Part shown: one piece after another, positions 1 through 36,778 of the stretch
Layout: every line of letters begins with the position of its first letter
How positions within the stretch are numbered: the first letter of the stretch is position 1
From: a virus
Reading direction: 5' to 3' (one strand)
IMG/VR virus record: IMGVR_UViG_3300030049_000041
Location: 1 to 36,778 of that record
Length of the DNA stretch: 36,778 bases
The notes under the pieces: model-generated
The model's input: the letters and a program-made list of their open reading frames with translations, nothing else
What the model was told of the DNA's origin: nothing
Database searches by the model: none
Position numbers and translations under genes: made by a program

Positions 1-1433
1 TCTTTAGAAGTTAGCATCTTGGCTAATTTGGCTTCAGCTTTTAAGGACTTAGACAAAGCAATCGTTTGACCAATAGCAATAATTTCATGCTTCGTAAGTT
101 CTGGCATACTTTTTGCCATAAAATTCTCAAAAGCTTCTCTCTTTTCCCAGGTCTGGTAGGCTTCTTTGGCGCGTTTCAAAAGTTCGGCCTTTTTCATCTT
201 CTTGTCAAGACTTTCCTTACTAAGCGCGGCACCACCACTAAGGGTACCGGGTCCAGCCATACCGGATCCAGCGGTCATTGCTTTTTGCATTGATTTAGCA
301 GGTGTACCTATTACTTTTCTACTCGACGTAACGGTCCCACCGCCATGTGTAGACGATGTTCTGGGCGCATGTCCTGGGGTTGCGGCAGTTCCGATTCTCA
401 TATCGATGTTACCGGCGGCTGCATGGGAACGAGTATTGGTTTGAGTTTCTTTTTTAGGTTTTGCACCCAGCAATTCTCCAACCGCACTAGGACGTTTAAT
501 CCAAGTTGTAGTTGTGGTGCCAGTTCTATCATTTCTAGCAGATCTATCCCAAGCTTTTCGTTCCGGAGTCTTGCCTTCATCAACACGGGCTTTTTCTAAA
601 GGTTTGGGTGTTGGTTTAGCAATGGGTCCAAACTTAGGAATGCCTCCAACTTTTTCTTGGGGAGGAGTTCCAGGCTTAACATCAGACTTCGGCGGATATT
701 TGCTACCAGGAACCTGGGATTTTTTCATTTCTTTTTTACCCATTCCAAGTCCTGACATTAGATTGCTCATAGGATTACCAAAAGGGGTAGGATTAGCGGT
801 CCAACCCAGATCAGGTTTTGGTGAGGCCGCAGGAGCGGGCATGTTGCCGTCTTTTTTAAGTTCGGTTTTTACAAGATCGATGGTATGGGTGAATTCGGAT
901 TTAAAGATGGAGTCTTCGGATTTTTGTTTGACTTCAGGGCCGGGAATGAGTTCGGCGACGCACTGTTTATTGGCGGGAGCATTTGTCACGGTTACTTTGC
1001 GAGCAATAGATTTTGTCACTATAATACCCTTTTTGTCGACTTTGCTGCCCTCGATGCTGAATCCAACCATTGGGGGCTCATCAGGATGTTCCGCATCGTC
1101 TATGAATAAGGCAGCGACTTCTTTTGAAGAGTCCTTTTTATCATCAAAAAGACGTCCCATTACATAAAGGAACGGATTTTGGCATTTTTCCCAAAAGCGT
1201 TTGTGATGTTCGTTTTCGCAATCAGCTTCAGAAAAGATCTTTTTGTATTCTAATATTTTTCCAACTAGTTGATTTGGTTGAGTATTTTGATGTTCCCAGG
1301 AAAATGGGCCTTGCAGAAGTGCAGAACAGTCGATACCGGCCAAATCCACAATTTCTCCGGCAGTATCAATTGCAGTGCTAGATCCAACACCATGGATATA
1401 TGTTGGGCCGGTTTTAGGAGTTTCTGTCGCCAT
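1..1433 (-). CDS. Putative prohead (capsid maturation) protease fused to a scaffold-like C-terminal region; partial
   Basis: The frame is open for 477 codons from the ATG at 1433 and runs off the left edge, so the C-terminus is missing. Residues 1 to about 165 look like a phage prohead serine protease. There is a candidate catalytic His at residue 48 (SWEHQN), a candidate nucleophile Ser126 in the motif GFSIEG, and a downstream block VTVTNAPAN (147-155) of the kind seen after the active site in S78-type prohead proteases. The rest is Pro/Lys/Gly-rich and ends in helical, Ala/Lys-rich sequence, as in protease-scaffold fusions. IFKSE (176-180) and MKKAE (near base 203) match the putative cleavage motif found in other proteins here, which suggests self-processing. 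No clear Shine-Dalgarno sequence precedes the ATG. AATCTTTA lies 5 bases upstream. The family assignment rests on motifs read by eye; the exact peptidase clan is uncertain. Confidence 0.62.
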   Translation of the reverse strand, partial: MATETPKTGPTYIHGVGSSTAIDTAGEIVDLAGIDCSALLQGPFSWEHQNTQPNQLVGKILEYKKIFSEADCENEHHKRFWEKCQNPFLYVMGRLFDDKKDSSKEVAALFIDDAEHPDEPPMVGFSIEGSKVDKKGIIVTKSIARKVTVTNAPANKQCVAELIPGPEVKQKSEDSIFKSEFTHTIDLVKTELKKDGNMPAPAASPKPDLGWTANPTPFGNPMSNLMSGLGMGKKEMKKSQVPGSKYPPKSDVKPGTPPQEKVGGIPKFGPIAKPTPKPLEKARVDEGKTPERKAWDRSARNDRTGTTTTTWIKRPSAVGELLGAKPKKETQTNTRSHAAAGNIDMRIGTAATPGHAPRTSSTHGGGTVTSSRKVIGTPAKSMQKAMTAGSGMAGPGTLSGGAALSKESLDKKMKKAELLKRAKEAYQTWEKREAFENFMAKSMPELTKHEIIAIGQTIALSKSLKAEAKLAKMLTSK

Positions 1434-1499
1434 AAGGTAAAGATTGTTTTTAGGGGGTCTGAATCCAAAAAGAGTAGGTAAAACAAGAGGTTGTGGGTG

Positions 1500-2834
1500 C
1501 TATAAATTAATGGACCACTGTTTCTTACCGCAGTCATAAATTCTATATAGACCTAGACTTAAAGCCAATTCTTTTTCGGTCATAGACATATCTCCTTTAG
1601 CACCTTTTTTAATTAACATCTTTTTCTGACAAGATTGTTTGGATATTCTAGACTGATTGCTAAAATAAGAATAGTCGGCAGGTAAATTTTCAGTTAATTC
1701 AAATTCTAACTTTTTGTAAACATTTCCTTCAGACCACCTATTGTCGGACCAGGAAATTAACCTCTTGTATCCCCTTTCTTTCGCATAGCTCACTAAACGA
1801 TTGAAAAGTTTAGAAGGGCCTCCAGCAATAGACACATCGGTCTTAAAAGCCAATCTATTTAAAACTAGCGTGTCGGAATGGCCTTGTCTATGATGTTTGT
1901 TGCCGGTAATTACTGCTTGTAGTTCGTTAAAATAATACAAACCAAACGATATTTCAAATACAGAAGACCCTTGAATATGATTTTGTTCTAAGAATTCTTT
2001 AGCTTCTTTTTTGGGCACTTCTTTAATTTTAGTTTTCCTTCCCATTATTTTGAACTCATTTTTATTGATAACCGACTTAAGAAGGTTCTTTACTTGATCC
2101 TGCCTTTTTAGCCATTCATCTTCAAATATTGTAATCAGTCTTATACCTTTTTCATTGCAAAATTTCATTTTATCATAATGGTAGCTATTTTCTTTATATT
2201 CTTCTGAGTGCCAATATAGGCCACAATATTCAATGGCTAGCTTCAATGATGGTATGTAAATATCTAGTTCCAACGGAGATATTACTTTTCTAGTATCGTA
2301 TACGGTATCAGGATAAAAAGAGTTAATGAAATCAAATATTTCTTTTTGTACATAGCTTTTCTTCTCATTTTTTGGAGCATGTACGCAGATTTCATCTATA
2401 AGACCTCGTCTACAAGCGGTTAGATAGGCACTTCCGCTTTTTTCTTCAAATTTGGTTCTGCTTTTATGTTTTAAAGCTTCTTTGGCCAATTCTTCGTCCG
2501 TCCAATAATGGAGAAGGTTTTTCATATGGGAGCAGATTTCATCTAGCACATCGCTGTACCAAGCTGCGTGGTAAGCTTTTGGATTTTTATCTTTAAATTC
2601 GCTTTTTGAATTGTACTTCAGAGCTTCTTGTTTTAAAATATCCAGGGACCATTTAAAATTAGGATTTCTGTCGCCATTGATGTTAAAGGCTTCCATGTGC
2701 TTACAGATAATGTCCAGTAGGTTTTTGCGCTGAGCCGTATTGTAGGCCGTCTTACTTCCCTTTTGGAAAGCAGATCTTTTTGTGTATTTTATAGCTTCGT
2801 TCTGTAATTTTTCTAAAGTCCAAGTTCTATTCAT
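1500..2834 (-). CDS. VSR-like (EDxHD) homing endonuclease with three N-terminal repeat modules and a GNAT-like C-terminal domain
   Basis: 444 residues. Three repeats of about 45 residues begin at W5, W62 and W111. Each has the pattern of an acidic helix, a K/R-rich turn, AYxxA and a closing [ILV]-[D]-x-[I]-C-x-H segment; they are probably DNA-binding modules. Residues about 165-255 carry the EDxHD/VSR-type nuclease pattern: E189 and D191, E202 in IEYCGLYWH, H209, H219, then IFEDEW (237-241). Residues about 280-390 resemble a GNAT fold, with a GGPSKL turn-helix (338-343) and a motif B-like NVYKKLEFE (371-379). The C-terminal 250 residues are closely similar to those of the gene at 26140-27537. 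It is a free-standing gene between the tail tube gene and the protease gene, with its own promoter. The likely role is gene mobility (homing); the role of the GNAT-like part is unknown. Confidence 0.82.
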   Translation of the reverse strand: MNRTWTLEKLQNEAIKYTKRSAFQKGSKTAYNTAQRKNLLDIICKHMEAFNINGDRNPNFKWSLDILKQEALKYNSKSEFKDKNPKAYHAAWYSDVLDEICSHMKNLLHYWTDEELAKEALKHKSRTKFEEKSGSAYLTACRRGLIDEICVHAPKNEKKSYVQKEIFDFINSFYPDTVYDTRKVISPLELDIYIPSLKLAIEYCGLYWHSEEYKENSYHYDKMKFCNEKGIRLITIFEDEWLKRQDQVKNLLKSVINKNEFKIMGRKTKIKEVPKKEAKEFLEQNHIQGSSVFEISFGLYYFNELQAVITGNKHHRQGHSDTLVLNRLAFKTDVSIAGGPSKLFNRLVSYAKERGYKRLISWSDNRWSEGNVYKKLEFELTENLPADYSYFSNQSRISKQSCQKKMLIKKGAKGDMSMTEKELALSLGLYRIYDCGKKQWSINL

Positions 2835-2840
2835 ATACCC

Positions 2841-2868
2841 ACTATATCATATATAAAAAGGCCGTCAA
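2841..2868 (-). promoter_or_regulatory. Sigma70-like promoter of the VSR-like endonuclease gene
   Basis: Reading the minus strand: TTGACG (2868-2863), 16-base spacer, TATAGT (2846-2841), with TGA directly before the -10 box (extended -10). Only six bases separate the -10 box from the ATG at 2834, so transcription should start at about the start codon. The -35 box lies inside the 3' arm of the terminator stem at 2859-2887. Confidence 0.6.
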
Positions 2869-2887
2869 GTTTTTATTTTGACGGCCT
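2855..2887 (-). terminator. Rho-independent terminator after the tail sheath-tube genes
   Basis: Perfect 10-base-pair stem, AGGCCGTCAA (2859-2868) with TTGACGGCCT (2878-2887), and a 9-base loop. Read on the minus strand it is followed by a run of five T (2859-2855). It sits 33 bases past the stop of the tube-like gene and would end transcripts coming from the sheath and tube genes. Confidence 0.85.
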
Positions 2888-2920
2888 CAAATAATAATTT
2901 AACTATGTAGTGTCAAATAC

Positions 2921-3451
2921 TTATGGCCAACTTGGCGTGCCTTCACCATCTGTCGGATTACCCGAAGAATCAGTGGTCGATTCATCGAAAGCCGCGATTC
3001 CCGTATAAGAAATCGATGTCTTGGTGGTGGCTCGGCTCGAATAGTTCTCATTGTCTGTAGTAGGAACAGCGCCGGTTACGACTAAAATCGTATCGCCAGT
3101 CTGCCTGTCAACAACTTTGATTGTGACAGATGAATAGTTTAAGATCTCAGCAAGTGTGGGGAAATGACCAAGAACCGTAGTTCCAGCTCCGACTACACGG
3201 AATCCGCTACAATTTACAGTAACTTCGTTGTAAGAAGTAATTGCAATTTCGCGGGCCGAATATTGACCGAGGGTATGAATTGCTTCAGTCCCAAGTCCTC
3301 GGCCTCTGCTAACGGTATCAAAGGTCCCAGCCAACACCAGTTGCCCAGATTGATTAGGTAAATAAAGCAAAGCTCTTCCACCAGTTACGGTGTAGCTTTG
3401 ACCTGTTCCACCATTGGTGGGATTTAAATTAGGTAGTTGTGCTCCAGCCAT
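2921..3451 (-). CDS. Putative tail tube protein
   Basis: 176 residues, rich in Thr, Ser, Gly and Val, with predicted beta-strand throughout and no signal peptide. The central part, with SAREIAITSYNEVTVNCSG and later TKTSISYTGIAAFDE, has the alternating pattern of contractile-tail tube proteins. The gene follows directly after the sheath gene, the usual sheath-tube order in myoviruses. The start has a strong ribosome binding site (AAGGAG, 8 bases before the ATG). A strong terminator follows the stop. The assignment rests mainly on position, size and composition; a different small virion protein cannot be excluded. Confidence 0.62.
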   Translation of the reverse strand: MAGAQLPNLNPTNGGTGQSYTVTGGRALLYLPNQSGQLVLAGTFDTVSRGRGLGTEAIHTLGQYSAREIAITSYNEVTVNCSGFRVVGAGTTVLGHFPTLAEILNYSSVTIKVVDRQTGDTILVVTGAVPTTDNENYSSRATTKTSISYTGIAAFDESTTDSSGNPTDGEGTPSWP

Positions 3452-3473
3452 TTTTCATTCTCCTTATACTAAA

Positions 3474-5612
3474 TTAAGCCGATTGTTCCACAGCTGAGAT
3501 ACTGAAGCTGATTGGAATAAAATAAATCGCCGTTGCGAGATAGATGTTCACGGCCACGGTCATTGTAGGTGCGACAATTGTGATCTTCGCATTGTTGAAA
3601 CCAAGTGGGGCACCATTGCTAGGCGCAATCAGTTTAAGCTGCATGTAGCCAGCCATCTTCTGCGTTAAGAAAGCAGAAGCTGATGCTGCGGAAACGTCGG
3701 CCAAACTTTGACCAACAAAAGCATTGGTGAAACTGACTTTCAGATCTTTTGCGATCAAGTTGGCGTCGTACACGGCCTGGATTGAATTCCACACAAAGTT
3801 GGAATCGATTCCGTAGGTTGTTTGATCGCTAACCCATTTAGGTCCACCGATATCGGTATATAGAGGAAGCAAACCAGCAGACAAAGCTTCTGAGGTATCG
3901 CCAGGAGACCCACTATCGTAGTCCGATGGATCGATGATACTGATCAGGTTTGCGTATTTGTTTACAATGGCTTTGTAAAATCCGCCCAACTGCATGCCAG
4001 CAGCGACAACCGAGGCGTACCAAGGTTGGAACTGAGTGATAACACCAAGGCTATTAACCTGTGTTACATTCTGGAAGGTCAAAGAACACAGAGCGCTTGC
4101 AAGGCCTTGAGCGGCGGCTGCTGCAATTGCAAACGTACTGTTCATAGACAAGATACAAATACGGTTTCTGTTAAGGCTCGGATTGCTTTCCTCAATACAA
4201 TGACTCTTAAGCAATGCATTGATAGCGGCAATCGTATAAGTCGAAGCAGGATCCGTCAAACCAGCGATGATATCGGCGCTAGCGTTTTGCGAGAACAATG
4301 GAACGATAATGTCAACGTTTACACCGCCCAGGGTGTCGACGACATTAACGATATCAGCAGCCAGAGTGGCGCCGATGGTTCCGCCAGTCAGATAAGCGGG
4401 GGCGGTCATAGGAGCGGGAAGCCCTGCGGTTGCGATTGGCGTGAAAACCAACTGTTTGCTGGTGGCCATCGCTTGTTCGAACTGATAAAGTCCCATTTTA
4501 ATACGACCGGGTTCGTCTCCAGCGCCAGTTGCGCAAATACCTATTGCAGAAACCGCGTCCAATGCCGAAGTAGGAAGAGAATTAGCGGCAGGAATGACAG
4601 TGGCGGAGTAGCCGATTTGACTTGCAATGAATGTCGCCAAAGCGCCGATTGTGGAATACTGGCTTAAGTTAATGCTCAGATTTCCACCGCTGCCGCCGGT
4701 AACCGTTGTGGTTAAGGTATAGACGCCAGAAACCAAGGCAATAGTGAGAGTAGCTGTGGTTCCAGCATAACCAACAGCAAGAGCTACCGCTGCGTTGGCA
4801 GTTAAGGTTTCGCTGACACCGCGAGAAGCATTGGAATCTTGGAGTTCGATTTCAGGTTCTTCCGAAGAAACGGTCAAACCAGGAGCAAGACCTAAAGCTG
4901 CCAGATCGCCTGGAGTGCTGTCGATAAGCTCGAAGCTCTTACCCCAACCTTTACCCCAAGCAGAAGCGTCTGCAGTGACAGTTAAAGTGATAGAAGTAGC
5001 GTTACCGCTAGCGGTGATACCAGATGGGAGCCCGGTGATGGAAGCAGCGACTTGAGCGCCCGTAGTATAGGGACCGGATCCAACCGTTGCAACCATAGCA
5101 GCGCCACCGTTCAAGCGAACGGTAAAAGTAGCGTTGGGAGTTGCACTGAAAGAAGGAATGGTTCCACCGGTCACAGTGGGAGCGACTTCGGCTTGAACAG
5201 CTAAAGTTTGATATTGGTCTTGATTTCCAAGAACTCCCCAGTTGATATCGGTTAGCGTTCCATAAGAACTAGGAAGTGTCGCATTAGCTTTGGTTCCCGT
5301 GTTGGTCTTAACGACGTAGATTTGGGTAGCGGTACCCGAGATGTTGGCGTCGTTAGAAGGAGCGGTAATGGCCTGGAAAGCGTCGACGATCTGACCGCTG
5401 GTGTAGGTCTGGATGACCTTTTGAAGCTGATCGGGTGTGTAAACGCTGTTTTTAAGCGCGACTTGTTCGTAGCTAGGGCCGCCTGCGGCTTCGCCCATGA
5501 TCAAAAGAATACCGCTGGAAGTTACGCCGATTGGCTGACTTAGTACGGTATAATTAACATAAGTGCCTGGAATGTTTGTCGACACATTTGGAGTGACTAA
5601 TTGCTGATTCAT
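3474..5612 (-). CDS. Tail sheath protein
   Basis: 712 residues. The N-terminus (PGTYVNYTVLSQPIGVTSSG, residues 14-33, then GILLIMGEAAGGP) is the typical start of contractile-tail sheath proteins. The middle (about 145-400) contains Ser/Thr/Gly-rich, Ig-like or variable surface domains. The C-terminal third (about 560-712), with GIDSNFVWNSIQAVYDANLIA and a final beta-rich stretch, matches the conserved sheath core that contacts the tube and neighbouring subunits. The length is within the range of phage sheaths with inserted domains. The ATG at 5612 has AGGGAG ten bases upstream. It shows that the virion has a contractile tail. No match to the K[SA]E motif is present. Confidence 0.9.
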   Translation of the reverse strand: MNQQLVTPNVSTNIPGTYVNYTVLSQPIGVTSSGILLIMGEAAGGPSYEQVALKNSVYTPDQLQKVIQTYTSGQIVDAFQAITAPSNDANISGTATQIYVVKTNTGTKANATLPSSYGTLTDINWGVLGNQDQYQTLAVQAEVAPTVTGGTIPSFSATPNATFTVRLNGGAAMVATVGSGPYTTGAQVAASITGLPSGITASGNATSITLTVTADASAWGKGWGKSFELIDSTPGDLAALGLAPGLTVSSEEPEIELQDSNASRGVSETLTANAAVALAVGYAGTTATLTIALVSGVYTLTTTVTGGSGGNLSINLSQYSTIGALATFIASQIGYSATVIPAANSLPTSALDAVSAIGICATGAGDEPGRIKMGLYQFEQAMATSKQLVFTPIATAGLPAPMTAPAYLTGGTIGATLAADIVNVVDTLGGVNVDIIVPLFSQNASADIIAGLTDPASTYTIAAINALLKSHCIEESNPSLNRNRICILSMNSTFAIAAAAAQGLASALCSLTFQNVTQVNSLGVITQFQPWYASVVAAGMQLGGFYKAIVNKYANLISIIDPSDYDSGSPGDTSEALSAGLLPLYTDIGGPKWVSDQTTYGIDSNFVWNSIQAVYDANLIAKDLKVSFTNAFVGQSLADVSAASASAFLTQKMAGYMQLKLIAPSNGAPLGFNNAKITIVAPTMTVAVNIYLATAIYFIPISFSISAVEQSA

Positions 5613-5627
5613 TTGTATTTCTCCCTA

Positions 5628-5894
5628 TTAAACTTTCTTGATTCCAAAATGTTTTAAACCGGCTTCGAAATTAGCGGGTTCATCGTTCTTAGTGGCAACC
5701 ATATGAAGCCAAAGAATTTCTTCTAGCTTATTGGTCATGCCGTAGGCTTTTTTATTTTGGGCCCAAAAGGCTTTAAAAGCTTCGCGTCTTTGTTTACCGG
5801 ACAAAGTTTTTTCTTGGGGACGAGCTAAAGCAGCTCGAAAAGCCTTCGCTTCTTCTAGAGTCATCTCTGCGGCTTGAGTTTGTTTCTTAGCCAT
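5628..5894 (-). CDS. Small protein of unknown function
   Basis: 88 residues from the ATG at 5894 (MAKKQTQAAEMTLEEAKAFR). A GTG at 5906 would add four residues, but AAAGG at -12 fits the ATG. The protein is helical and charged, with a mid-section rich in K, R and aromatic residues (KRREAFKAFWAQNKKAYG). The start overlaps the end of the HNH endonuclease gene by 8 bases, so translation is probably coupled. Its place between the HNH gene and the sheath suggests a small tail or head accessory protein such as an assembly factor, but no family was recognised. Confidence 0.6.
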   Translation of the reverse strand: MAKKQTQAAEMTLEEAKAFRAALARPQEKTLSGKQRREAFKAFWAQNKKAYGMTNKLEEILWLHMVATKNDEPANFEAGLKHFGIKKV

Positions 5895-6483
5895 AAATTT
5901 TGTCACCTTTCTTAATATTGTCTACGGCCCACAAAGGCTGTAAATTGGTGTAATGACAAGCCTTCAAAAACTGTTCTCTATCTGTTAAATCAAAGCTAGC
6001 CAAGGGGACTTTATGATCCAAATGCCATCCTCTTGGGCTATAGTTAGCCCATGTCATGCCCGGCTGGAGTAGACCTTCTATATAAGATTTAAAAGATTCT
6101 ACAGAACATCCCAAATCATCTACCGCCGAACCTGCCTTGTACCCTCTTTTAATAGCCATATTAAGACGTCCTCTTAAATTAGCTGCCAATTTAAATTGAG
6201 GATCATTTTTTCTTCTAGCCCTGAGTCTAGCATTGGTTTTGGGTTTGATAGTTTCTAAATTCAAAGCACGATAGATCTTTTTTTCTTCTATAATCTCTAC
6301 CCTGTTTTCTTTATAATATCTTCTTTGACCCGCCATAACCTTTTCTTTGTTTTTTTCATTATAATCTAGTAAATAAGCGGCTCTACACTCTTTGCATTGC
6401 CCATTAAGACCGTCTTTGTTTTGGGGAGCTTTCCCAAAACATTCAAGGTCTTTTGTGATTTCGCACTTCGAACAGGTTTTCAT
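5887..6483 (-). CDS. HNH homing endonuclease with N-terminal zinc finger
   Basis: 198 residues. The N-terminal treble-clef-like zinc motif has C4-x2-C7 and C30-x2-C33. A basic helical linker follows (about 40-120). The C-terminal HNH domain is clear: WHLDHKVPLASF (153-164; H154, D156, H157) and HYTNLQPLWAVDNIKKGDK (176-195; N180 and N189 in the N and H/N positions). This zinc-finger plus HNH layout is common in free-standing phage endonucleases. The gene sits in a virion operon two bases after the preceding stop, with no promoter of its own visible, and overlaps the next gene. It probably moves by homing and uses the host operon for expression. Confidence 0.88.
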   Translation of the reverse strand: MKTCSKCEITKDLECFGKAPQNKDGLNGQCKECRAAYLLDYNEKNKEKVMAGQRRYYKENRVEIIEEKKIYRALNLETIKPKTNARLRARRKNDPQFKLAANLRGRLNMAIKRGYKAGSAVDDLGCSVESFKSYIEGLLQPGMTWANYSPRGWHLDHKVPLASFDLTDREQFLKACHYTNLQPLWAVDNIKKGDKIYG

Positions 6484-6485
6484 TA

Positions 6486-7172
6486 TTATATCTTCTTTGT
6501 GTCCGGTTGACTATCCTGGGTCGATCTTGGGGCTGGAGCAGAAGCGGCTGGAGATCCTACGGCGGCGGCGGATTCTTGAGCTTTTTTCTTTGCGTGGCGA
6601 AATTCCATAAATTTCGATAGTTTAGCCGACAAAATCAGCCTTGGAATCGTTGTTGCTTTGTCGGTCTTATCTTCAGGATTAGCCATAGAATGTCCTTCTT
6701 GTCGTTCAGCGCCTGCATTTTCTTTAAAATGTTCTTCGACGTCGTTCTCGACTTTTTCACCAAGCGCAGCGTCTTGCTCTTTATCTGGATTTTCAGCCTT
6801 GCCTAAAGCTTTCTTTTCTTTAGCCAATTCTCCGGCAACCTTGTCTTTAAACTCGTAGTGGGGTTCCATGCCATCGGGCTTATTGTTGCCTTCAGCTTCT
6901 TCTTTTGGATTACCACTTGGAGAAATTTGCTTAGCAACACGAGGGCCGGTAGAATCCTTGGAACCACCTGATTTCACTTCATATTCTTTATAATCGCGTT
7001 CGGTCGCTTTTTGAGCGGTTTCAATTTTGCCATACTTAACGCCGGGCTTAGGGGAATTTTCAGTCTTGTATTCGGATTTAACAAGATCGGAAGTTTCAAG
7101 GACTTGTTTGGCCTTGGCGAGAACGGCTAGAATTGCATCGCGTGCTGAAACTGTTTTATTGTTTTCGGCCAT
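6486..7172 (-). CDS. Charged, probably head-internal protein with a putative cleavable N-terminal segment
   Basis: 228 residues, very rich in Lys, Glu, Ala and Ser, and probably largely disordered. Residues 1-34 form a helical segment ending in LVKSE (30-34). The scaffold-like protein at 23780 has the same motif at exactly the same residues (LAKSE, 30-34). That motif is a candidate prohead protease site. The C-terminus is Ala/Pro-rich. The ATG at 7172 has a good AAGGGG ribosome binding site, and AATCTTTA lies 19 bases upstream, so this gene probably opens a transcription unit running to the sheath and tube genes. No known family was recognised. Confidence 0.65.
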   Translation of the reverse strand: MAENNKTVSARDAILAVLAKAKQVLETSDLVKSEYKTENSPKPGVKYGKIETAQKATERDYKEYEVKSGGSKDSTGPRVAKQISPSGNPKEEAEGNNKPDGMEPHYEFKDKVAGELAKEKKALGKAENPDKEQDAALGEKVENDVEEHFKENAGAERQEGHSMANPEDKTDKATTIPRLILSAKLSKFMEFRHAKKKAQESAAAVGSPAASAPAPRSTQDSQPDTKKI

Positions 7173-7190
7173 AGTTGCCCCTTATACACA

Positions 7191-7198
7191 TAAAGATT
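7191..7198 (-). promoter_or_regulatory. AATCTTTA element upstream of the 7172 gene
   Basis: AATCTTTA on the minus strand, 19 bases before the ATG. It is one of seven exact copies found in short gaps in front of genes in this window (others near 1441, 13400, 20088, 21770, 23101 and 29457). It may be a phage-specific promoter element or an RNA processing site. Confidence 0.4.
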
Positions 7199-7208
7199 GA
7201 TTCCCTAA

Positions 7209-7481
7209 TCATTTTTGAGCCCGTTTTTTCATTTTATGTTCAATAAAATCCTTTAATTTACAGACACTTAGATGTTTTGGCTTATCTTCACTTTTCCCAA
7301 AAAACACGCTTGGCGGCGCAAATGCATCGCGTGGCGCTTTTGGCTTTGGCATTTTCGCAGCCACACCTTGCTTACCAATTTTGGTTATGTCTTTAGGAGC
7401 ACTAGCGGCGGGCGTACCTAAAGTTGTACCCAGAGTCGAGCCCAAAGTAGCACCGAGTTTGGGGGTTTTGGGTAGTTTCAT
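7209..7481 (-). CDS. Small basic protein of unknown function with FGKSE motif
   Basis: 90 residues. The N-terminal third has short Gly/Thr/Leu repeats (LGATLGSTLGTTLGTP), the middle is Lys/Pro-rich, and FGKSE (61-65) matches the putative protease motif. The C-terminal helix ends in KKRAQK. The ATG at 7481 shares bases with the previous stop (TAATG), so translation is coupled to the 344-codon gene upstream. It may be a small internal head protein. No family was recognised. Confidence 0.6.
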   Translation of the reverse strand: MKLPKTPKLGATLGSTLGTTLGTPAASAPKDITKIGKQGVAAKMPKPKAPRDAFAPPSVFFGKSEDKPKHLSVCKLKDFIEHKMKKRAQK

Positions 7482-8494
7482 TACTCTTCGTCTTCCGGAT
7501 TTTCGGTAAAATAGGTCGTATCATTCTGTTGAAGAGGAGGAGTTGTTAGGTTACTAACGATGCGTATGCCGCCGACATAGCCTGAAGGATCGGCTAAAGT
7601 AACAGCGGCAGGATTAATATCTCTAATAAGAACGGATTCGATTTTCTTATGAAGACCACGAATCCAGCTCTGGACTACGCGACCGCTCATGGTAACTTGT
7701 CTACAGTAGATTTCTTCGCCACCGGCATTGCTAAACTCGGGAGTAAAAATGTCGGTACTATTCAGTTTGGTTTCCAAAAAGCCATTGTGTTCAAAAAACT
7801 CACGATATCTGAGAAGTGTGTAAACTACCAAACTATGAAGCCAAAGCAACGTCTGAGGATCATTCGTTGCAATAGTCATGGCCCAGGTTTCTTCGAAGAA
7901 TGAACGTCCCAGACGGGATTGGAAATAACGATATTGAGGAACAACCCCGAGTTGGGACGCGTCTAATTCGATCCCGGCTTGAACCATAATACTTTGACCG
8001 TTAATACTGATTACTGGGTAGCCGTTACCATTTTCAGGATTCAGTACGACCATGCCTGGAGAAACTGGCATGAGATCAATTCCTTCAGGGACCCCGATAG
8101 TTCCTGTGGCGACATCAAAACTTGTGGGAATAAAGGGTGGTACCACATAAGGTATTTTTAAACCAACCTGTGACGGCTGTAAAATGATATTTCTTTCTCC
8201 AACGTCGCCCATGGTGCGATTTTCTTGAAATTCATTACTACTGCCCATCGTTAAGAAGATAGCTGGGAATTTCTCTTTATCTTTGGAGAACTGTAACTGA
8301 ACATTGACATTGTTATTTAAAAAGAATTCTTTGGCAGCAGCGATTTGCTTTTGTCCAAATTTTGTGCGCAAGAACTTGTTTTGAGTGAAATCTTCTAATA
8401 TGTATTCGACAAGCCACAGATTATTCTTAACATCCTGCAGAGATTCTTCAAGTATGGTCTTAAGCAGTGCGTCGGTTTGAAATATTCCACCCAT
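7481..8494 (-). CDS. Putative virion (neck or tail-connector) protein
   Basis: 337 residues from the ATG at 8494. An in-frame codon at 8515 would give seven more residues, but the sequence GGAAGGA five bases before 8494 decides for the shorter start, which also leaves one base after the preceding stop. The protein is mixed alpha/beta without signal or membrane segments: a helical N-terminus, a Val/Pro-rich middle (IPYVVPPFIPTSFD), and an aromatic helical region (TLLWLHSLVVYTLLRYREFF) before a beta-rich C-terminus. Its place between a tail-completion-like gene and the tail cluster suggests a neck, terminator or baseplate-associated protein. The family is not recognised. Confidence 0.65.
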   Translation of the reverse strand: MGGIFQTDALLKTILEESLQDVKNNLWLVEYILEDFTQNKFLRTKFGQKQIAAAKEFFLNNNVNVQLQFSKDKEKFPAIFLTMGSSNEFQENRTMGDVGERNIILQPSQVGLKIPYVVPPFIPTSFDVATGTIGVPEGIDLMPVSPGMVVLNPENGNGYPVISINGQSIMVQAGIELDASQLGVVPQYRYFQSRLGRSFFEETWAMTIATNDPQTLLWLHSLVVYTLLRYREFFEHNGFLETKLNSTDIFTPEFSNAGGEEIYCRQVTMSGRVVQSWIRGLHKKIESVLIRDINPAAVTLADPSGYVGGIRIVSNLTTPPLQQNDTTYFTENPEDEE

Positions 8495-8495
8495 A

Positions 8496-9344
8496 TTAGT
8501 CCTTCCACTTCGCAAAAATGTCAGGTAGGATTTTGCCGTAGAATTCGGTTTCAGCCCATTCTTTAGTTTTATCCATAAACTTGTTGCCGGTATAACCGGG
8601 GTGTATAAACTTATCTTTACTTTTTGGATTTTCGGAAGCAGTACGGAACGTCATCCACGATCGGGTTACTTTTTCTTTGCCGCCTTTAGTGAGCTTAGCT
8701 TTTCCTTCTTTATCTCTTTCAACGGCTTGATAGACCCTCAAACGTTCTAATGGATTAGATGTCCAACTATCTTTTGCTTTGGTGCCTTTGAAATCAAATT
8801 CATGGATCAAACCCTCTTTGGGTTTACCATGCTCATCTCTTTCTATCCCCATCCAAGGAATCTGAGATAGGCCATTCTGTTTACGTTGTTTGTTTTTAGC
8901 CTTGAGTTCGAACTTAACGCGGTCGGTTAGGCCTTTTTCATAGCCGGTCTGGGTGCTAGGAGGTGCTGAATGTTCAAATGGTACAAATAAATAGCGGTAA
9001 CCTTCTTTAGAAGTTCTGGTCTTTTTAGATTTAAAAAGCCACTTGTCCGTTTTCATATCACTGCCCGGCTCAATGCCTTCTTCAATCCAGTAAGCAGAGC
9101 CCGATAAGGTTATAACATGGGTATTGGCGTCAATAGTATCTATGCGAAGTGTGGGTTCTTTTTGGTCACCCTTAAAGATCTTAAACAAAGCCGGACTCAG
9201 TTCGCCTTTAGCAAGTTCGACAATATGTCCTTGAGCCGCAACTGCGAGATCTTTTACACCTTTAGTTAAGGCTTTTTTAACCTCTTCTTGGGAATCCTTA
9301 CATGCAGCCAATATATCTTTGGGGTCAATATTGAATTTTAGCAT
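8496..9344 (-). CDS. Putative tail completion / HK97 gp10-like protein
   Basis: 282 residues. The N-terminus is helical (about 1-45), followed by a beta-rich part with GSAYWIEEGIEPG (82-94). A long charged region follows, then a C-terminal block, FIHPGYTGNKFMDKTKEWAE, resembling the HPG-x-F element of HK97 gp10-like tail completion proteins, which sit at the head-tail interface. AAGG stands eight bases before the ATG. The stop lies one base from the next start. The gp10-like assignment is a tentative reading from motifs and position; the protein is roughly twice as long as typical gp10 proteins. Confidence 0.5.
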   Translation of the reverse strand: MLKFNIDPKDILAACKDSQEEVKKALTKGVKDLAVAAQGHIVELAKGELSPALFKIFKGDQKEPTLRIDTIDANTHVITLSGSAYWIEEGIEPGSDMKTDKWLFKSKKTRTSKEGYRYLFVPFEHSAPPSTQTGYEKGLTDRVKFELKAKNKQRKQNGLSQIPWMGIERDEHGKPKEGLIHEFDFKGTKAKDSWTSNPLERLRVYQAVERDKEGKAKLTKGGKEKVTRSWMTFRTASENPKSKDKFIHPGYTGNKFMDKTKEWAETEFYGKILPDIFAKWKD

Positions 9345-9345
9345 G

Positions 9346-9606
9346 CTAGCCTTTTACGGGAAGACCTCTTGGTCCCTTAACTCTAGGGGTTTTCATGTCG
9401 ATGTAAGCATCTTTTCCCGTAGAGGGATCGATATAGCGTTTCTGGCCTTTAGCATTGACGCCTCCAACCGGAGTGGTCTCTTTGGGAATATGTGGTGTAG
9501 AATGTTTAGTCGGCAATTTCTTAACCGATCCTACGGCGCCCTCGGCCTGAGCTTCGGGCTTACTGCTGTGGGGCTCCAGGCGGCCCCTCCTGGGGAGCCG
9601 CTTCAT
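9346..9606 (-). CDS. Small Pro/Lys-rich protein of unknown function
   Basis: 86 residues if the ATG at 9606 is used. The frame is open up to 9738, but that longer form would overlap the preceding gene by almost 180 bases, so the shorter start is preferred; TGGAAA before 9606 is a weak ribosome binding site. The protein is basic and probably disordered, with KGQKRYIDPSTGKDAYIDMK in its second half. It overlaps the end of the GGDEF-like gene by 47 bases and ends one base before the tail-completion-like gene. The start remains uncertain. Confidence 0.45.
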   Translation of the reverse strand: MKRLPRRGRLEPHSSKPEAQAEGAVGSVKKLPTKHSTPHIPKETTPVGGVNAKGQKRYIDPSTGKDAYIDMKTPRVKGPRGLPVKG

Positions 9607-11230
9607 CGTGAGGTTTTCCACAACTAGGACATGCGCTTTCAGCAGGGGCTTCAGCTGGCGTACCCTCTTCTCCAGGAGTTTCTTCTGGAGCAGTACTCTG
9701 ACCTTCGATTTCATTAACTTCTTGTTCGGCTTCACCATCGTTGATTCCAGCCAATGAGCAGAGTTCGATCATAGCGCGTAACATGGAAATGCAACTTGCG
9801 TACAATTCTGGCGCTTGTTCCTTCGCTTTATCGAGAATTGCTTTCTGACTCTTGAATCCTTCCAGGGCTTCTCCAACCATGTTGACAACTTTTTCTTTCT
9901 GGATATTTTCTGCGTGCTCATCAAGTCCATCGCGAAGAACGCCGTCTAGGTCGGGTTCGCCGGAGTCTTCTTCGCTAAGTCCCATGTCTTCGCGTTTATC
10001 GTCATAGTCTTCGGGACGACTAATTCCATCTTGATCCATGTTATCTTGCATATCGGTGGCATTATCGATGTGCTGGTCTAAAGTTTCTTCCGCGCCTTCA
10101 GGTTGGCCGTCATCTAAGGTATTTTCAAAATCCTGAGCATTGTCAACGTGTTCGTCCAAAGTAGTTTCTGCGTCTTTGTGATCTGCGCAAGTACAGCTCT
10201 CACAATGTTTGGTTTCCATGTCCTGGTCTTCAGTGGCTTCGGCTTCATCTGTGGTAGCGTTTTCAACGGGAACATCGGCTTCGGGCTGAATCTGTTCGCC
10301 TTCGCCGGGTCCATATTTAAGATCACCGGGTTTATCGTTATCTCTAGGCTGAGCCTCACTTTGTGGAACATTGCTTTGTGGGACTTCTTCGTCGCCCTCA
10401 GCTTGTCCATGGTATGCTTTTGGTGCTGGTTTTTCAATCATAGGAGCCTCTTCATCTGGATTGGCGGGTTCTTCATTCATTTGACGGTTGGTCTCTTGAA
10501 TATCGGTAGAAACCGCTTCTTTGACCGGCGTTTGCTGTTTTAGGTTAGGTTTTGCAATCGTAGGAGGAGTCATATCCTCGGCTCTATAAGAGTCTTTTCT
10601 AGTGGTGGGATTGCTATTTTTATAACCCGAATCATATCCGTTATTATTATCTTCAACTGGTGGCTCACAAGAAGTGGGTTCGTTAACAGCAGCGTCAGAT
10701 CCTTCTGGCAATACCTTGTCAGATTCTGGAGGCGCGTTTCCAGGTTCTTGTGCTTGCGTGCCGTTATCGCTAGTAAGTACACCTTTTATTTTTTTTGCTT
10801 CTGCGTCGGGAGAATTTTCTTCTTCACCGATACGCTGAAGCTCGTCTTCCATCGAATCTTCGTACTGTACGACTTGATCTTTTCCGCGACTTTTAGCAAC
10901 CAAAAGTGCTTTACCGGCTTGAGAGATAGTATCTCCATATCCAACGGATAGTGTGGCTTGAACTATATATTCATAATCTTTTCGGAGCTGATCGAGAAGC
11001 TCCACAAACTCAGGAGGAGCCATAAATGAGAATTCGTCGCCGCCGCCACTAATCCATTCGCCCCCATGGGATTCAACAAAGTCTCTTACAAAATTATTTC
11101 CTTCGGTGATATGTTCCGAAACTTCTCTTACTTGAGCGATGTCATCGGACAAAATGGCCCGAGCGTGTCTTTGACCAATGTTATCGCCATCTCCGGCGAA
11201 GACTAAGTGCTGGGACGTATTAGTATCCAT
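9560..11230 (-). CDS. GGDEF/mCpol-like nucleotidyl cyclase domain protein with long acidic tail
   Basis: 556 residues from the ATG at 11230, which overlaps the preceding stop (TAATG). A longer frame from 11269 is less likely. Residues about 8-124 have the layout of a GGDEF/Cas10-palm (mCpol) domain. LVFAGDGDNIG has metal-binding D14 and D16, and ISGGGDEFSF contains the exact GGDEF signature (63-67, with D65 and E66). TLSVGYGD (93-100) and KALLVAKSRGKDQVVQY (107-123) match the strand and the AK-x2-G-[KR]-[ND]-x-V end of GGDEF domains. Such domains make cyclic dinucleotides or oligonucleotides from NTPs. The rest is acidic and low-complexity, with two Cys/His clusters (CESCTCADH and, near the end, CPSCGKPH), two repeats around LDEHVDNAQD / LDQHIDNATD, and one helical segment (about residues 440-495). 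The product and role are unknown. Confidence 0.78.
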   Translation of the reverse strand: MDTNTSQHLVFAGDGDNIGQRHARAILSDDIAQVREVSEHITEGNNFVRDFVESHGGEWISGGGDEFSFMAPPEFVELLDQLRKDYEYIVQATLSVGYGDTISQAGKALLVAKSRGKDQVVQYEDSMEDELQRIGEEENSPDAEAKKIKGVLTSDNGTQAQEPGNAPPESDKVLPEGSDAAVNEPTSCEPPVEDNNNGYDSGYKNSNPTTRKDSYRAEDMTPPTIAKPNLKQQTPVKEAVSTDIQETNRQMNEEPANPDEEAPMIEKPAPKAYHGQAEGDEEVPQSNVPQSEAQPRDNDKPGDLKYGPGEGEQIQPEADVPVENATTDEAEATEDQDMETKHCESCTCADHKDAETTLDEHVDNAQDFENTLDDGQPEGAEETLDQHIDNATDMQDNMDQDGISRPEDYDDKREDMGLSEEDSGEPDLDGVLRDGLDEHAENIQKEKVVNMVGEALEGFKSQKAILDKAKEQAPELYASCISMLRAMIELCSLAGINDGEAEQEVNEIEGQSTAPEETPGEEGTPAEAPAESACPSCGKPHDEAAPQEGPPGAPQQ

Positions 11231-11979
11231 TACAATATCCCCATTTCTTCTAGTTTCTTTTGATTCCAAAGTTCTGCGTTAGGGTATTCAGATTTGAGCC
11301 AGTCCCACTTTAACTCAGCATCTTTTCTCATCCAGCCTTTTATTTCAACCCAAATGCCTGTGTCAGACAGGTATAGGTCAGGACGATATGTTTTACCATC
11401 AGGCATTTTGAATGTCTTGGGCTGCCATTCGAAGTTAATTTGGTTGGCATTAAGATAGTCAACAGTTTTGGCTTCATATCCGCCTTGACAAAATAGTTCT
11501 TCTCCGGTTTTCCAATGAATTTTTGTACTGGGATTGTTTACTTTTTTTGCGGCCTTGAGAGCAATGTCTGAACATTGATACGGGAATAAAGCCCCATGCC
11601 TTTCTAGGGTCGTGTTTTGAGCCTTTTCTCTGATCGCCTTACTCTGAGAAGGATGCTTAACACCATGGTTTTTGAATGTAGTTGCTTTCTTTTTTTCTTT
11701 TATTTCTTCTACTTGACTGGCATTAATGATACCAATACCGTATTTACTCGTAAAGGTATTTCTTGATTTTTCTAAAGATCTTAAGGGATGGCCCGATTTC
11801 TTAAATGTTACGTCACCCGGTTTTGTCCACCATTCCCCATGATCCTTGTCGACGAACAATGCTTTTTTAAGCATACCTTTGTAGGTAGATCCGACCATTG
11901 TAACCATGCCACCATGAGCAAGTTGAACCCTCCGCTCAACTTCTTCAACGGATAGTCTGTTCTTGCCGCCGCTACCCAT
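11230..11979 (-). CDS. PD-(D/E)XK homing endonuclease
   Basis: 249 residues. Residues about 65-145 contain two or three DNA-binding-type repeats of the kind seen in modular phage endonucleases, for example KKKATTFKNHGVKHPSQSKA followed by NTTLERHGALFPYQCSDIA. The C-terminal nuclease core shows E161/E169, D201 in TYRPDLYL, and E212-x-K214 in WVEIKGW, the D...ExK pattern. The N-terminal part has a W-W-x-K-P segment (50-55) also typical of such proteins. The start has GAGGGG ten bases upstream and overlaps the previous gene by 8 bases. The stop overlaps the ATG of the GGDEF-like gene. It is embedded in a virion operon without a promoter of its own. Confidence 0.8.
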   Translation of the reverse strand: MGSGGKNRLSVEEVERRVQLAHGGMVTMVGSTYKGMLKKALFVDKDHGEWWTKPGDVTFKKSGHPLRSLEKSRNTFTSKYGIGIINASQVEEIKEKKKATTFKNHGVKHPSQSKAIREKAQNTTLERHGALFPYQCSDIALKAAKKVNNPSTKIHWKTGEELFCQGGYEAKTVDYLNANQINFEWQPKTFKMPDGKTYRPDLYLSDTGIWVEIKGWMRKDAELKWDWLKSEYPNAELWNQKKLEEMGIL

Positions 11980-12898
11980 TTTTATTACCCCTCAAAGCTT
12001 CCAAAAGCATTTCCAGATTCTCTTCATCCCACCCACGACCAGGGCGCACCATATAGCCGTTTTCAGATTTTTTAACATAAAGCTTTTTATCGCTATCACC
12101 AAAACAAATACAGCCGCTGTAAGCACCCTCAGAAAAAATAACGTTCCCGCAATCCGGGCATGAAATTTCTTCGGATTTTTTCATTTCTATAAAATGCTCT
12201 TTCTTGGCAAGTTTCTTTTTACGATTTTCCACGAATTCCGATAACGGACGACGTTTTTTAGCGGTTTCGATGTTAATAACCACTGTTGCCTTAGGTTCTT
12301 CGGGCTTCATGATTTCTTTGTGTTCTTCTTTAATCTCTTTATGTTCGGTGCCCATCTGATTTAGCTTGGTCATGAGAAGCTGTTCAACGGCGTCGCGGTG
12401 CATGAGCTTGCCATCTACGACTTGGTTGATGAGGGAGTGAAGATGCATGCGTTCGTCGATGAGCTTGTTGATATGGGAGTGGTCGGCGGAAGGAGTTTCT
12501 TTGAGATCTTCGAAGTCGTATAGTTCTAGCATTGTCATCAAAACCAAACCTAAACCCGGTAATGAGCGGTGCATAAAGTCGTTGATTTTAACGTTGTTTT
12601 GAATTATTTGACCACTATAGGAATCACGCTCATGCTTGGTAACCTGAACCGTGGTGTCTTCTTTTCCTGGAATGCGAATTTCTTTATTTTCTCCGATTTG
12701 CATGGGAGACAACTCTCTAACCAAAAGACTTAGTAGTGCTCGTGGAACGATTTGAAGACCTTGAAAAAGATCGTCGGTATCGGTAATAGTACGAGTACCT
12801 TGCTTATAGACTTCGGACTTAGATAGGACTTCGCCTAACGACTCTTTAAGGTCTTCTCCAAGTGTCTTTCTGAGAAAGTACTCGGCGTTCGGTTTCAT
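11972..12898 (-). CDS. Unknown protein with C-terminal zinc ribbon and three KSE motifs
   Basis: 308 residues. An N-terminal helical segment ends in LSKSE (25-29). Two more copies, MKKSE (239-243) and VKKSE (275-279), flank a zinc-ribbon-like cluster (C247-x2-C250, C263-x-C265). Residues about 125-215 are helical and charged, probably coiled coil. The C-terminus has RPGRGWDEENLEMLLEALR. If the KSE sites are cut, the protein would lose its first 29 residues and release the zinc ribbon. The gene lies in the same unit as other proteins with this motif, so a head-internal role is inferred. No family was recognised. Confidence 0.65.
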   Translation of the reverse strand: MKPNAEYFLRKTLGEDLKESLGEVLSKSEVYKQGTRTITDTDDLFQGLQIVPRALLSLLVRELSPMQIGENKEIRIPGKEDTTVQVTKHERDSYSGQIIQNNVKINDFMHRSLPGLGLVLMTMLELYDFEDLKETPSADHSHINKLIDERMHLHSLINQVVDGKLMHRDAVEQLLMTKLNQMGTEHKEIKEEHKEIMKPEEPKATVVINIETAKKRRPLSEFVENRKKKLAKKEHFIEMKKSEEISCPDCGNVIFSEGAYSGCICFGDSDKKLYVKKSENGYMVRPGRGWDEENLEMLLEALRGNKNG

Positions 12899-12902
12899 CT
12901 AA

Positions 12903-13373
12903 TTAGAGCTGAGGATAGTTGGGTTGGCTGACCAAAACCGGTGCCACGGCTTGGATGCTGGAATAATCATTGATTAAATATACGACCAGATTAGAGGAAT
13001 CCGTGACGACCCAGTTGGATTGATTACAAGCAACGTAAGTCCAGGAATTAGGAGTACACGCGACGCCGACATTGCCAGCTGCATTGGTTGCTCCAATTGA
13101 CAAAGCCGTTGTCGAGCCACTAGAACTAACCGTAACCGATTGTACGGTTCCGCTTTTATTATAAATGGCAAGATTTTGGCCAGCACCGGGTAAAATACGC
13201 GCCGTTGAAGCATCGGTGGTAAATCCACCAGCGCCATCGCCAAGAGGCGCTAGACTTCTGCCGACTTCTGATGTCTTTACTGAGCCCGCTTGGTCTGAGT
13301 ATGTCAAGATACCAATGGCTGAGGGGTCCTGAACTTGATTACCTGGAATATTGCGCTTTGAAACGTTGGCCAT
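12903..13373 (-). CDS. Small virion protein (Ser/Val-rich, beta structure)
   Basis: 156 residues, rich in Ser, Thr, Val, Ala and Gly, with low Lys, predicted to be almost all beta-strand. There is no signal peptide. The composition resembles phage head decoration or tail proteins. The ATG at 13373 has AAAGGA about 12 bases upstream. Upstream, AATCTTTA at 13396-13403 followed by a short CTTTA/TAAAG hairpin marks the probable start of a transcription unit. The function is inferred only from composition and position. Confidence 0.6.
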   Translation of the reverse strand: MANVSKRNIPGNQVQDPSAIGILTYSDQAGSVKTSEVGRSLAPLGDGAGGFTTDASTARILPGAGQNLAIYNKSGTVQSVTVSSSGSTTALSIGATNAAGNVGVACTPNSWTYVACNQSNWVVTDSSNLVVYLINDYSSIQAVAPVLVSQPNYPQL

Positions 13374-13395
13374 GTTATTGTTTTCCTTTACTAAT

Positions 13396-13403
13396 TAAAG
13401 ATT
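13396..13403 (-). promoter_or_regulatory. AATCTTTA element in the 13374-13455 gap
   Basis: AATCTTTA on the minus strand, 23 bases before the ATG at 13373, in an 82-base gap that is one of the few breaks in this gene cluster. The downstream bases allow a small hairpin (CTTTA / TAAAG). See the finding on this element. Confidence 0.4.
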
Positions 13404-13455
13404 CATTGCTTTATTTTAAAGCCTGCAGGATACCGATTTCCTTAAGCTTTTTAAA

Positions 13456-14448
13456 TTATTCATCAAAATCGAGGTCCGTGGTTTCTACCCTAACAATTCC
13501 AGTCTGTATTGGAACCGTACTAGGGGGTTCAACGGTCTGTCTGAGTTCCGCACCTTTTTGAGGTGCTTTATTGGTCTCCGAACCCTTGTTGATGTTGTGA
13601 TAGAGGTATTCACGGGTTAGTTGCACAAACATCGGCATGCGTTCCGCGCTTCTCAGGCCCTGGTTGTCGCAGCTCGGCTCGCCAAACTTGCTGGTGTTGG
13701 TGATCCTAACTTCTCTTAAGATAGAGGTGACGTAGTAAAACGCTTTATAAAGGTAGCGGGCCGAAAATGTCCTGCCTTCTCCAGTACTTGGATCAATACC
13801 CGGATTTGGCCTTCCTTCTATCCACCGAATGTCGCCGCAATTAGTGATGACGAAATCGATGTTCTGTTGATATGAAATTCCGCGAGAATCAACGATAGGT
13901 GCGTCCATCTTAATAATGGGGTACATGGGAACGGTGTCTTTGTCGATCTCAAAATTCATCAATTCTTTGCCAACCACTAAGTCGTCGGCTTGTGGATCAC
14001 CGTAGTATAACCTATCTCCGGGGGTGAGATAGATTCTTTCGTTTTTATCGGTATCAACAACACAGCCGTCTTCGCCGCAAGCCACGTCGTTGGTCTGTTT
14101 GCGCTCGTAATACCTGGGTAGTATTAGGTTGGCCTGCGCTGAGTCTAGCAATCCGCCTTCAACAGGGCGCCGCTGGTCTTTGCTGTTTCCAGTCATAACA
14201 CCAACGAATAGTCCTGCCAAACTATATATATAGCCGTTGCTAGTCATAACATCGACTTGCCCGGTATTTCTACGATAGTCGCCTTTATCGTTTAAGCCAA
14301 TTGGTGAAGGCGTGGCTTTCCAATGAGTTAGGAGAACACCTAAACTCTTTACAAAAGCGTCCATTCGATTTAAATCGAAAGATTCCTGAATATAAGGTGC
14401 TTCAGAAGAAATAGTTTCGATCTGTTCGCCTTCGGGCTTTTTATTCAT
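13456..14448 (-). CDS. Virion structural protein, probably head-tail connector region
   Basis: 330 residues from the ATG at 14448, chosen because AGGAAA lies 5-10 bases upstream; an in-frame ATG at 14472 has no such site. The protein is alpha/beta without membrane segments, with SNGYIYSLAGLFVGVMTG (about 71-88), a Cys pair in ACGEDGCVVD, and a Pro-rich C-terminus. Start and preceding stop overlap by 8 bases. The size, lack of enzyme motifs and position among neck-like genes suggest a structural protein; the family is not recognised. Confidence 0.6.
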   Translation of the reverse strand: MNKKPEGEQIETISSEAPYIQESFDLNRMDAFVKSLGVLLTHWKATPSPIGLNDKGDYRRNTGQVDVMTSNGYIYSLAGLFVGVMTGNSKDQRRPVEGGLLDSAQANLILPRYYERKQTNDVACGEDGCVVDTDKNERIYLTPGDRLYYGDPQADDLVVGKELMNFEIDKDTVPMYPIIKMDAPIVDSRGISYQQNIDFVITNCGDIRWIEGRPNPGIDPSTGEGRTFSARYLYKAFYYVTSILREVRITNTSKFGEPSCDNQGLRSAERMPMFVQLTREYLYHNINKGSETNKAPQKGAELRQTVEPPSTVPIQTGIVRVETTDLDFDE

Positions 14449-14788
14449 TCGGTTTCCTACACATGTTAGCAATCTCTTCTAGTCTACGATCGGCTTTGTC
14501 GTGAAACAAAACTATCTGATGTATTATATCAGAAGTAGCGATGGCTTGGTTTAAATCCTTAACTTTTTTAAACAATCCGAAGTTGTGTGTATCAACTAGG
14601 CTAAGTTTGATTCCCAACGATTTCCCATATTGGCAGGCCTTTTCGACTTCGGCCAAGAACTTCAGTACCTTCGGGCAATCGGGTTCGCAGTCAATAATAG
14701 CTTCCTGGCATCCACAGATTTGCTCTTCTAGAGGAAGTTCGGGTTTAAAACTGACTTGGGTTTCACTCTTAACAAGTTCTACGCACAT
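14441..14788 (-). CDS. Small Cys-containing protein with N-terminal LVKSE motif
   Basis: 115 residues. LVKSE at residues 5-9 matches the putative protease motif. A Cys cluster follows (C25, C27, C34, C38: ICGCQEAIIDCEPDCP), possibly a metal site. The C-terminal two thirds are helical. The ribosome binding site is weak (GGATC), and the start is 1 base after the preceding stop, which points to translational coupling. No family was recognised. The motif suggests an internal head protein, which is an inference. Confidence 0.6.
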   Translation of the reverse strand: MCVELVKSETQVSFKPELPLEEQICGCQEAIIDCEPDCPKVLKFLAEVEKACQYGKSLGIKLSLVDTHNFGLFKKVKDLNQAIATSDIIHQIVLFHDKADRRLEEIANMCRKPNE

Positions 14789-14789
14789 A

Positions 14790-15281
14790 TTATTTGATCC
14801 GGATGGTTTTAGCTTTAACAGAGAGAGCTTTTTCGGTTGTAGCCGCAGCTAGAGATTTTTTGAACTCTTCGGGGAAGTCGATGGCTTCCAAAGATAGGGA
14901 GCCCTCAACCATGGAACCGTTAATACCAGCAACTTTGATGTTGTGCTTGGTGACTTGGAATTCGATGGCGTCGTTTTCTTGGATACTGTAGATGTCGTGA
15001 CCACTTTTACGCAGATCGTCAGATAAGAAGTGTGAGTGTTTGTCAACGATGGCGTCCATGCCAGCGTTTTCACTTTTGCAGAGAGCGGCTTGGAAGTTAG
15101 GGAACATCTTAGACACACTGTGCTTAACGATCGCTGGGTGAGATCCGCCTGCAACGACTTTGCCGTTGATAATGCTCATCCAAAATCCACCACGGGTTCT
15201 GATGAGTTTAACCGGTTGTCCATCTAAAATACCTGCGTCTTCAATGGTATCAATATCTTCGGGGCGAATATTCATTGACAT
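14790..15281 (-). CDS. Unknown protein with internal LCKSE motif
   Basis: 163 residues. The N-terminal part is beta-rich (VKLIRTRGGFWMSIINGKVV), LCKSE occurs at 67-71, and the C-terminus is mixed and ends basic (KAKTIRIK). AAGGAG stands 5 bases before the ATG at 15281. It lies between the transglycosylase gene and a small Cys-containing gene, two bases from each. No family was recognised. If the KSE site is cut, it would split the protein into two roughly equal parts. Confidence 0.6.
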   Translation of the reverse strand: MSMNIRPEDIDTIEDAGILDGQPVKLIRTRGGFWMSIINGKVVAGGSHPAIVKHSVSKMFPNFQAALCKSENAGMDAIVDKHSHFLSDDLRKSGHDIYSIQENDAIEFQVTKHNIKVAGINGSMVEGSLSLEAIDFPEEFKKSLAAATTEKALSVKAKTIRIK

Positions 15282-15283
15282 AA

Positions 15284-16477
15284 TTACTCCTTGCCTTCGT
15301 AGGCGTGTTTAAATTTCTGCACATATGGGTGCGAGGAAATGTCGTGTTTTTGATTTAAGGCGCGATTCGTACCTGTGACACCTTGGTTCCAAGAAAACGC
15401 TATTAGGCTGGGATTCTGGCCGAAATGGTGTTCGAGTCTGGAAAGATGTTTATCGGCGATCTGCTCTTCTAACTTTGGGTTGTCCTGCATGTAACGGTGG
15501 AGATCGTCACCCTGAAGATTTAGGGCTTTTTGATGCTGGCGTTTCAGATCGGGGTTGAGGCGAATAGTGTCGTGGATCATGTCGGGCATTTCGGCAAATC
15601 GGCCATATGCTCGGCCCATGGAGGTTGGCTTGTGCACGGTATTTTTTCCGCCGCTACTCTCAACTTGTGAAATAGCGTCTAACATCTTTTTTCGATCGTA
15701 GCCCGTAGTTGGGTGAGCACCGGCTTGGGGATGTAGGGGTTCGTGATTGGGCGCGTGGGCTTCTGAGGGAACAGCGGAGGCCAAAGCAGCGCCCATGGTT
15801 CCAGCGGTTAGGAGATTTTTGAGTGCGCCTTTTTCGAGGGATTCGTTCTTTTTAACATGCTTTGGCAGATGCTTGCCTTTGGTAGCGTTATCCCATTCCT
15901 TCACAGCGGCTTCTCCACCAAGCGCGGCTTTACCTTCAGGTGAATGACCCCATGCGGCTTGAGCTTGGCTGGACCAGGGTTTTAGAAGGGGTTGGATTTC
16001 GGATTTCTGCATGCTGTCGTTCTGAACCGGCTGCGGGTGATACATAGCCACTACATTGGAAAGACTGGGGTGCCCGCTATTATGGAATCCATGGAAGCCG
16101 TGTTCTTTGATTTTGGAGTGTACGGTATCCATATTAGTAATACCTTGATTTTCCTCGATGGCTTGTCTGACCAAGCCCTTAGGATCTTTACCAATATCGT
16201 AAATGGGTTTGTCGGCGCCGATTTTAACGTGGTATTTGTTAGCAGCTCTACCGGTTACCACTTCTTCGGGTTCGGTTCCATGCCTATAATAGAAGGAGTG
16301 TGGGTGTTCGGTGCTGCGGCCTTTGGTTCTGCTGTCGACGCCGGTTCCGCTGAACTTTGGGTCGATGTATTTGAGACCGGCTTGGGGGGAATAGTGGACT
16401 AGATGGAGATCTTCGGCTTTACGTAAAGATGGTTCCACGGAATCTTCAAATTCTTTCTTCCACTGATTATGATGCAT
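15284..16477 (-). CDS. Two-domain virion protein: ART-like N-terminal domain and lytic transglycosylase (SLT-like) C-terminal domain
   Basis: 397 residues from the ATG at 16477, supported by GGAGA eight bases upstream; longer in-frame starts lack a site and overlap the preceding gene. Residues 1-22 end in LRKAE (18-22). Residues about 23-150 (LHLVHYSPQAGLKYIDPKF, SFYYRHG, then NVVAMYHP) resemble ADP-ribosyltransferase-like domains of phage polyvalent proteins, tentatively. MQKSE (156-160) sits between the domains. A hydrophobic Ala/Leu stretch (221-241) follows. The C-terminal domain (about 258-397) has the transglycosylase pattern AISQVESSGGKN with candidate catalytic E273, AYGRF, and SWNQGVTGTN. 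It probably cuts peptidoglycan at genome entry. The ART-like call is the weak part. Confidence 0.7.
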   Translation of the reverse strand: MHHNQWKKEFEDSVEPSLRKAEDLHLVHYSPQAGLKYIDPKFSGTGVDSRTKGRSTEHPHSFYYRHGTEPEEVVTGRAANKYHVKIGADKPIYDIGKDPKGLVRQAIEENQGITNMDTVHSKIKEHGFHGFHNSGHPSLSNVVAMYHPQPVQNDSMQKSEIQPLLKPWSSQAQAAWGHSPEGKAALGGEAAVKEWDNATKGKHLPKHVKKNESLEKGALKNLLTAGTMGAALASAVPSEAHAPNHEPLHPQAGAHPTTGYDRKKMLDAISQVESSGGKNTVHKPTSMGRAYGRFAEMPDMIHDTIRLNPDLKRQHQKALNLQGDDLHRYMQDNPKLEEQIADKHLSRLEHHFGQNPSLIAFSWNQGVTGTNRALNQKHDISSHPYVQKFKHAYEGKE

Positions 16478-17693
16478 TGTGCCAGTCTCCATTGGTAATG
16501 TGTTCTGGTAACAATCCCGCTTTTTGATCCGCAAACTTTGTCTGGGCTGGATTTTTTCTATTGTTTTCTCCGTGAGGACCAAAATTCACCCAATTATTTT
16601 GTCCCATAGTTTCTGTAGCCAATGCTTTTCCCGCTAGAGGGCTATACATTTTCTTATGGGTGAGATAGGCTTGGTGCTCCCCGGTTGGCCCAAATCCGGT
16701 TTCTCCACCGGCGTGATGGCCGTTGATGTCGTGAACGATTCTAAAGATGTCGTTGTGTACCAAAGACTTGCCGTCGTGTTTGAAACCGCTGGGGCCCAAC
16801 ATTGGGTGGTCCGAAGCTTGCCCACCACTACCAAAGCCCTGTTCGGTTGGGAAGTACCACAGATGTTTGTTATTCTTGATGTCGTTATGCATTTCTTTGG
16901 AACTTTTGTAGGGATTGGCTTGACCGGGTTTGATTTGCGAGATCTTAAGTCCGGATCCCATGATGTCTTTGAATTGTTTGCCGGTCTCGTTGGTCAAAGC
17001 ATCGTAGGCGGCTTTGACGTGTGGGCTATTGGGCTCGTGTTTCATACCCTCGTAGGCATCTGCTATGGCCTTACCGTGTTCGGGATTGATTTTGACAGGA
17101 GGCTTGACGGTTGAGGGAGCGTCGCCTTCGGACTTTTTCATCGGCTCTTTTAATTTATAAGTATGAATAACTTCTTTGCCACGCTTCAGCTGTGCTGGCC
17201 CGAATTCAATTCCGGCTTCATGCGCGGTCTTATGGCCGCTGGCTTTGATTTCATCGTGTACGGCTTTAGGCACACTGATGTGGGCGTTCCAGTCATAGTT
17301 TTCTTTGTGACCCATGTGATCGAACTTTTTATGATTCTCTTTGAGCTTGTCGGCGTGCTTGCCATGCAAAGTTATCGCGTATACGTCGTTACCCATGCGA
17401 TCTTTAATCACATTGGTGCCGATATGGGTTTCTTTGGGATCGGGTGGGGTGAGGTCTAATTGGGAAGCGGTTTTGTGGGCGTCGTCGTGGTTGTCTTTTT
17501 CTTTATCGAAGAATTTTACAGTGGAATGGTAATCGATACCATTATCTTTTCTGTGACTTTCGCCGTTGATCTTTACAGGGTGAGCAAGAATGAAACCAGT
17601 GGAAGCGGTCTTAGCGTAGGCAACGGGATCCTCAGCTTTCTTCAGCGAGTACTCTTCGGTAAGAGCTTTGCGGAGATGCTTAAGCAAGGACAT
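16467..17693 (-). CDS. Two-domain protein: 2H-phosphoesterase-like N-terminal domain and conserved HD-x2-GH/FGPxGE domain
   Basis: 408 residues. Residues 1-21 form a helix ending in LKKAE. Residues about 30-185 have the two signature motifs of 2H phosphoesterases (LigT/CPDase/Acb1 type): H56-S-T58-V and H138-I-S140-V, 82 residues apart, with beta-strands before each. These enzymes cut 2',3'-cyclic or other cyclic phosphodiester bonds. MKKSE (185-189) closes this domain. The C-terminal domain (about 200-408) carries a strongly patterned block, FRIVHDINGHHAGGETGFGP then GEHQAYLTHKKMYSPLAG and QNNWVNFGPHGENN, which I know only as a domain of unknown function in phage and mobile-element proteins. 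It overlaps the transglycosylase gene by 11 bases. GGAG precedes the start. Confidence 0.7.
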   Translation of the reverse strand: MSLLKHLRKALTEEYSLKKAEDPVAYAKTASTGFILAHPVKINGESHRKDNGIDYHSTVKFFDKEKDNHDDAHKTASQLDLTPPDPKETHIGTNVIKDRMGNDVYAITLHGKHADKLKENHKKFDHMGHKENYDWNAHISVPKAVHDEIKASGHKTAHEAGIEFGPAQLKRGKEVIHTYKLKEPMKKSEGDAPSTVKPPVKINPEHGKAIADAYEGMKHEPNSPHVKAAYDALTNETGKQFKDIMGSGLKISQIKPGQANPYKSSKEMHNDIKNNKHLWYFPTEQGFGSGGQASDHPMLGPSGFKHDGKSLVHNDIFRIVHDINGHHAGGETGFGPTGEHQAYLTHKKMYSPLAGKALATETMGQNNWVNFGPHGENNRKNPAQTKFADQKAGLLPEHITNGDWHNAS

Positions 17694-18548
17694 TTAGTAT
17701 TCTCCGATTACATAGGATTTAGCGAAGATTCCCTTGATTTTCTTTATAAGTTCATCCCTGTTCTTTGTGAGTTCTTCGAGGCGAAGTGCGTAGGTGCGAG
17801 GACCCAAACCCGAACTGCTTTGTGAAATTCCATCTTGACTCAATGTTTGAGAAGTAGTTGTAAAAGATTGTGCTATTTGGCTGAGAATGTTGATGGCCGC
17901 ATTTGTTCCGATGAGTTGATTGACGATAGTCGGAACGTGTCCTTCGCGATTTGAAAGACCTGCACTGTAATTAAGTTGCCAATATCCTGGGACGTGTTGC
18001 GATGAGCCATTTTGTCCCCACAGGGCCAGGAAAGCAACGCCCGCCCCCTGATTCGTTGCTGTGATTGGTGAACCGGTGACAGAAAAACTTCCAAAAGCAG
18101 CTAAAAGTGGGACGACGTTAATGTAACCCATTGATAAAGAAGATAGCTCTATCCACATACTAGGTACAACAAAAATAACTTCGTCATTGCTCGCAACAAT
18201 AGCTAAACTTTCAATGCTTATAATTGGAGAATGCCGTGGCTTTAAATGTATAAAGCTGCGGTATAAATTGGCGTCAAATCCTAGTTTATCCTTAAACTCT
18301 TCTCTTGTGATTGTGGTTCCGATTTGCGCTTCTGATTCGTTCATTGCGAGCATGATACGATCTTTTATAATCTCATCGGTAAATGACTGTCCGTTTGCAA
18401 ATTTAAGAGGGACTCCCAAAAGAAATCTGTTTATAAAAAGTTCGGGAGTTAGAAATGGTTCTACGCGCTTAAGCAATCCAGAAGTTTGGGATGCGTGTAC
18501 GGGGTATTGCGCGGTTTGAAATGTCCTTGAGGCTGAGAAATCTGCCAT
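17694..18548 (-). CDS. Putative head-tail adaptor / neck protein
   Basis: 284 residues. The N-terminus has GLLKRVEPFLTPELFINRFLLG, the middle LKPRHSPIISIESLAI, and the C-terminus is a charged helix (LEELTKNRDELIKKIKGIFA). The combination of a helical N-terminal part, a beta middle and a helical end, in a cluster of neck genes, suggests a head-tail connection protein, but no exact family was recognised. Its ribosome binding site AGGAGT overlaps the last codons of the VSR-like endonuclease gene (stop at 18550, start at 18548), so the inserted gene supplies the translation signal. Confidence 0.58.
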   Translation of the reverse strand: MADFSASRTFQTAQYPVHASQTSGLLKRVEPFLTPELFINRFLLGVPLKFANGQSFTDEIIKDRIMLAMNESEAQIGTTITREEFKDKLGFDANLYRSFIHLKPRHSPIISIESLAIVASNDEVIFVVPSMWIELSSLSMGYINVVPLLAAFGSFSVTGSPITATNQGAGVAFLALWGQNGSSQHVPGYWQLNYSAGLSNREGHVPTIVNQLIGTNAAINILSQIAQSFTTTSQTLSQDGISQSSSGLGPRTYALRLEELTKNRDELIKKIKGIFAKSYVIGEY

Positions 18549-18549
18549 T

Positions 18550-19557
18550 TTATACTCCTAGAAACCTTAAAGCTTTGTTGATACAAGCTTGTTTGTCGAC
18601 TTTCCACTCTTCTTCTTTAATGTGTAATACCAAAATACCGTGACAGTCCATTAAAGCGCTATCCTTAATTTCATGATAATTTCGAATATCTTCATCGGAC
18701 CATTTCTTTTTCTTTTTATCGCTTCTCATGTACTCAAAAGAATGATAGTATTCTCCATCAAATTCAATTCCAATTTTCTTTTCTGAGTCATACATATCAA
18801 CTTCAAAAGCTTTAATATGGGATTTATTCAGAACGGTAACCTTAAACTTTTTTCTTTTTAATTCTGGAACGTATTTTCTAAGAGCTTCTAGAAGTTCCAA
18901 CTCCATTTTAGAGACATTATTAAGTACGCAATCGGCGCATCTATAACCAGTATAGAAATCGCCATATCTAACAAAATAAGTGTGGCCAGCCGGACAAATG
19001 GTTTCTAGACGAGTGTTGGCGTTTACATATTTTTCGCTAACTACTTCGTATCCATCTTTACCAAAAAATGCTACCACTTCTTCTCTTGTATGTTTCTTAT
19101 TTTTAGCTTCTGGAAAATCTTTACACAGTTTTTTTAACACTTTTCTGCTACAAGCAACAGTATAGGCCCCAGGATATTTATCTCTAAATTCCTGATTAGA
19201 AGAGCAAGTTTTTACTAGAGCTTCTAATTCCTCATACGTGTAAGCCTCCGTTTTTGGAGGAGGCATGTGAGAACAAATTTCGTCTAAAATTTCCATATCA
19301 CGAGCTGCGTTATACTTAGACGGAGATTTCTTTTTAAATTCTCCTCTAGTTCCGCACGAAAGAGCAAATTCTTTTAATTCTTCGTAAGTGTAAGCGCCTC
19401 TCTTTTTTACAGGCATAAGAGATTTGATCTTTTTGTCTATGCCAAAGCGTTTCGCGGCCTGCCATGCTCCGGCGCTATTTTTGATAAAATCCGTCATACT
19501 CCCGTGTTTCAGGGCTAGTTGAATTATTTCGTCTGGATAGTCCCAATTCTTCCTCAT
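18550..19557 (-). CDS. VSR-like (EDxHD) homing endonuclease with three N-terminal repeat modules
   Basis: 335 residues. Three modules begin near residues 5, 56 and 107 and share the pattern of those in the 1500-2834 gene, including YTYEELKEFALSCGTRGEFK and LDEICSHM. A zinc-binding segment follows (C188, H192, C207, C210: ICPAGHTYF ... CADC). The nuclease core is E252 and D254 in FEVDMYD, E265 in IGIEFDGEYYH with H272, H295, and LHIKEEEW (311-318). There is no GNAT-like extension. It is AT-rich compared with neighbouring virion genes. It has its own promoter at 19566-19595 and abuts the next gene. Confidence 0.83.
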   Translation of the reverse strand: MRKNWDYPDEIIQLALKHGSMTDFIKNSAGAWQAAKRFGIDKKIKSLMPVKKRGAYTYEELKEFALSCGTRGEFKKKSPSKYNAARDMEILDEICSHMPPPKTEAYTYEELEALVKTCSSNQEFRDKYPGAYTVACSRKVLKKLCKDFPEAKNKKHTREEVVAFFGKDGYEVVSEKYVNANTRLETICPAGHTYFVRYGDFYTGYRCADCVLNNVSKMELELLEALRKYVPELKRKKFKVTVLNKSHIKAFEVDMYDSEKKIGIEFDGEYYHSFEYMRSDKKKKKWSDEDIRNYHEIKDSALMDCHGILVLHIKEEEWKVDKQACINKALRFLGV

Positions 19558-19565
19558 ACACCCTT

Positions 19566-19595
19566 AATATATCACATAACCTTTTGTTTTGTCAA
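19566..19595 (-). promoter_or_regulatory. Sigma70-like promoter of the VSR-like endonuclease gene
   Basis: On the minus strand: TTGACA (19595-19590), 18-base spacer, TATATT (19571-19566), with TGA directly before the -10 box. Eight bases separate the -10 box from the ATG at 19557, so the transcript should start close to the start codon. AAGGG in that gap could also serve as a ribosome binding site if transcription starts earlier. Confidence 0.62.
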
Positions 19596-19601
19596 CTAAA
19601 T

Positions 19602-20030
19602 TTAAAAGAAAAACGTATTATCTGGCAGGTTTGGATCAGAACCATCAGCCAAGTATTCTACAACCAACATCTGTTGCACCTGGAAATTGGTCTGGGTGTT
19701 ACCCTCAAATAGTACAAACTTCACAGCCCCGGTTTGGGGCGTATTCGTGCTGGGGATCACAACACTCCAAACACTCTCATCGTTTGGGTTCTGTACGGCC
19801 AGAAGCATTAAAACCTGACTACAGTCAATTGACGGAAAGAACACCCTAACCGCAGCGGGTTGATTGCTGGTTCCGATTCCGGCTAAGTACCTGAGATTGC
19901 ATTGATCCAAATCCACGAGTTGGAAATAGAGAGTACTAGAGTTTCCTGCCTGAACTGTCCATTGATTGGCGTATTTAAAACTGTTAATATTCTGAAAGTT
20001 TATGATTGGTTTTGCACTCAGCCTGGGCAT
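19602..20030 (-). CDS. Small virion protein
   Basis: 142 residues, beta-rich, with many Asn, Gln, Thr and Val and few charged residues, typical of phage virion proteins. It contains ANQWTVQAGNSSTLYFQLVD (21-40) and ends in DNTFFF. AAGGGG stands six bases before the ATG at 20030. It is the first gene of the long minus-strand virion cluster; AATCTTTA lies 55 bases upstream in the divergent gap. The function is inferred only from composition and place. Confidence 0.6.
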   Translation of the reverse strand: MPRLSAKPIINFQNINSFKYANQWTVQAGNSSTLYFQLVDLDQCNLRYLAGIGTSNQPAAVRVFFPSIDCSQVLMLLAVQNPNDESVWSVVIPSTNTPQTGAVKFVLFEGNTQTNFQVQQMLVVEYLADGSDPNLPDNTFFF

Positions 20031-20048
20031 AAGTTCCCCTTAATTGTC

Positions 20049-20077
20049 TTGACAAAGCCTCCCAAATAGGATAAGCT
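20049..20077 (+). promoter_or_regulatory. Possible promoter of the dNMP kinase operon
   Basis: TTGACA at 20049-20054 with a 17-base spacer to TAAGCT, which matches the -10 consensus at only three positions. It lies in the 92-base divergent gap before the plus-strand operon. The -35 box is perfect and the -10 box is poor. Confidence 0.3.
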
Positions 20078-20084
20078 TTTGATG

Positions 20085-20092
20085 TAAAGATT
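20085..20092 (-). promoter_or_regulatory. AATCTTTA element in the divergent gap
   Basis: AATCTTTACAT on the minus strand, 55 bases before the ATG at 20030. The copy upstream of the gene starting at 21713 has the same extended sequence and almost the same distance (54 bases). Confidence 0.42.
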
Positions 20093-20122
20093 GATCTTTT
20101 AAGCCAGAATTGGGGTAACTAC

Positions 20123-20326
20123 ATGAAAACTAAGAAGAAAACGAAGAAAAGCCATAAGAAGGGGAAAAAGAAGGCGAAACCAGATAGCCTCATTGGTTTA
20201 ACCTATGAAAATATCATAAAAGAGTACACAGCCCTTGAGCAAGAAATCATTGAGCAGGCTAAAAAAGAAAATCATCCCAGTTGGGTTGACGGCCTTATGA
20301 AAATCTTCGGACTCAGGCGCAAATGA
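20123..20326 (+). CDS. Small basic protein of unknown function
   Basis: 67 residues. The first 20 residues are almost entirely Lys, Thr, Ser and His (possible nucleic-acid binding). The rest is an amphipathic helix (ENIIKEYTALEQEIIEQAKK) and ends in GLRRK. It is the first gene of a three-gene operon; its TGA overlaps the next ATG (ATGA). A GGGG stretch precedes the start. No family was recognised. Confidence 0.6.
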   Translation: MKTKKKTKKSHKKGKKKAKPDSLIGLTYENIIKEYTALEQEIIEQAKKENHPSWVDGLMKIFGLRRK

Positions 20327-20502
20327 CTGATCAAGAGAAAATCGCAAAATTAGAGCAGATTATTGAATCCTCATTCCTGGCTTTTAAGATGTTACCCGAT
20401 CTAACCTGCTGTGTTGGATGCGAAGCTCGAAATAAAGAACTCGTAGAGAAGATCTACGTACAAATTGAAACCGCAGTAAATCTTAAAAAGGAGATAGTAT
20501 GA
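20323..20502 (+). CDS. Small 59-residue protein, translationally coupled
   Basis: ATG at 20323 overlaps the preceding stop (ATGA), and its TGA at 20500-20502 overlaps the ATG of the dNMP kinase gene, so the three genes are coupled. The protein begins MTDQEKIAKLEQIIESS and contains a Cys cluster CCVGC (29-33) between two helices, possibly a metal or disulfide site. The function is unknown. The reading is supported by the double overlap rather than by homology. Confidence 0.6.
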   Translation: MTDQEKIAKLEQIIESSFLAFKMLPDLTCCVGCEARNKELVEKIYVQIETAVNLKKEIV

Positions 20503-21182
20503 TTTTAGCTCTCAGCGCTTTCAAGGGAAGCGGAAAAGATTTGGCCGCAGATTACCTGGTCAAAAACCACGATTTCGTCCGTGTCGCATTCGCCGATCCC
20601 CTGAAAGATATCGCGGCGGAGATGTTTGGCATTCCCAGAGACAGTTTAGATGATCCCAATTTCAAAGAAGCGCCTCTCTTAAACTATCCAGTCAAACCCC
20701 AAGACGCTTACTCCAAGATGATCGCTAATTTCCTGGTTAAGGAATTCCGAACCAAAGAAGGAAAGACCTCACAGGTTTTCTTTACCACCGTAAATCAAGG
20801 TTTGGTTCAAGACGCCAATGGAAAGCCGATCTACGAAGACCTTTTTTGGACACCCCGCGCCCTTGCCATCTTGCATGGATCTACGATGCGCAGTGTGGAT
20901 TCCGCGCATTGGGTAAAGCAGGCTTTGGTAAAAGCGGGTCTGCAAACCAAGAATGTCGTCATTACTGATATGCGCTACAAAAGCGAGGTAAATCAGCTAA
21001 GAGAGGCGTTTGGATCCAAACTAACGACGGCCAGGATCAATAGATTCGACAGCTCGCCTTCTTCGGATCCTTCAGAACTCGATCTCGTAGATTTCCCGCA
21101 TGACTTGTCCATTCCCAATAAAGGAACTATAGAAGATTTTTACGCTTTGCTAGATTCTATTCCTGCGACTTACGAAAAATAA
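20499..21182 (+). CDS. Deoxynucleoside monophosphate kinase
   Basis: 227 residues. The N-terminus LALSAFKGSGKDLAADYL carries a P-loop (GSGKD, with K13) of the type in T4 gp1-like dNMP kinases, and FADPLKDIAAEMFGIPRDSL follows in the position usual for that family. VVITDMRYKSEVNQLRE (about 154-170) is the second conserved block, with a DxR-x-x-x-E pattern. The enzyme would phosphorylate dNMPs for phage DNA synthesis. The ribosome binding site AAGGAG lies inside the preceding small gene. It is the only nucleotide-metabolism gene in the window, in a short operon between minus-strand virion genes. Confidence 0.85.
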   Translation: MILALSAFKGSGKDLAADYLVKNHDFVRVAFADPLKDIAAEMFGIPRDSLDDPNFKEAPLLNYPVKPQDAYSKMIANFLVKEFRTKEGKTSQVFFTTVNQGLVQDANGKPIYEDLFWTPRALAILHGSTMRSVDSAHWVKQALVKAGLQTKNVVITDMRYKSEVNQLREAFGSKLTTARINRFDSSPSSDPSELDLVDFPHDLSIPNKGTIEDFYALLDSIPATYEK

Positions 21183-21211
21183 AAAGGGTGCCCGAAATAA
21201 ATCGGACACCC
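21181..21211 (-). terminator. Terminator between convergent genes (mainly minus strand)
   Basis: Stem GGGTGCCCGA (21186-21195) with TCGGACACCC (21202-21211) and a 6-base loop. In the minus-strand RNA the one imperfect pair is a G-U wobble and the stem is followed by TTTTT. On the plus strand it would be an A-C mismatch without a T run. It serves the virion gene at 21237-21713. Confidence 0.7.
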
Positions 21212-21236
21212 CTCAAATTTTAGCTTGTAGAACTAA

Positions 21237-21713
21237 TTACGGGCGATTTGCGTTAGCGTTCAAAGAAACAGCGGCGCGTACACCGATAACATAACCCGCT
21301 GAGGTTACGGTCGACACTGCGGCTCCGGTTCCATAGGTTACGATTTGAACCGTAATGTACCATTGATTAAGCGTGGTATCATAGTTATATCCACAAACCA
21401 GCGTATCAAGGGTTTCGACTGCACTTGGCGCACGAGGAGTGAATCCTTTTACTTCGAACCAATTGATGCCGGTAATCTGTGAATTGGTAGCTGGGAAGGT
21501 GATTCTGTAGGTACATGGGGCGCCACCGGAATCCAATGCGATCGATACGTCTCCAGTAGAATAAGCTACGGTGTCAGCACTGGCATTAATTCTAGCTCCG
21601 CCCATAAGGCCGAGAGATCCGATGATTTCATTACCCTGTTGTACAGCGGTAACAGCTTCTACGATCCTGGTTTTGGTATTTTGCGAAAGTGAAGGCGTCT
21701 GTTGAGTTGCCAT
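21237..21713 (-). CDS. Virion protein of unknown role
   Basis: 158 residues from the ATG at 21713 (MATQQTPSLSQNTKTRIVEA), chosen because AAAGGAG stands nine bases upstream; an ATG at 21764 lacks a site. An N-terminal helix (about 12-35) is followed by beta-rich, Thr/Ser/Val-rich sequence, typical of a decoration or tail protein. Upstream lie AATCTTTA (21767-21774), 54 bases before the ATG, and a perfect 10-base palindrome CCAACGTTGG (21739-21748). A terminator follows. The function is inferred from composition. Confidence 0.58.
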   Translation of the reverse strand: MATQQTPSLSQNTKTRIVEAVTAVQQGNEIIGSLGLMGGARINASADTVAYSTGDVSIALDSGGAPCTYRITFPATNSQITGINWFEVKGFTPRAPSAVETLDTLVCGYNYDTTLNQWYITVQIVTYGTGAAVSTVTSAGYVIGVRAAVSLNANANRP

Positions 21714-21766
21714 TTTAAAAATCTCCTTTAAAGTTGAACCCAACGTTGGTTGGGGAATATTCAATG

Positions 21767-21774
21767 TAAAGATT
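21767..21774 (-). promoter_or_regulatory. AATCTTTA element upstream of the 21713 gene
   Basis: AATCTTTACAT on the minus strand, 54 bases before the ATG, with a 10-base palindrome in between. The spacing matches the copy upstream of the 20030 gene. Confidence 0.42.
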
Positions 21775-21781
21775 AATTCGC

Positions 21782-22444
21782 TTATAACTCTACTATGATT
21801 GGAGGATTGGTTGGTCTATATTGTTCTGTGCAATTTGATGCGTTTACATAAGTAATATCGCCTACTTGGAGTTTTCCATATCCTCCGTGAATATGGCCAA
21901 AGACGTGGAGCTTAAGTTGTTTTAACTCCGAAATCCTTTCTTTTAGGGCATAACAACCGACATGTTCGATTTCGAATTCGCATAATTTCCCATTAAAACG
22001 TTCGACTCCATCTAGAATACCCATTGGGGGTCCGTGTGTTATAAGGACGTGGGTGTCGTCGGGAATTTCCGCCCAATACTTGGCTATCTCTAGACGATCG
22101 ACATTAAAAGCCCAATTACAGAACGCCGGAGAGTTAGCCGATGCCCATATTTTCAGGCCTTCTACCTCAATTCCTTCTTGATGAAGAACTTTTATGCCCT
22201 CATCCTCGCACATTTGTTTTGCAAGAGCCCAGTTGTTTTCAAAAAGTCGGTCATGATTACCTGGAGTTAGGATACAGCCGTGTTTAAAATTCTTGGCGAT
22301 ACGGCCAAGTTCTCGAAGTTCTTGGGAGATCTCTTGAACGTTGCCCTGGAAGGTGAGATCTCCGGCATGCAAAAGAAGATCGCTTTCGGGTACGATAATT
22401 TTTCTTAAGCGGCAGTGGGTGTCGGAAATAAGAGTCAGTTTCAT
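21782..22444 (-). CDS. Calcineurin-like metallophosphoesterase
   Basis: 220 residues with all five metal-binding blocks in order: D8-x-H10 (SDTH), G28-D29 (HAGDL), G62-N63-H64-D65, H137 (ITHGPP) and G183-H184-I-H186. The spacing and features such as SPAFCNWAF resemble the MPPED1/2-type subgroup (cytosolic phosphodiesterase). The substrate is unknown; in a phage it could act on cyclic nucleotides or RNA/DNA ends. Its start overlaps the stop of the HNH endonuclease gene by four bases (ATGA), so expression is coupled to that gene. Confidence 0.85.
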   Translation of the reverse strand: MKLTLISDTHCRLRKIIVPESDLLLHAGDLTFQGNVQEISQELRELGRIAKNFKHGCILTPGNHDRLFENNWALAKQMCEDEGIKVLHQEGIEVEGLKIWASANSPAFCNWAFNVDRLEIAKYWAEIPDDTHVLITHGPPMGILDGVERFNGKLCEFEIEHVGCYALKERISELKQLKLHVFGHIHGGYGKLQVGDITYVNASNCTEQYRPTNPPIIVEL

Positions 22445-23067
22445 ATTTTGCTCCTAAATTTAACTAATTTATCCAGCCAAATTAGAAATTCTTCTACAGG
22501 TCTATCATTTTTAGCGACATTGCAAAAAGTACAACATGGGACCGAATTTTCGGGTGTGTAACCAATATCACTATCTAACCTATCAACACCGTTATACAAT
22601 ATTTCACCTTTCTCCAAAACATTTTCTTTGGGATATTTAAGAGACTGTTTCCAACTCCTATTTTTAAAAGTATTGTAAGGATTGGAGGGCCCACATCCAC
22701 AATAATGACAATCCATTTTTAATATTTCGGAAGTTTGCTCTAAAGTCAAAGCCCATGGGATGTTTCTAATTTTAGCGTGAGCTTTGACGTTAGAAGCCTT
22801 TGCTCTGAATGAAGCTTCTTTTGGTTCAAATTTCTTATTTCTTCCGCGTGCTCCTTGAGCACTTTTGTATTCTTTAGCGGTACATTCTTTACAACTTTTA
22901 ATAAAGCCCTTAACCACAGCACTTGCTTTGGATATTCTAGTACTCCCGCATTCACAATTAAAAAGCCATCGACTTCTTTGCTCCCCCTTTTCGGGATTTT
23001 CGCGCACAATTCTTTCTACTGCTGTTAGCTTTCCAAACGTTTTGCCTAATAAATTGTGGCCTCTCAT
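22441..23067 (-). CDS. HNH endonuclease with N-terminal zinc motif
   Basis: 208 residues. The N-terminal part has FNCECGSTRISKAS and CKECTAKE Cys pairs, a zinc-ribbon pattern. A basic helical region follows, then the HNH domain: CHYCG (139-143), NGVDRLDSDIGYTPENSVPC (159-178) and CTFCNVAKNDR, with the Asp and Asn residues in the positions usual for phage free-standing HNH homing endonucleases. A GAGC site precedes the ATG. Its own promoter lies at 23120-23147, and it overlaps the phosphoesterase gene by 4 bases. It is AT-rich. Confidence 0.87.
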   Translation of the reverse strand: MRGHNLLGKTFGKLTAVERIVRENPEKGEQRSRWLFNCECGSTRISKASAVVKGFIKSCKECTAKEYKSAQGARGRNKKFEPKEASFRAKASNVKAHAKIRNIPWALTLEQTSEILKMDCHYCGCGPSNPYNTFKNRSWKQSLKYPKENVLEKGEILYNGVDRLDSDIGYTPENSVPCCTFCNVAKNDRPVEEFLIWLDKLVKFRSKI

Positions 23068-23097
23068 ACATAGCTCCTATTTTCTGGTAATCCTAAT

Positions 23098-23105
23098 TAA
23101 AGATT
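23098..23105 (-). promoter_or_regulatory. AATCTTTA element upstream of the HNH gene at 23067
   Basis: AATCTTTA on the minus strand, 31 bases before the ATG. Here it forms the loop side of a hairpin, GGTAATC paired with GATTACC, inside the predicted 5' leader of the HNH transcript. Confidence 0.35.
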
Positions 23106-23119
23106 ACCGTTCTATGTAA

Positions 23120-23147
23120 GTTATATCATAACTATTAAAGAAGTCAA
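23120..23147 (-). promoter_or_regulatory. Sigma70-like promoter of the HNH endonuclease gene
   Basis: On the minus strand: TTGACT (23147-23142), 16-base spacer, TATAAC (23125-23120), with TGA before the -10 box. Unlike the promoters of the VSR-like genes, this one leaves a leader of about 45 bases. Confidence 0.6.
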
Positions 23148-23267
23148 GCTTTTTATTTTAATTAACTTATTGAAATTGCAGTGTTTTCTATATTAAGAAC
23201 AATGTTTAACTGTAGATACGCGTATTTATGCCCCCATGTGGGCTAACTTTTTTAAAGGAGATTTATT

Positions 23268-23738
23268 ATGATCCTATCACCACAAAAAATTCAAGCCGTC
23301 GCCCGCGATCTTGGCAACAGACTTGCAATTCGTTTACAAAACAACTCTGGACTTAACACTGTCACCTATGCTTCGGATTCGCAAGGTGGACAGATTCTTA
23401 CTTTGTCCCATAACGGAACCGTTACGGAAGGTAGCCCTGTTGCTCTTGTATATTTGCAACAAATTCCAATGGTTAGCAACGACATTTTCGGAAACGCAGA
23501 ACTTGCTTATACGCCTTCGACGTCTTCACTCTCTTATGAGCTGACTTCTGGCGGATATCCAATTCCCGCCGCTGCCGATCTCGACACGATCAAATGGGAA
23601 CTTTTCCCATTCGGTATCGCATACAACCTAGCTCCAATTGCTAACGGAACTGCCGTTACTCCTGCTGCTGCTTTGGCTTCGCTTGCTGCTCCTACGGCTA
23701 GCCTTGACCAATTGTACTGGCCTACTAAGGGCGTATAA
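23268..23738 (+). CDS. Virion protein upstream of the scaffold and capsid genes
   Basis: 156 residues. The N-terminal helix (about 4-25) is followed by beta-rich Thr/Ser/Ala sequence and a Pro/Ala-rich end (TPAAALASLAAPTASLDQLY). AAAGGAG stands 9 bases before the ATG. Its place at the head of the scaffold-capsid operon suggests a capsid decoration or vertex protein; nothing in the sequence proves this. The 200 bases upstream (23068-23267) hold the HNH promoter on the other strand and a palindrome ATACGCGTAT; no convincing plus-strand promoter was seen. Confidence 0.58.
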   Translation: MILSPQKIQAVARDLGNRLAIRLQNNSGLNTVTYASDSQGGQILTLSHNGTVTEGSPVALVYLQQIPMVSNDIFGNAELAYTPSTSSLSYELTSGGYPIPAAADLDTIKWELFPFGIAYNLAPIANGTAVTPAAALASLAAPTASLDQLYWPTKGV

Positions 23739-23779
23739 TTATAGACTTTTTAACCAATATAATAATGAAAGGAGTAAAT

Positions 23780-24619
23780 ATGAAGTACACACCAGAAGCC
23801 GTTGCAAAACTCGTAGCCGATGTGGAACTAGCATTTACTGCTGAATTGGCTAATAAAAAGTCAACTCTTGCGAAGTCCGAAGATGGCGAAAAGCCAGCTG
23901 AAGACAAGCATGAAGAGAAGCCCGAACACAAAGAAGCCGCTCCTGCTGAAGGCGAGAAGCCAGAAGCTAAGGAAGAAGGCAAAGAAGAGCATCACGAAGA
24001 AAAACCCGAACATGAAGCCAAAGAAGGCCATGAACAGGGTCATGACTATGACGAAGAAGACATGGCGCACATGGACAAAATGTATCGCTCAATGTCTCCG
24101 GCAGAGCAAAGCGCTCATCATAGCTGTCTTCAAAAGTGTATGGGTAAAACTGAAGCCAAACCAGCCGAGATGGAAAAACACGAAAAGGCAAAAGACCTAG
24201 GTACTGAAGGACACAAAAGCGGCGGAGAAATGTCTGCCGATGCTCCTTCTAAGACCCCAGGCGCTAAATCGCCCGCCAGCAAAGCAGATGGAGAGCAGAT
24301 GGAAAAATCAGAAAACACAGAAGTCGAACTTCTTAAAAACGAACTTGCAGCTGAAAAAGCTGAAAAGGCAGCGATTAAGGAATTCTTGACGGCTCTTGCT
24401 AAGAAAACCGTTCCTCAAGGTAAGGCAATTACTTCCCTTGACGTTATCGCCAAAAGCGAAACGCCAGTTGAAGTGAAGACTCCTACTAAGAGCGAGATTC
24501 ACAAAATTCTTATGGCGAAGGATCCGTCCAAGCTTGAGAAGTCCGATAGAGACGCAATCAATTCGTTTTACCTCAATGGGCAGGTAAACATTAACAGTAT
24601 TAGCCACCTGCTCAAATAA
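23780..24619 (+). CDS. Putative capsid scaffolding / prohead core protein
   Basis: 279 residues from the ATG at 23780, with AAAGGAG at ideal distance; an upstream in-frame ATG at 23765 lacks one. The protein is strongly charged. Residues 35-100 are Glu/Lys/His repeats, the C-terminal half is helical, including a coiled-coil-like ELLKNELAAEKAEKAAIKEF (183-202), and it ends in a short conserved-looking tail (SFYLNGQVNINSISHLLK). LAKSE (30-34), MEKSE (174-178) and IAKSE (223-227) match the putative protease motif, with PTKSE and LEKSD as near copies. Position directly before the capsid gene, composition and multiple presumed cut sites all fit a scaffold removed during maturation. Confidence 0.7.
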   Translation: MKYTPEAVAKLVADVELAFTAELANKKSTLAKSEDGEKPAEDKHEEKPEHKEAAPAEGEKPEAKEEGKEEHHEEKPEHEAKEGHEQGHDYDEEDMAHMDKMYRSMSPAEQSAHHSCLQKCMGKTEAKPAEMEKHEKAKDLGTEGHKSGGEMSADAPSKTPGAKSPASKADGEQMEKSENTEVELLKNELAAEKAEKAAIKEFLTALAKKTVPQGKAITSLDVIAKSETPVEVKTPTKSEIHKILMAKDPSKLEKSDRDAINSFYLNGQVNINSISHLLK

Positions 24620-24648
24620 GGTGTCTTTAATTAAAGGAGAATGAAAAT

Positions 24649-26034
24649 ATGATCGAACAACTTCAGTCACTAATGAAGGCTCTCGAAGCGGGCAGTTACA
24701 TGGCCTCCCCACAGAACCTGGAACAGGGCGCCGCCCTTATGATGGAAGATTTGTCGCCTGTGATGCAAAACGTCACGTTCGACGATTCCCACATCAAATT
24801 GCAGAAAATCCTTCCTTCCAAGGAAGTTAAATCGCAACTTCATCAATTCAACCGTCAGCTAGACTACGGTATCTTCGGTGGATCCGCTCAATTTGAAGGC
24901 GGCGTCGGCGAAGAAGACGTGTCGAACTTCATTCGCGCTGTTGTGCCTATGGCATACTACAGCACGATCCGTCGTGTGACCGTTGCTGCAAACATGATTG
25001 GCGCCTTCGACGGCGTTAAGGCTGAAGACCGCTCTTCTGCCGATGCTGCGATGAAACTCGCTGGCGATATCGAATTCGACTTGTTCCGTGGACAAGCTGA
25101 TTTCTCGAACGCCGGTGTTTTCGACGGCAATCCAACGGTTGTTGCTCAGCTTCCTAATATGATCGGTGTCGACCAACAGGTTCGCCAGTCTGATGGGCAA
25201 GCTAACACGCAAGACTTGATGTTCGCTGAATTCGGATCCAACCAAACGGTTGTACTGTCTTCGGGCGGAACACTGACTCAGTCAATCATCGAAGATTCTT
25301 CGGTTCGCTCGGCCATGAACATGGGCGCTGCTGATCGCTTAATCCTTGATCCGATCTCTCTGAGTGCTTATAACAAAATCGCGCATGCCAAAGAACGCAT
25401 TATGCTCGCTGGGTCTGCCCAGGAAGCTACTGGCGCTCACCTTCGCACGCAGTGGACTTCTAGCGCTGTTGTTTCCCTCGAAGCTTCACGCTTCCTCTCT
25501 GGAAAAACGCAGCCTGCTCGTTCACGCCAAGGCACGCCTTCGGCTCCAGCAATTACTGTTGCTGATGCCGGTGCTGCTGGGTCATTGCTCCAAGCCGGTA
25601 CCTATGTGTACTACGCGACGGGCGTGTCGATCTTGGGCGAATCTCTTCCAGGCGCTCCACAAACGGCAACGGTTACCGCTGCTGGGGACAAAGTGACTGT
25701 GACGATTACCGCTGTATCCGGAGCTTCATACTACAACGTATATCGCTCAGGTGTTGGCGGAACCGCTGCACAAGCCAAGTTCATTGGTAAGATCAAGCAG
25801 AGTTCGGGCAACCCTGTATTCACCGACTTGGGCAACAAACAGCCAGGTTCTGTGACGGGATTCCTGATCCAGGGCAATACACTCGGTATCGCTCAGCTTG
25901 CTCCTTATAGCAAACTTAAACTTGCTGTGAGCGACCTCAGCCTCCCCGAGGCGCATTTTAGGTTTCTGTCATTGGCAGCTTACCAGCCAAGAAAAAACGT
26001 GTTAATCGACAATATTACTGGCCAGCTCAGCTAA
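24649..26034 (+). CDS. Major capsid protein with Ig/FN3-like inserted domain
   Basis: 461 residues. The N-terminal part (MIEQLQSLMKAL, then LEQGAALMMEDLSPVMQNVTF) and the central region with QLDYGIFGGSAQFEGG are typical of HK97-fold capsid proteins of large myophages. Residues about 297-403 form an Ig/FN3-like domain (AGTYVYYATGVSILGESLPG ... ASYYNVYRSG), probably exposed on the capsid surface. The C-terminus returns to the capsid fold (LAAYQPRKNVLIDNITGQLS). AAAGGAG precedes the start. A strong terminator follows 26 bases after the stop. Codons are more GC-rich than in the neighbouring endonuclease gene, as expected for a highly expressed gene. Confidence 0.86.
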   Translation: MIEQLQSLMKALEAGSYMASPQNLEQGAALMMEDLSPVMQNVTFDDSHIKLQKILPSKEVKSQLHQFNRQLDYGIFGGSAQFEGGVGEEDVSNFIRAVVPMAYYSTIRRVTVAANMIGAFDGVKAEDRSSADAAMKLAGDIEFDLFRGQADFSNAGVFDGNPTVVAQLPNMIGVDQQVRQSDGQANTQDLMFAEFGSNQTVVLSSGGTLTQSIIEDSSVRSAMNMGAADRLILDPISLSAYNKIAHAKERIMLAGSAQEATGAHLRTQWTSSAVVSLEASRFLSGKTQPARSRQGTPSAPAITVADAGAAGSLLQAGTYVYYATGVSILGESLPGAPQTATVTAAGDKVTVTITAVSGASYYNVYRSGVGGTAAQAKFIGKIKQSSGNPVFTDLGNKQPGSVTGFLIQGNTLGIAQLAPYSKLKLAVSDLSLPEAHFRFLSLAAYQPRKNVLIDNITGQLS

Positions 26035-26060
26035 TAGAAATCGTTTAAAATCAATTATTT

Positions 26061-26094
26061 AAGGCTCCCTATTAAAAAATAGGGAGCCTTTTTT
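26061..26094 (+). terminator. Rho-independent terminator after the capsid gene
   Basis: Perfect 13-base-pair stem, AAGGCTCCCTATT with AATAGGGAGCCTT (26061-26090), loop AAAA, then TTTTTT. It would end most capsid transcripts, so the following endonuclease and chaperonin genes need their own promoter or readthrough. Confidence 0.93.
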
Positions 26095-26103
26095 ATTTCG
26101 TGG

Positions 26104-26132
26104 TTGACAAGCCGCAATCTTTATTATATGCT
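26104..26132 (+). promoter_or_regulatory. Sigma70-like promoter of the VSR-like endonuclease gene
   Basis: TTGACA (26104-26109), 17-base spacer, TATGCT (26127-26132). Seven bases separate it from the ATG at 26140, so the transcript should start at about the start codon. No ribosome binding site is present before that ATG. It may also drive the chaperonin gene downstream. Confidence 0.55.
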
Positions 26133-26139
26133 ATTAGAT

Positions 26140-27537
26140 ATGAAAGTTGCGAATTGCAAAAACTGCAGTAAAGAATTTGAATATAAATGGATAGGCAGAG
26201 GAAACTCTTGTTCGAAAGAGTGTACTGCCGCTATCGTTGCTAAAAGCAAGATAAAATATACCGAAGAGCAGATTGATTTCGTGGTTTCCTTAAAAAAACA
26301 AGGTAAAACCAACAAAGAAATAGTGGCGTTAAGCGGTGTAAAACTTAGTAAAGTAAAAGAAATTAATAAAGAAAAAAACGTCCTCCTTTCTCCAGAAGAA
26401 CGTCAAAAGCATGCCTATAAAGCAAAATTAGCTAAAGATCCGCTTGCTATGGAAAATATGAGGAATGCTTATAAGGAACAGGCTGGATCTCCAGAAGCGC
26501 TAGAGCAAATAAAACTAATGCTCAACGAAAGAGGATTTGAGTATGTTTCTGGGTTTCAAAGCAAAACAAAATCTTTTATTATTAAATGCCTTAAATGTCT
26601 AAATACTAGAGAAACTAGTAAAATCCATACCGTCATTAAAAATTCGTGCATGCACTGTTCTGGATGCAATAGAACTTCTAGTTTTGAAATAGAAATAAAA
26701 GAATGGATGGAAAGTCTGGGTTTGAAGGTAGAAAAATATAAGTTTAAACATAGAGCTGGTGGAAGCGAAATAGACATACACTTACCAGAACTTAATATAG
26801 GCATAGAATATTGTGGACTATACTGGCATAACGAAGAAAGTCCTACTCCAAGAGAAGAAATGTACCACTTTAATAAAATGATTAAGGCTCAAAATGACGG
26901 AATACGCTTGATAACTATCTTTGGCGACGAATGGTCCGAAAGAAAGGATCAAATTAAAAACTTTTTGCTGTCTACTATTGGTAAAAATCCTACAAAAATT
27001 ATGGGAAGGAAGACTCAAATTCAAGAAGTTCCTAAGGAAGTAGCTAGAGTTTTTTTAGACGAACATCATATCCAAGGATCTGCTCCAATCAAAATAGCTT
27101 TTGGATTGTACTATAACGAAGAGCTAGTCGGTTTAGTAACGGGAAACAATCATCATCGTCAAGGAGATGGAGAGATTTTAGCGCTTAATAGATTGGTTTT
27201 TAAAAGAGGAATTTCTGTTTCCGGAGGTTCTTCTAAATTGCTGACTTCTCTTATAGATTATGCTAAGAAAAATAGTTATAAAAAACTTGTTTCCTGGTCC
27301 GACAATCGTTGGTCTATTGGAGGGGTTTATGAAAAAACGGGATTCGTCATGGAAGAGAATTTAAAACCTGACTATTCCTATGTATATCGAAATAAGAGAA
27401 TTTCAAAACAATCTTGTCAAAAAAAGCATCTTCTTGAAAAGGGTGCTATAGGAGAAACTGAGAAAGAAATGGCTCAATCACTTGGCTACGTTCGAATCTG
27501 GGATTGTGGAAAGAAACGATGGATCATAGACTTATGA
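26140..27537 (+). CDS. VSR-like (EDxHD) homing endonuclease with zinc fingers and GNAT-like C-terminal domain
   Basis: 465 residues from the ATG at 26140; earlier in-frame starts (26104 TTG, 26128 ATG) lie in the promoter. Zinc motif 1: C6, C9, C24, C28. A helix-turn-helix-like stretch, TNKEIVALSGVKLSKVKEI (57-75), follows. Zinc motif 2: C150, C153, C170, C173. Nuclease core: E210 and D212, E223 in GIEYCGLYWH, H230, H243, and IFGDEW (260-265). A GNAT-like region follows (GGSSKLLTSLIDYAKK, then VYEKTGF). Residues about 205-465 are roughly half identical to the end of the 1500-2834 protein, but the N-terminal halves are unrelated. It is very AT-rich compared with the flanking capsid and chaperonin genes, a sign of recent arrival. 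Confidence 0.85.
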   Translation: MKVANCKNCSKEFEYKWIGRGNSCSKECTAAIVAKSKIKYTEEQIDFVVSLKKQGKTNKEIVALSGVKLSKVKEINKEKNVLLSPEERQKHAYKAKLAKDPLAMENMRNAYKEQAGSPEALEQIKLMLNERGFEYVSGFQSKTKSFIIKCLKCLNTRETSKIHTVIKNSCMHCSGCNRTSSFEIEIKEWMESLGLKVEKYKFKHRAGGSEIDIHLPELNIGIEYCGLYWHNEESPTPREEMYHFNKMIKAQNDGIRLITIFGDEWSERKDQIKNFLLSTIGKNPTKIMGRKTQIQEVPKEVARVFLDEHHIQGSAPIKIAFGLYYNEELVGLVTGNNHHRQGDGEILALNRLVFKRGISVSGGSSKLLTSLIDYAKKNSYKKLVSWSDNRWSIGGVYEKTGFVMEENLKPDYSYVYRNKRISKQSCQKKHLLEKGAIGETEKEMAQSLGYVRIWDCGKKRWIIDL

Positions 27538-27543
27538 TATAAC
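27538..27543 (+). promoter_or_regulatory. Possible extended -10 promoter of the chaperonin gene
   Basis: TATAAC preceded directly by TGA (which is also the stop codon of the endonuclease gene), the same TGATATAAC as in the HNH promoter at 23120. No -35 box is visible. It would give a leader of about 18 bases containing AAAGGAG. Confidence 0.3.
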
Positions 27544-27567
27544 AGGCTCAGATATCAAAGGAGCCCT

Positions 27568-29334
27568 ATGTCCCATCGTAAAGCCAAGACCACCCCAAAA
27601 ATGTTCATCAGCGACCGCGAGCTTATTAAGCGGAAAGTCCTCAATATTACCAGTAGAATCGCGGACATAGTTGGGGGTACCCTCGGGCCCGGTGGAAAAA
27701 CCGTTTTAATTGAGAGCGACCTTCCCGGTATTAGTAATCGCATCAGCAAAGACGGCGTCAGCGTTTACACCAGTCTTGGTTCCATCGATTCCATCGATCA
27801 CGTCATCATCGAAACCTCTAGAGACAGTGCTCAGCGCGTCGGCGAAGGCGCGGGCGACGGCACCACAACCACCACTATCCTAGCCCACCAACTTATCAAA
27901 AATCTTTTCGAATTTTGCCAAAATAATCCCAAATATAGTCCTCAGAAAGCCGTTCGTAAAATCAAAAAAGCGGTCTCCGACATTCTGGTACCCTATATTC
28001 AAAGCCGTGCTATCATGATCAGCGAAGACAACAAAGACCTTCTCAGACAGGTAGGCAAGATTAGTGCCAACGGCGATCTTGAAATGGCCAATAAAGTCTA
28101 TGAATGTTTCGAACTCATTGGATTCGGCGAAGGCTCTCATATCACTATCAAAGAATTATCAGGACCCGAGGATTATAAAATTGAAAGAATCGACGGATTG
28201 CCCATTTATTCCGGACTCGAAGATCTGGGAAAGTTTAACAATGTTTTTATCAATGATCAGGGAAACCAAAGGGCCTATCTTGAGAAACCCCGCTTCATCT
28301 TATTCGATGGTATGATCAACGATCTCATCCAAATCACCCCTATTCTAAACGAGGTCGGCGAAAGATATGCGGCTGGCGACGAAGATTTCAAAAACACCGT
28401 CGTAGTTGCTCATGGATTTTCGGATAACGTACTCACCACGTTGACGTTCAATTTCGTCAACACTAGCACTATCAATATTATGCCCTTGAAGACCCCTATG
28501 CGAGGCTTCACCAATTCCCAACAAGCTTTTTTATACGATCTAGCCGCTTTCACTGGAGCCAAGGTATTCGGCATCAAAGATCAGCTGTCTGGAGCTAATA
28601 TCAACGATCTCGGCGGCGGCATGGAATATTTCGAGAGTTATCGGTTTAGATCCACGGTAGTTGGAGACCCAGAACCCATGAATGTCGAGGTTAGAGCTGG
28701 TGACTTAACTAAAATGATTGCAAATTCTGAAACCAAGGCTGAAAAGCTTTGGCTTCAAGAAAGAGTAGCCCTACTGACCTGTGGTATCGCCAAGTTCACA
28801 GTTTTTGCTGGCTCTGGAGCTGATCTCAAAGAAAAACACGATCGTATCGAAGACGCAACTATGGCTATGCGGTCAGCTATTAAATATGGCTGTTTGCCTG
28901 GTGGCACCAGGATTGCCATTGACATGGCTATTAAACTCGCGGAAACTCTTCCCGAAGGAGATCCCGCCAGAGAAGTCCTCATGGAAGCTCTCTTGAGTCT
29001 ACCCAAAACGCTTCTAGACAATGCTGGCCATAACGTCGAGGAAATCGCCGAAGTCATTTCAAAGCTCATCGGTAATCCTGAATTGGTTTACGACGTAGAA
29101 AATGAGACGTATGGAGATGCCATAGAGTTGGGGTTGTTTGATGCCACCAAAGCCGTGGAAGAGAGTCTGGTGAACGCTGTGAGCATTGCTGGGGTGTTAG
29201 GTACCCTAGGGGGGATTGTGGTTTCACCTAGGGACAATGAGTTCGAAAGAAGTGAAGCACGGGCTGACGCAGAATATCAAAAAATTTGTGCCGATCCCAA
29301 TCAATTAACAAATGAAGCAAATAATAGACCTTAA
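27568..29334 (+). CDS. Phage-encoded GroEL-like group I chaperonin
   Basis: 588 residues that align with GroEL over almost its whole length. The ATP site includes TLGPGGKTVLIE (38-49) and GDGTTTTTILA (96-106). The residue equivalent to the hydrolytic Asp of GroEL is D429 in RIEDATMAMRSA. The apical domain is present but divergent (IDGLPIYSGLEDLGKFNNVF; LKTPMRGFTNSQQAFLYDLA). The C-terminal part has TYGDAIELGLFDATKAVEES. The Gly-Gly-Met tail of GroEL is missing. AAAGGAG precedes the start. It would fold phage proteins in the host cytoplasm; its place after the capsid gene suggests the capsid protein as client. No GroES-like gene is seen in the window. Related chaperonins are known in giant Pseudomonas phages (EL, OBP). 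Confidence 0.93.
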   Translation: MSHRKAKTTPKMFISDRELIKRKVLNITSRIADIVGGTLGPGGKTVLIESDLPGISNRISKDGVSVYTSLGSIDSIDHVIIETSRDSAQRVGEGAGDGTTTTTILAHQLIKNLFEFCQNNPKYSPQKAVRKIKKAVSDILVPYIQSRAIMISEDNKDLLRQVGKISANGDLEMANKVYECFELIGFGEGSHITIKELSGPEDYKIERIDGLPIYSGLEDLGKFNNVFINDQGNQRAYLEKPRFILFDGMINDLIQITPILNEVGERYAAGDEDFKNTVVVAHGFSDNVLTTLTFNFVNTSTINIMPLKTPMRGFTNSQQAFLYDLAAFTGAKVFGIKDQLSGANINDLGGGMEYFESYRFRSTVVGDPEPMNVEVRAGDLTKMIANSETKAEKLWLQERVALLTCGIAKFTVFAGSGADLKEKHDRIEDATMAMRSAIKYGCLPGGTRIAIDMAIKLAETLPEGDPAREVLMEALLSLPKTLLDNAGHNVEEIAEVISKLIGNPELVYDVENETYGDAIELGLFDATKAVEESLVNAVSIAGVLGTLGGIVVSPRDNEFERSEARADAEYQKICADPNQLTNEANNRP

Positions 29335-29557
29335 ATATCAATAAGTTATCTCTATAATATAAAATATGTTGACTTTTTAATTGTAGAGTGTTAATCTTGT
29401 ATACAAAAGTGTTTGGAATTTTTAAGAATTACACAATAGTGACCTTCCAAACCAATCTTTACCATATACCCTGTAGCAATACAGGGGCTTTCAGCGTGGG
29501 CTAAAAGTATTGTTAGTGGTGGCACTAACTCCTAACTTAATGTAAGGATTGGATAAA
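29335..29557 (+). promoter_or_regulatory. Intergenic leader with two stable hairpins and a possible promoter
   Basis: The 223 bases hold no gene. A possible promoter is TTGACT (29369-29374), 17 bases, TAATCT, with TGT before the -10 box. AATCTTTA lies at 29454-29461. Two perfect 7-base-pair hairpins with 4-base loops follow: CCCTGTA-GCAA-TACAGGG (29469-29486, a GNRA loop) and GTTAGTG-GTGG-CACTAAC (29512-29529). They would form a structured 5' leader of the tail-fibre operon, possibly stabilising its mRNA. Confidence 0.5.
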
Positions 29558-30253
29558 ATGGCTTTTGAACAGAAATTGGCTGCGGTACCCCCGCAGGCTT
29601 TCACATCTAATGGTACGTCTTTGGGCGTTGTTACCATTGACAGTACCGCTGGTTTCTATATAAAACAGCAAATCAATCTCCAATCCAACGCGCTCCAACA
29701 AGCATTATTTCAAATCAAAAACATTCTTAGCCCCACCCAATTGATAGTGGGTCCAAATAATAATAGTCTCAAGGCTTCTCCCACAAATCACAGCGATATT
29801 AGTGCTTATTTGGTTGCTGATGACGCGACTATTTCTGCACCCGAACAAAACAATTTTCCCATTCCACGAGATGACCATTACAACGCCGTATATCTGCCAG
29901 CTCCTGTCATGGCTGATAGAGTTATAGATATTGACCCATACGGAAATCCTTACGGTCCAAATAACCCCAAACCTGTTACGTTTGACGGAACCATATCTAT
30001 TGGAGAAGTAGGAATTGTTGGGCCCGCTCCAGATAAGAATCAACTCGACGTAAACGCTGACGGTAGCATAAATACTATTAATCTTGCTCAATTAGTCCCC
30101 GACAAGTTCAACGAAATCGATCTCACTAATTCTACTATTGGTGGGCAAGTCGTCCCTACAATTGTGGTCTATAAACAAGCTACGGTGACTGTAGCTACCC
30201 TCACATTGACTTACGATGGGGCCGCTAATCTTCTTAGTGTGGTGAGAACATAA
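29558..30253 (+). CDS. Virion protein at the start of the tail-fibre operon
   Basis: 231 residues from the ATG at 29558; an in-frame TTG at 29549 is less likely. AAGGA lies about 12 bases upstream. The first 70 residues are helical and hydrophobic (INLQSNALQQALFQIKNILS), the rest is beta-rich with Pro/Asn segments (DIDPYGNPYGPNNPKP). The stop overlaps the next start (TAATG). It may be a tail-fibre attachment or baseplate protein. No family was recognised. Confidence 0.6.
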   Translation: MAFEQKLAAVPPQAFTSNGTSLGVVTIDSTAGFYIKQQINLQSNALQQALFQIKNILSPTQLIVGPNNNSLKASPTNHSDISAYLVADDATISAPEQNNFPIPRDDHYNAVYLPAPVMADRVIDIDPYGNPYGPNNPKPVTFDGTISIGEVGIVGPAPDKNQLDVNADGSINTINLAQLVPDKFNEIDLTNSTIGGQVVPTIVVYKQATVTVATLTLTYDGAANLLSVVRT

Positions 30254-30585
30254 TGGCTTACAAAGTTGCACTGAACTATTTTACTGGGGAATTACAGCTG
30301 GTTAACACTTCTAGTAGTGGATCTGGAAATGTAACTGGCATCTCGCCTACTACGATTGACGCTATTACGCGGTGGGCTGATACAACGGGTACCACTATTA
30401 AAAATAGTCCCGGCACTTCAGTTCAAGACAGTGGGGCTATCGAAGCTCAGGGCTTTATTACCATGAGAAGCGTTACAGGTAATGTGATCGTTAATACCGA
30501 TGAAACATGGATTGCACCTAGTTTAGAAATTTCTCTAGCTGGCTCAATAGTAATCGATAGCGGCGCTGATATAATTATAGTTTAG
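30253..30585 (+). CDS. Small tail-fibre-associated protein
   Basis: 110 residues, Ser/Thr/Ile-rich and beta-stranded, starting MAYKVALNYFTGELQLVNTS. The C-terminus (VIVNTDETWIAPSLEISLAG and the following residues) looks like a beta-helix or trimeric fibre end. The start overlaps the preceding stop, and the next gene begins 8 bases after its TAG, so the three genes form one operon. The function is inferred from context. Confidence 0.58.
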   Translation: MAYKVALNYFTGELQLVNTSSSGSGNVTGISPTTIDAITRWADTTGTTIKNSPGTSVQDSGAIEAQGFITMRSVTGNVIVNTDETWIAPSLEISLAGSIVIDSGADIIIV

Positions 30586-30593
30586 GAGTTTAA

Positions 30594-33500
30594 ATGAGTA
30601 TACCAGGTACGATTCAGTTTCCAGCATTAGCCACCACTCCTTCGCCACCCCCAACAGGGTCTTATGTTCTATATATTAAAACAGACAACACCGTTAATAT
30701 AGAAGATTCTTTTGGAAACGTATTTACTTTTGGTGCTACCAATGCAATCACTGCATTAACAGGTGATGTAAGTGCAGTAGGACCTGGGTCTGCTGTAACT
30801 ACTGTAAATTTTGTTGGCGGTGAAAGTGCCGCTAACGTTGCTTCTGCGACTGCTGCTTACTTCGCCGCAACGAGTGCTAATATCCCAAGCACATTAGTTC
30901 TTAGAGACGGTTCTGGCAACTTTTCTGCTGGCACTATTACGGCTAACTTAACCGGTACCGCTACAAATGCAACCACTTCCGTTAACTTTACGGGTTCTTT
31001 GGTAGGTGATGTAACCGGTACTCAAAGTGCTACAGTTGTTTCGTTTGTGGGCGGAAGTTCTGCGGCAAGCGTACATTCTGCGGAACTTTTAGCTAATGCA
31101 GCTACTCCCTCTAACACGGCGTCTACGATCGTAAAAAGAGATGCTTCTGGTAATTTCTCCGCCGGTATTGTCACCGCTAATTTAAGTGGTAACGCAACTA
31201 CTTCTACGACATCAACTAATTTCACCGGATCTTTATCTGGTGATGTAACCGGTACTCAAAGCGCTACGGTTGTTTCCACAGTTGGTGGGCAAAGTGCTAC
31301 TGCTGTTGCAACTGCAGCAATTGCTGTAGCGGCAGCAACTTCCTCAAATACGGCTTCTACATTAGTTCTTAGAGACGGTTCTGGCAACTTTTCTGCTGGC
31401 ACTATTACGGCTAACTTAACCGGTACCGCTACAAATGCAACAAATGCAATTACATCGGTTAATTTCACCGGCTCTTTATCTGGAGACGTAACTGGTACTC
31501 AAAGTGCTACCTCTATATCTTCTGCCACAGTTACGGGTAAATTACTTACCGGCTACACAACTGGTACAAACACTCCTATCCTATCAACTGATTCCATACT
31601 CATTGCTTTTGAAAAACTTCAAGCACAGGTAAGTGGAACTACTGGAAGTGCTATAACAGCTTTAACCGGGGATGTTTCAGCTACGGGTCCTGGATCGGCA
31701 ACGGCAACAGTTAATTCTGTGGGAGGACAAAGCGCATCTGCAATTGCTGCCACCGTTGTAATAGTTGGTAATGCAACGTCTTCAAATACGGCTTCTACAT
31801 TAGTTCTTAGAAATGCTTCTGGCAACTTTTCTGCTGGTACAATTACTGCAAATCTAACGGGAACCGCAACAAATGCTACTACTGCTGTTAATTTCACAGG
31901 TTCTTTATCCGGAGACGTAACTGGAACTCAGACCGCAACAGTTGTTTCCACAGTAGGCGGTGTAACTGCTTCCGCTGTGGCAACCTCAGTGGCTGCCACT
32001 CAAGCAGCGACATCTTCTAATACGGCTTCTACTTTAGTTCTTAGAGATGCTTCTGGTAATTTCTCCGCCGGTACCATTACATCAAACTTGACTGGAACAG
32101 CTACCAATGCTACGACTGCTGTTAATTTCACAGGTTCTTTGTCTGGTGATGTAACCGGTACTCAAAGTGCTACCTCTATATCTTCTACCACAGTCACTGG
32201 AAAACTACTCACTGGTTATACCACGGGTACAAATACGCCTATACTAGCGACTAACTCAATCTTAACAGCATTCGAAAATTTACAGGCGCAAATCTCAGCT
32301 ACAGTCGGAAGTGCTATAACAGCTTTAACCGGGGATGGCACCGCAACGGGCCCCGGTTCAGCAATTTTTACTCTTGCGACAGTGAATACCAATGTCGGTA
32401 GTTTTGGTGGTTCTACAAGTATTCCTAGTTTCACTGTGAATGCAAAAGGTTTGATCACTGCAGCGAGTGGTAACGCAGTAGTAGCACCCGCTGGGACCCT
32501 TACTGGTACCACATTGGCATCTAATGTTGTAAATTCATCTTTAACTTCTGTTGGCACAATCGTTTCCGGTGTATGGAATGGTACCGCATTGACTGCCCCA
32601 TATATGCTCGCCCTTCCTACTAATGAAATATATGTAGGCAATGGCTCTAACCAGCCCGCTGCAGTAGCTATGAGTGGAGATGTTAGCATTGTTAGTTCAG
32701 GTGCTACTTCCATTGCTTCCACTACCGTAACCGGCAAATTGCTGACCGGATATACAACCGGAACCAATACTCCTATTATTGCTACAAACTCTATTCTCAC
32801 TGCTTTTGAGAACTTACAAGCACAGGTTAGTGCCACTGTTGGATCTGCAATCACTGCTTTAACTGGAGATGGTACGGCAACAGGTCCTGGTTCGGTTACG
32901 TTTACATTATCTACTGTAAATTCAAATGTAGGATCTTTTGGCTCTTCTACTGCTATTCCATCGTTTACTGTCAATGCCAAAGGACTGATAACCGCCGCAT
33001 CTACTAGTGTAGTGGTCGCTCCTGCAGGAACTCTTACGGGTACTACTTTAAATAGTACTGTCGTCTCCTCCTCTTTAACTTCTGTTGGAACTATTACTTC
33101 TGGCGTATGGAACGGAACTCCGTTGACTGCACCTTATATGCTAGCTCTTCCTACTAACGATATTTATGTTGGTAATGGATCGAATCAGCCAGCCGCTGTT
33201 ACGATGTCGGGTGATATTAATATTGCAAGCTCGGGTGCAACCACAATCCAAGCCAACGTTGTCAGTAACTCTAAGTTGGCACAAGCACCTGCAGATACAT
33301 TGAAGGGGAACAATACTGGCTCTACTGCTAATGTTACTGATTTAACAGTCTCTCAAGTGAACACGATGCTTGGTACGGTAACCACTATTGGCGCTATTGA
33401 TACCAACGCTAACTCCAATGGCCTATTTATCTCGGGGAACACTTTATCTACTCAAAGTGCCTCTGTTTCTAATCCTGGTATGGTAAATACTGCTACGCAA

Positions 33501-34319
33501 AGTTTTGCTGGCAATAAAACCTTCACTGGAACAGTAAATATCATTCCTGCTTCTACATCGGCTTTAGTTATTAATAGTACATCTTTTGTGCATGATTCTG
33601 TCAATAACGCATTAGGTATTGGAGTTCAGCCTGCAACTACGGTAATGATCGATGGGGTTAATACTTCTGGTGCCTCTAAGCTAGTTCAAATGACTGGTTA
33701 TGGAACCGGATCGACAACCGGATATAGAGGTAGATTTGCCAGAGGTACCTTACTGAGTCCAACGGCTACTCAGAGCGGAGATACGCTGAGCGTGATTTCT
33801 GGCAGAGGCTATGGAACTTCTCAGTTTGCTGCAGCTTCTACTGGCGTGATGAACATTGTTGCCGGTGAAAACTTTACAAATACTTCTAACATGACCTATC
33901 TACAGTTTCAGGCAACCCCCACCGGTTCCGTAACTTCTGCGGAACATATGAGAGTGGCTGCAACCGGCGTAACTCTTGGTCCTCAAAGCGCAAGCACTGA
34001 TCTCCATACCGTCAATGGCGGTTGGATTAGAACTACTAGAACTATTACGGGTAGTTTGACAGTAGATACTACCACAACGGATGATATTATTTTTTGCAAC
34101 CAAAGCGCTGGGATAACTATTACGTTGCCTACGCCTACTAATGGAAGAACGCTAACAATTGTTGATATTTCAGGAAACGCTCAGACAAACAATATCACCA
34201 TTGCAAGACATGCTTCTGAGCTGATCGAGGGACTGGCTGCTTCAAAAGTATATCAAACCAATTACGGATCTTTGGTCTTGACGGCAGATGTATCCGGAAA
34301 CTGGTGGACAATAGGATAA
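30594..34319 (+). CDS. Repetitive tail fibre protein
   Basis: 1241 residues made mostly of imperfect repeats of about 70 residues with the theme SxNFTGSLSGDVTGTQSATV, GGQSA, SNTASTLVLRD and SGNFSAGTITANLTGTATNA. A second repeat type (about 560-900) has GTLTGTTLASNVV and WNGTALTAPYMLALP. This Thr/Ala/Ser/Gly-rich pattern is typical of long trimeric beta-structured phage fibres. The C-terminal 170 residues are not repetitive, with a likely tip or attachment domain ending in LTADVSGNWWTIG. GGAG precedes the start. The fibre would carry or connect to receptor-binding proteins; the following glycine-rich genes may be those. Confidence 0.83.
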   Translation: MSIPGTIQFPALATTPSPPPTGSYVLYIKTDNTVNIEDSFGNVFTFGATNAITALTGDVSAVGPGSAVTTVNFVGGESAANVASATAAYFAATSANIPSTLVLRDGSGNFSAGTITANLTGTATNATTSVNFTGSLVGDVTGTQSATVVSFVGGSSAASVHSAELLANAATPSNTASTIVKRDASGNFSAGIVTANLSGNATTSTTSTNFTGSLSGDVTGTQSATVVSTVGGQSATAVATAAIAVAAATSSNTASTLVLRDGSGNFSAGTITANLTGTATNATNAITSVNFTGSLSGDVTGTQSATSISSATVTGKLLTGYTTGTNTPILSTDSILIAFEKLQAQVSGTTGSAITALTGDVSATGPGSATATVNSVGGQSASAIAATVVIVGNATSSNTASTLVLRNASGNFSAGTITANLTGTATNATTAVNFTGSLSGDVTGTQTATVVSTVGGVTASAVATSVAATQAATSSNTASTLVLRDASGNFSAGTITSNLTGTATNATTAVNFTGSLSGDVTGTQSATSISSTTVTGKLLTGYTTGTNTPILATNSILTAFENLQAQISATVGSAITALTGDGTATGPGSAIFTLATVNTNVGSFGGSTSIPSFTVNAKGLITAASGNAVVAPAGTLTGTTLASNVVNSSLTSVGTIVSGVWNGTALTAPYMLALPTNEIYVGNGSNQPAAVAMSGDVSIVSSGATSIASTTVTGKLLTGYTTGTNTPIIATNSILTAFENLQAQVSATVGSAITALTGDGTATGPGSVTFTLSTVNSNVGSFGSSTAIPSFTVNAKGLITAASTSVVVAPAGTLTGTTLNSTVVSSSLTSVGTITSGVWNGTPLTAPYMLALPTNDIYVGNGSNQPAAVTMSGDINIASSGATTIQANVVSNSKLAQAPADTLKGNNTGSTANVTDLTVSQVNTMLGTVTTIGAIDTNANSNGLFISGNTLSTQSASVSNPGMVNTATQSFAGNKTFTGTVNIIPASTSALVINSTSFVHDSVNNALGIGVQPATTVMIDGVNTSGASKLVQMTGYGTGSTTGYRGRFARGTLLSPTATQSGDTLSVISGRGYGTSQFAAASTGVMNIVAGENFTNTSNMTYLQFQATPTGSVTSAEHMRVAATGVTLGPQSASTDLHTVNGGWIRTTRTITGSLTVDTTTTDDIIFCNQSAGITITLPTPTNGRTLTIVDISGNAQTNNITIARHASELIEGLAASKVYQTNYGSLVLTADVSGNWWTIG
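30891..30973 (+). repeat. Exact 83-base repeat inside the fibre gene (second copy 31359-31441)
   Basis: The 83 bases from 30891 recur without change at 31359-31441, 468 bases downstream, encoding LVLRDGSGNFSAGTIT and the following residues. Other repeats of the same protein segment differ at many synonymous positions, so this pair looks like a recent copy or gene conversion. Confidence 0.8.
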
Positions 34320-34320
34320 T

Positions 34321-35190
34321 ATGTCCAAATACACTAAGGTAACATTTACTTCTTCTGGAACTTGGACTTGCCCTGCGGGCATTACCACAGTTGTTGTATG
34401 GGGTAGGGGTGGTGCTGGCGGTGGCGGCGGAGGTGGCGGAGGCGGAGGCGGAAGCACTGCTTTGGGAGCTAGAGGCGGAGGGGCCGGTGGTGTTGGTGGA
34501 TCGGTTCCATCATTACCATATCAAATCACTGTTGTTCCTGGAACCACATACACTATAACTATTGGTTCTGGTGGAGCAGGTGGTGCTGGCGGTGCTGGAG
34601 CAACTGCTGCAGCAGGTGGAGCAGCGGGTTCAGCAGGTACAGCTGGATCTGTAGGAACTTCTTCTACATTTGGTAGTCTTCTTGCTTTTCAACCAGGTTC
34701 TGGAGGCGCAGCTGGAGGTGCGGCGTCATTAACCACTACAGGCACTGGGGGTACGGCTGGCTTTGGAGTGTTTAATGATGAAGGTCCAACAAGTGGTAAT
34801 GGTGGAACAGCAGGGAGCGCTGGTACTACTGGTGCTGTTCCTGTTGGAGCAATTTCTCCATTTTTTTCTAATGGAACCGGTGGATCTGGAGGCGCAGCTG
34901 GTACACCTCCTCATGGTGGCGGCGGCGGCGGCGGAAGTGCTGCTCCTGTTGCTGCCAATGCTACGGGTTCAAATGGTGGAGCTGGCGGAATCGGTGGAAC
35001 AACAGGTACAAGCGGTGGAGCTGGTGGTGCCGCTCCTAGTCCTCCAAGTTCTTCTGCGGGAGCCGGTGGAAGTGGCGGCGGAGGTGGCGGAGGCGGAGCA
35101 GCCACTGTTACAACCGGATCTGCTGGCGGAGCTGGTGCAACTGGTGCAACAGGAAGTAATGGGCAAATAGTCATTGTGTGGATTGAATAA
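34321..35190 (+). CDS. Glycine-rich adhesin-like protein 1
   Basis: 289 residues, about half of them Gly. The N-terminal block (KVTFTSSGTWTCPAGITTVV, 6-25, then VWGRGG) is the signature of glycine-rich phage tail proteins. A run of 12 Gly (about 33-44) follows, then TVVPGTTYTITIGSGGAGG and many GG-x repeats, and a C-terminal IVIVWIE. The Gly-rich part may form a packed polyglycine-II bundle as in the phage S16 gp38 adhesin. It starts 1 base after the fibre stop, so it is co-translated. It probably binds a host receptor at the fibre tip. Confidence 0.78.
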   Translation: MSKYTKVTFTSSGTWTCPAGITTVVVWGRGGAGGGGGGGGGGGGSTALGARGGGAGGVGGSVPSLPYQITVVPGTTYTITIGSGGAGGAGGAGATAAAGGAAGSAGTAGSVGTSSTFGSLLAFQPGSGGAAGGAASLTTTGTGGTAGFGVFNDEGPTSGNGGTAGSAGTTGAVPVGAISPFFSNGTGGSGGAAGTPPHGGGGGGGSAAPVAANATGSNGGAGGIGGTTGTSGGAGGAAPSPPSSSAGAGGSGGGGGGGGAATVTTGSAGGAGATGATGSNGQIVIVWIE

Positions 35191-36053
35191 TGTCAAAATC
35201 GGTACGACAACTTTTTACTACTAGTGGAACCTGGACTTGCCCCGCAGGCATTACCATGGTTGTAGTCTTCGGAAGAGGTGGATCTGGTGGCGGAAGTGGT
35301 GGTAGTGGAGGCGGTGGTGGTTCGACTACTGCTGGAGGTAGAGGTGGAGGTTCAGGTCAAAGCGGTGGTTCGGTGCCTTCTCTCGCATATGAACTCACAG
35401 TGGTTCCTGGTACTGCTTATACCATAACTATTGGATTGGGCGGAACAGCTGGTGCATCAGGAGCTGGAGGAACCGCTGCTGCTGCAGGATCAACGGGAAC
35501 TGCTGGTGGAAACGGTGGAAACGGTGGAAATACATCGTTTAGCTCTCTTATGTCCTTTCAAGGTGGCAGCGGTGGAGGGGCTGGAACTGCTGGTGGCATT
35601 TCAACAACCGGAATTGGTGGTAACAGCGGTACAGGTGTTTTTGGTATAATTGCTGTAGTTGGTGGTGACGGTGGAACAGCAGGTCTTGTTGGAAAGAACG
35701 GTTCGGCTCCTGTTGGAGCTACCGCTCCTTGGTTTTCGAGCGGAACACCTGGGACAGGAGGAGCCGCTGGCGGTAGCGGAACTACTAATGGTGGTGGAGG
35801 TGGAGCTAGTGCTTCATCTCCAGCTGGAGATGCCGCTGGACAGAATGGTACAAATGGTGGAGCTGGTGGTGCCGCAGGTTCTGCTGGAGGAAATGCACCA
35901 GCCGCTGCAACAACAACCGCTGGAACAGGCGGATCTGGAGGCGGCGGAGGTGGCGGAGGCGGAGCATTAGCTACAACTGGCACTGCTGGTGGGAATGGTA
36001 GTGCAGGTGCAGCAGGTACAGATGGATACCTCATAGTTCAGTGGGTGGAATAG
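35190..36053 (+). CDS. Glycine-rich adhesin-like protein 2
   Basis: 287 residues, paralogous to the preceding gene: the same N-terminal block (FTTSGTWTCPAGITMVVVFG), VVPGTAYTITIGLGG, PVGATAPWF, and the same end (LIVQWVE). Start and preceding stop overlap (TAATG). The two proteins differ mainly in the Gly-rich loops, the expected place for receptor specificity. A tail adhesin role is likely; the alternative is a chaperone of fibre assembly. Confidence 0.77.
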   Translation: MSKSVRQLFTTSGTWTCPAGITMVVVFGRGGSGGGSGGSGGGGGSTTAGGRGGGSGQSGGSVPSLAYELTVVPGTAYTITIGLGGTAGASGAGGTAAAAGSTGTAGGNGGNGGNTSFSSLMSFQGGSGGGAGTAGGISTTGIGGNSGTGVFGIIAVVGGDGGTAGLVGKNGSAPVGATAPWFSSGTPGTGGAAGGSGTTNGGGGGASASSPAGDAAGQNGTNGGAGGAAGSAGGNAPAAATTTAGTGGSGGGGGGGGGALATTGTAGGNGSAGAAGTDGYLIVQWVE

Positions 36054-36778
36054 ATGGCAAAATACGTTAAAAAGATATTTACGTCTTCTGGAACTTGGAT
36101 TGCACCTGCAGGGGTTACGAATATAACTCTCTGGGGAAGAGGCGGAACAGGCGGAGGTGGCGGAGGCGGGGGTGGAGCAGGTGGAAATGGCGCCAATGGT
36201 GGAGGCGGGGGCGGAGGAGCCGGTGGATCAGGTGGACAAGCGCCATCTATGATGTATCTTGCAACGGTAGTTCCTGGAACTTCTTACACCATAACTATTG
36301 GTGCCGCTGGTACTGCTGGAACCGGGGGAGCGGTTTCGACATTAACTAGTGATGGTCACGCAGGCACTGCCGGTGGTGATGGTGGCAATTCTTCTTTTGG
36401 AACCATAGTAAACTTCATAGGGACTACCGGTGGAACTGGTGGCGGAGCCGGAAATACGATTAACGGAAATGGTGGGGCTGCTGGTAATCCCGGTGTAGGC
36501 CTATTTACAACTACTCCTGGAAACAGTGGTGCTGGCGGAGCTGGTAATCCCGGTGCGGCAGGTGGAAAAGCCGCTGATGGCGCCGCAAATGTTGGTGCTG
36601 CCTCTCCTTTCTTTTTAGAAAATTCTGGAGCTTTTGGAGGTTCTGGAGGCGGTACTAGTGGTGGTGGAGGTGGCGGAGGCTCTGCTTCTGGTGGTGCTGG
36701 TGATGCAACATCCGTTGTAGGTTCCAGTGGTGCAGCGGGTGGAGCTTCGGGCTCCGCAGGTAGCAATGGAACTGCTGG
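36054..36778 (+). CDS. Glycine-rich adhesin-like protein 3; partial
   Basis: ATG at 36054 directly follows the TAG of the preceding gene. The frame is open for 241 codons to the right edge, so the C-terminus is missing. It starts MAKYVKKIFTSSGTWIAPAG, then LWGRGG, long Gly runs, TVVPGTSYTITIGAAG and ASPFF, matching the other two proteins block by block. TC in TWTCPAG is replaced by IA here. It is the third tandem paralogue. Confidence 0.77.
   Translation, partial: MAKYVKKIFTSSGTWIAPAGVTNITLWGRGGTGGGGGGGGGAGGNGANGGGGGGGAGGSGGQAPSMMYLATVVPGTSYTITIGAAGTAGTGGAVSTLTSDGHAGTAGGDGGNSSFGTIVNFIGTTGGTGGGAGNTINGNGGAAGNPGVGLFTTTPGNSGAGGAGNPGAAGGKAADGAANVGAASPFFLENSGAFGGSGGGTSGGGGGGGSASGGAGDATSVVGSSGAAGGASGSAGSNGTA

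Follow-up and report, generated by a model that had tools for sequence, protein, structure and literature searches.

A lysine-centred motif in head and putative cargo proteins of an uncultured phage as the probable recognition site of its own head maturation protease

A single pentapeptide pattern, [MLIVF]-x-K-[SA]-E, recurs in nine proteins encoded by a 36,778-nucleotide stretch of viral DNA (IMG/VR record IMGVR_UViG_3300030049_000041, hereafter the window), and raises the questions of whether it is a signal at all, which enzyme would read it and which bond would be cut. We consider it probable, with good confidence, that the phage's own Herelleviridae-type head maturation protease recognises the motif, whose core is hydrophobic-x-Lys/[Ser/Ala], cut after the lysine and followed by a clade-specific acidic preference (Glu, less often Asp), and that this enzyme would cleave itself, the scaffold, N-terminal leaders and the linkers of effector proteins (Table 1).

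Table 1. Features of the window that bear on the motif; a slash marks the bond predicted to be cut
Feature	Position	Strand	Details
Head maturation (prohead) protease	3..1433	-	truncated by window end; 617 aa full length in G001
Candidate site IFK/SE in protease	894..908	-	residues 176-180, end of catalytic domain
Copy of capsid N-terminal arm in protease tail	204..296	-	residues 380-410, MQKAMTAGSGMAGPGTLSGGAALSKESLD
Candidate site MKK/AE in protease	183..197	-	residues 413-417, behind capsid-arm copy
Putative cargo gene	6486..7172	-	leader end LVK/SE 7071-7085, residues 30-34; LGK/AE 6792-6806
Small putative cargo gene	7209..7481	-	FGK/SE 7287-7301
Putative cargo gene	11972..12898	-	leader end LSK/SE 12812-12826; MKKSE 12170-12184; VKKSE 12062-12076
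Gene with LVKSE, weakest member	14441..14788	-	LVKSE at residue 5, 14762-14776
Putative cargo gene, 163 aa	14790..15281	-	LCK/SE 15069-15083
Putative cargo gene	15284..16477	-	start 16477 (MHHNQ); leader to LRK/AE 16412-16426; MQK/SE 15998-16012
Putative cargo gene	16467..17693	-	leader helix, LKK/AE 17631-17645, 2H-phosphoesterase-like domain, MKK/SE 17127-17141, second domain
Head scaffold protein	23780..24619	+	directly before capsid gene; LAK/SE 23867-23881; MEK/SE 24299-24313; IAK/SE 24446-24460
Major capsid protein	24649..26034	+	PHROG 752, E=1.1e-41

A script count gave 17 matches across nine proteins; the original prediction had listed 16 in nine proteins, all of which exist, and had overlooked LGKAE at residues 123-127 of the 6486..7172 gene. 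The comparison with shuffled sequences that it proposed reveals a clear excess: shuffling each protein yielded a mean of 2.16 matches (maximum 8 in 2000 shuffles), and shuffling inside 30-residue windows a mean of 2.29 (maximum 9). No tripeptide of the window is more over-represented than KSE (18 observed, 4.4 expected). Bare KSE or KAE lacking the hydrophobic residue occurs in two endonuclease-like genes, a kinase-like gene, the capsid protein and the chaperonin, and the full motif is, as had been claimed, absent from the sheath, tube, capsid, fibre, chaperonin and endonuclease proteins. With the scaffold start placed at 23780 and that of the 16477 gene at MHHNQ, the first copy closes an N-terminal segment of 21, 22, 29, 34 and 34 residues in five proteins and lies at exactly residues 30-34 in two unrelated ones, both as originally described. 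The serine codons at the sites comprise 9 TCN and 4 AGY, i.e. both unconnected classes; hence the repetition was selected as protein and not copied as DNA, and a DNA-level repeat is ruled out as the source of the motif. Chance arising from lysine- and glutamate-rich composition, which the scaffold and several cargo proteins do have, is refuted to the point of a negligible probability, because composition-keeping shuffles, also within 30 residues, give 2.2-2.3 matches against 17, reversed-order controls lie near expectation and orthologous sites are conserved. The LVKSE of the 14441..14788 gene, absent from all 7 other homologs, may itself be a chance occurrence.

The distribution of the motif in complete genomes points to the head genes. 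In G001, a full genome near-identical to the window, 15 of the 16 x-KSE matches fall in the head segment. Across 17 genomes the observed and expected x-KSE matches, with growing distance from the capsid or protease gene, were 93/9.6, 48/6.2, 38/6.8, 18/5.5, 11/11.3, 10/9.4 and 23/28.9, i.e. a 9.7-fold enrichment within 5 kb and background level beyond 20 kb, with reversed-order controls at 0.5 to 1.64. Broken down by protein class, the counts were 86 against 3.2 expected in the scaffold, 30 against 3.1 in the protease, 1 against 0.8 in the capsid protein, 1 against 1.1 in the sheath and 0 against 0.2 in the tube. An equal frequency in the non-virion proteins of the complete genome, which the original prediction had named as evidence against itself, was looked for and not found. 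The genome-wide excess is weak in G013 (12 vs 9.3), G014 (18 vs 12.2) and G006 (17 vs 10.4), and KSE is absent from the top 12 of the whole-genome trimer statistics, the signal being visible only by region. The relatives comprised 20 with a protease match, taken in whole except for G002, G011, G015 and G020, and the domain scan covered proteases other than that of G019. A host protease acting after injection would suit those sites that divide effector domains, whose release could take place in the cell; density is nevertheless highest in the scaffold and the protease itself, both of which act in the prohead, and the same core stands at the capsid cut of relatives, which leaves this reading scarcely any credence.

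The scaffolds hold most of the matches (270 against 10 expected in 48 non-redundant homologs), and all 48 carry between 2 and 9 sites. In these proteins the lysine is required, versions without it being depleted (25 vs 67 expected; the arginine version 0 vs 1.0), the residue after it is small (S, A, N, G or T), and at the position following that Glu is enriched 26-fold and Asp 9-fold, with Asp, Phe, Met and Leu all standing for Glu above expectation. Cleavage at these sites would break the scaffold down to peptides a few tens of residues long.

The candidate enzyme is encoded at the window's edge. It matches PHROG 1028 (head maturation protease; E=2.6e-10, residues 89-161), with no significant Pfam match and no NCBIfam match (an NCBIfam scan of 6 proteins gave none), and its model (pLDDT 81.5; disordered at 167-172 and from 178) found no PDB match at E<=0.001. 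His48 and Ser126 (FSIEG) are invariant in 22 protease sequences, six of them from Herelleviridae; the two residues are likely to be catalytic, and the window protease is, judged by them, a Herelleviridae-type serine protease. At the IFK/SE site K178 and E180 are nearly invariant in 15 sequences, and the enzyme is predicted to sever its own long tail there in the prohead. That tail matches PHROG 752 (major head protein) weakly (E=0.0047) and carries a copy of the capsid N-terminal arm, which was found in 17/17 proteases and 17/17 capsid proteins (15 each by pattern and 2 each by eye); the pattern matches no other protein among 3643. The protease of phage A5W retrieves a solved capsid protein at E=1e-6, and the copy was recognised by eye in the proteases of SPO1 and other Herelleviridae. 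It probably docks the enzyme in the shell; retention of such a protease in the prohead would then have an explanation that lends itself to testing.

The comparison with Herelleviridae (SPO1, phage K/A5W, A511-like) showed that: 1) they share with the window a homologous protease with the invariant His and Ser, the same capsid family, a scaffold rich in hydrophobic-x-K-[SA] and the arm copy in the protease. 2) Unlike in the window, their sites have hardly any Glu after K[SA]. 3) Their proteases measure 256-267 aa, the tail is short, and cargo domains were not seen. 4) Their gene order is a compact portal-protease-scaffold-capsid row, whereas this row is absent from G001, where the protease and scaffold genes lie about 22 kb apart; Mx1 keeps the order with gaps.

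The original prediction had followed T4 gp21 and phiKZ in placing the cut after Glu. Its outline of a head-maturation protease code is supported, as the sites keep to head and cargo genes, reach their highest density in the scaffold, follow N-terminal leaders and the catalytic domain of the protease, lie mostly in linkers and are conserved; the Glu bond is probably wrong, since the core shared with the homologous Herelleviridae enzymes is hydrophobic-x-Lys-[Ser/Ala], and the cut probably falls after Lys, two residues earlier. Herelleviridae scaffolds are rich in this core with hardly any Glu (SPO1 11 vs 1.2; SAC12B 13 vs 1.7). The mature capsid chain of a Kayvirus-type phage (PDB 9row) begins at Ser25, VVK/SFQTG, and that of HK97 (1ohg) at Ser104, FNK/SLGS. 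Both starts are taken from the deposited sequences, not from experimental sequencing of the chains, and for 5lii and the SPO1 capsid (9vel) the full-length sequence was deposited. In the window the capsid N-arm starts LMK-ALEAG, with LMKA at nt 24670-24681, the position equivalent to that Ser25. Counting the cut site, the first 110 residues of HK97 gp5 contain four copies of hydrophobic-x-K-[SA]. The likeness to HK97 gp4/gp5 observed here concerns these sites; HK97 differs from the window in carrying its scaffold within the capsid protein, and no separate cargo was seen in it. The excerpted texts on phage 812 (PMC12886913) and a Listeria phage (PMC12282133) yielded no capsid cut site. Phage D3 was rejected as a third anchor and is not comparable: its scaffold domain, of 113 residues according to a passage of PMC12749128, would end at SMPRSA/ITS in the numbering of the record, and its protease is annotated as ClpP-like.

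The same code cut after Glu, with Lys at P3 and Ser/Ala at P2, is an unlikely reading but the most substantial of the rivals. The Glu enrichment in scaffolds speaks for it, as do the broad distribution of the residue after Glu, the 2.6-fold rise of Arg for Lys near head genes overall (18 against 7.0 within 5 kb, the excess lying outside the scaffold) and the cleavage after A-x-E by SPN3US gp245 given in passages of PMC10052503. Moreover, in the 11972..12898 family Glu outlasts Ser: the leader-site alignment has Lys in 17/17 (one poorly aligned), Glu in 14 and Ser in 5, and Glu is kept even in members with Phe or Val in place of Ser (LNKFE, LAKVE), so that there a cut after Glu fits at least as well. 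Against it stand the Herelleviridae relatives, whose scaffolds mostly do without Glu and of which one deposited mature capsid protein starts after Lys, together with the substitutions for Glu and the depletion of Lys-less versions in the scaffolds. The clade scaffolds show strong selection for Glu, yet the relatives' deposited mature chains start after Lys. Uncut docking, in which scaffold and cargo would bind the capsid lattice or each other, is more improbable still. The capsid N-arm and its protease copy also start with hydrophobic-x-K and a small residue, so that scaffold copies could mimic the arm, but the same position begins the deposited mature capsid chains of the Kayvirus-type phage and HK97, and sites are also found in interdomain positions and past the protease domain, places for which docking offers no reason.

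In the putative cargo proteins, recognition by the head protease would strip off the leaders that are predicted to carry them into the prohead and, in packaged multidomain effectors, would split one domain from another. At three orthologous sites Lys varies least, and conservation spans a clade that includes one isolated phage, Mx1 of Myxococcus. The site of the 163-aa protein has Lys in 16/16 homologs, Ser in 15 and Glu in 15, with flanks 0.27-0.39 identical. The motif is present in 5/5 homologs found of the 7209..7481 gene; homologs of the 6486..7172 gene occur in 11 genomes, with a leader site in 8, out of register. Among site-bearing proteins with a Pfam match, 1/29 sites overlaps that match against 5.25 expected (P=0.019). 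VKKSE of the 11972..12898 gene is doubtful as a site; the region around it is conserved and probably folded, and a weak Pfam match (GAS2) covers it. The suggested 'capsid-targeting propeptides' account for part of the sites: 23/146 cargo matches begin at residues 11-30 (4.2 expected), while most sites lie in the scaffold or deeper inside cargo proteins. In the AF2 model of the 16467..17693 protein both sites fall in its only disordered stretches (pLDDT<50 only at 3-5, 7-20 and 182-195), and domain 1 matches 2H phosphoesterases in structure comparison (Z up to 9.3). A lytic transglycosylase-like domain follows MQK/SE in the 15284..16477 protein, with a weak Pfam SLT match just below cut-off. 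A 1479-aa polyprotein of Mx1 has sites at 129, 606 and 1251 around GNAT, ART (ART-PolyVal) and NUDIX domains, and a 1598-aa protein of G012 has a GNAT between sites 159 and 335.

The T4 gp21 protease trims the leaders of packaged head proteins and itself. The phiKZ/SPN3US gp245-type protease does likewise, according to passages of PMC10052503; unlike the window's motif, the consensus of these phages ends in Glu (A-x-E in SPN3US) and has no Lys. Excerpts from Iyer et al. 2017 (PMC5512222) describe polyvalent proteins as late-gene products that combine several domains, among them ART, GNAT and other effectors, and that are predicted to be virion-packed; where assemblin-like peptidases occur they are named as likely processors, and most processing is tied to metallopeptidase domains, whereas here a head protease and a site code would act. 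Unrelated effector domains in one late-gene polypeptide occur both in the Mx1 1479-aa protein and in the window (16467-17693); packaging of such cargo in the virion and its injection are predicted. In phage P1 the prohead protease Pro removes the N-terminus of DarA, an antirestriction protein of the head; in the part of PMC12810830 concerned, which gave no cut residues, Pro has one cargo substrate besides the capsid protein, unlike in the window. The portions of open-licence literature covered held no statement of the site code or arm copy for these phages, which is weak evidence of absence.

For the clade as a whole (large and uncultured, with Mx1 as its one isolate), we lean somewhat towards the view that one code, hydrophobic-x-Lys/[Ser/Ala]-Glu, dismantles the scaffold and splits polyvalent polyproteins into virion-packed effectors (2H phosphoesterase, GNAT, ART, NUDIX, transglycosylase), with the protease held in the shell by the arm copy and the core drawn from a stock common to Herelleviridae and perhaps HK97. 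Were this so, one could tell from sequence alone which proteins the head takes in and processes and at what point each effector starts, and reading the code in a genome would list its injected proteome. Proteomics based on trypsin, which likewise cleaves after lysine, would conceal these cuts; the isolates Mx1 and SPO1 (Bacillus subtilis) make the reading testable. Some of the effectors look aimed at host nucleotide signalling.

The pentapeptide [MLIVF]-x-K-[SA]-E (the site, with x-KSE and x-KAE as its Ser and Ala forms) occurs 17 times in nine proteins of the window by script count; all 16 matches of the original prediction are present, and LGKAE of the 7172 gene had been overlooked. Shuffling each protein gave a mean of 2.16 matches (maximum 8 in 2000) and shuffling within 30-residue windows 2.29, which bears out the anticipated excess over shuffled sequences, and no tripeptide of the window is more over-represented than KSE. 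Because the serines at the sites use both TCN and AGY codons (9 and 4 in the window, 47 and 16 in the scaffolds of 16 genomes), the repetition lies at the protein level. As positions 14,932-51,709 of a 162,308-base record, G001, match the window, a virus record of 36,778 bases, at 99.995%, G001 was used as the full genome of the virus. Its genes from 27091 to 55530 (9,063 residues) hold 15 x-KSE and 5 x-KAE, against 1 and 7 in the remaining 39,291 residues; the equal frequency outside the head segment that would have refuted the original prediction is not seen for x-KSE.

We then used a simple in-house caller to predict genes in 16 of 20 long records having a protease match (G001 included), as well as in Mx1, an isolated phage of Myxococcus. 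Across these 17 genomes, x-KSE observed over expected declines as the capsid or protease gene becomes more distant, from 93/9.6 (0-5 kb) through 48/6.2 and 38/6.8 to 18/5.5 (15-20 kb), and farther out it is 11/11.3, 10/9.4 and 23/28.9 (beyond 40 kb). The x-KAE form shows a milder enrichment (4.1-fold within 5 kb, 0.9 to 1.6-fold beyond 20 kb), variants in which S/A is replaced by T, G or N, K by R or E by D rise 2.3 to 2.6-fold within 5 kb, and reversed-order control motifs stay at 0.5 to 1.64; the genome-wide excess is weak in three records (G006, G013 and G014). By protein, the scaffold (matched in 16 of the 17 genomes) has 86 sites against 3.2 expected, the protease 30 against 3.1, the portal 6 against 2.6, the chaperonin 3 against 2.0, the capsid protein 1 against 0.8, the tube 0 against 0.2 and the sheath 1 against 1.1; the remaining genes have 146 against 43 when near and 121 against 105 when far.

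An ORF lies directly before the capsid gene in all 63 loci examined out of 64, the other, L036, being left out because its capsid gene begins at the contig end. Together with 16 scaffolds from the genomes these gave 79, reduced to 48 below 70% identity, every one of which has 2-9 sites (270 in total against 10.2 expected) at a median spacing of 33.5 residues. The first position is L, M, I or V; the Lys is required (non-Lys forms 25 against 67 expected, Arg 0 against 1.0) and is followed by S, A, N, G or T; the next position favors Glu (enriched 26-fold), then Asp (9-fold) and, on small numbers, Phe, Met or Leu (3.5 to 8-fold).

Cleavage had been proposed to occur after the Glu. When the protease is aligned with its counterparts from SPO1, A5W, LP-048, EF24C, Bm15 and SAC12B, His48 and Ser126 prove invariant, and Herelleviridae scaffolds are rich in hydrophobic-x-K-[SA] (SPO1 11 vs 1.17 expected, SAC12B 13 vs 1.68, Bm15 8 vs 0.87, A5W 7 vs 1.26, EF24C 6 vs 0.83 and, more weakly, LP-048 3 vs 1.27), with Glu following in none or one case each; outside this family PHB04 has 7 vs 0.71 and DAC22 2 vs 0.93. 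In deposited sequences, the chain of PDB 9row, 9rox and 9roz matching the A5W capsid protein starts at the Ser of VVKSFQTGYG, and six HK97 entries, including 1ohg, start at Ser104 of FNKSLGS; the capsid chains of 5lii and of SPO1's 9vel are deposited full length. A phage K peptide, SFQTGYG..., in PMC5258805 settles no bond, being tryptic. The near absence of this Glu from Herelleviridae scaffolds and the A5W and HK97 chain starts therefore favor Lys-[Ser/Ala] over the bond after Glu, and we consider it quite probable that the former is cut, with Glu as a clade-specific preference for the next residue.

That the sites are cleavage signals is predicted from motif statistics, placement and homology. 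In the protease, IFKSE (176-180) sits behind the catalytic domain; across 15 sequences its K178 and E180 hardly vary, and disorder is predicted at 167-172 and from 178 onward. Among the putative cargo genes near the capsid or protease gene, 23 matches begin at residues 11-30, where 4.2 would be expected. Overlap between sites and Pfam matches (E up to 0.01) was counted in the 14 proteins that have both: one site of 29, VKKSE of 11972-12898, falls within a match (5.25 expected, P = 0.019); for matches above Pfam's cut-off alone it is 0 of 12 (3.05 expected, P = 0.027). In a 1479-aa Mx1 protein, sites 129, 606 and 1251 lie around GNAT (156-271), ART-PolyVal (649-896) and NUDIX (923-1033) domains, and in a 1598-aa protein of the related record G012 a GNAT domain (235-292) is bracketed by sites 159 and 335. 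The model of the 408-aa putative cargo protein 16467-17693 has pLDDT<50 only at 3-5, 7-20 and 182-195, with sites at 17-21 and 185-189. The domain between them resembles 2H phosphoesterases (best Foldseek match at E 5e-3, with none at 0.001; in VIA-align, residues 32-183 reach at best Z 9.3, and Z 6.9 with phage Acb1) and, going by the model, is a candidate counter to cyclic-oligonucleotide defence. Sites 77 and 535 are found in a 559-aa Mx1 protein (L090:37603-39282), whose residues 291-380 give a weak, S-adenosylmethionine lyase-like Pfam match that stays below the cut-off.

The expected conservation in related phages, read off alignments of homologs, holds in part. In the 163-aa family (14790-15281), whose flanks are 0.27-0.39 identical, Lys is retained in 16/16 and both Ser and Glu in 15; in the 212-aa family adjoining the portal, 13/14 retain Lys, 11 Glu and 9 Ser; at the 11972-12898 leader site, 17/17 (one aligned poorly) retain Lys, 14 Glu and 5 Ser; and the motif occurs in 5/5 members of the 7209-7481 family. 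Counting against the cut-site reading, the 14441-14788 site was found in 0/7 other homologs, most aligned homologs do not share the second site of 16467-17693, 8/11 homologs of 6486-7172 have a leader site but out of register, and VKKSE of 11972-12898 lies within a conserved region.

The N-terminal arm of the capsid protein is copied in the protease tail in 17/17 proteases (in Mx1, protease FAKAMEAGNFNAAPSTLQGGSAL and capsid protein LRKAMEAGNFNAKPSTLVQGSAM). A pattern search of 3643 proteins recovered the arm in 15 of the proteases, in 15 of the capsid proteins and in no other protein, the remaining two of each being recognized by eye, and in Herelleviridae the A5W protease as query matches the solved capsid protein (E = 1e-6). 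The C-terminal part of the HK97 protease is said to serve encapsidation. Functional domains and encapsidation of that protease are the subject of Duda et al. (2013). We take the arm copy to be a probable docking device for the window's protease. The proteases of Mx1 (L090:13002-16721, 1239 aa) and of the relative G019 (18724-20418) have extra C-terminal regions, kinase-like by eye, that of Mx1 giving no matches in a Pfam scan, and the G012 protease has an HExxH stretch.

Further features by window position
Feature	Position	Strand	Remarks
Arm copy in protease tail	204-296	-	all 17 genomes and Herelleviridae proteases
Capsid arm	24649-24771	+	
2H-phosphoesterase-like domain	17145-17612	-	residues 28-183 of 16467-17693 protein; LigT, rotavirus VP3 PDE, phage Acb1 among matches
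mCpol (minimal CRISPR polymerase) domain gene	9560-11269	-	head-cluster gene, E=6.4e-16
GroEL-like chaperonin gene	27568-29334	+	17/17 genomes examined
Endonuclease-like gene (by eye)	1500-2834	-	long stretches in common with 26104-27537, by eye
Endonuclease-like gene (by eye)	26104-27537	+	
Other endonuclease-like genes (by eye)	5887-6483, 11230-11979, 18550-19557, 22441-23067		
Fibre-like protein	30594-34319	+	internal repeats, 74-86% offset matches to G001
Three similar glycine-rich proteins	34321-36776		after fibre-like protein

Earlier papers describe a Glu-specific head protease trimming several packaged proteins (SPN3US gp245, A-x-E, PMC10052503), polyvalent proteins that are likely packaged, with assemblin-like peptidases as likely processors where present (PMC5512222), and removal of the P1 DarA N-terminus by the prohead protease (PMC12810830). 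As far as the open-licence literature searched shows, three things are new: the putative Lys-[Ser/Ala]-Glu code of this clade, its proposed use in scaffold and polyvalent cargo alike, and the copying of the capsid arm.

The endonuclease-like genes lie amid structural genes. A phage-borne mCpol among late genes struck us as unusual; the domain recurs in relatives, at L185:54-2228, L135:13050-14657, L090:33963-35369 and L209:585-1997 (one below Pfam's cut-off), and in some mCpol proteins a putative cut site adjoins the domain.
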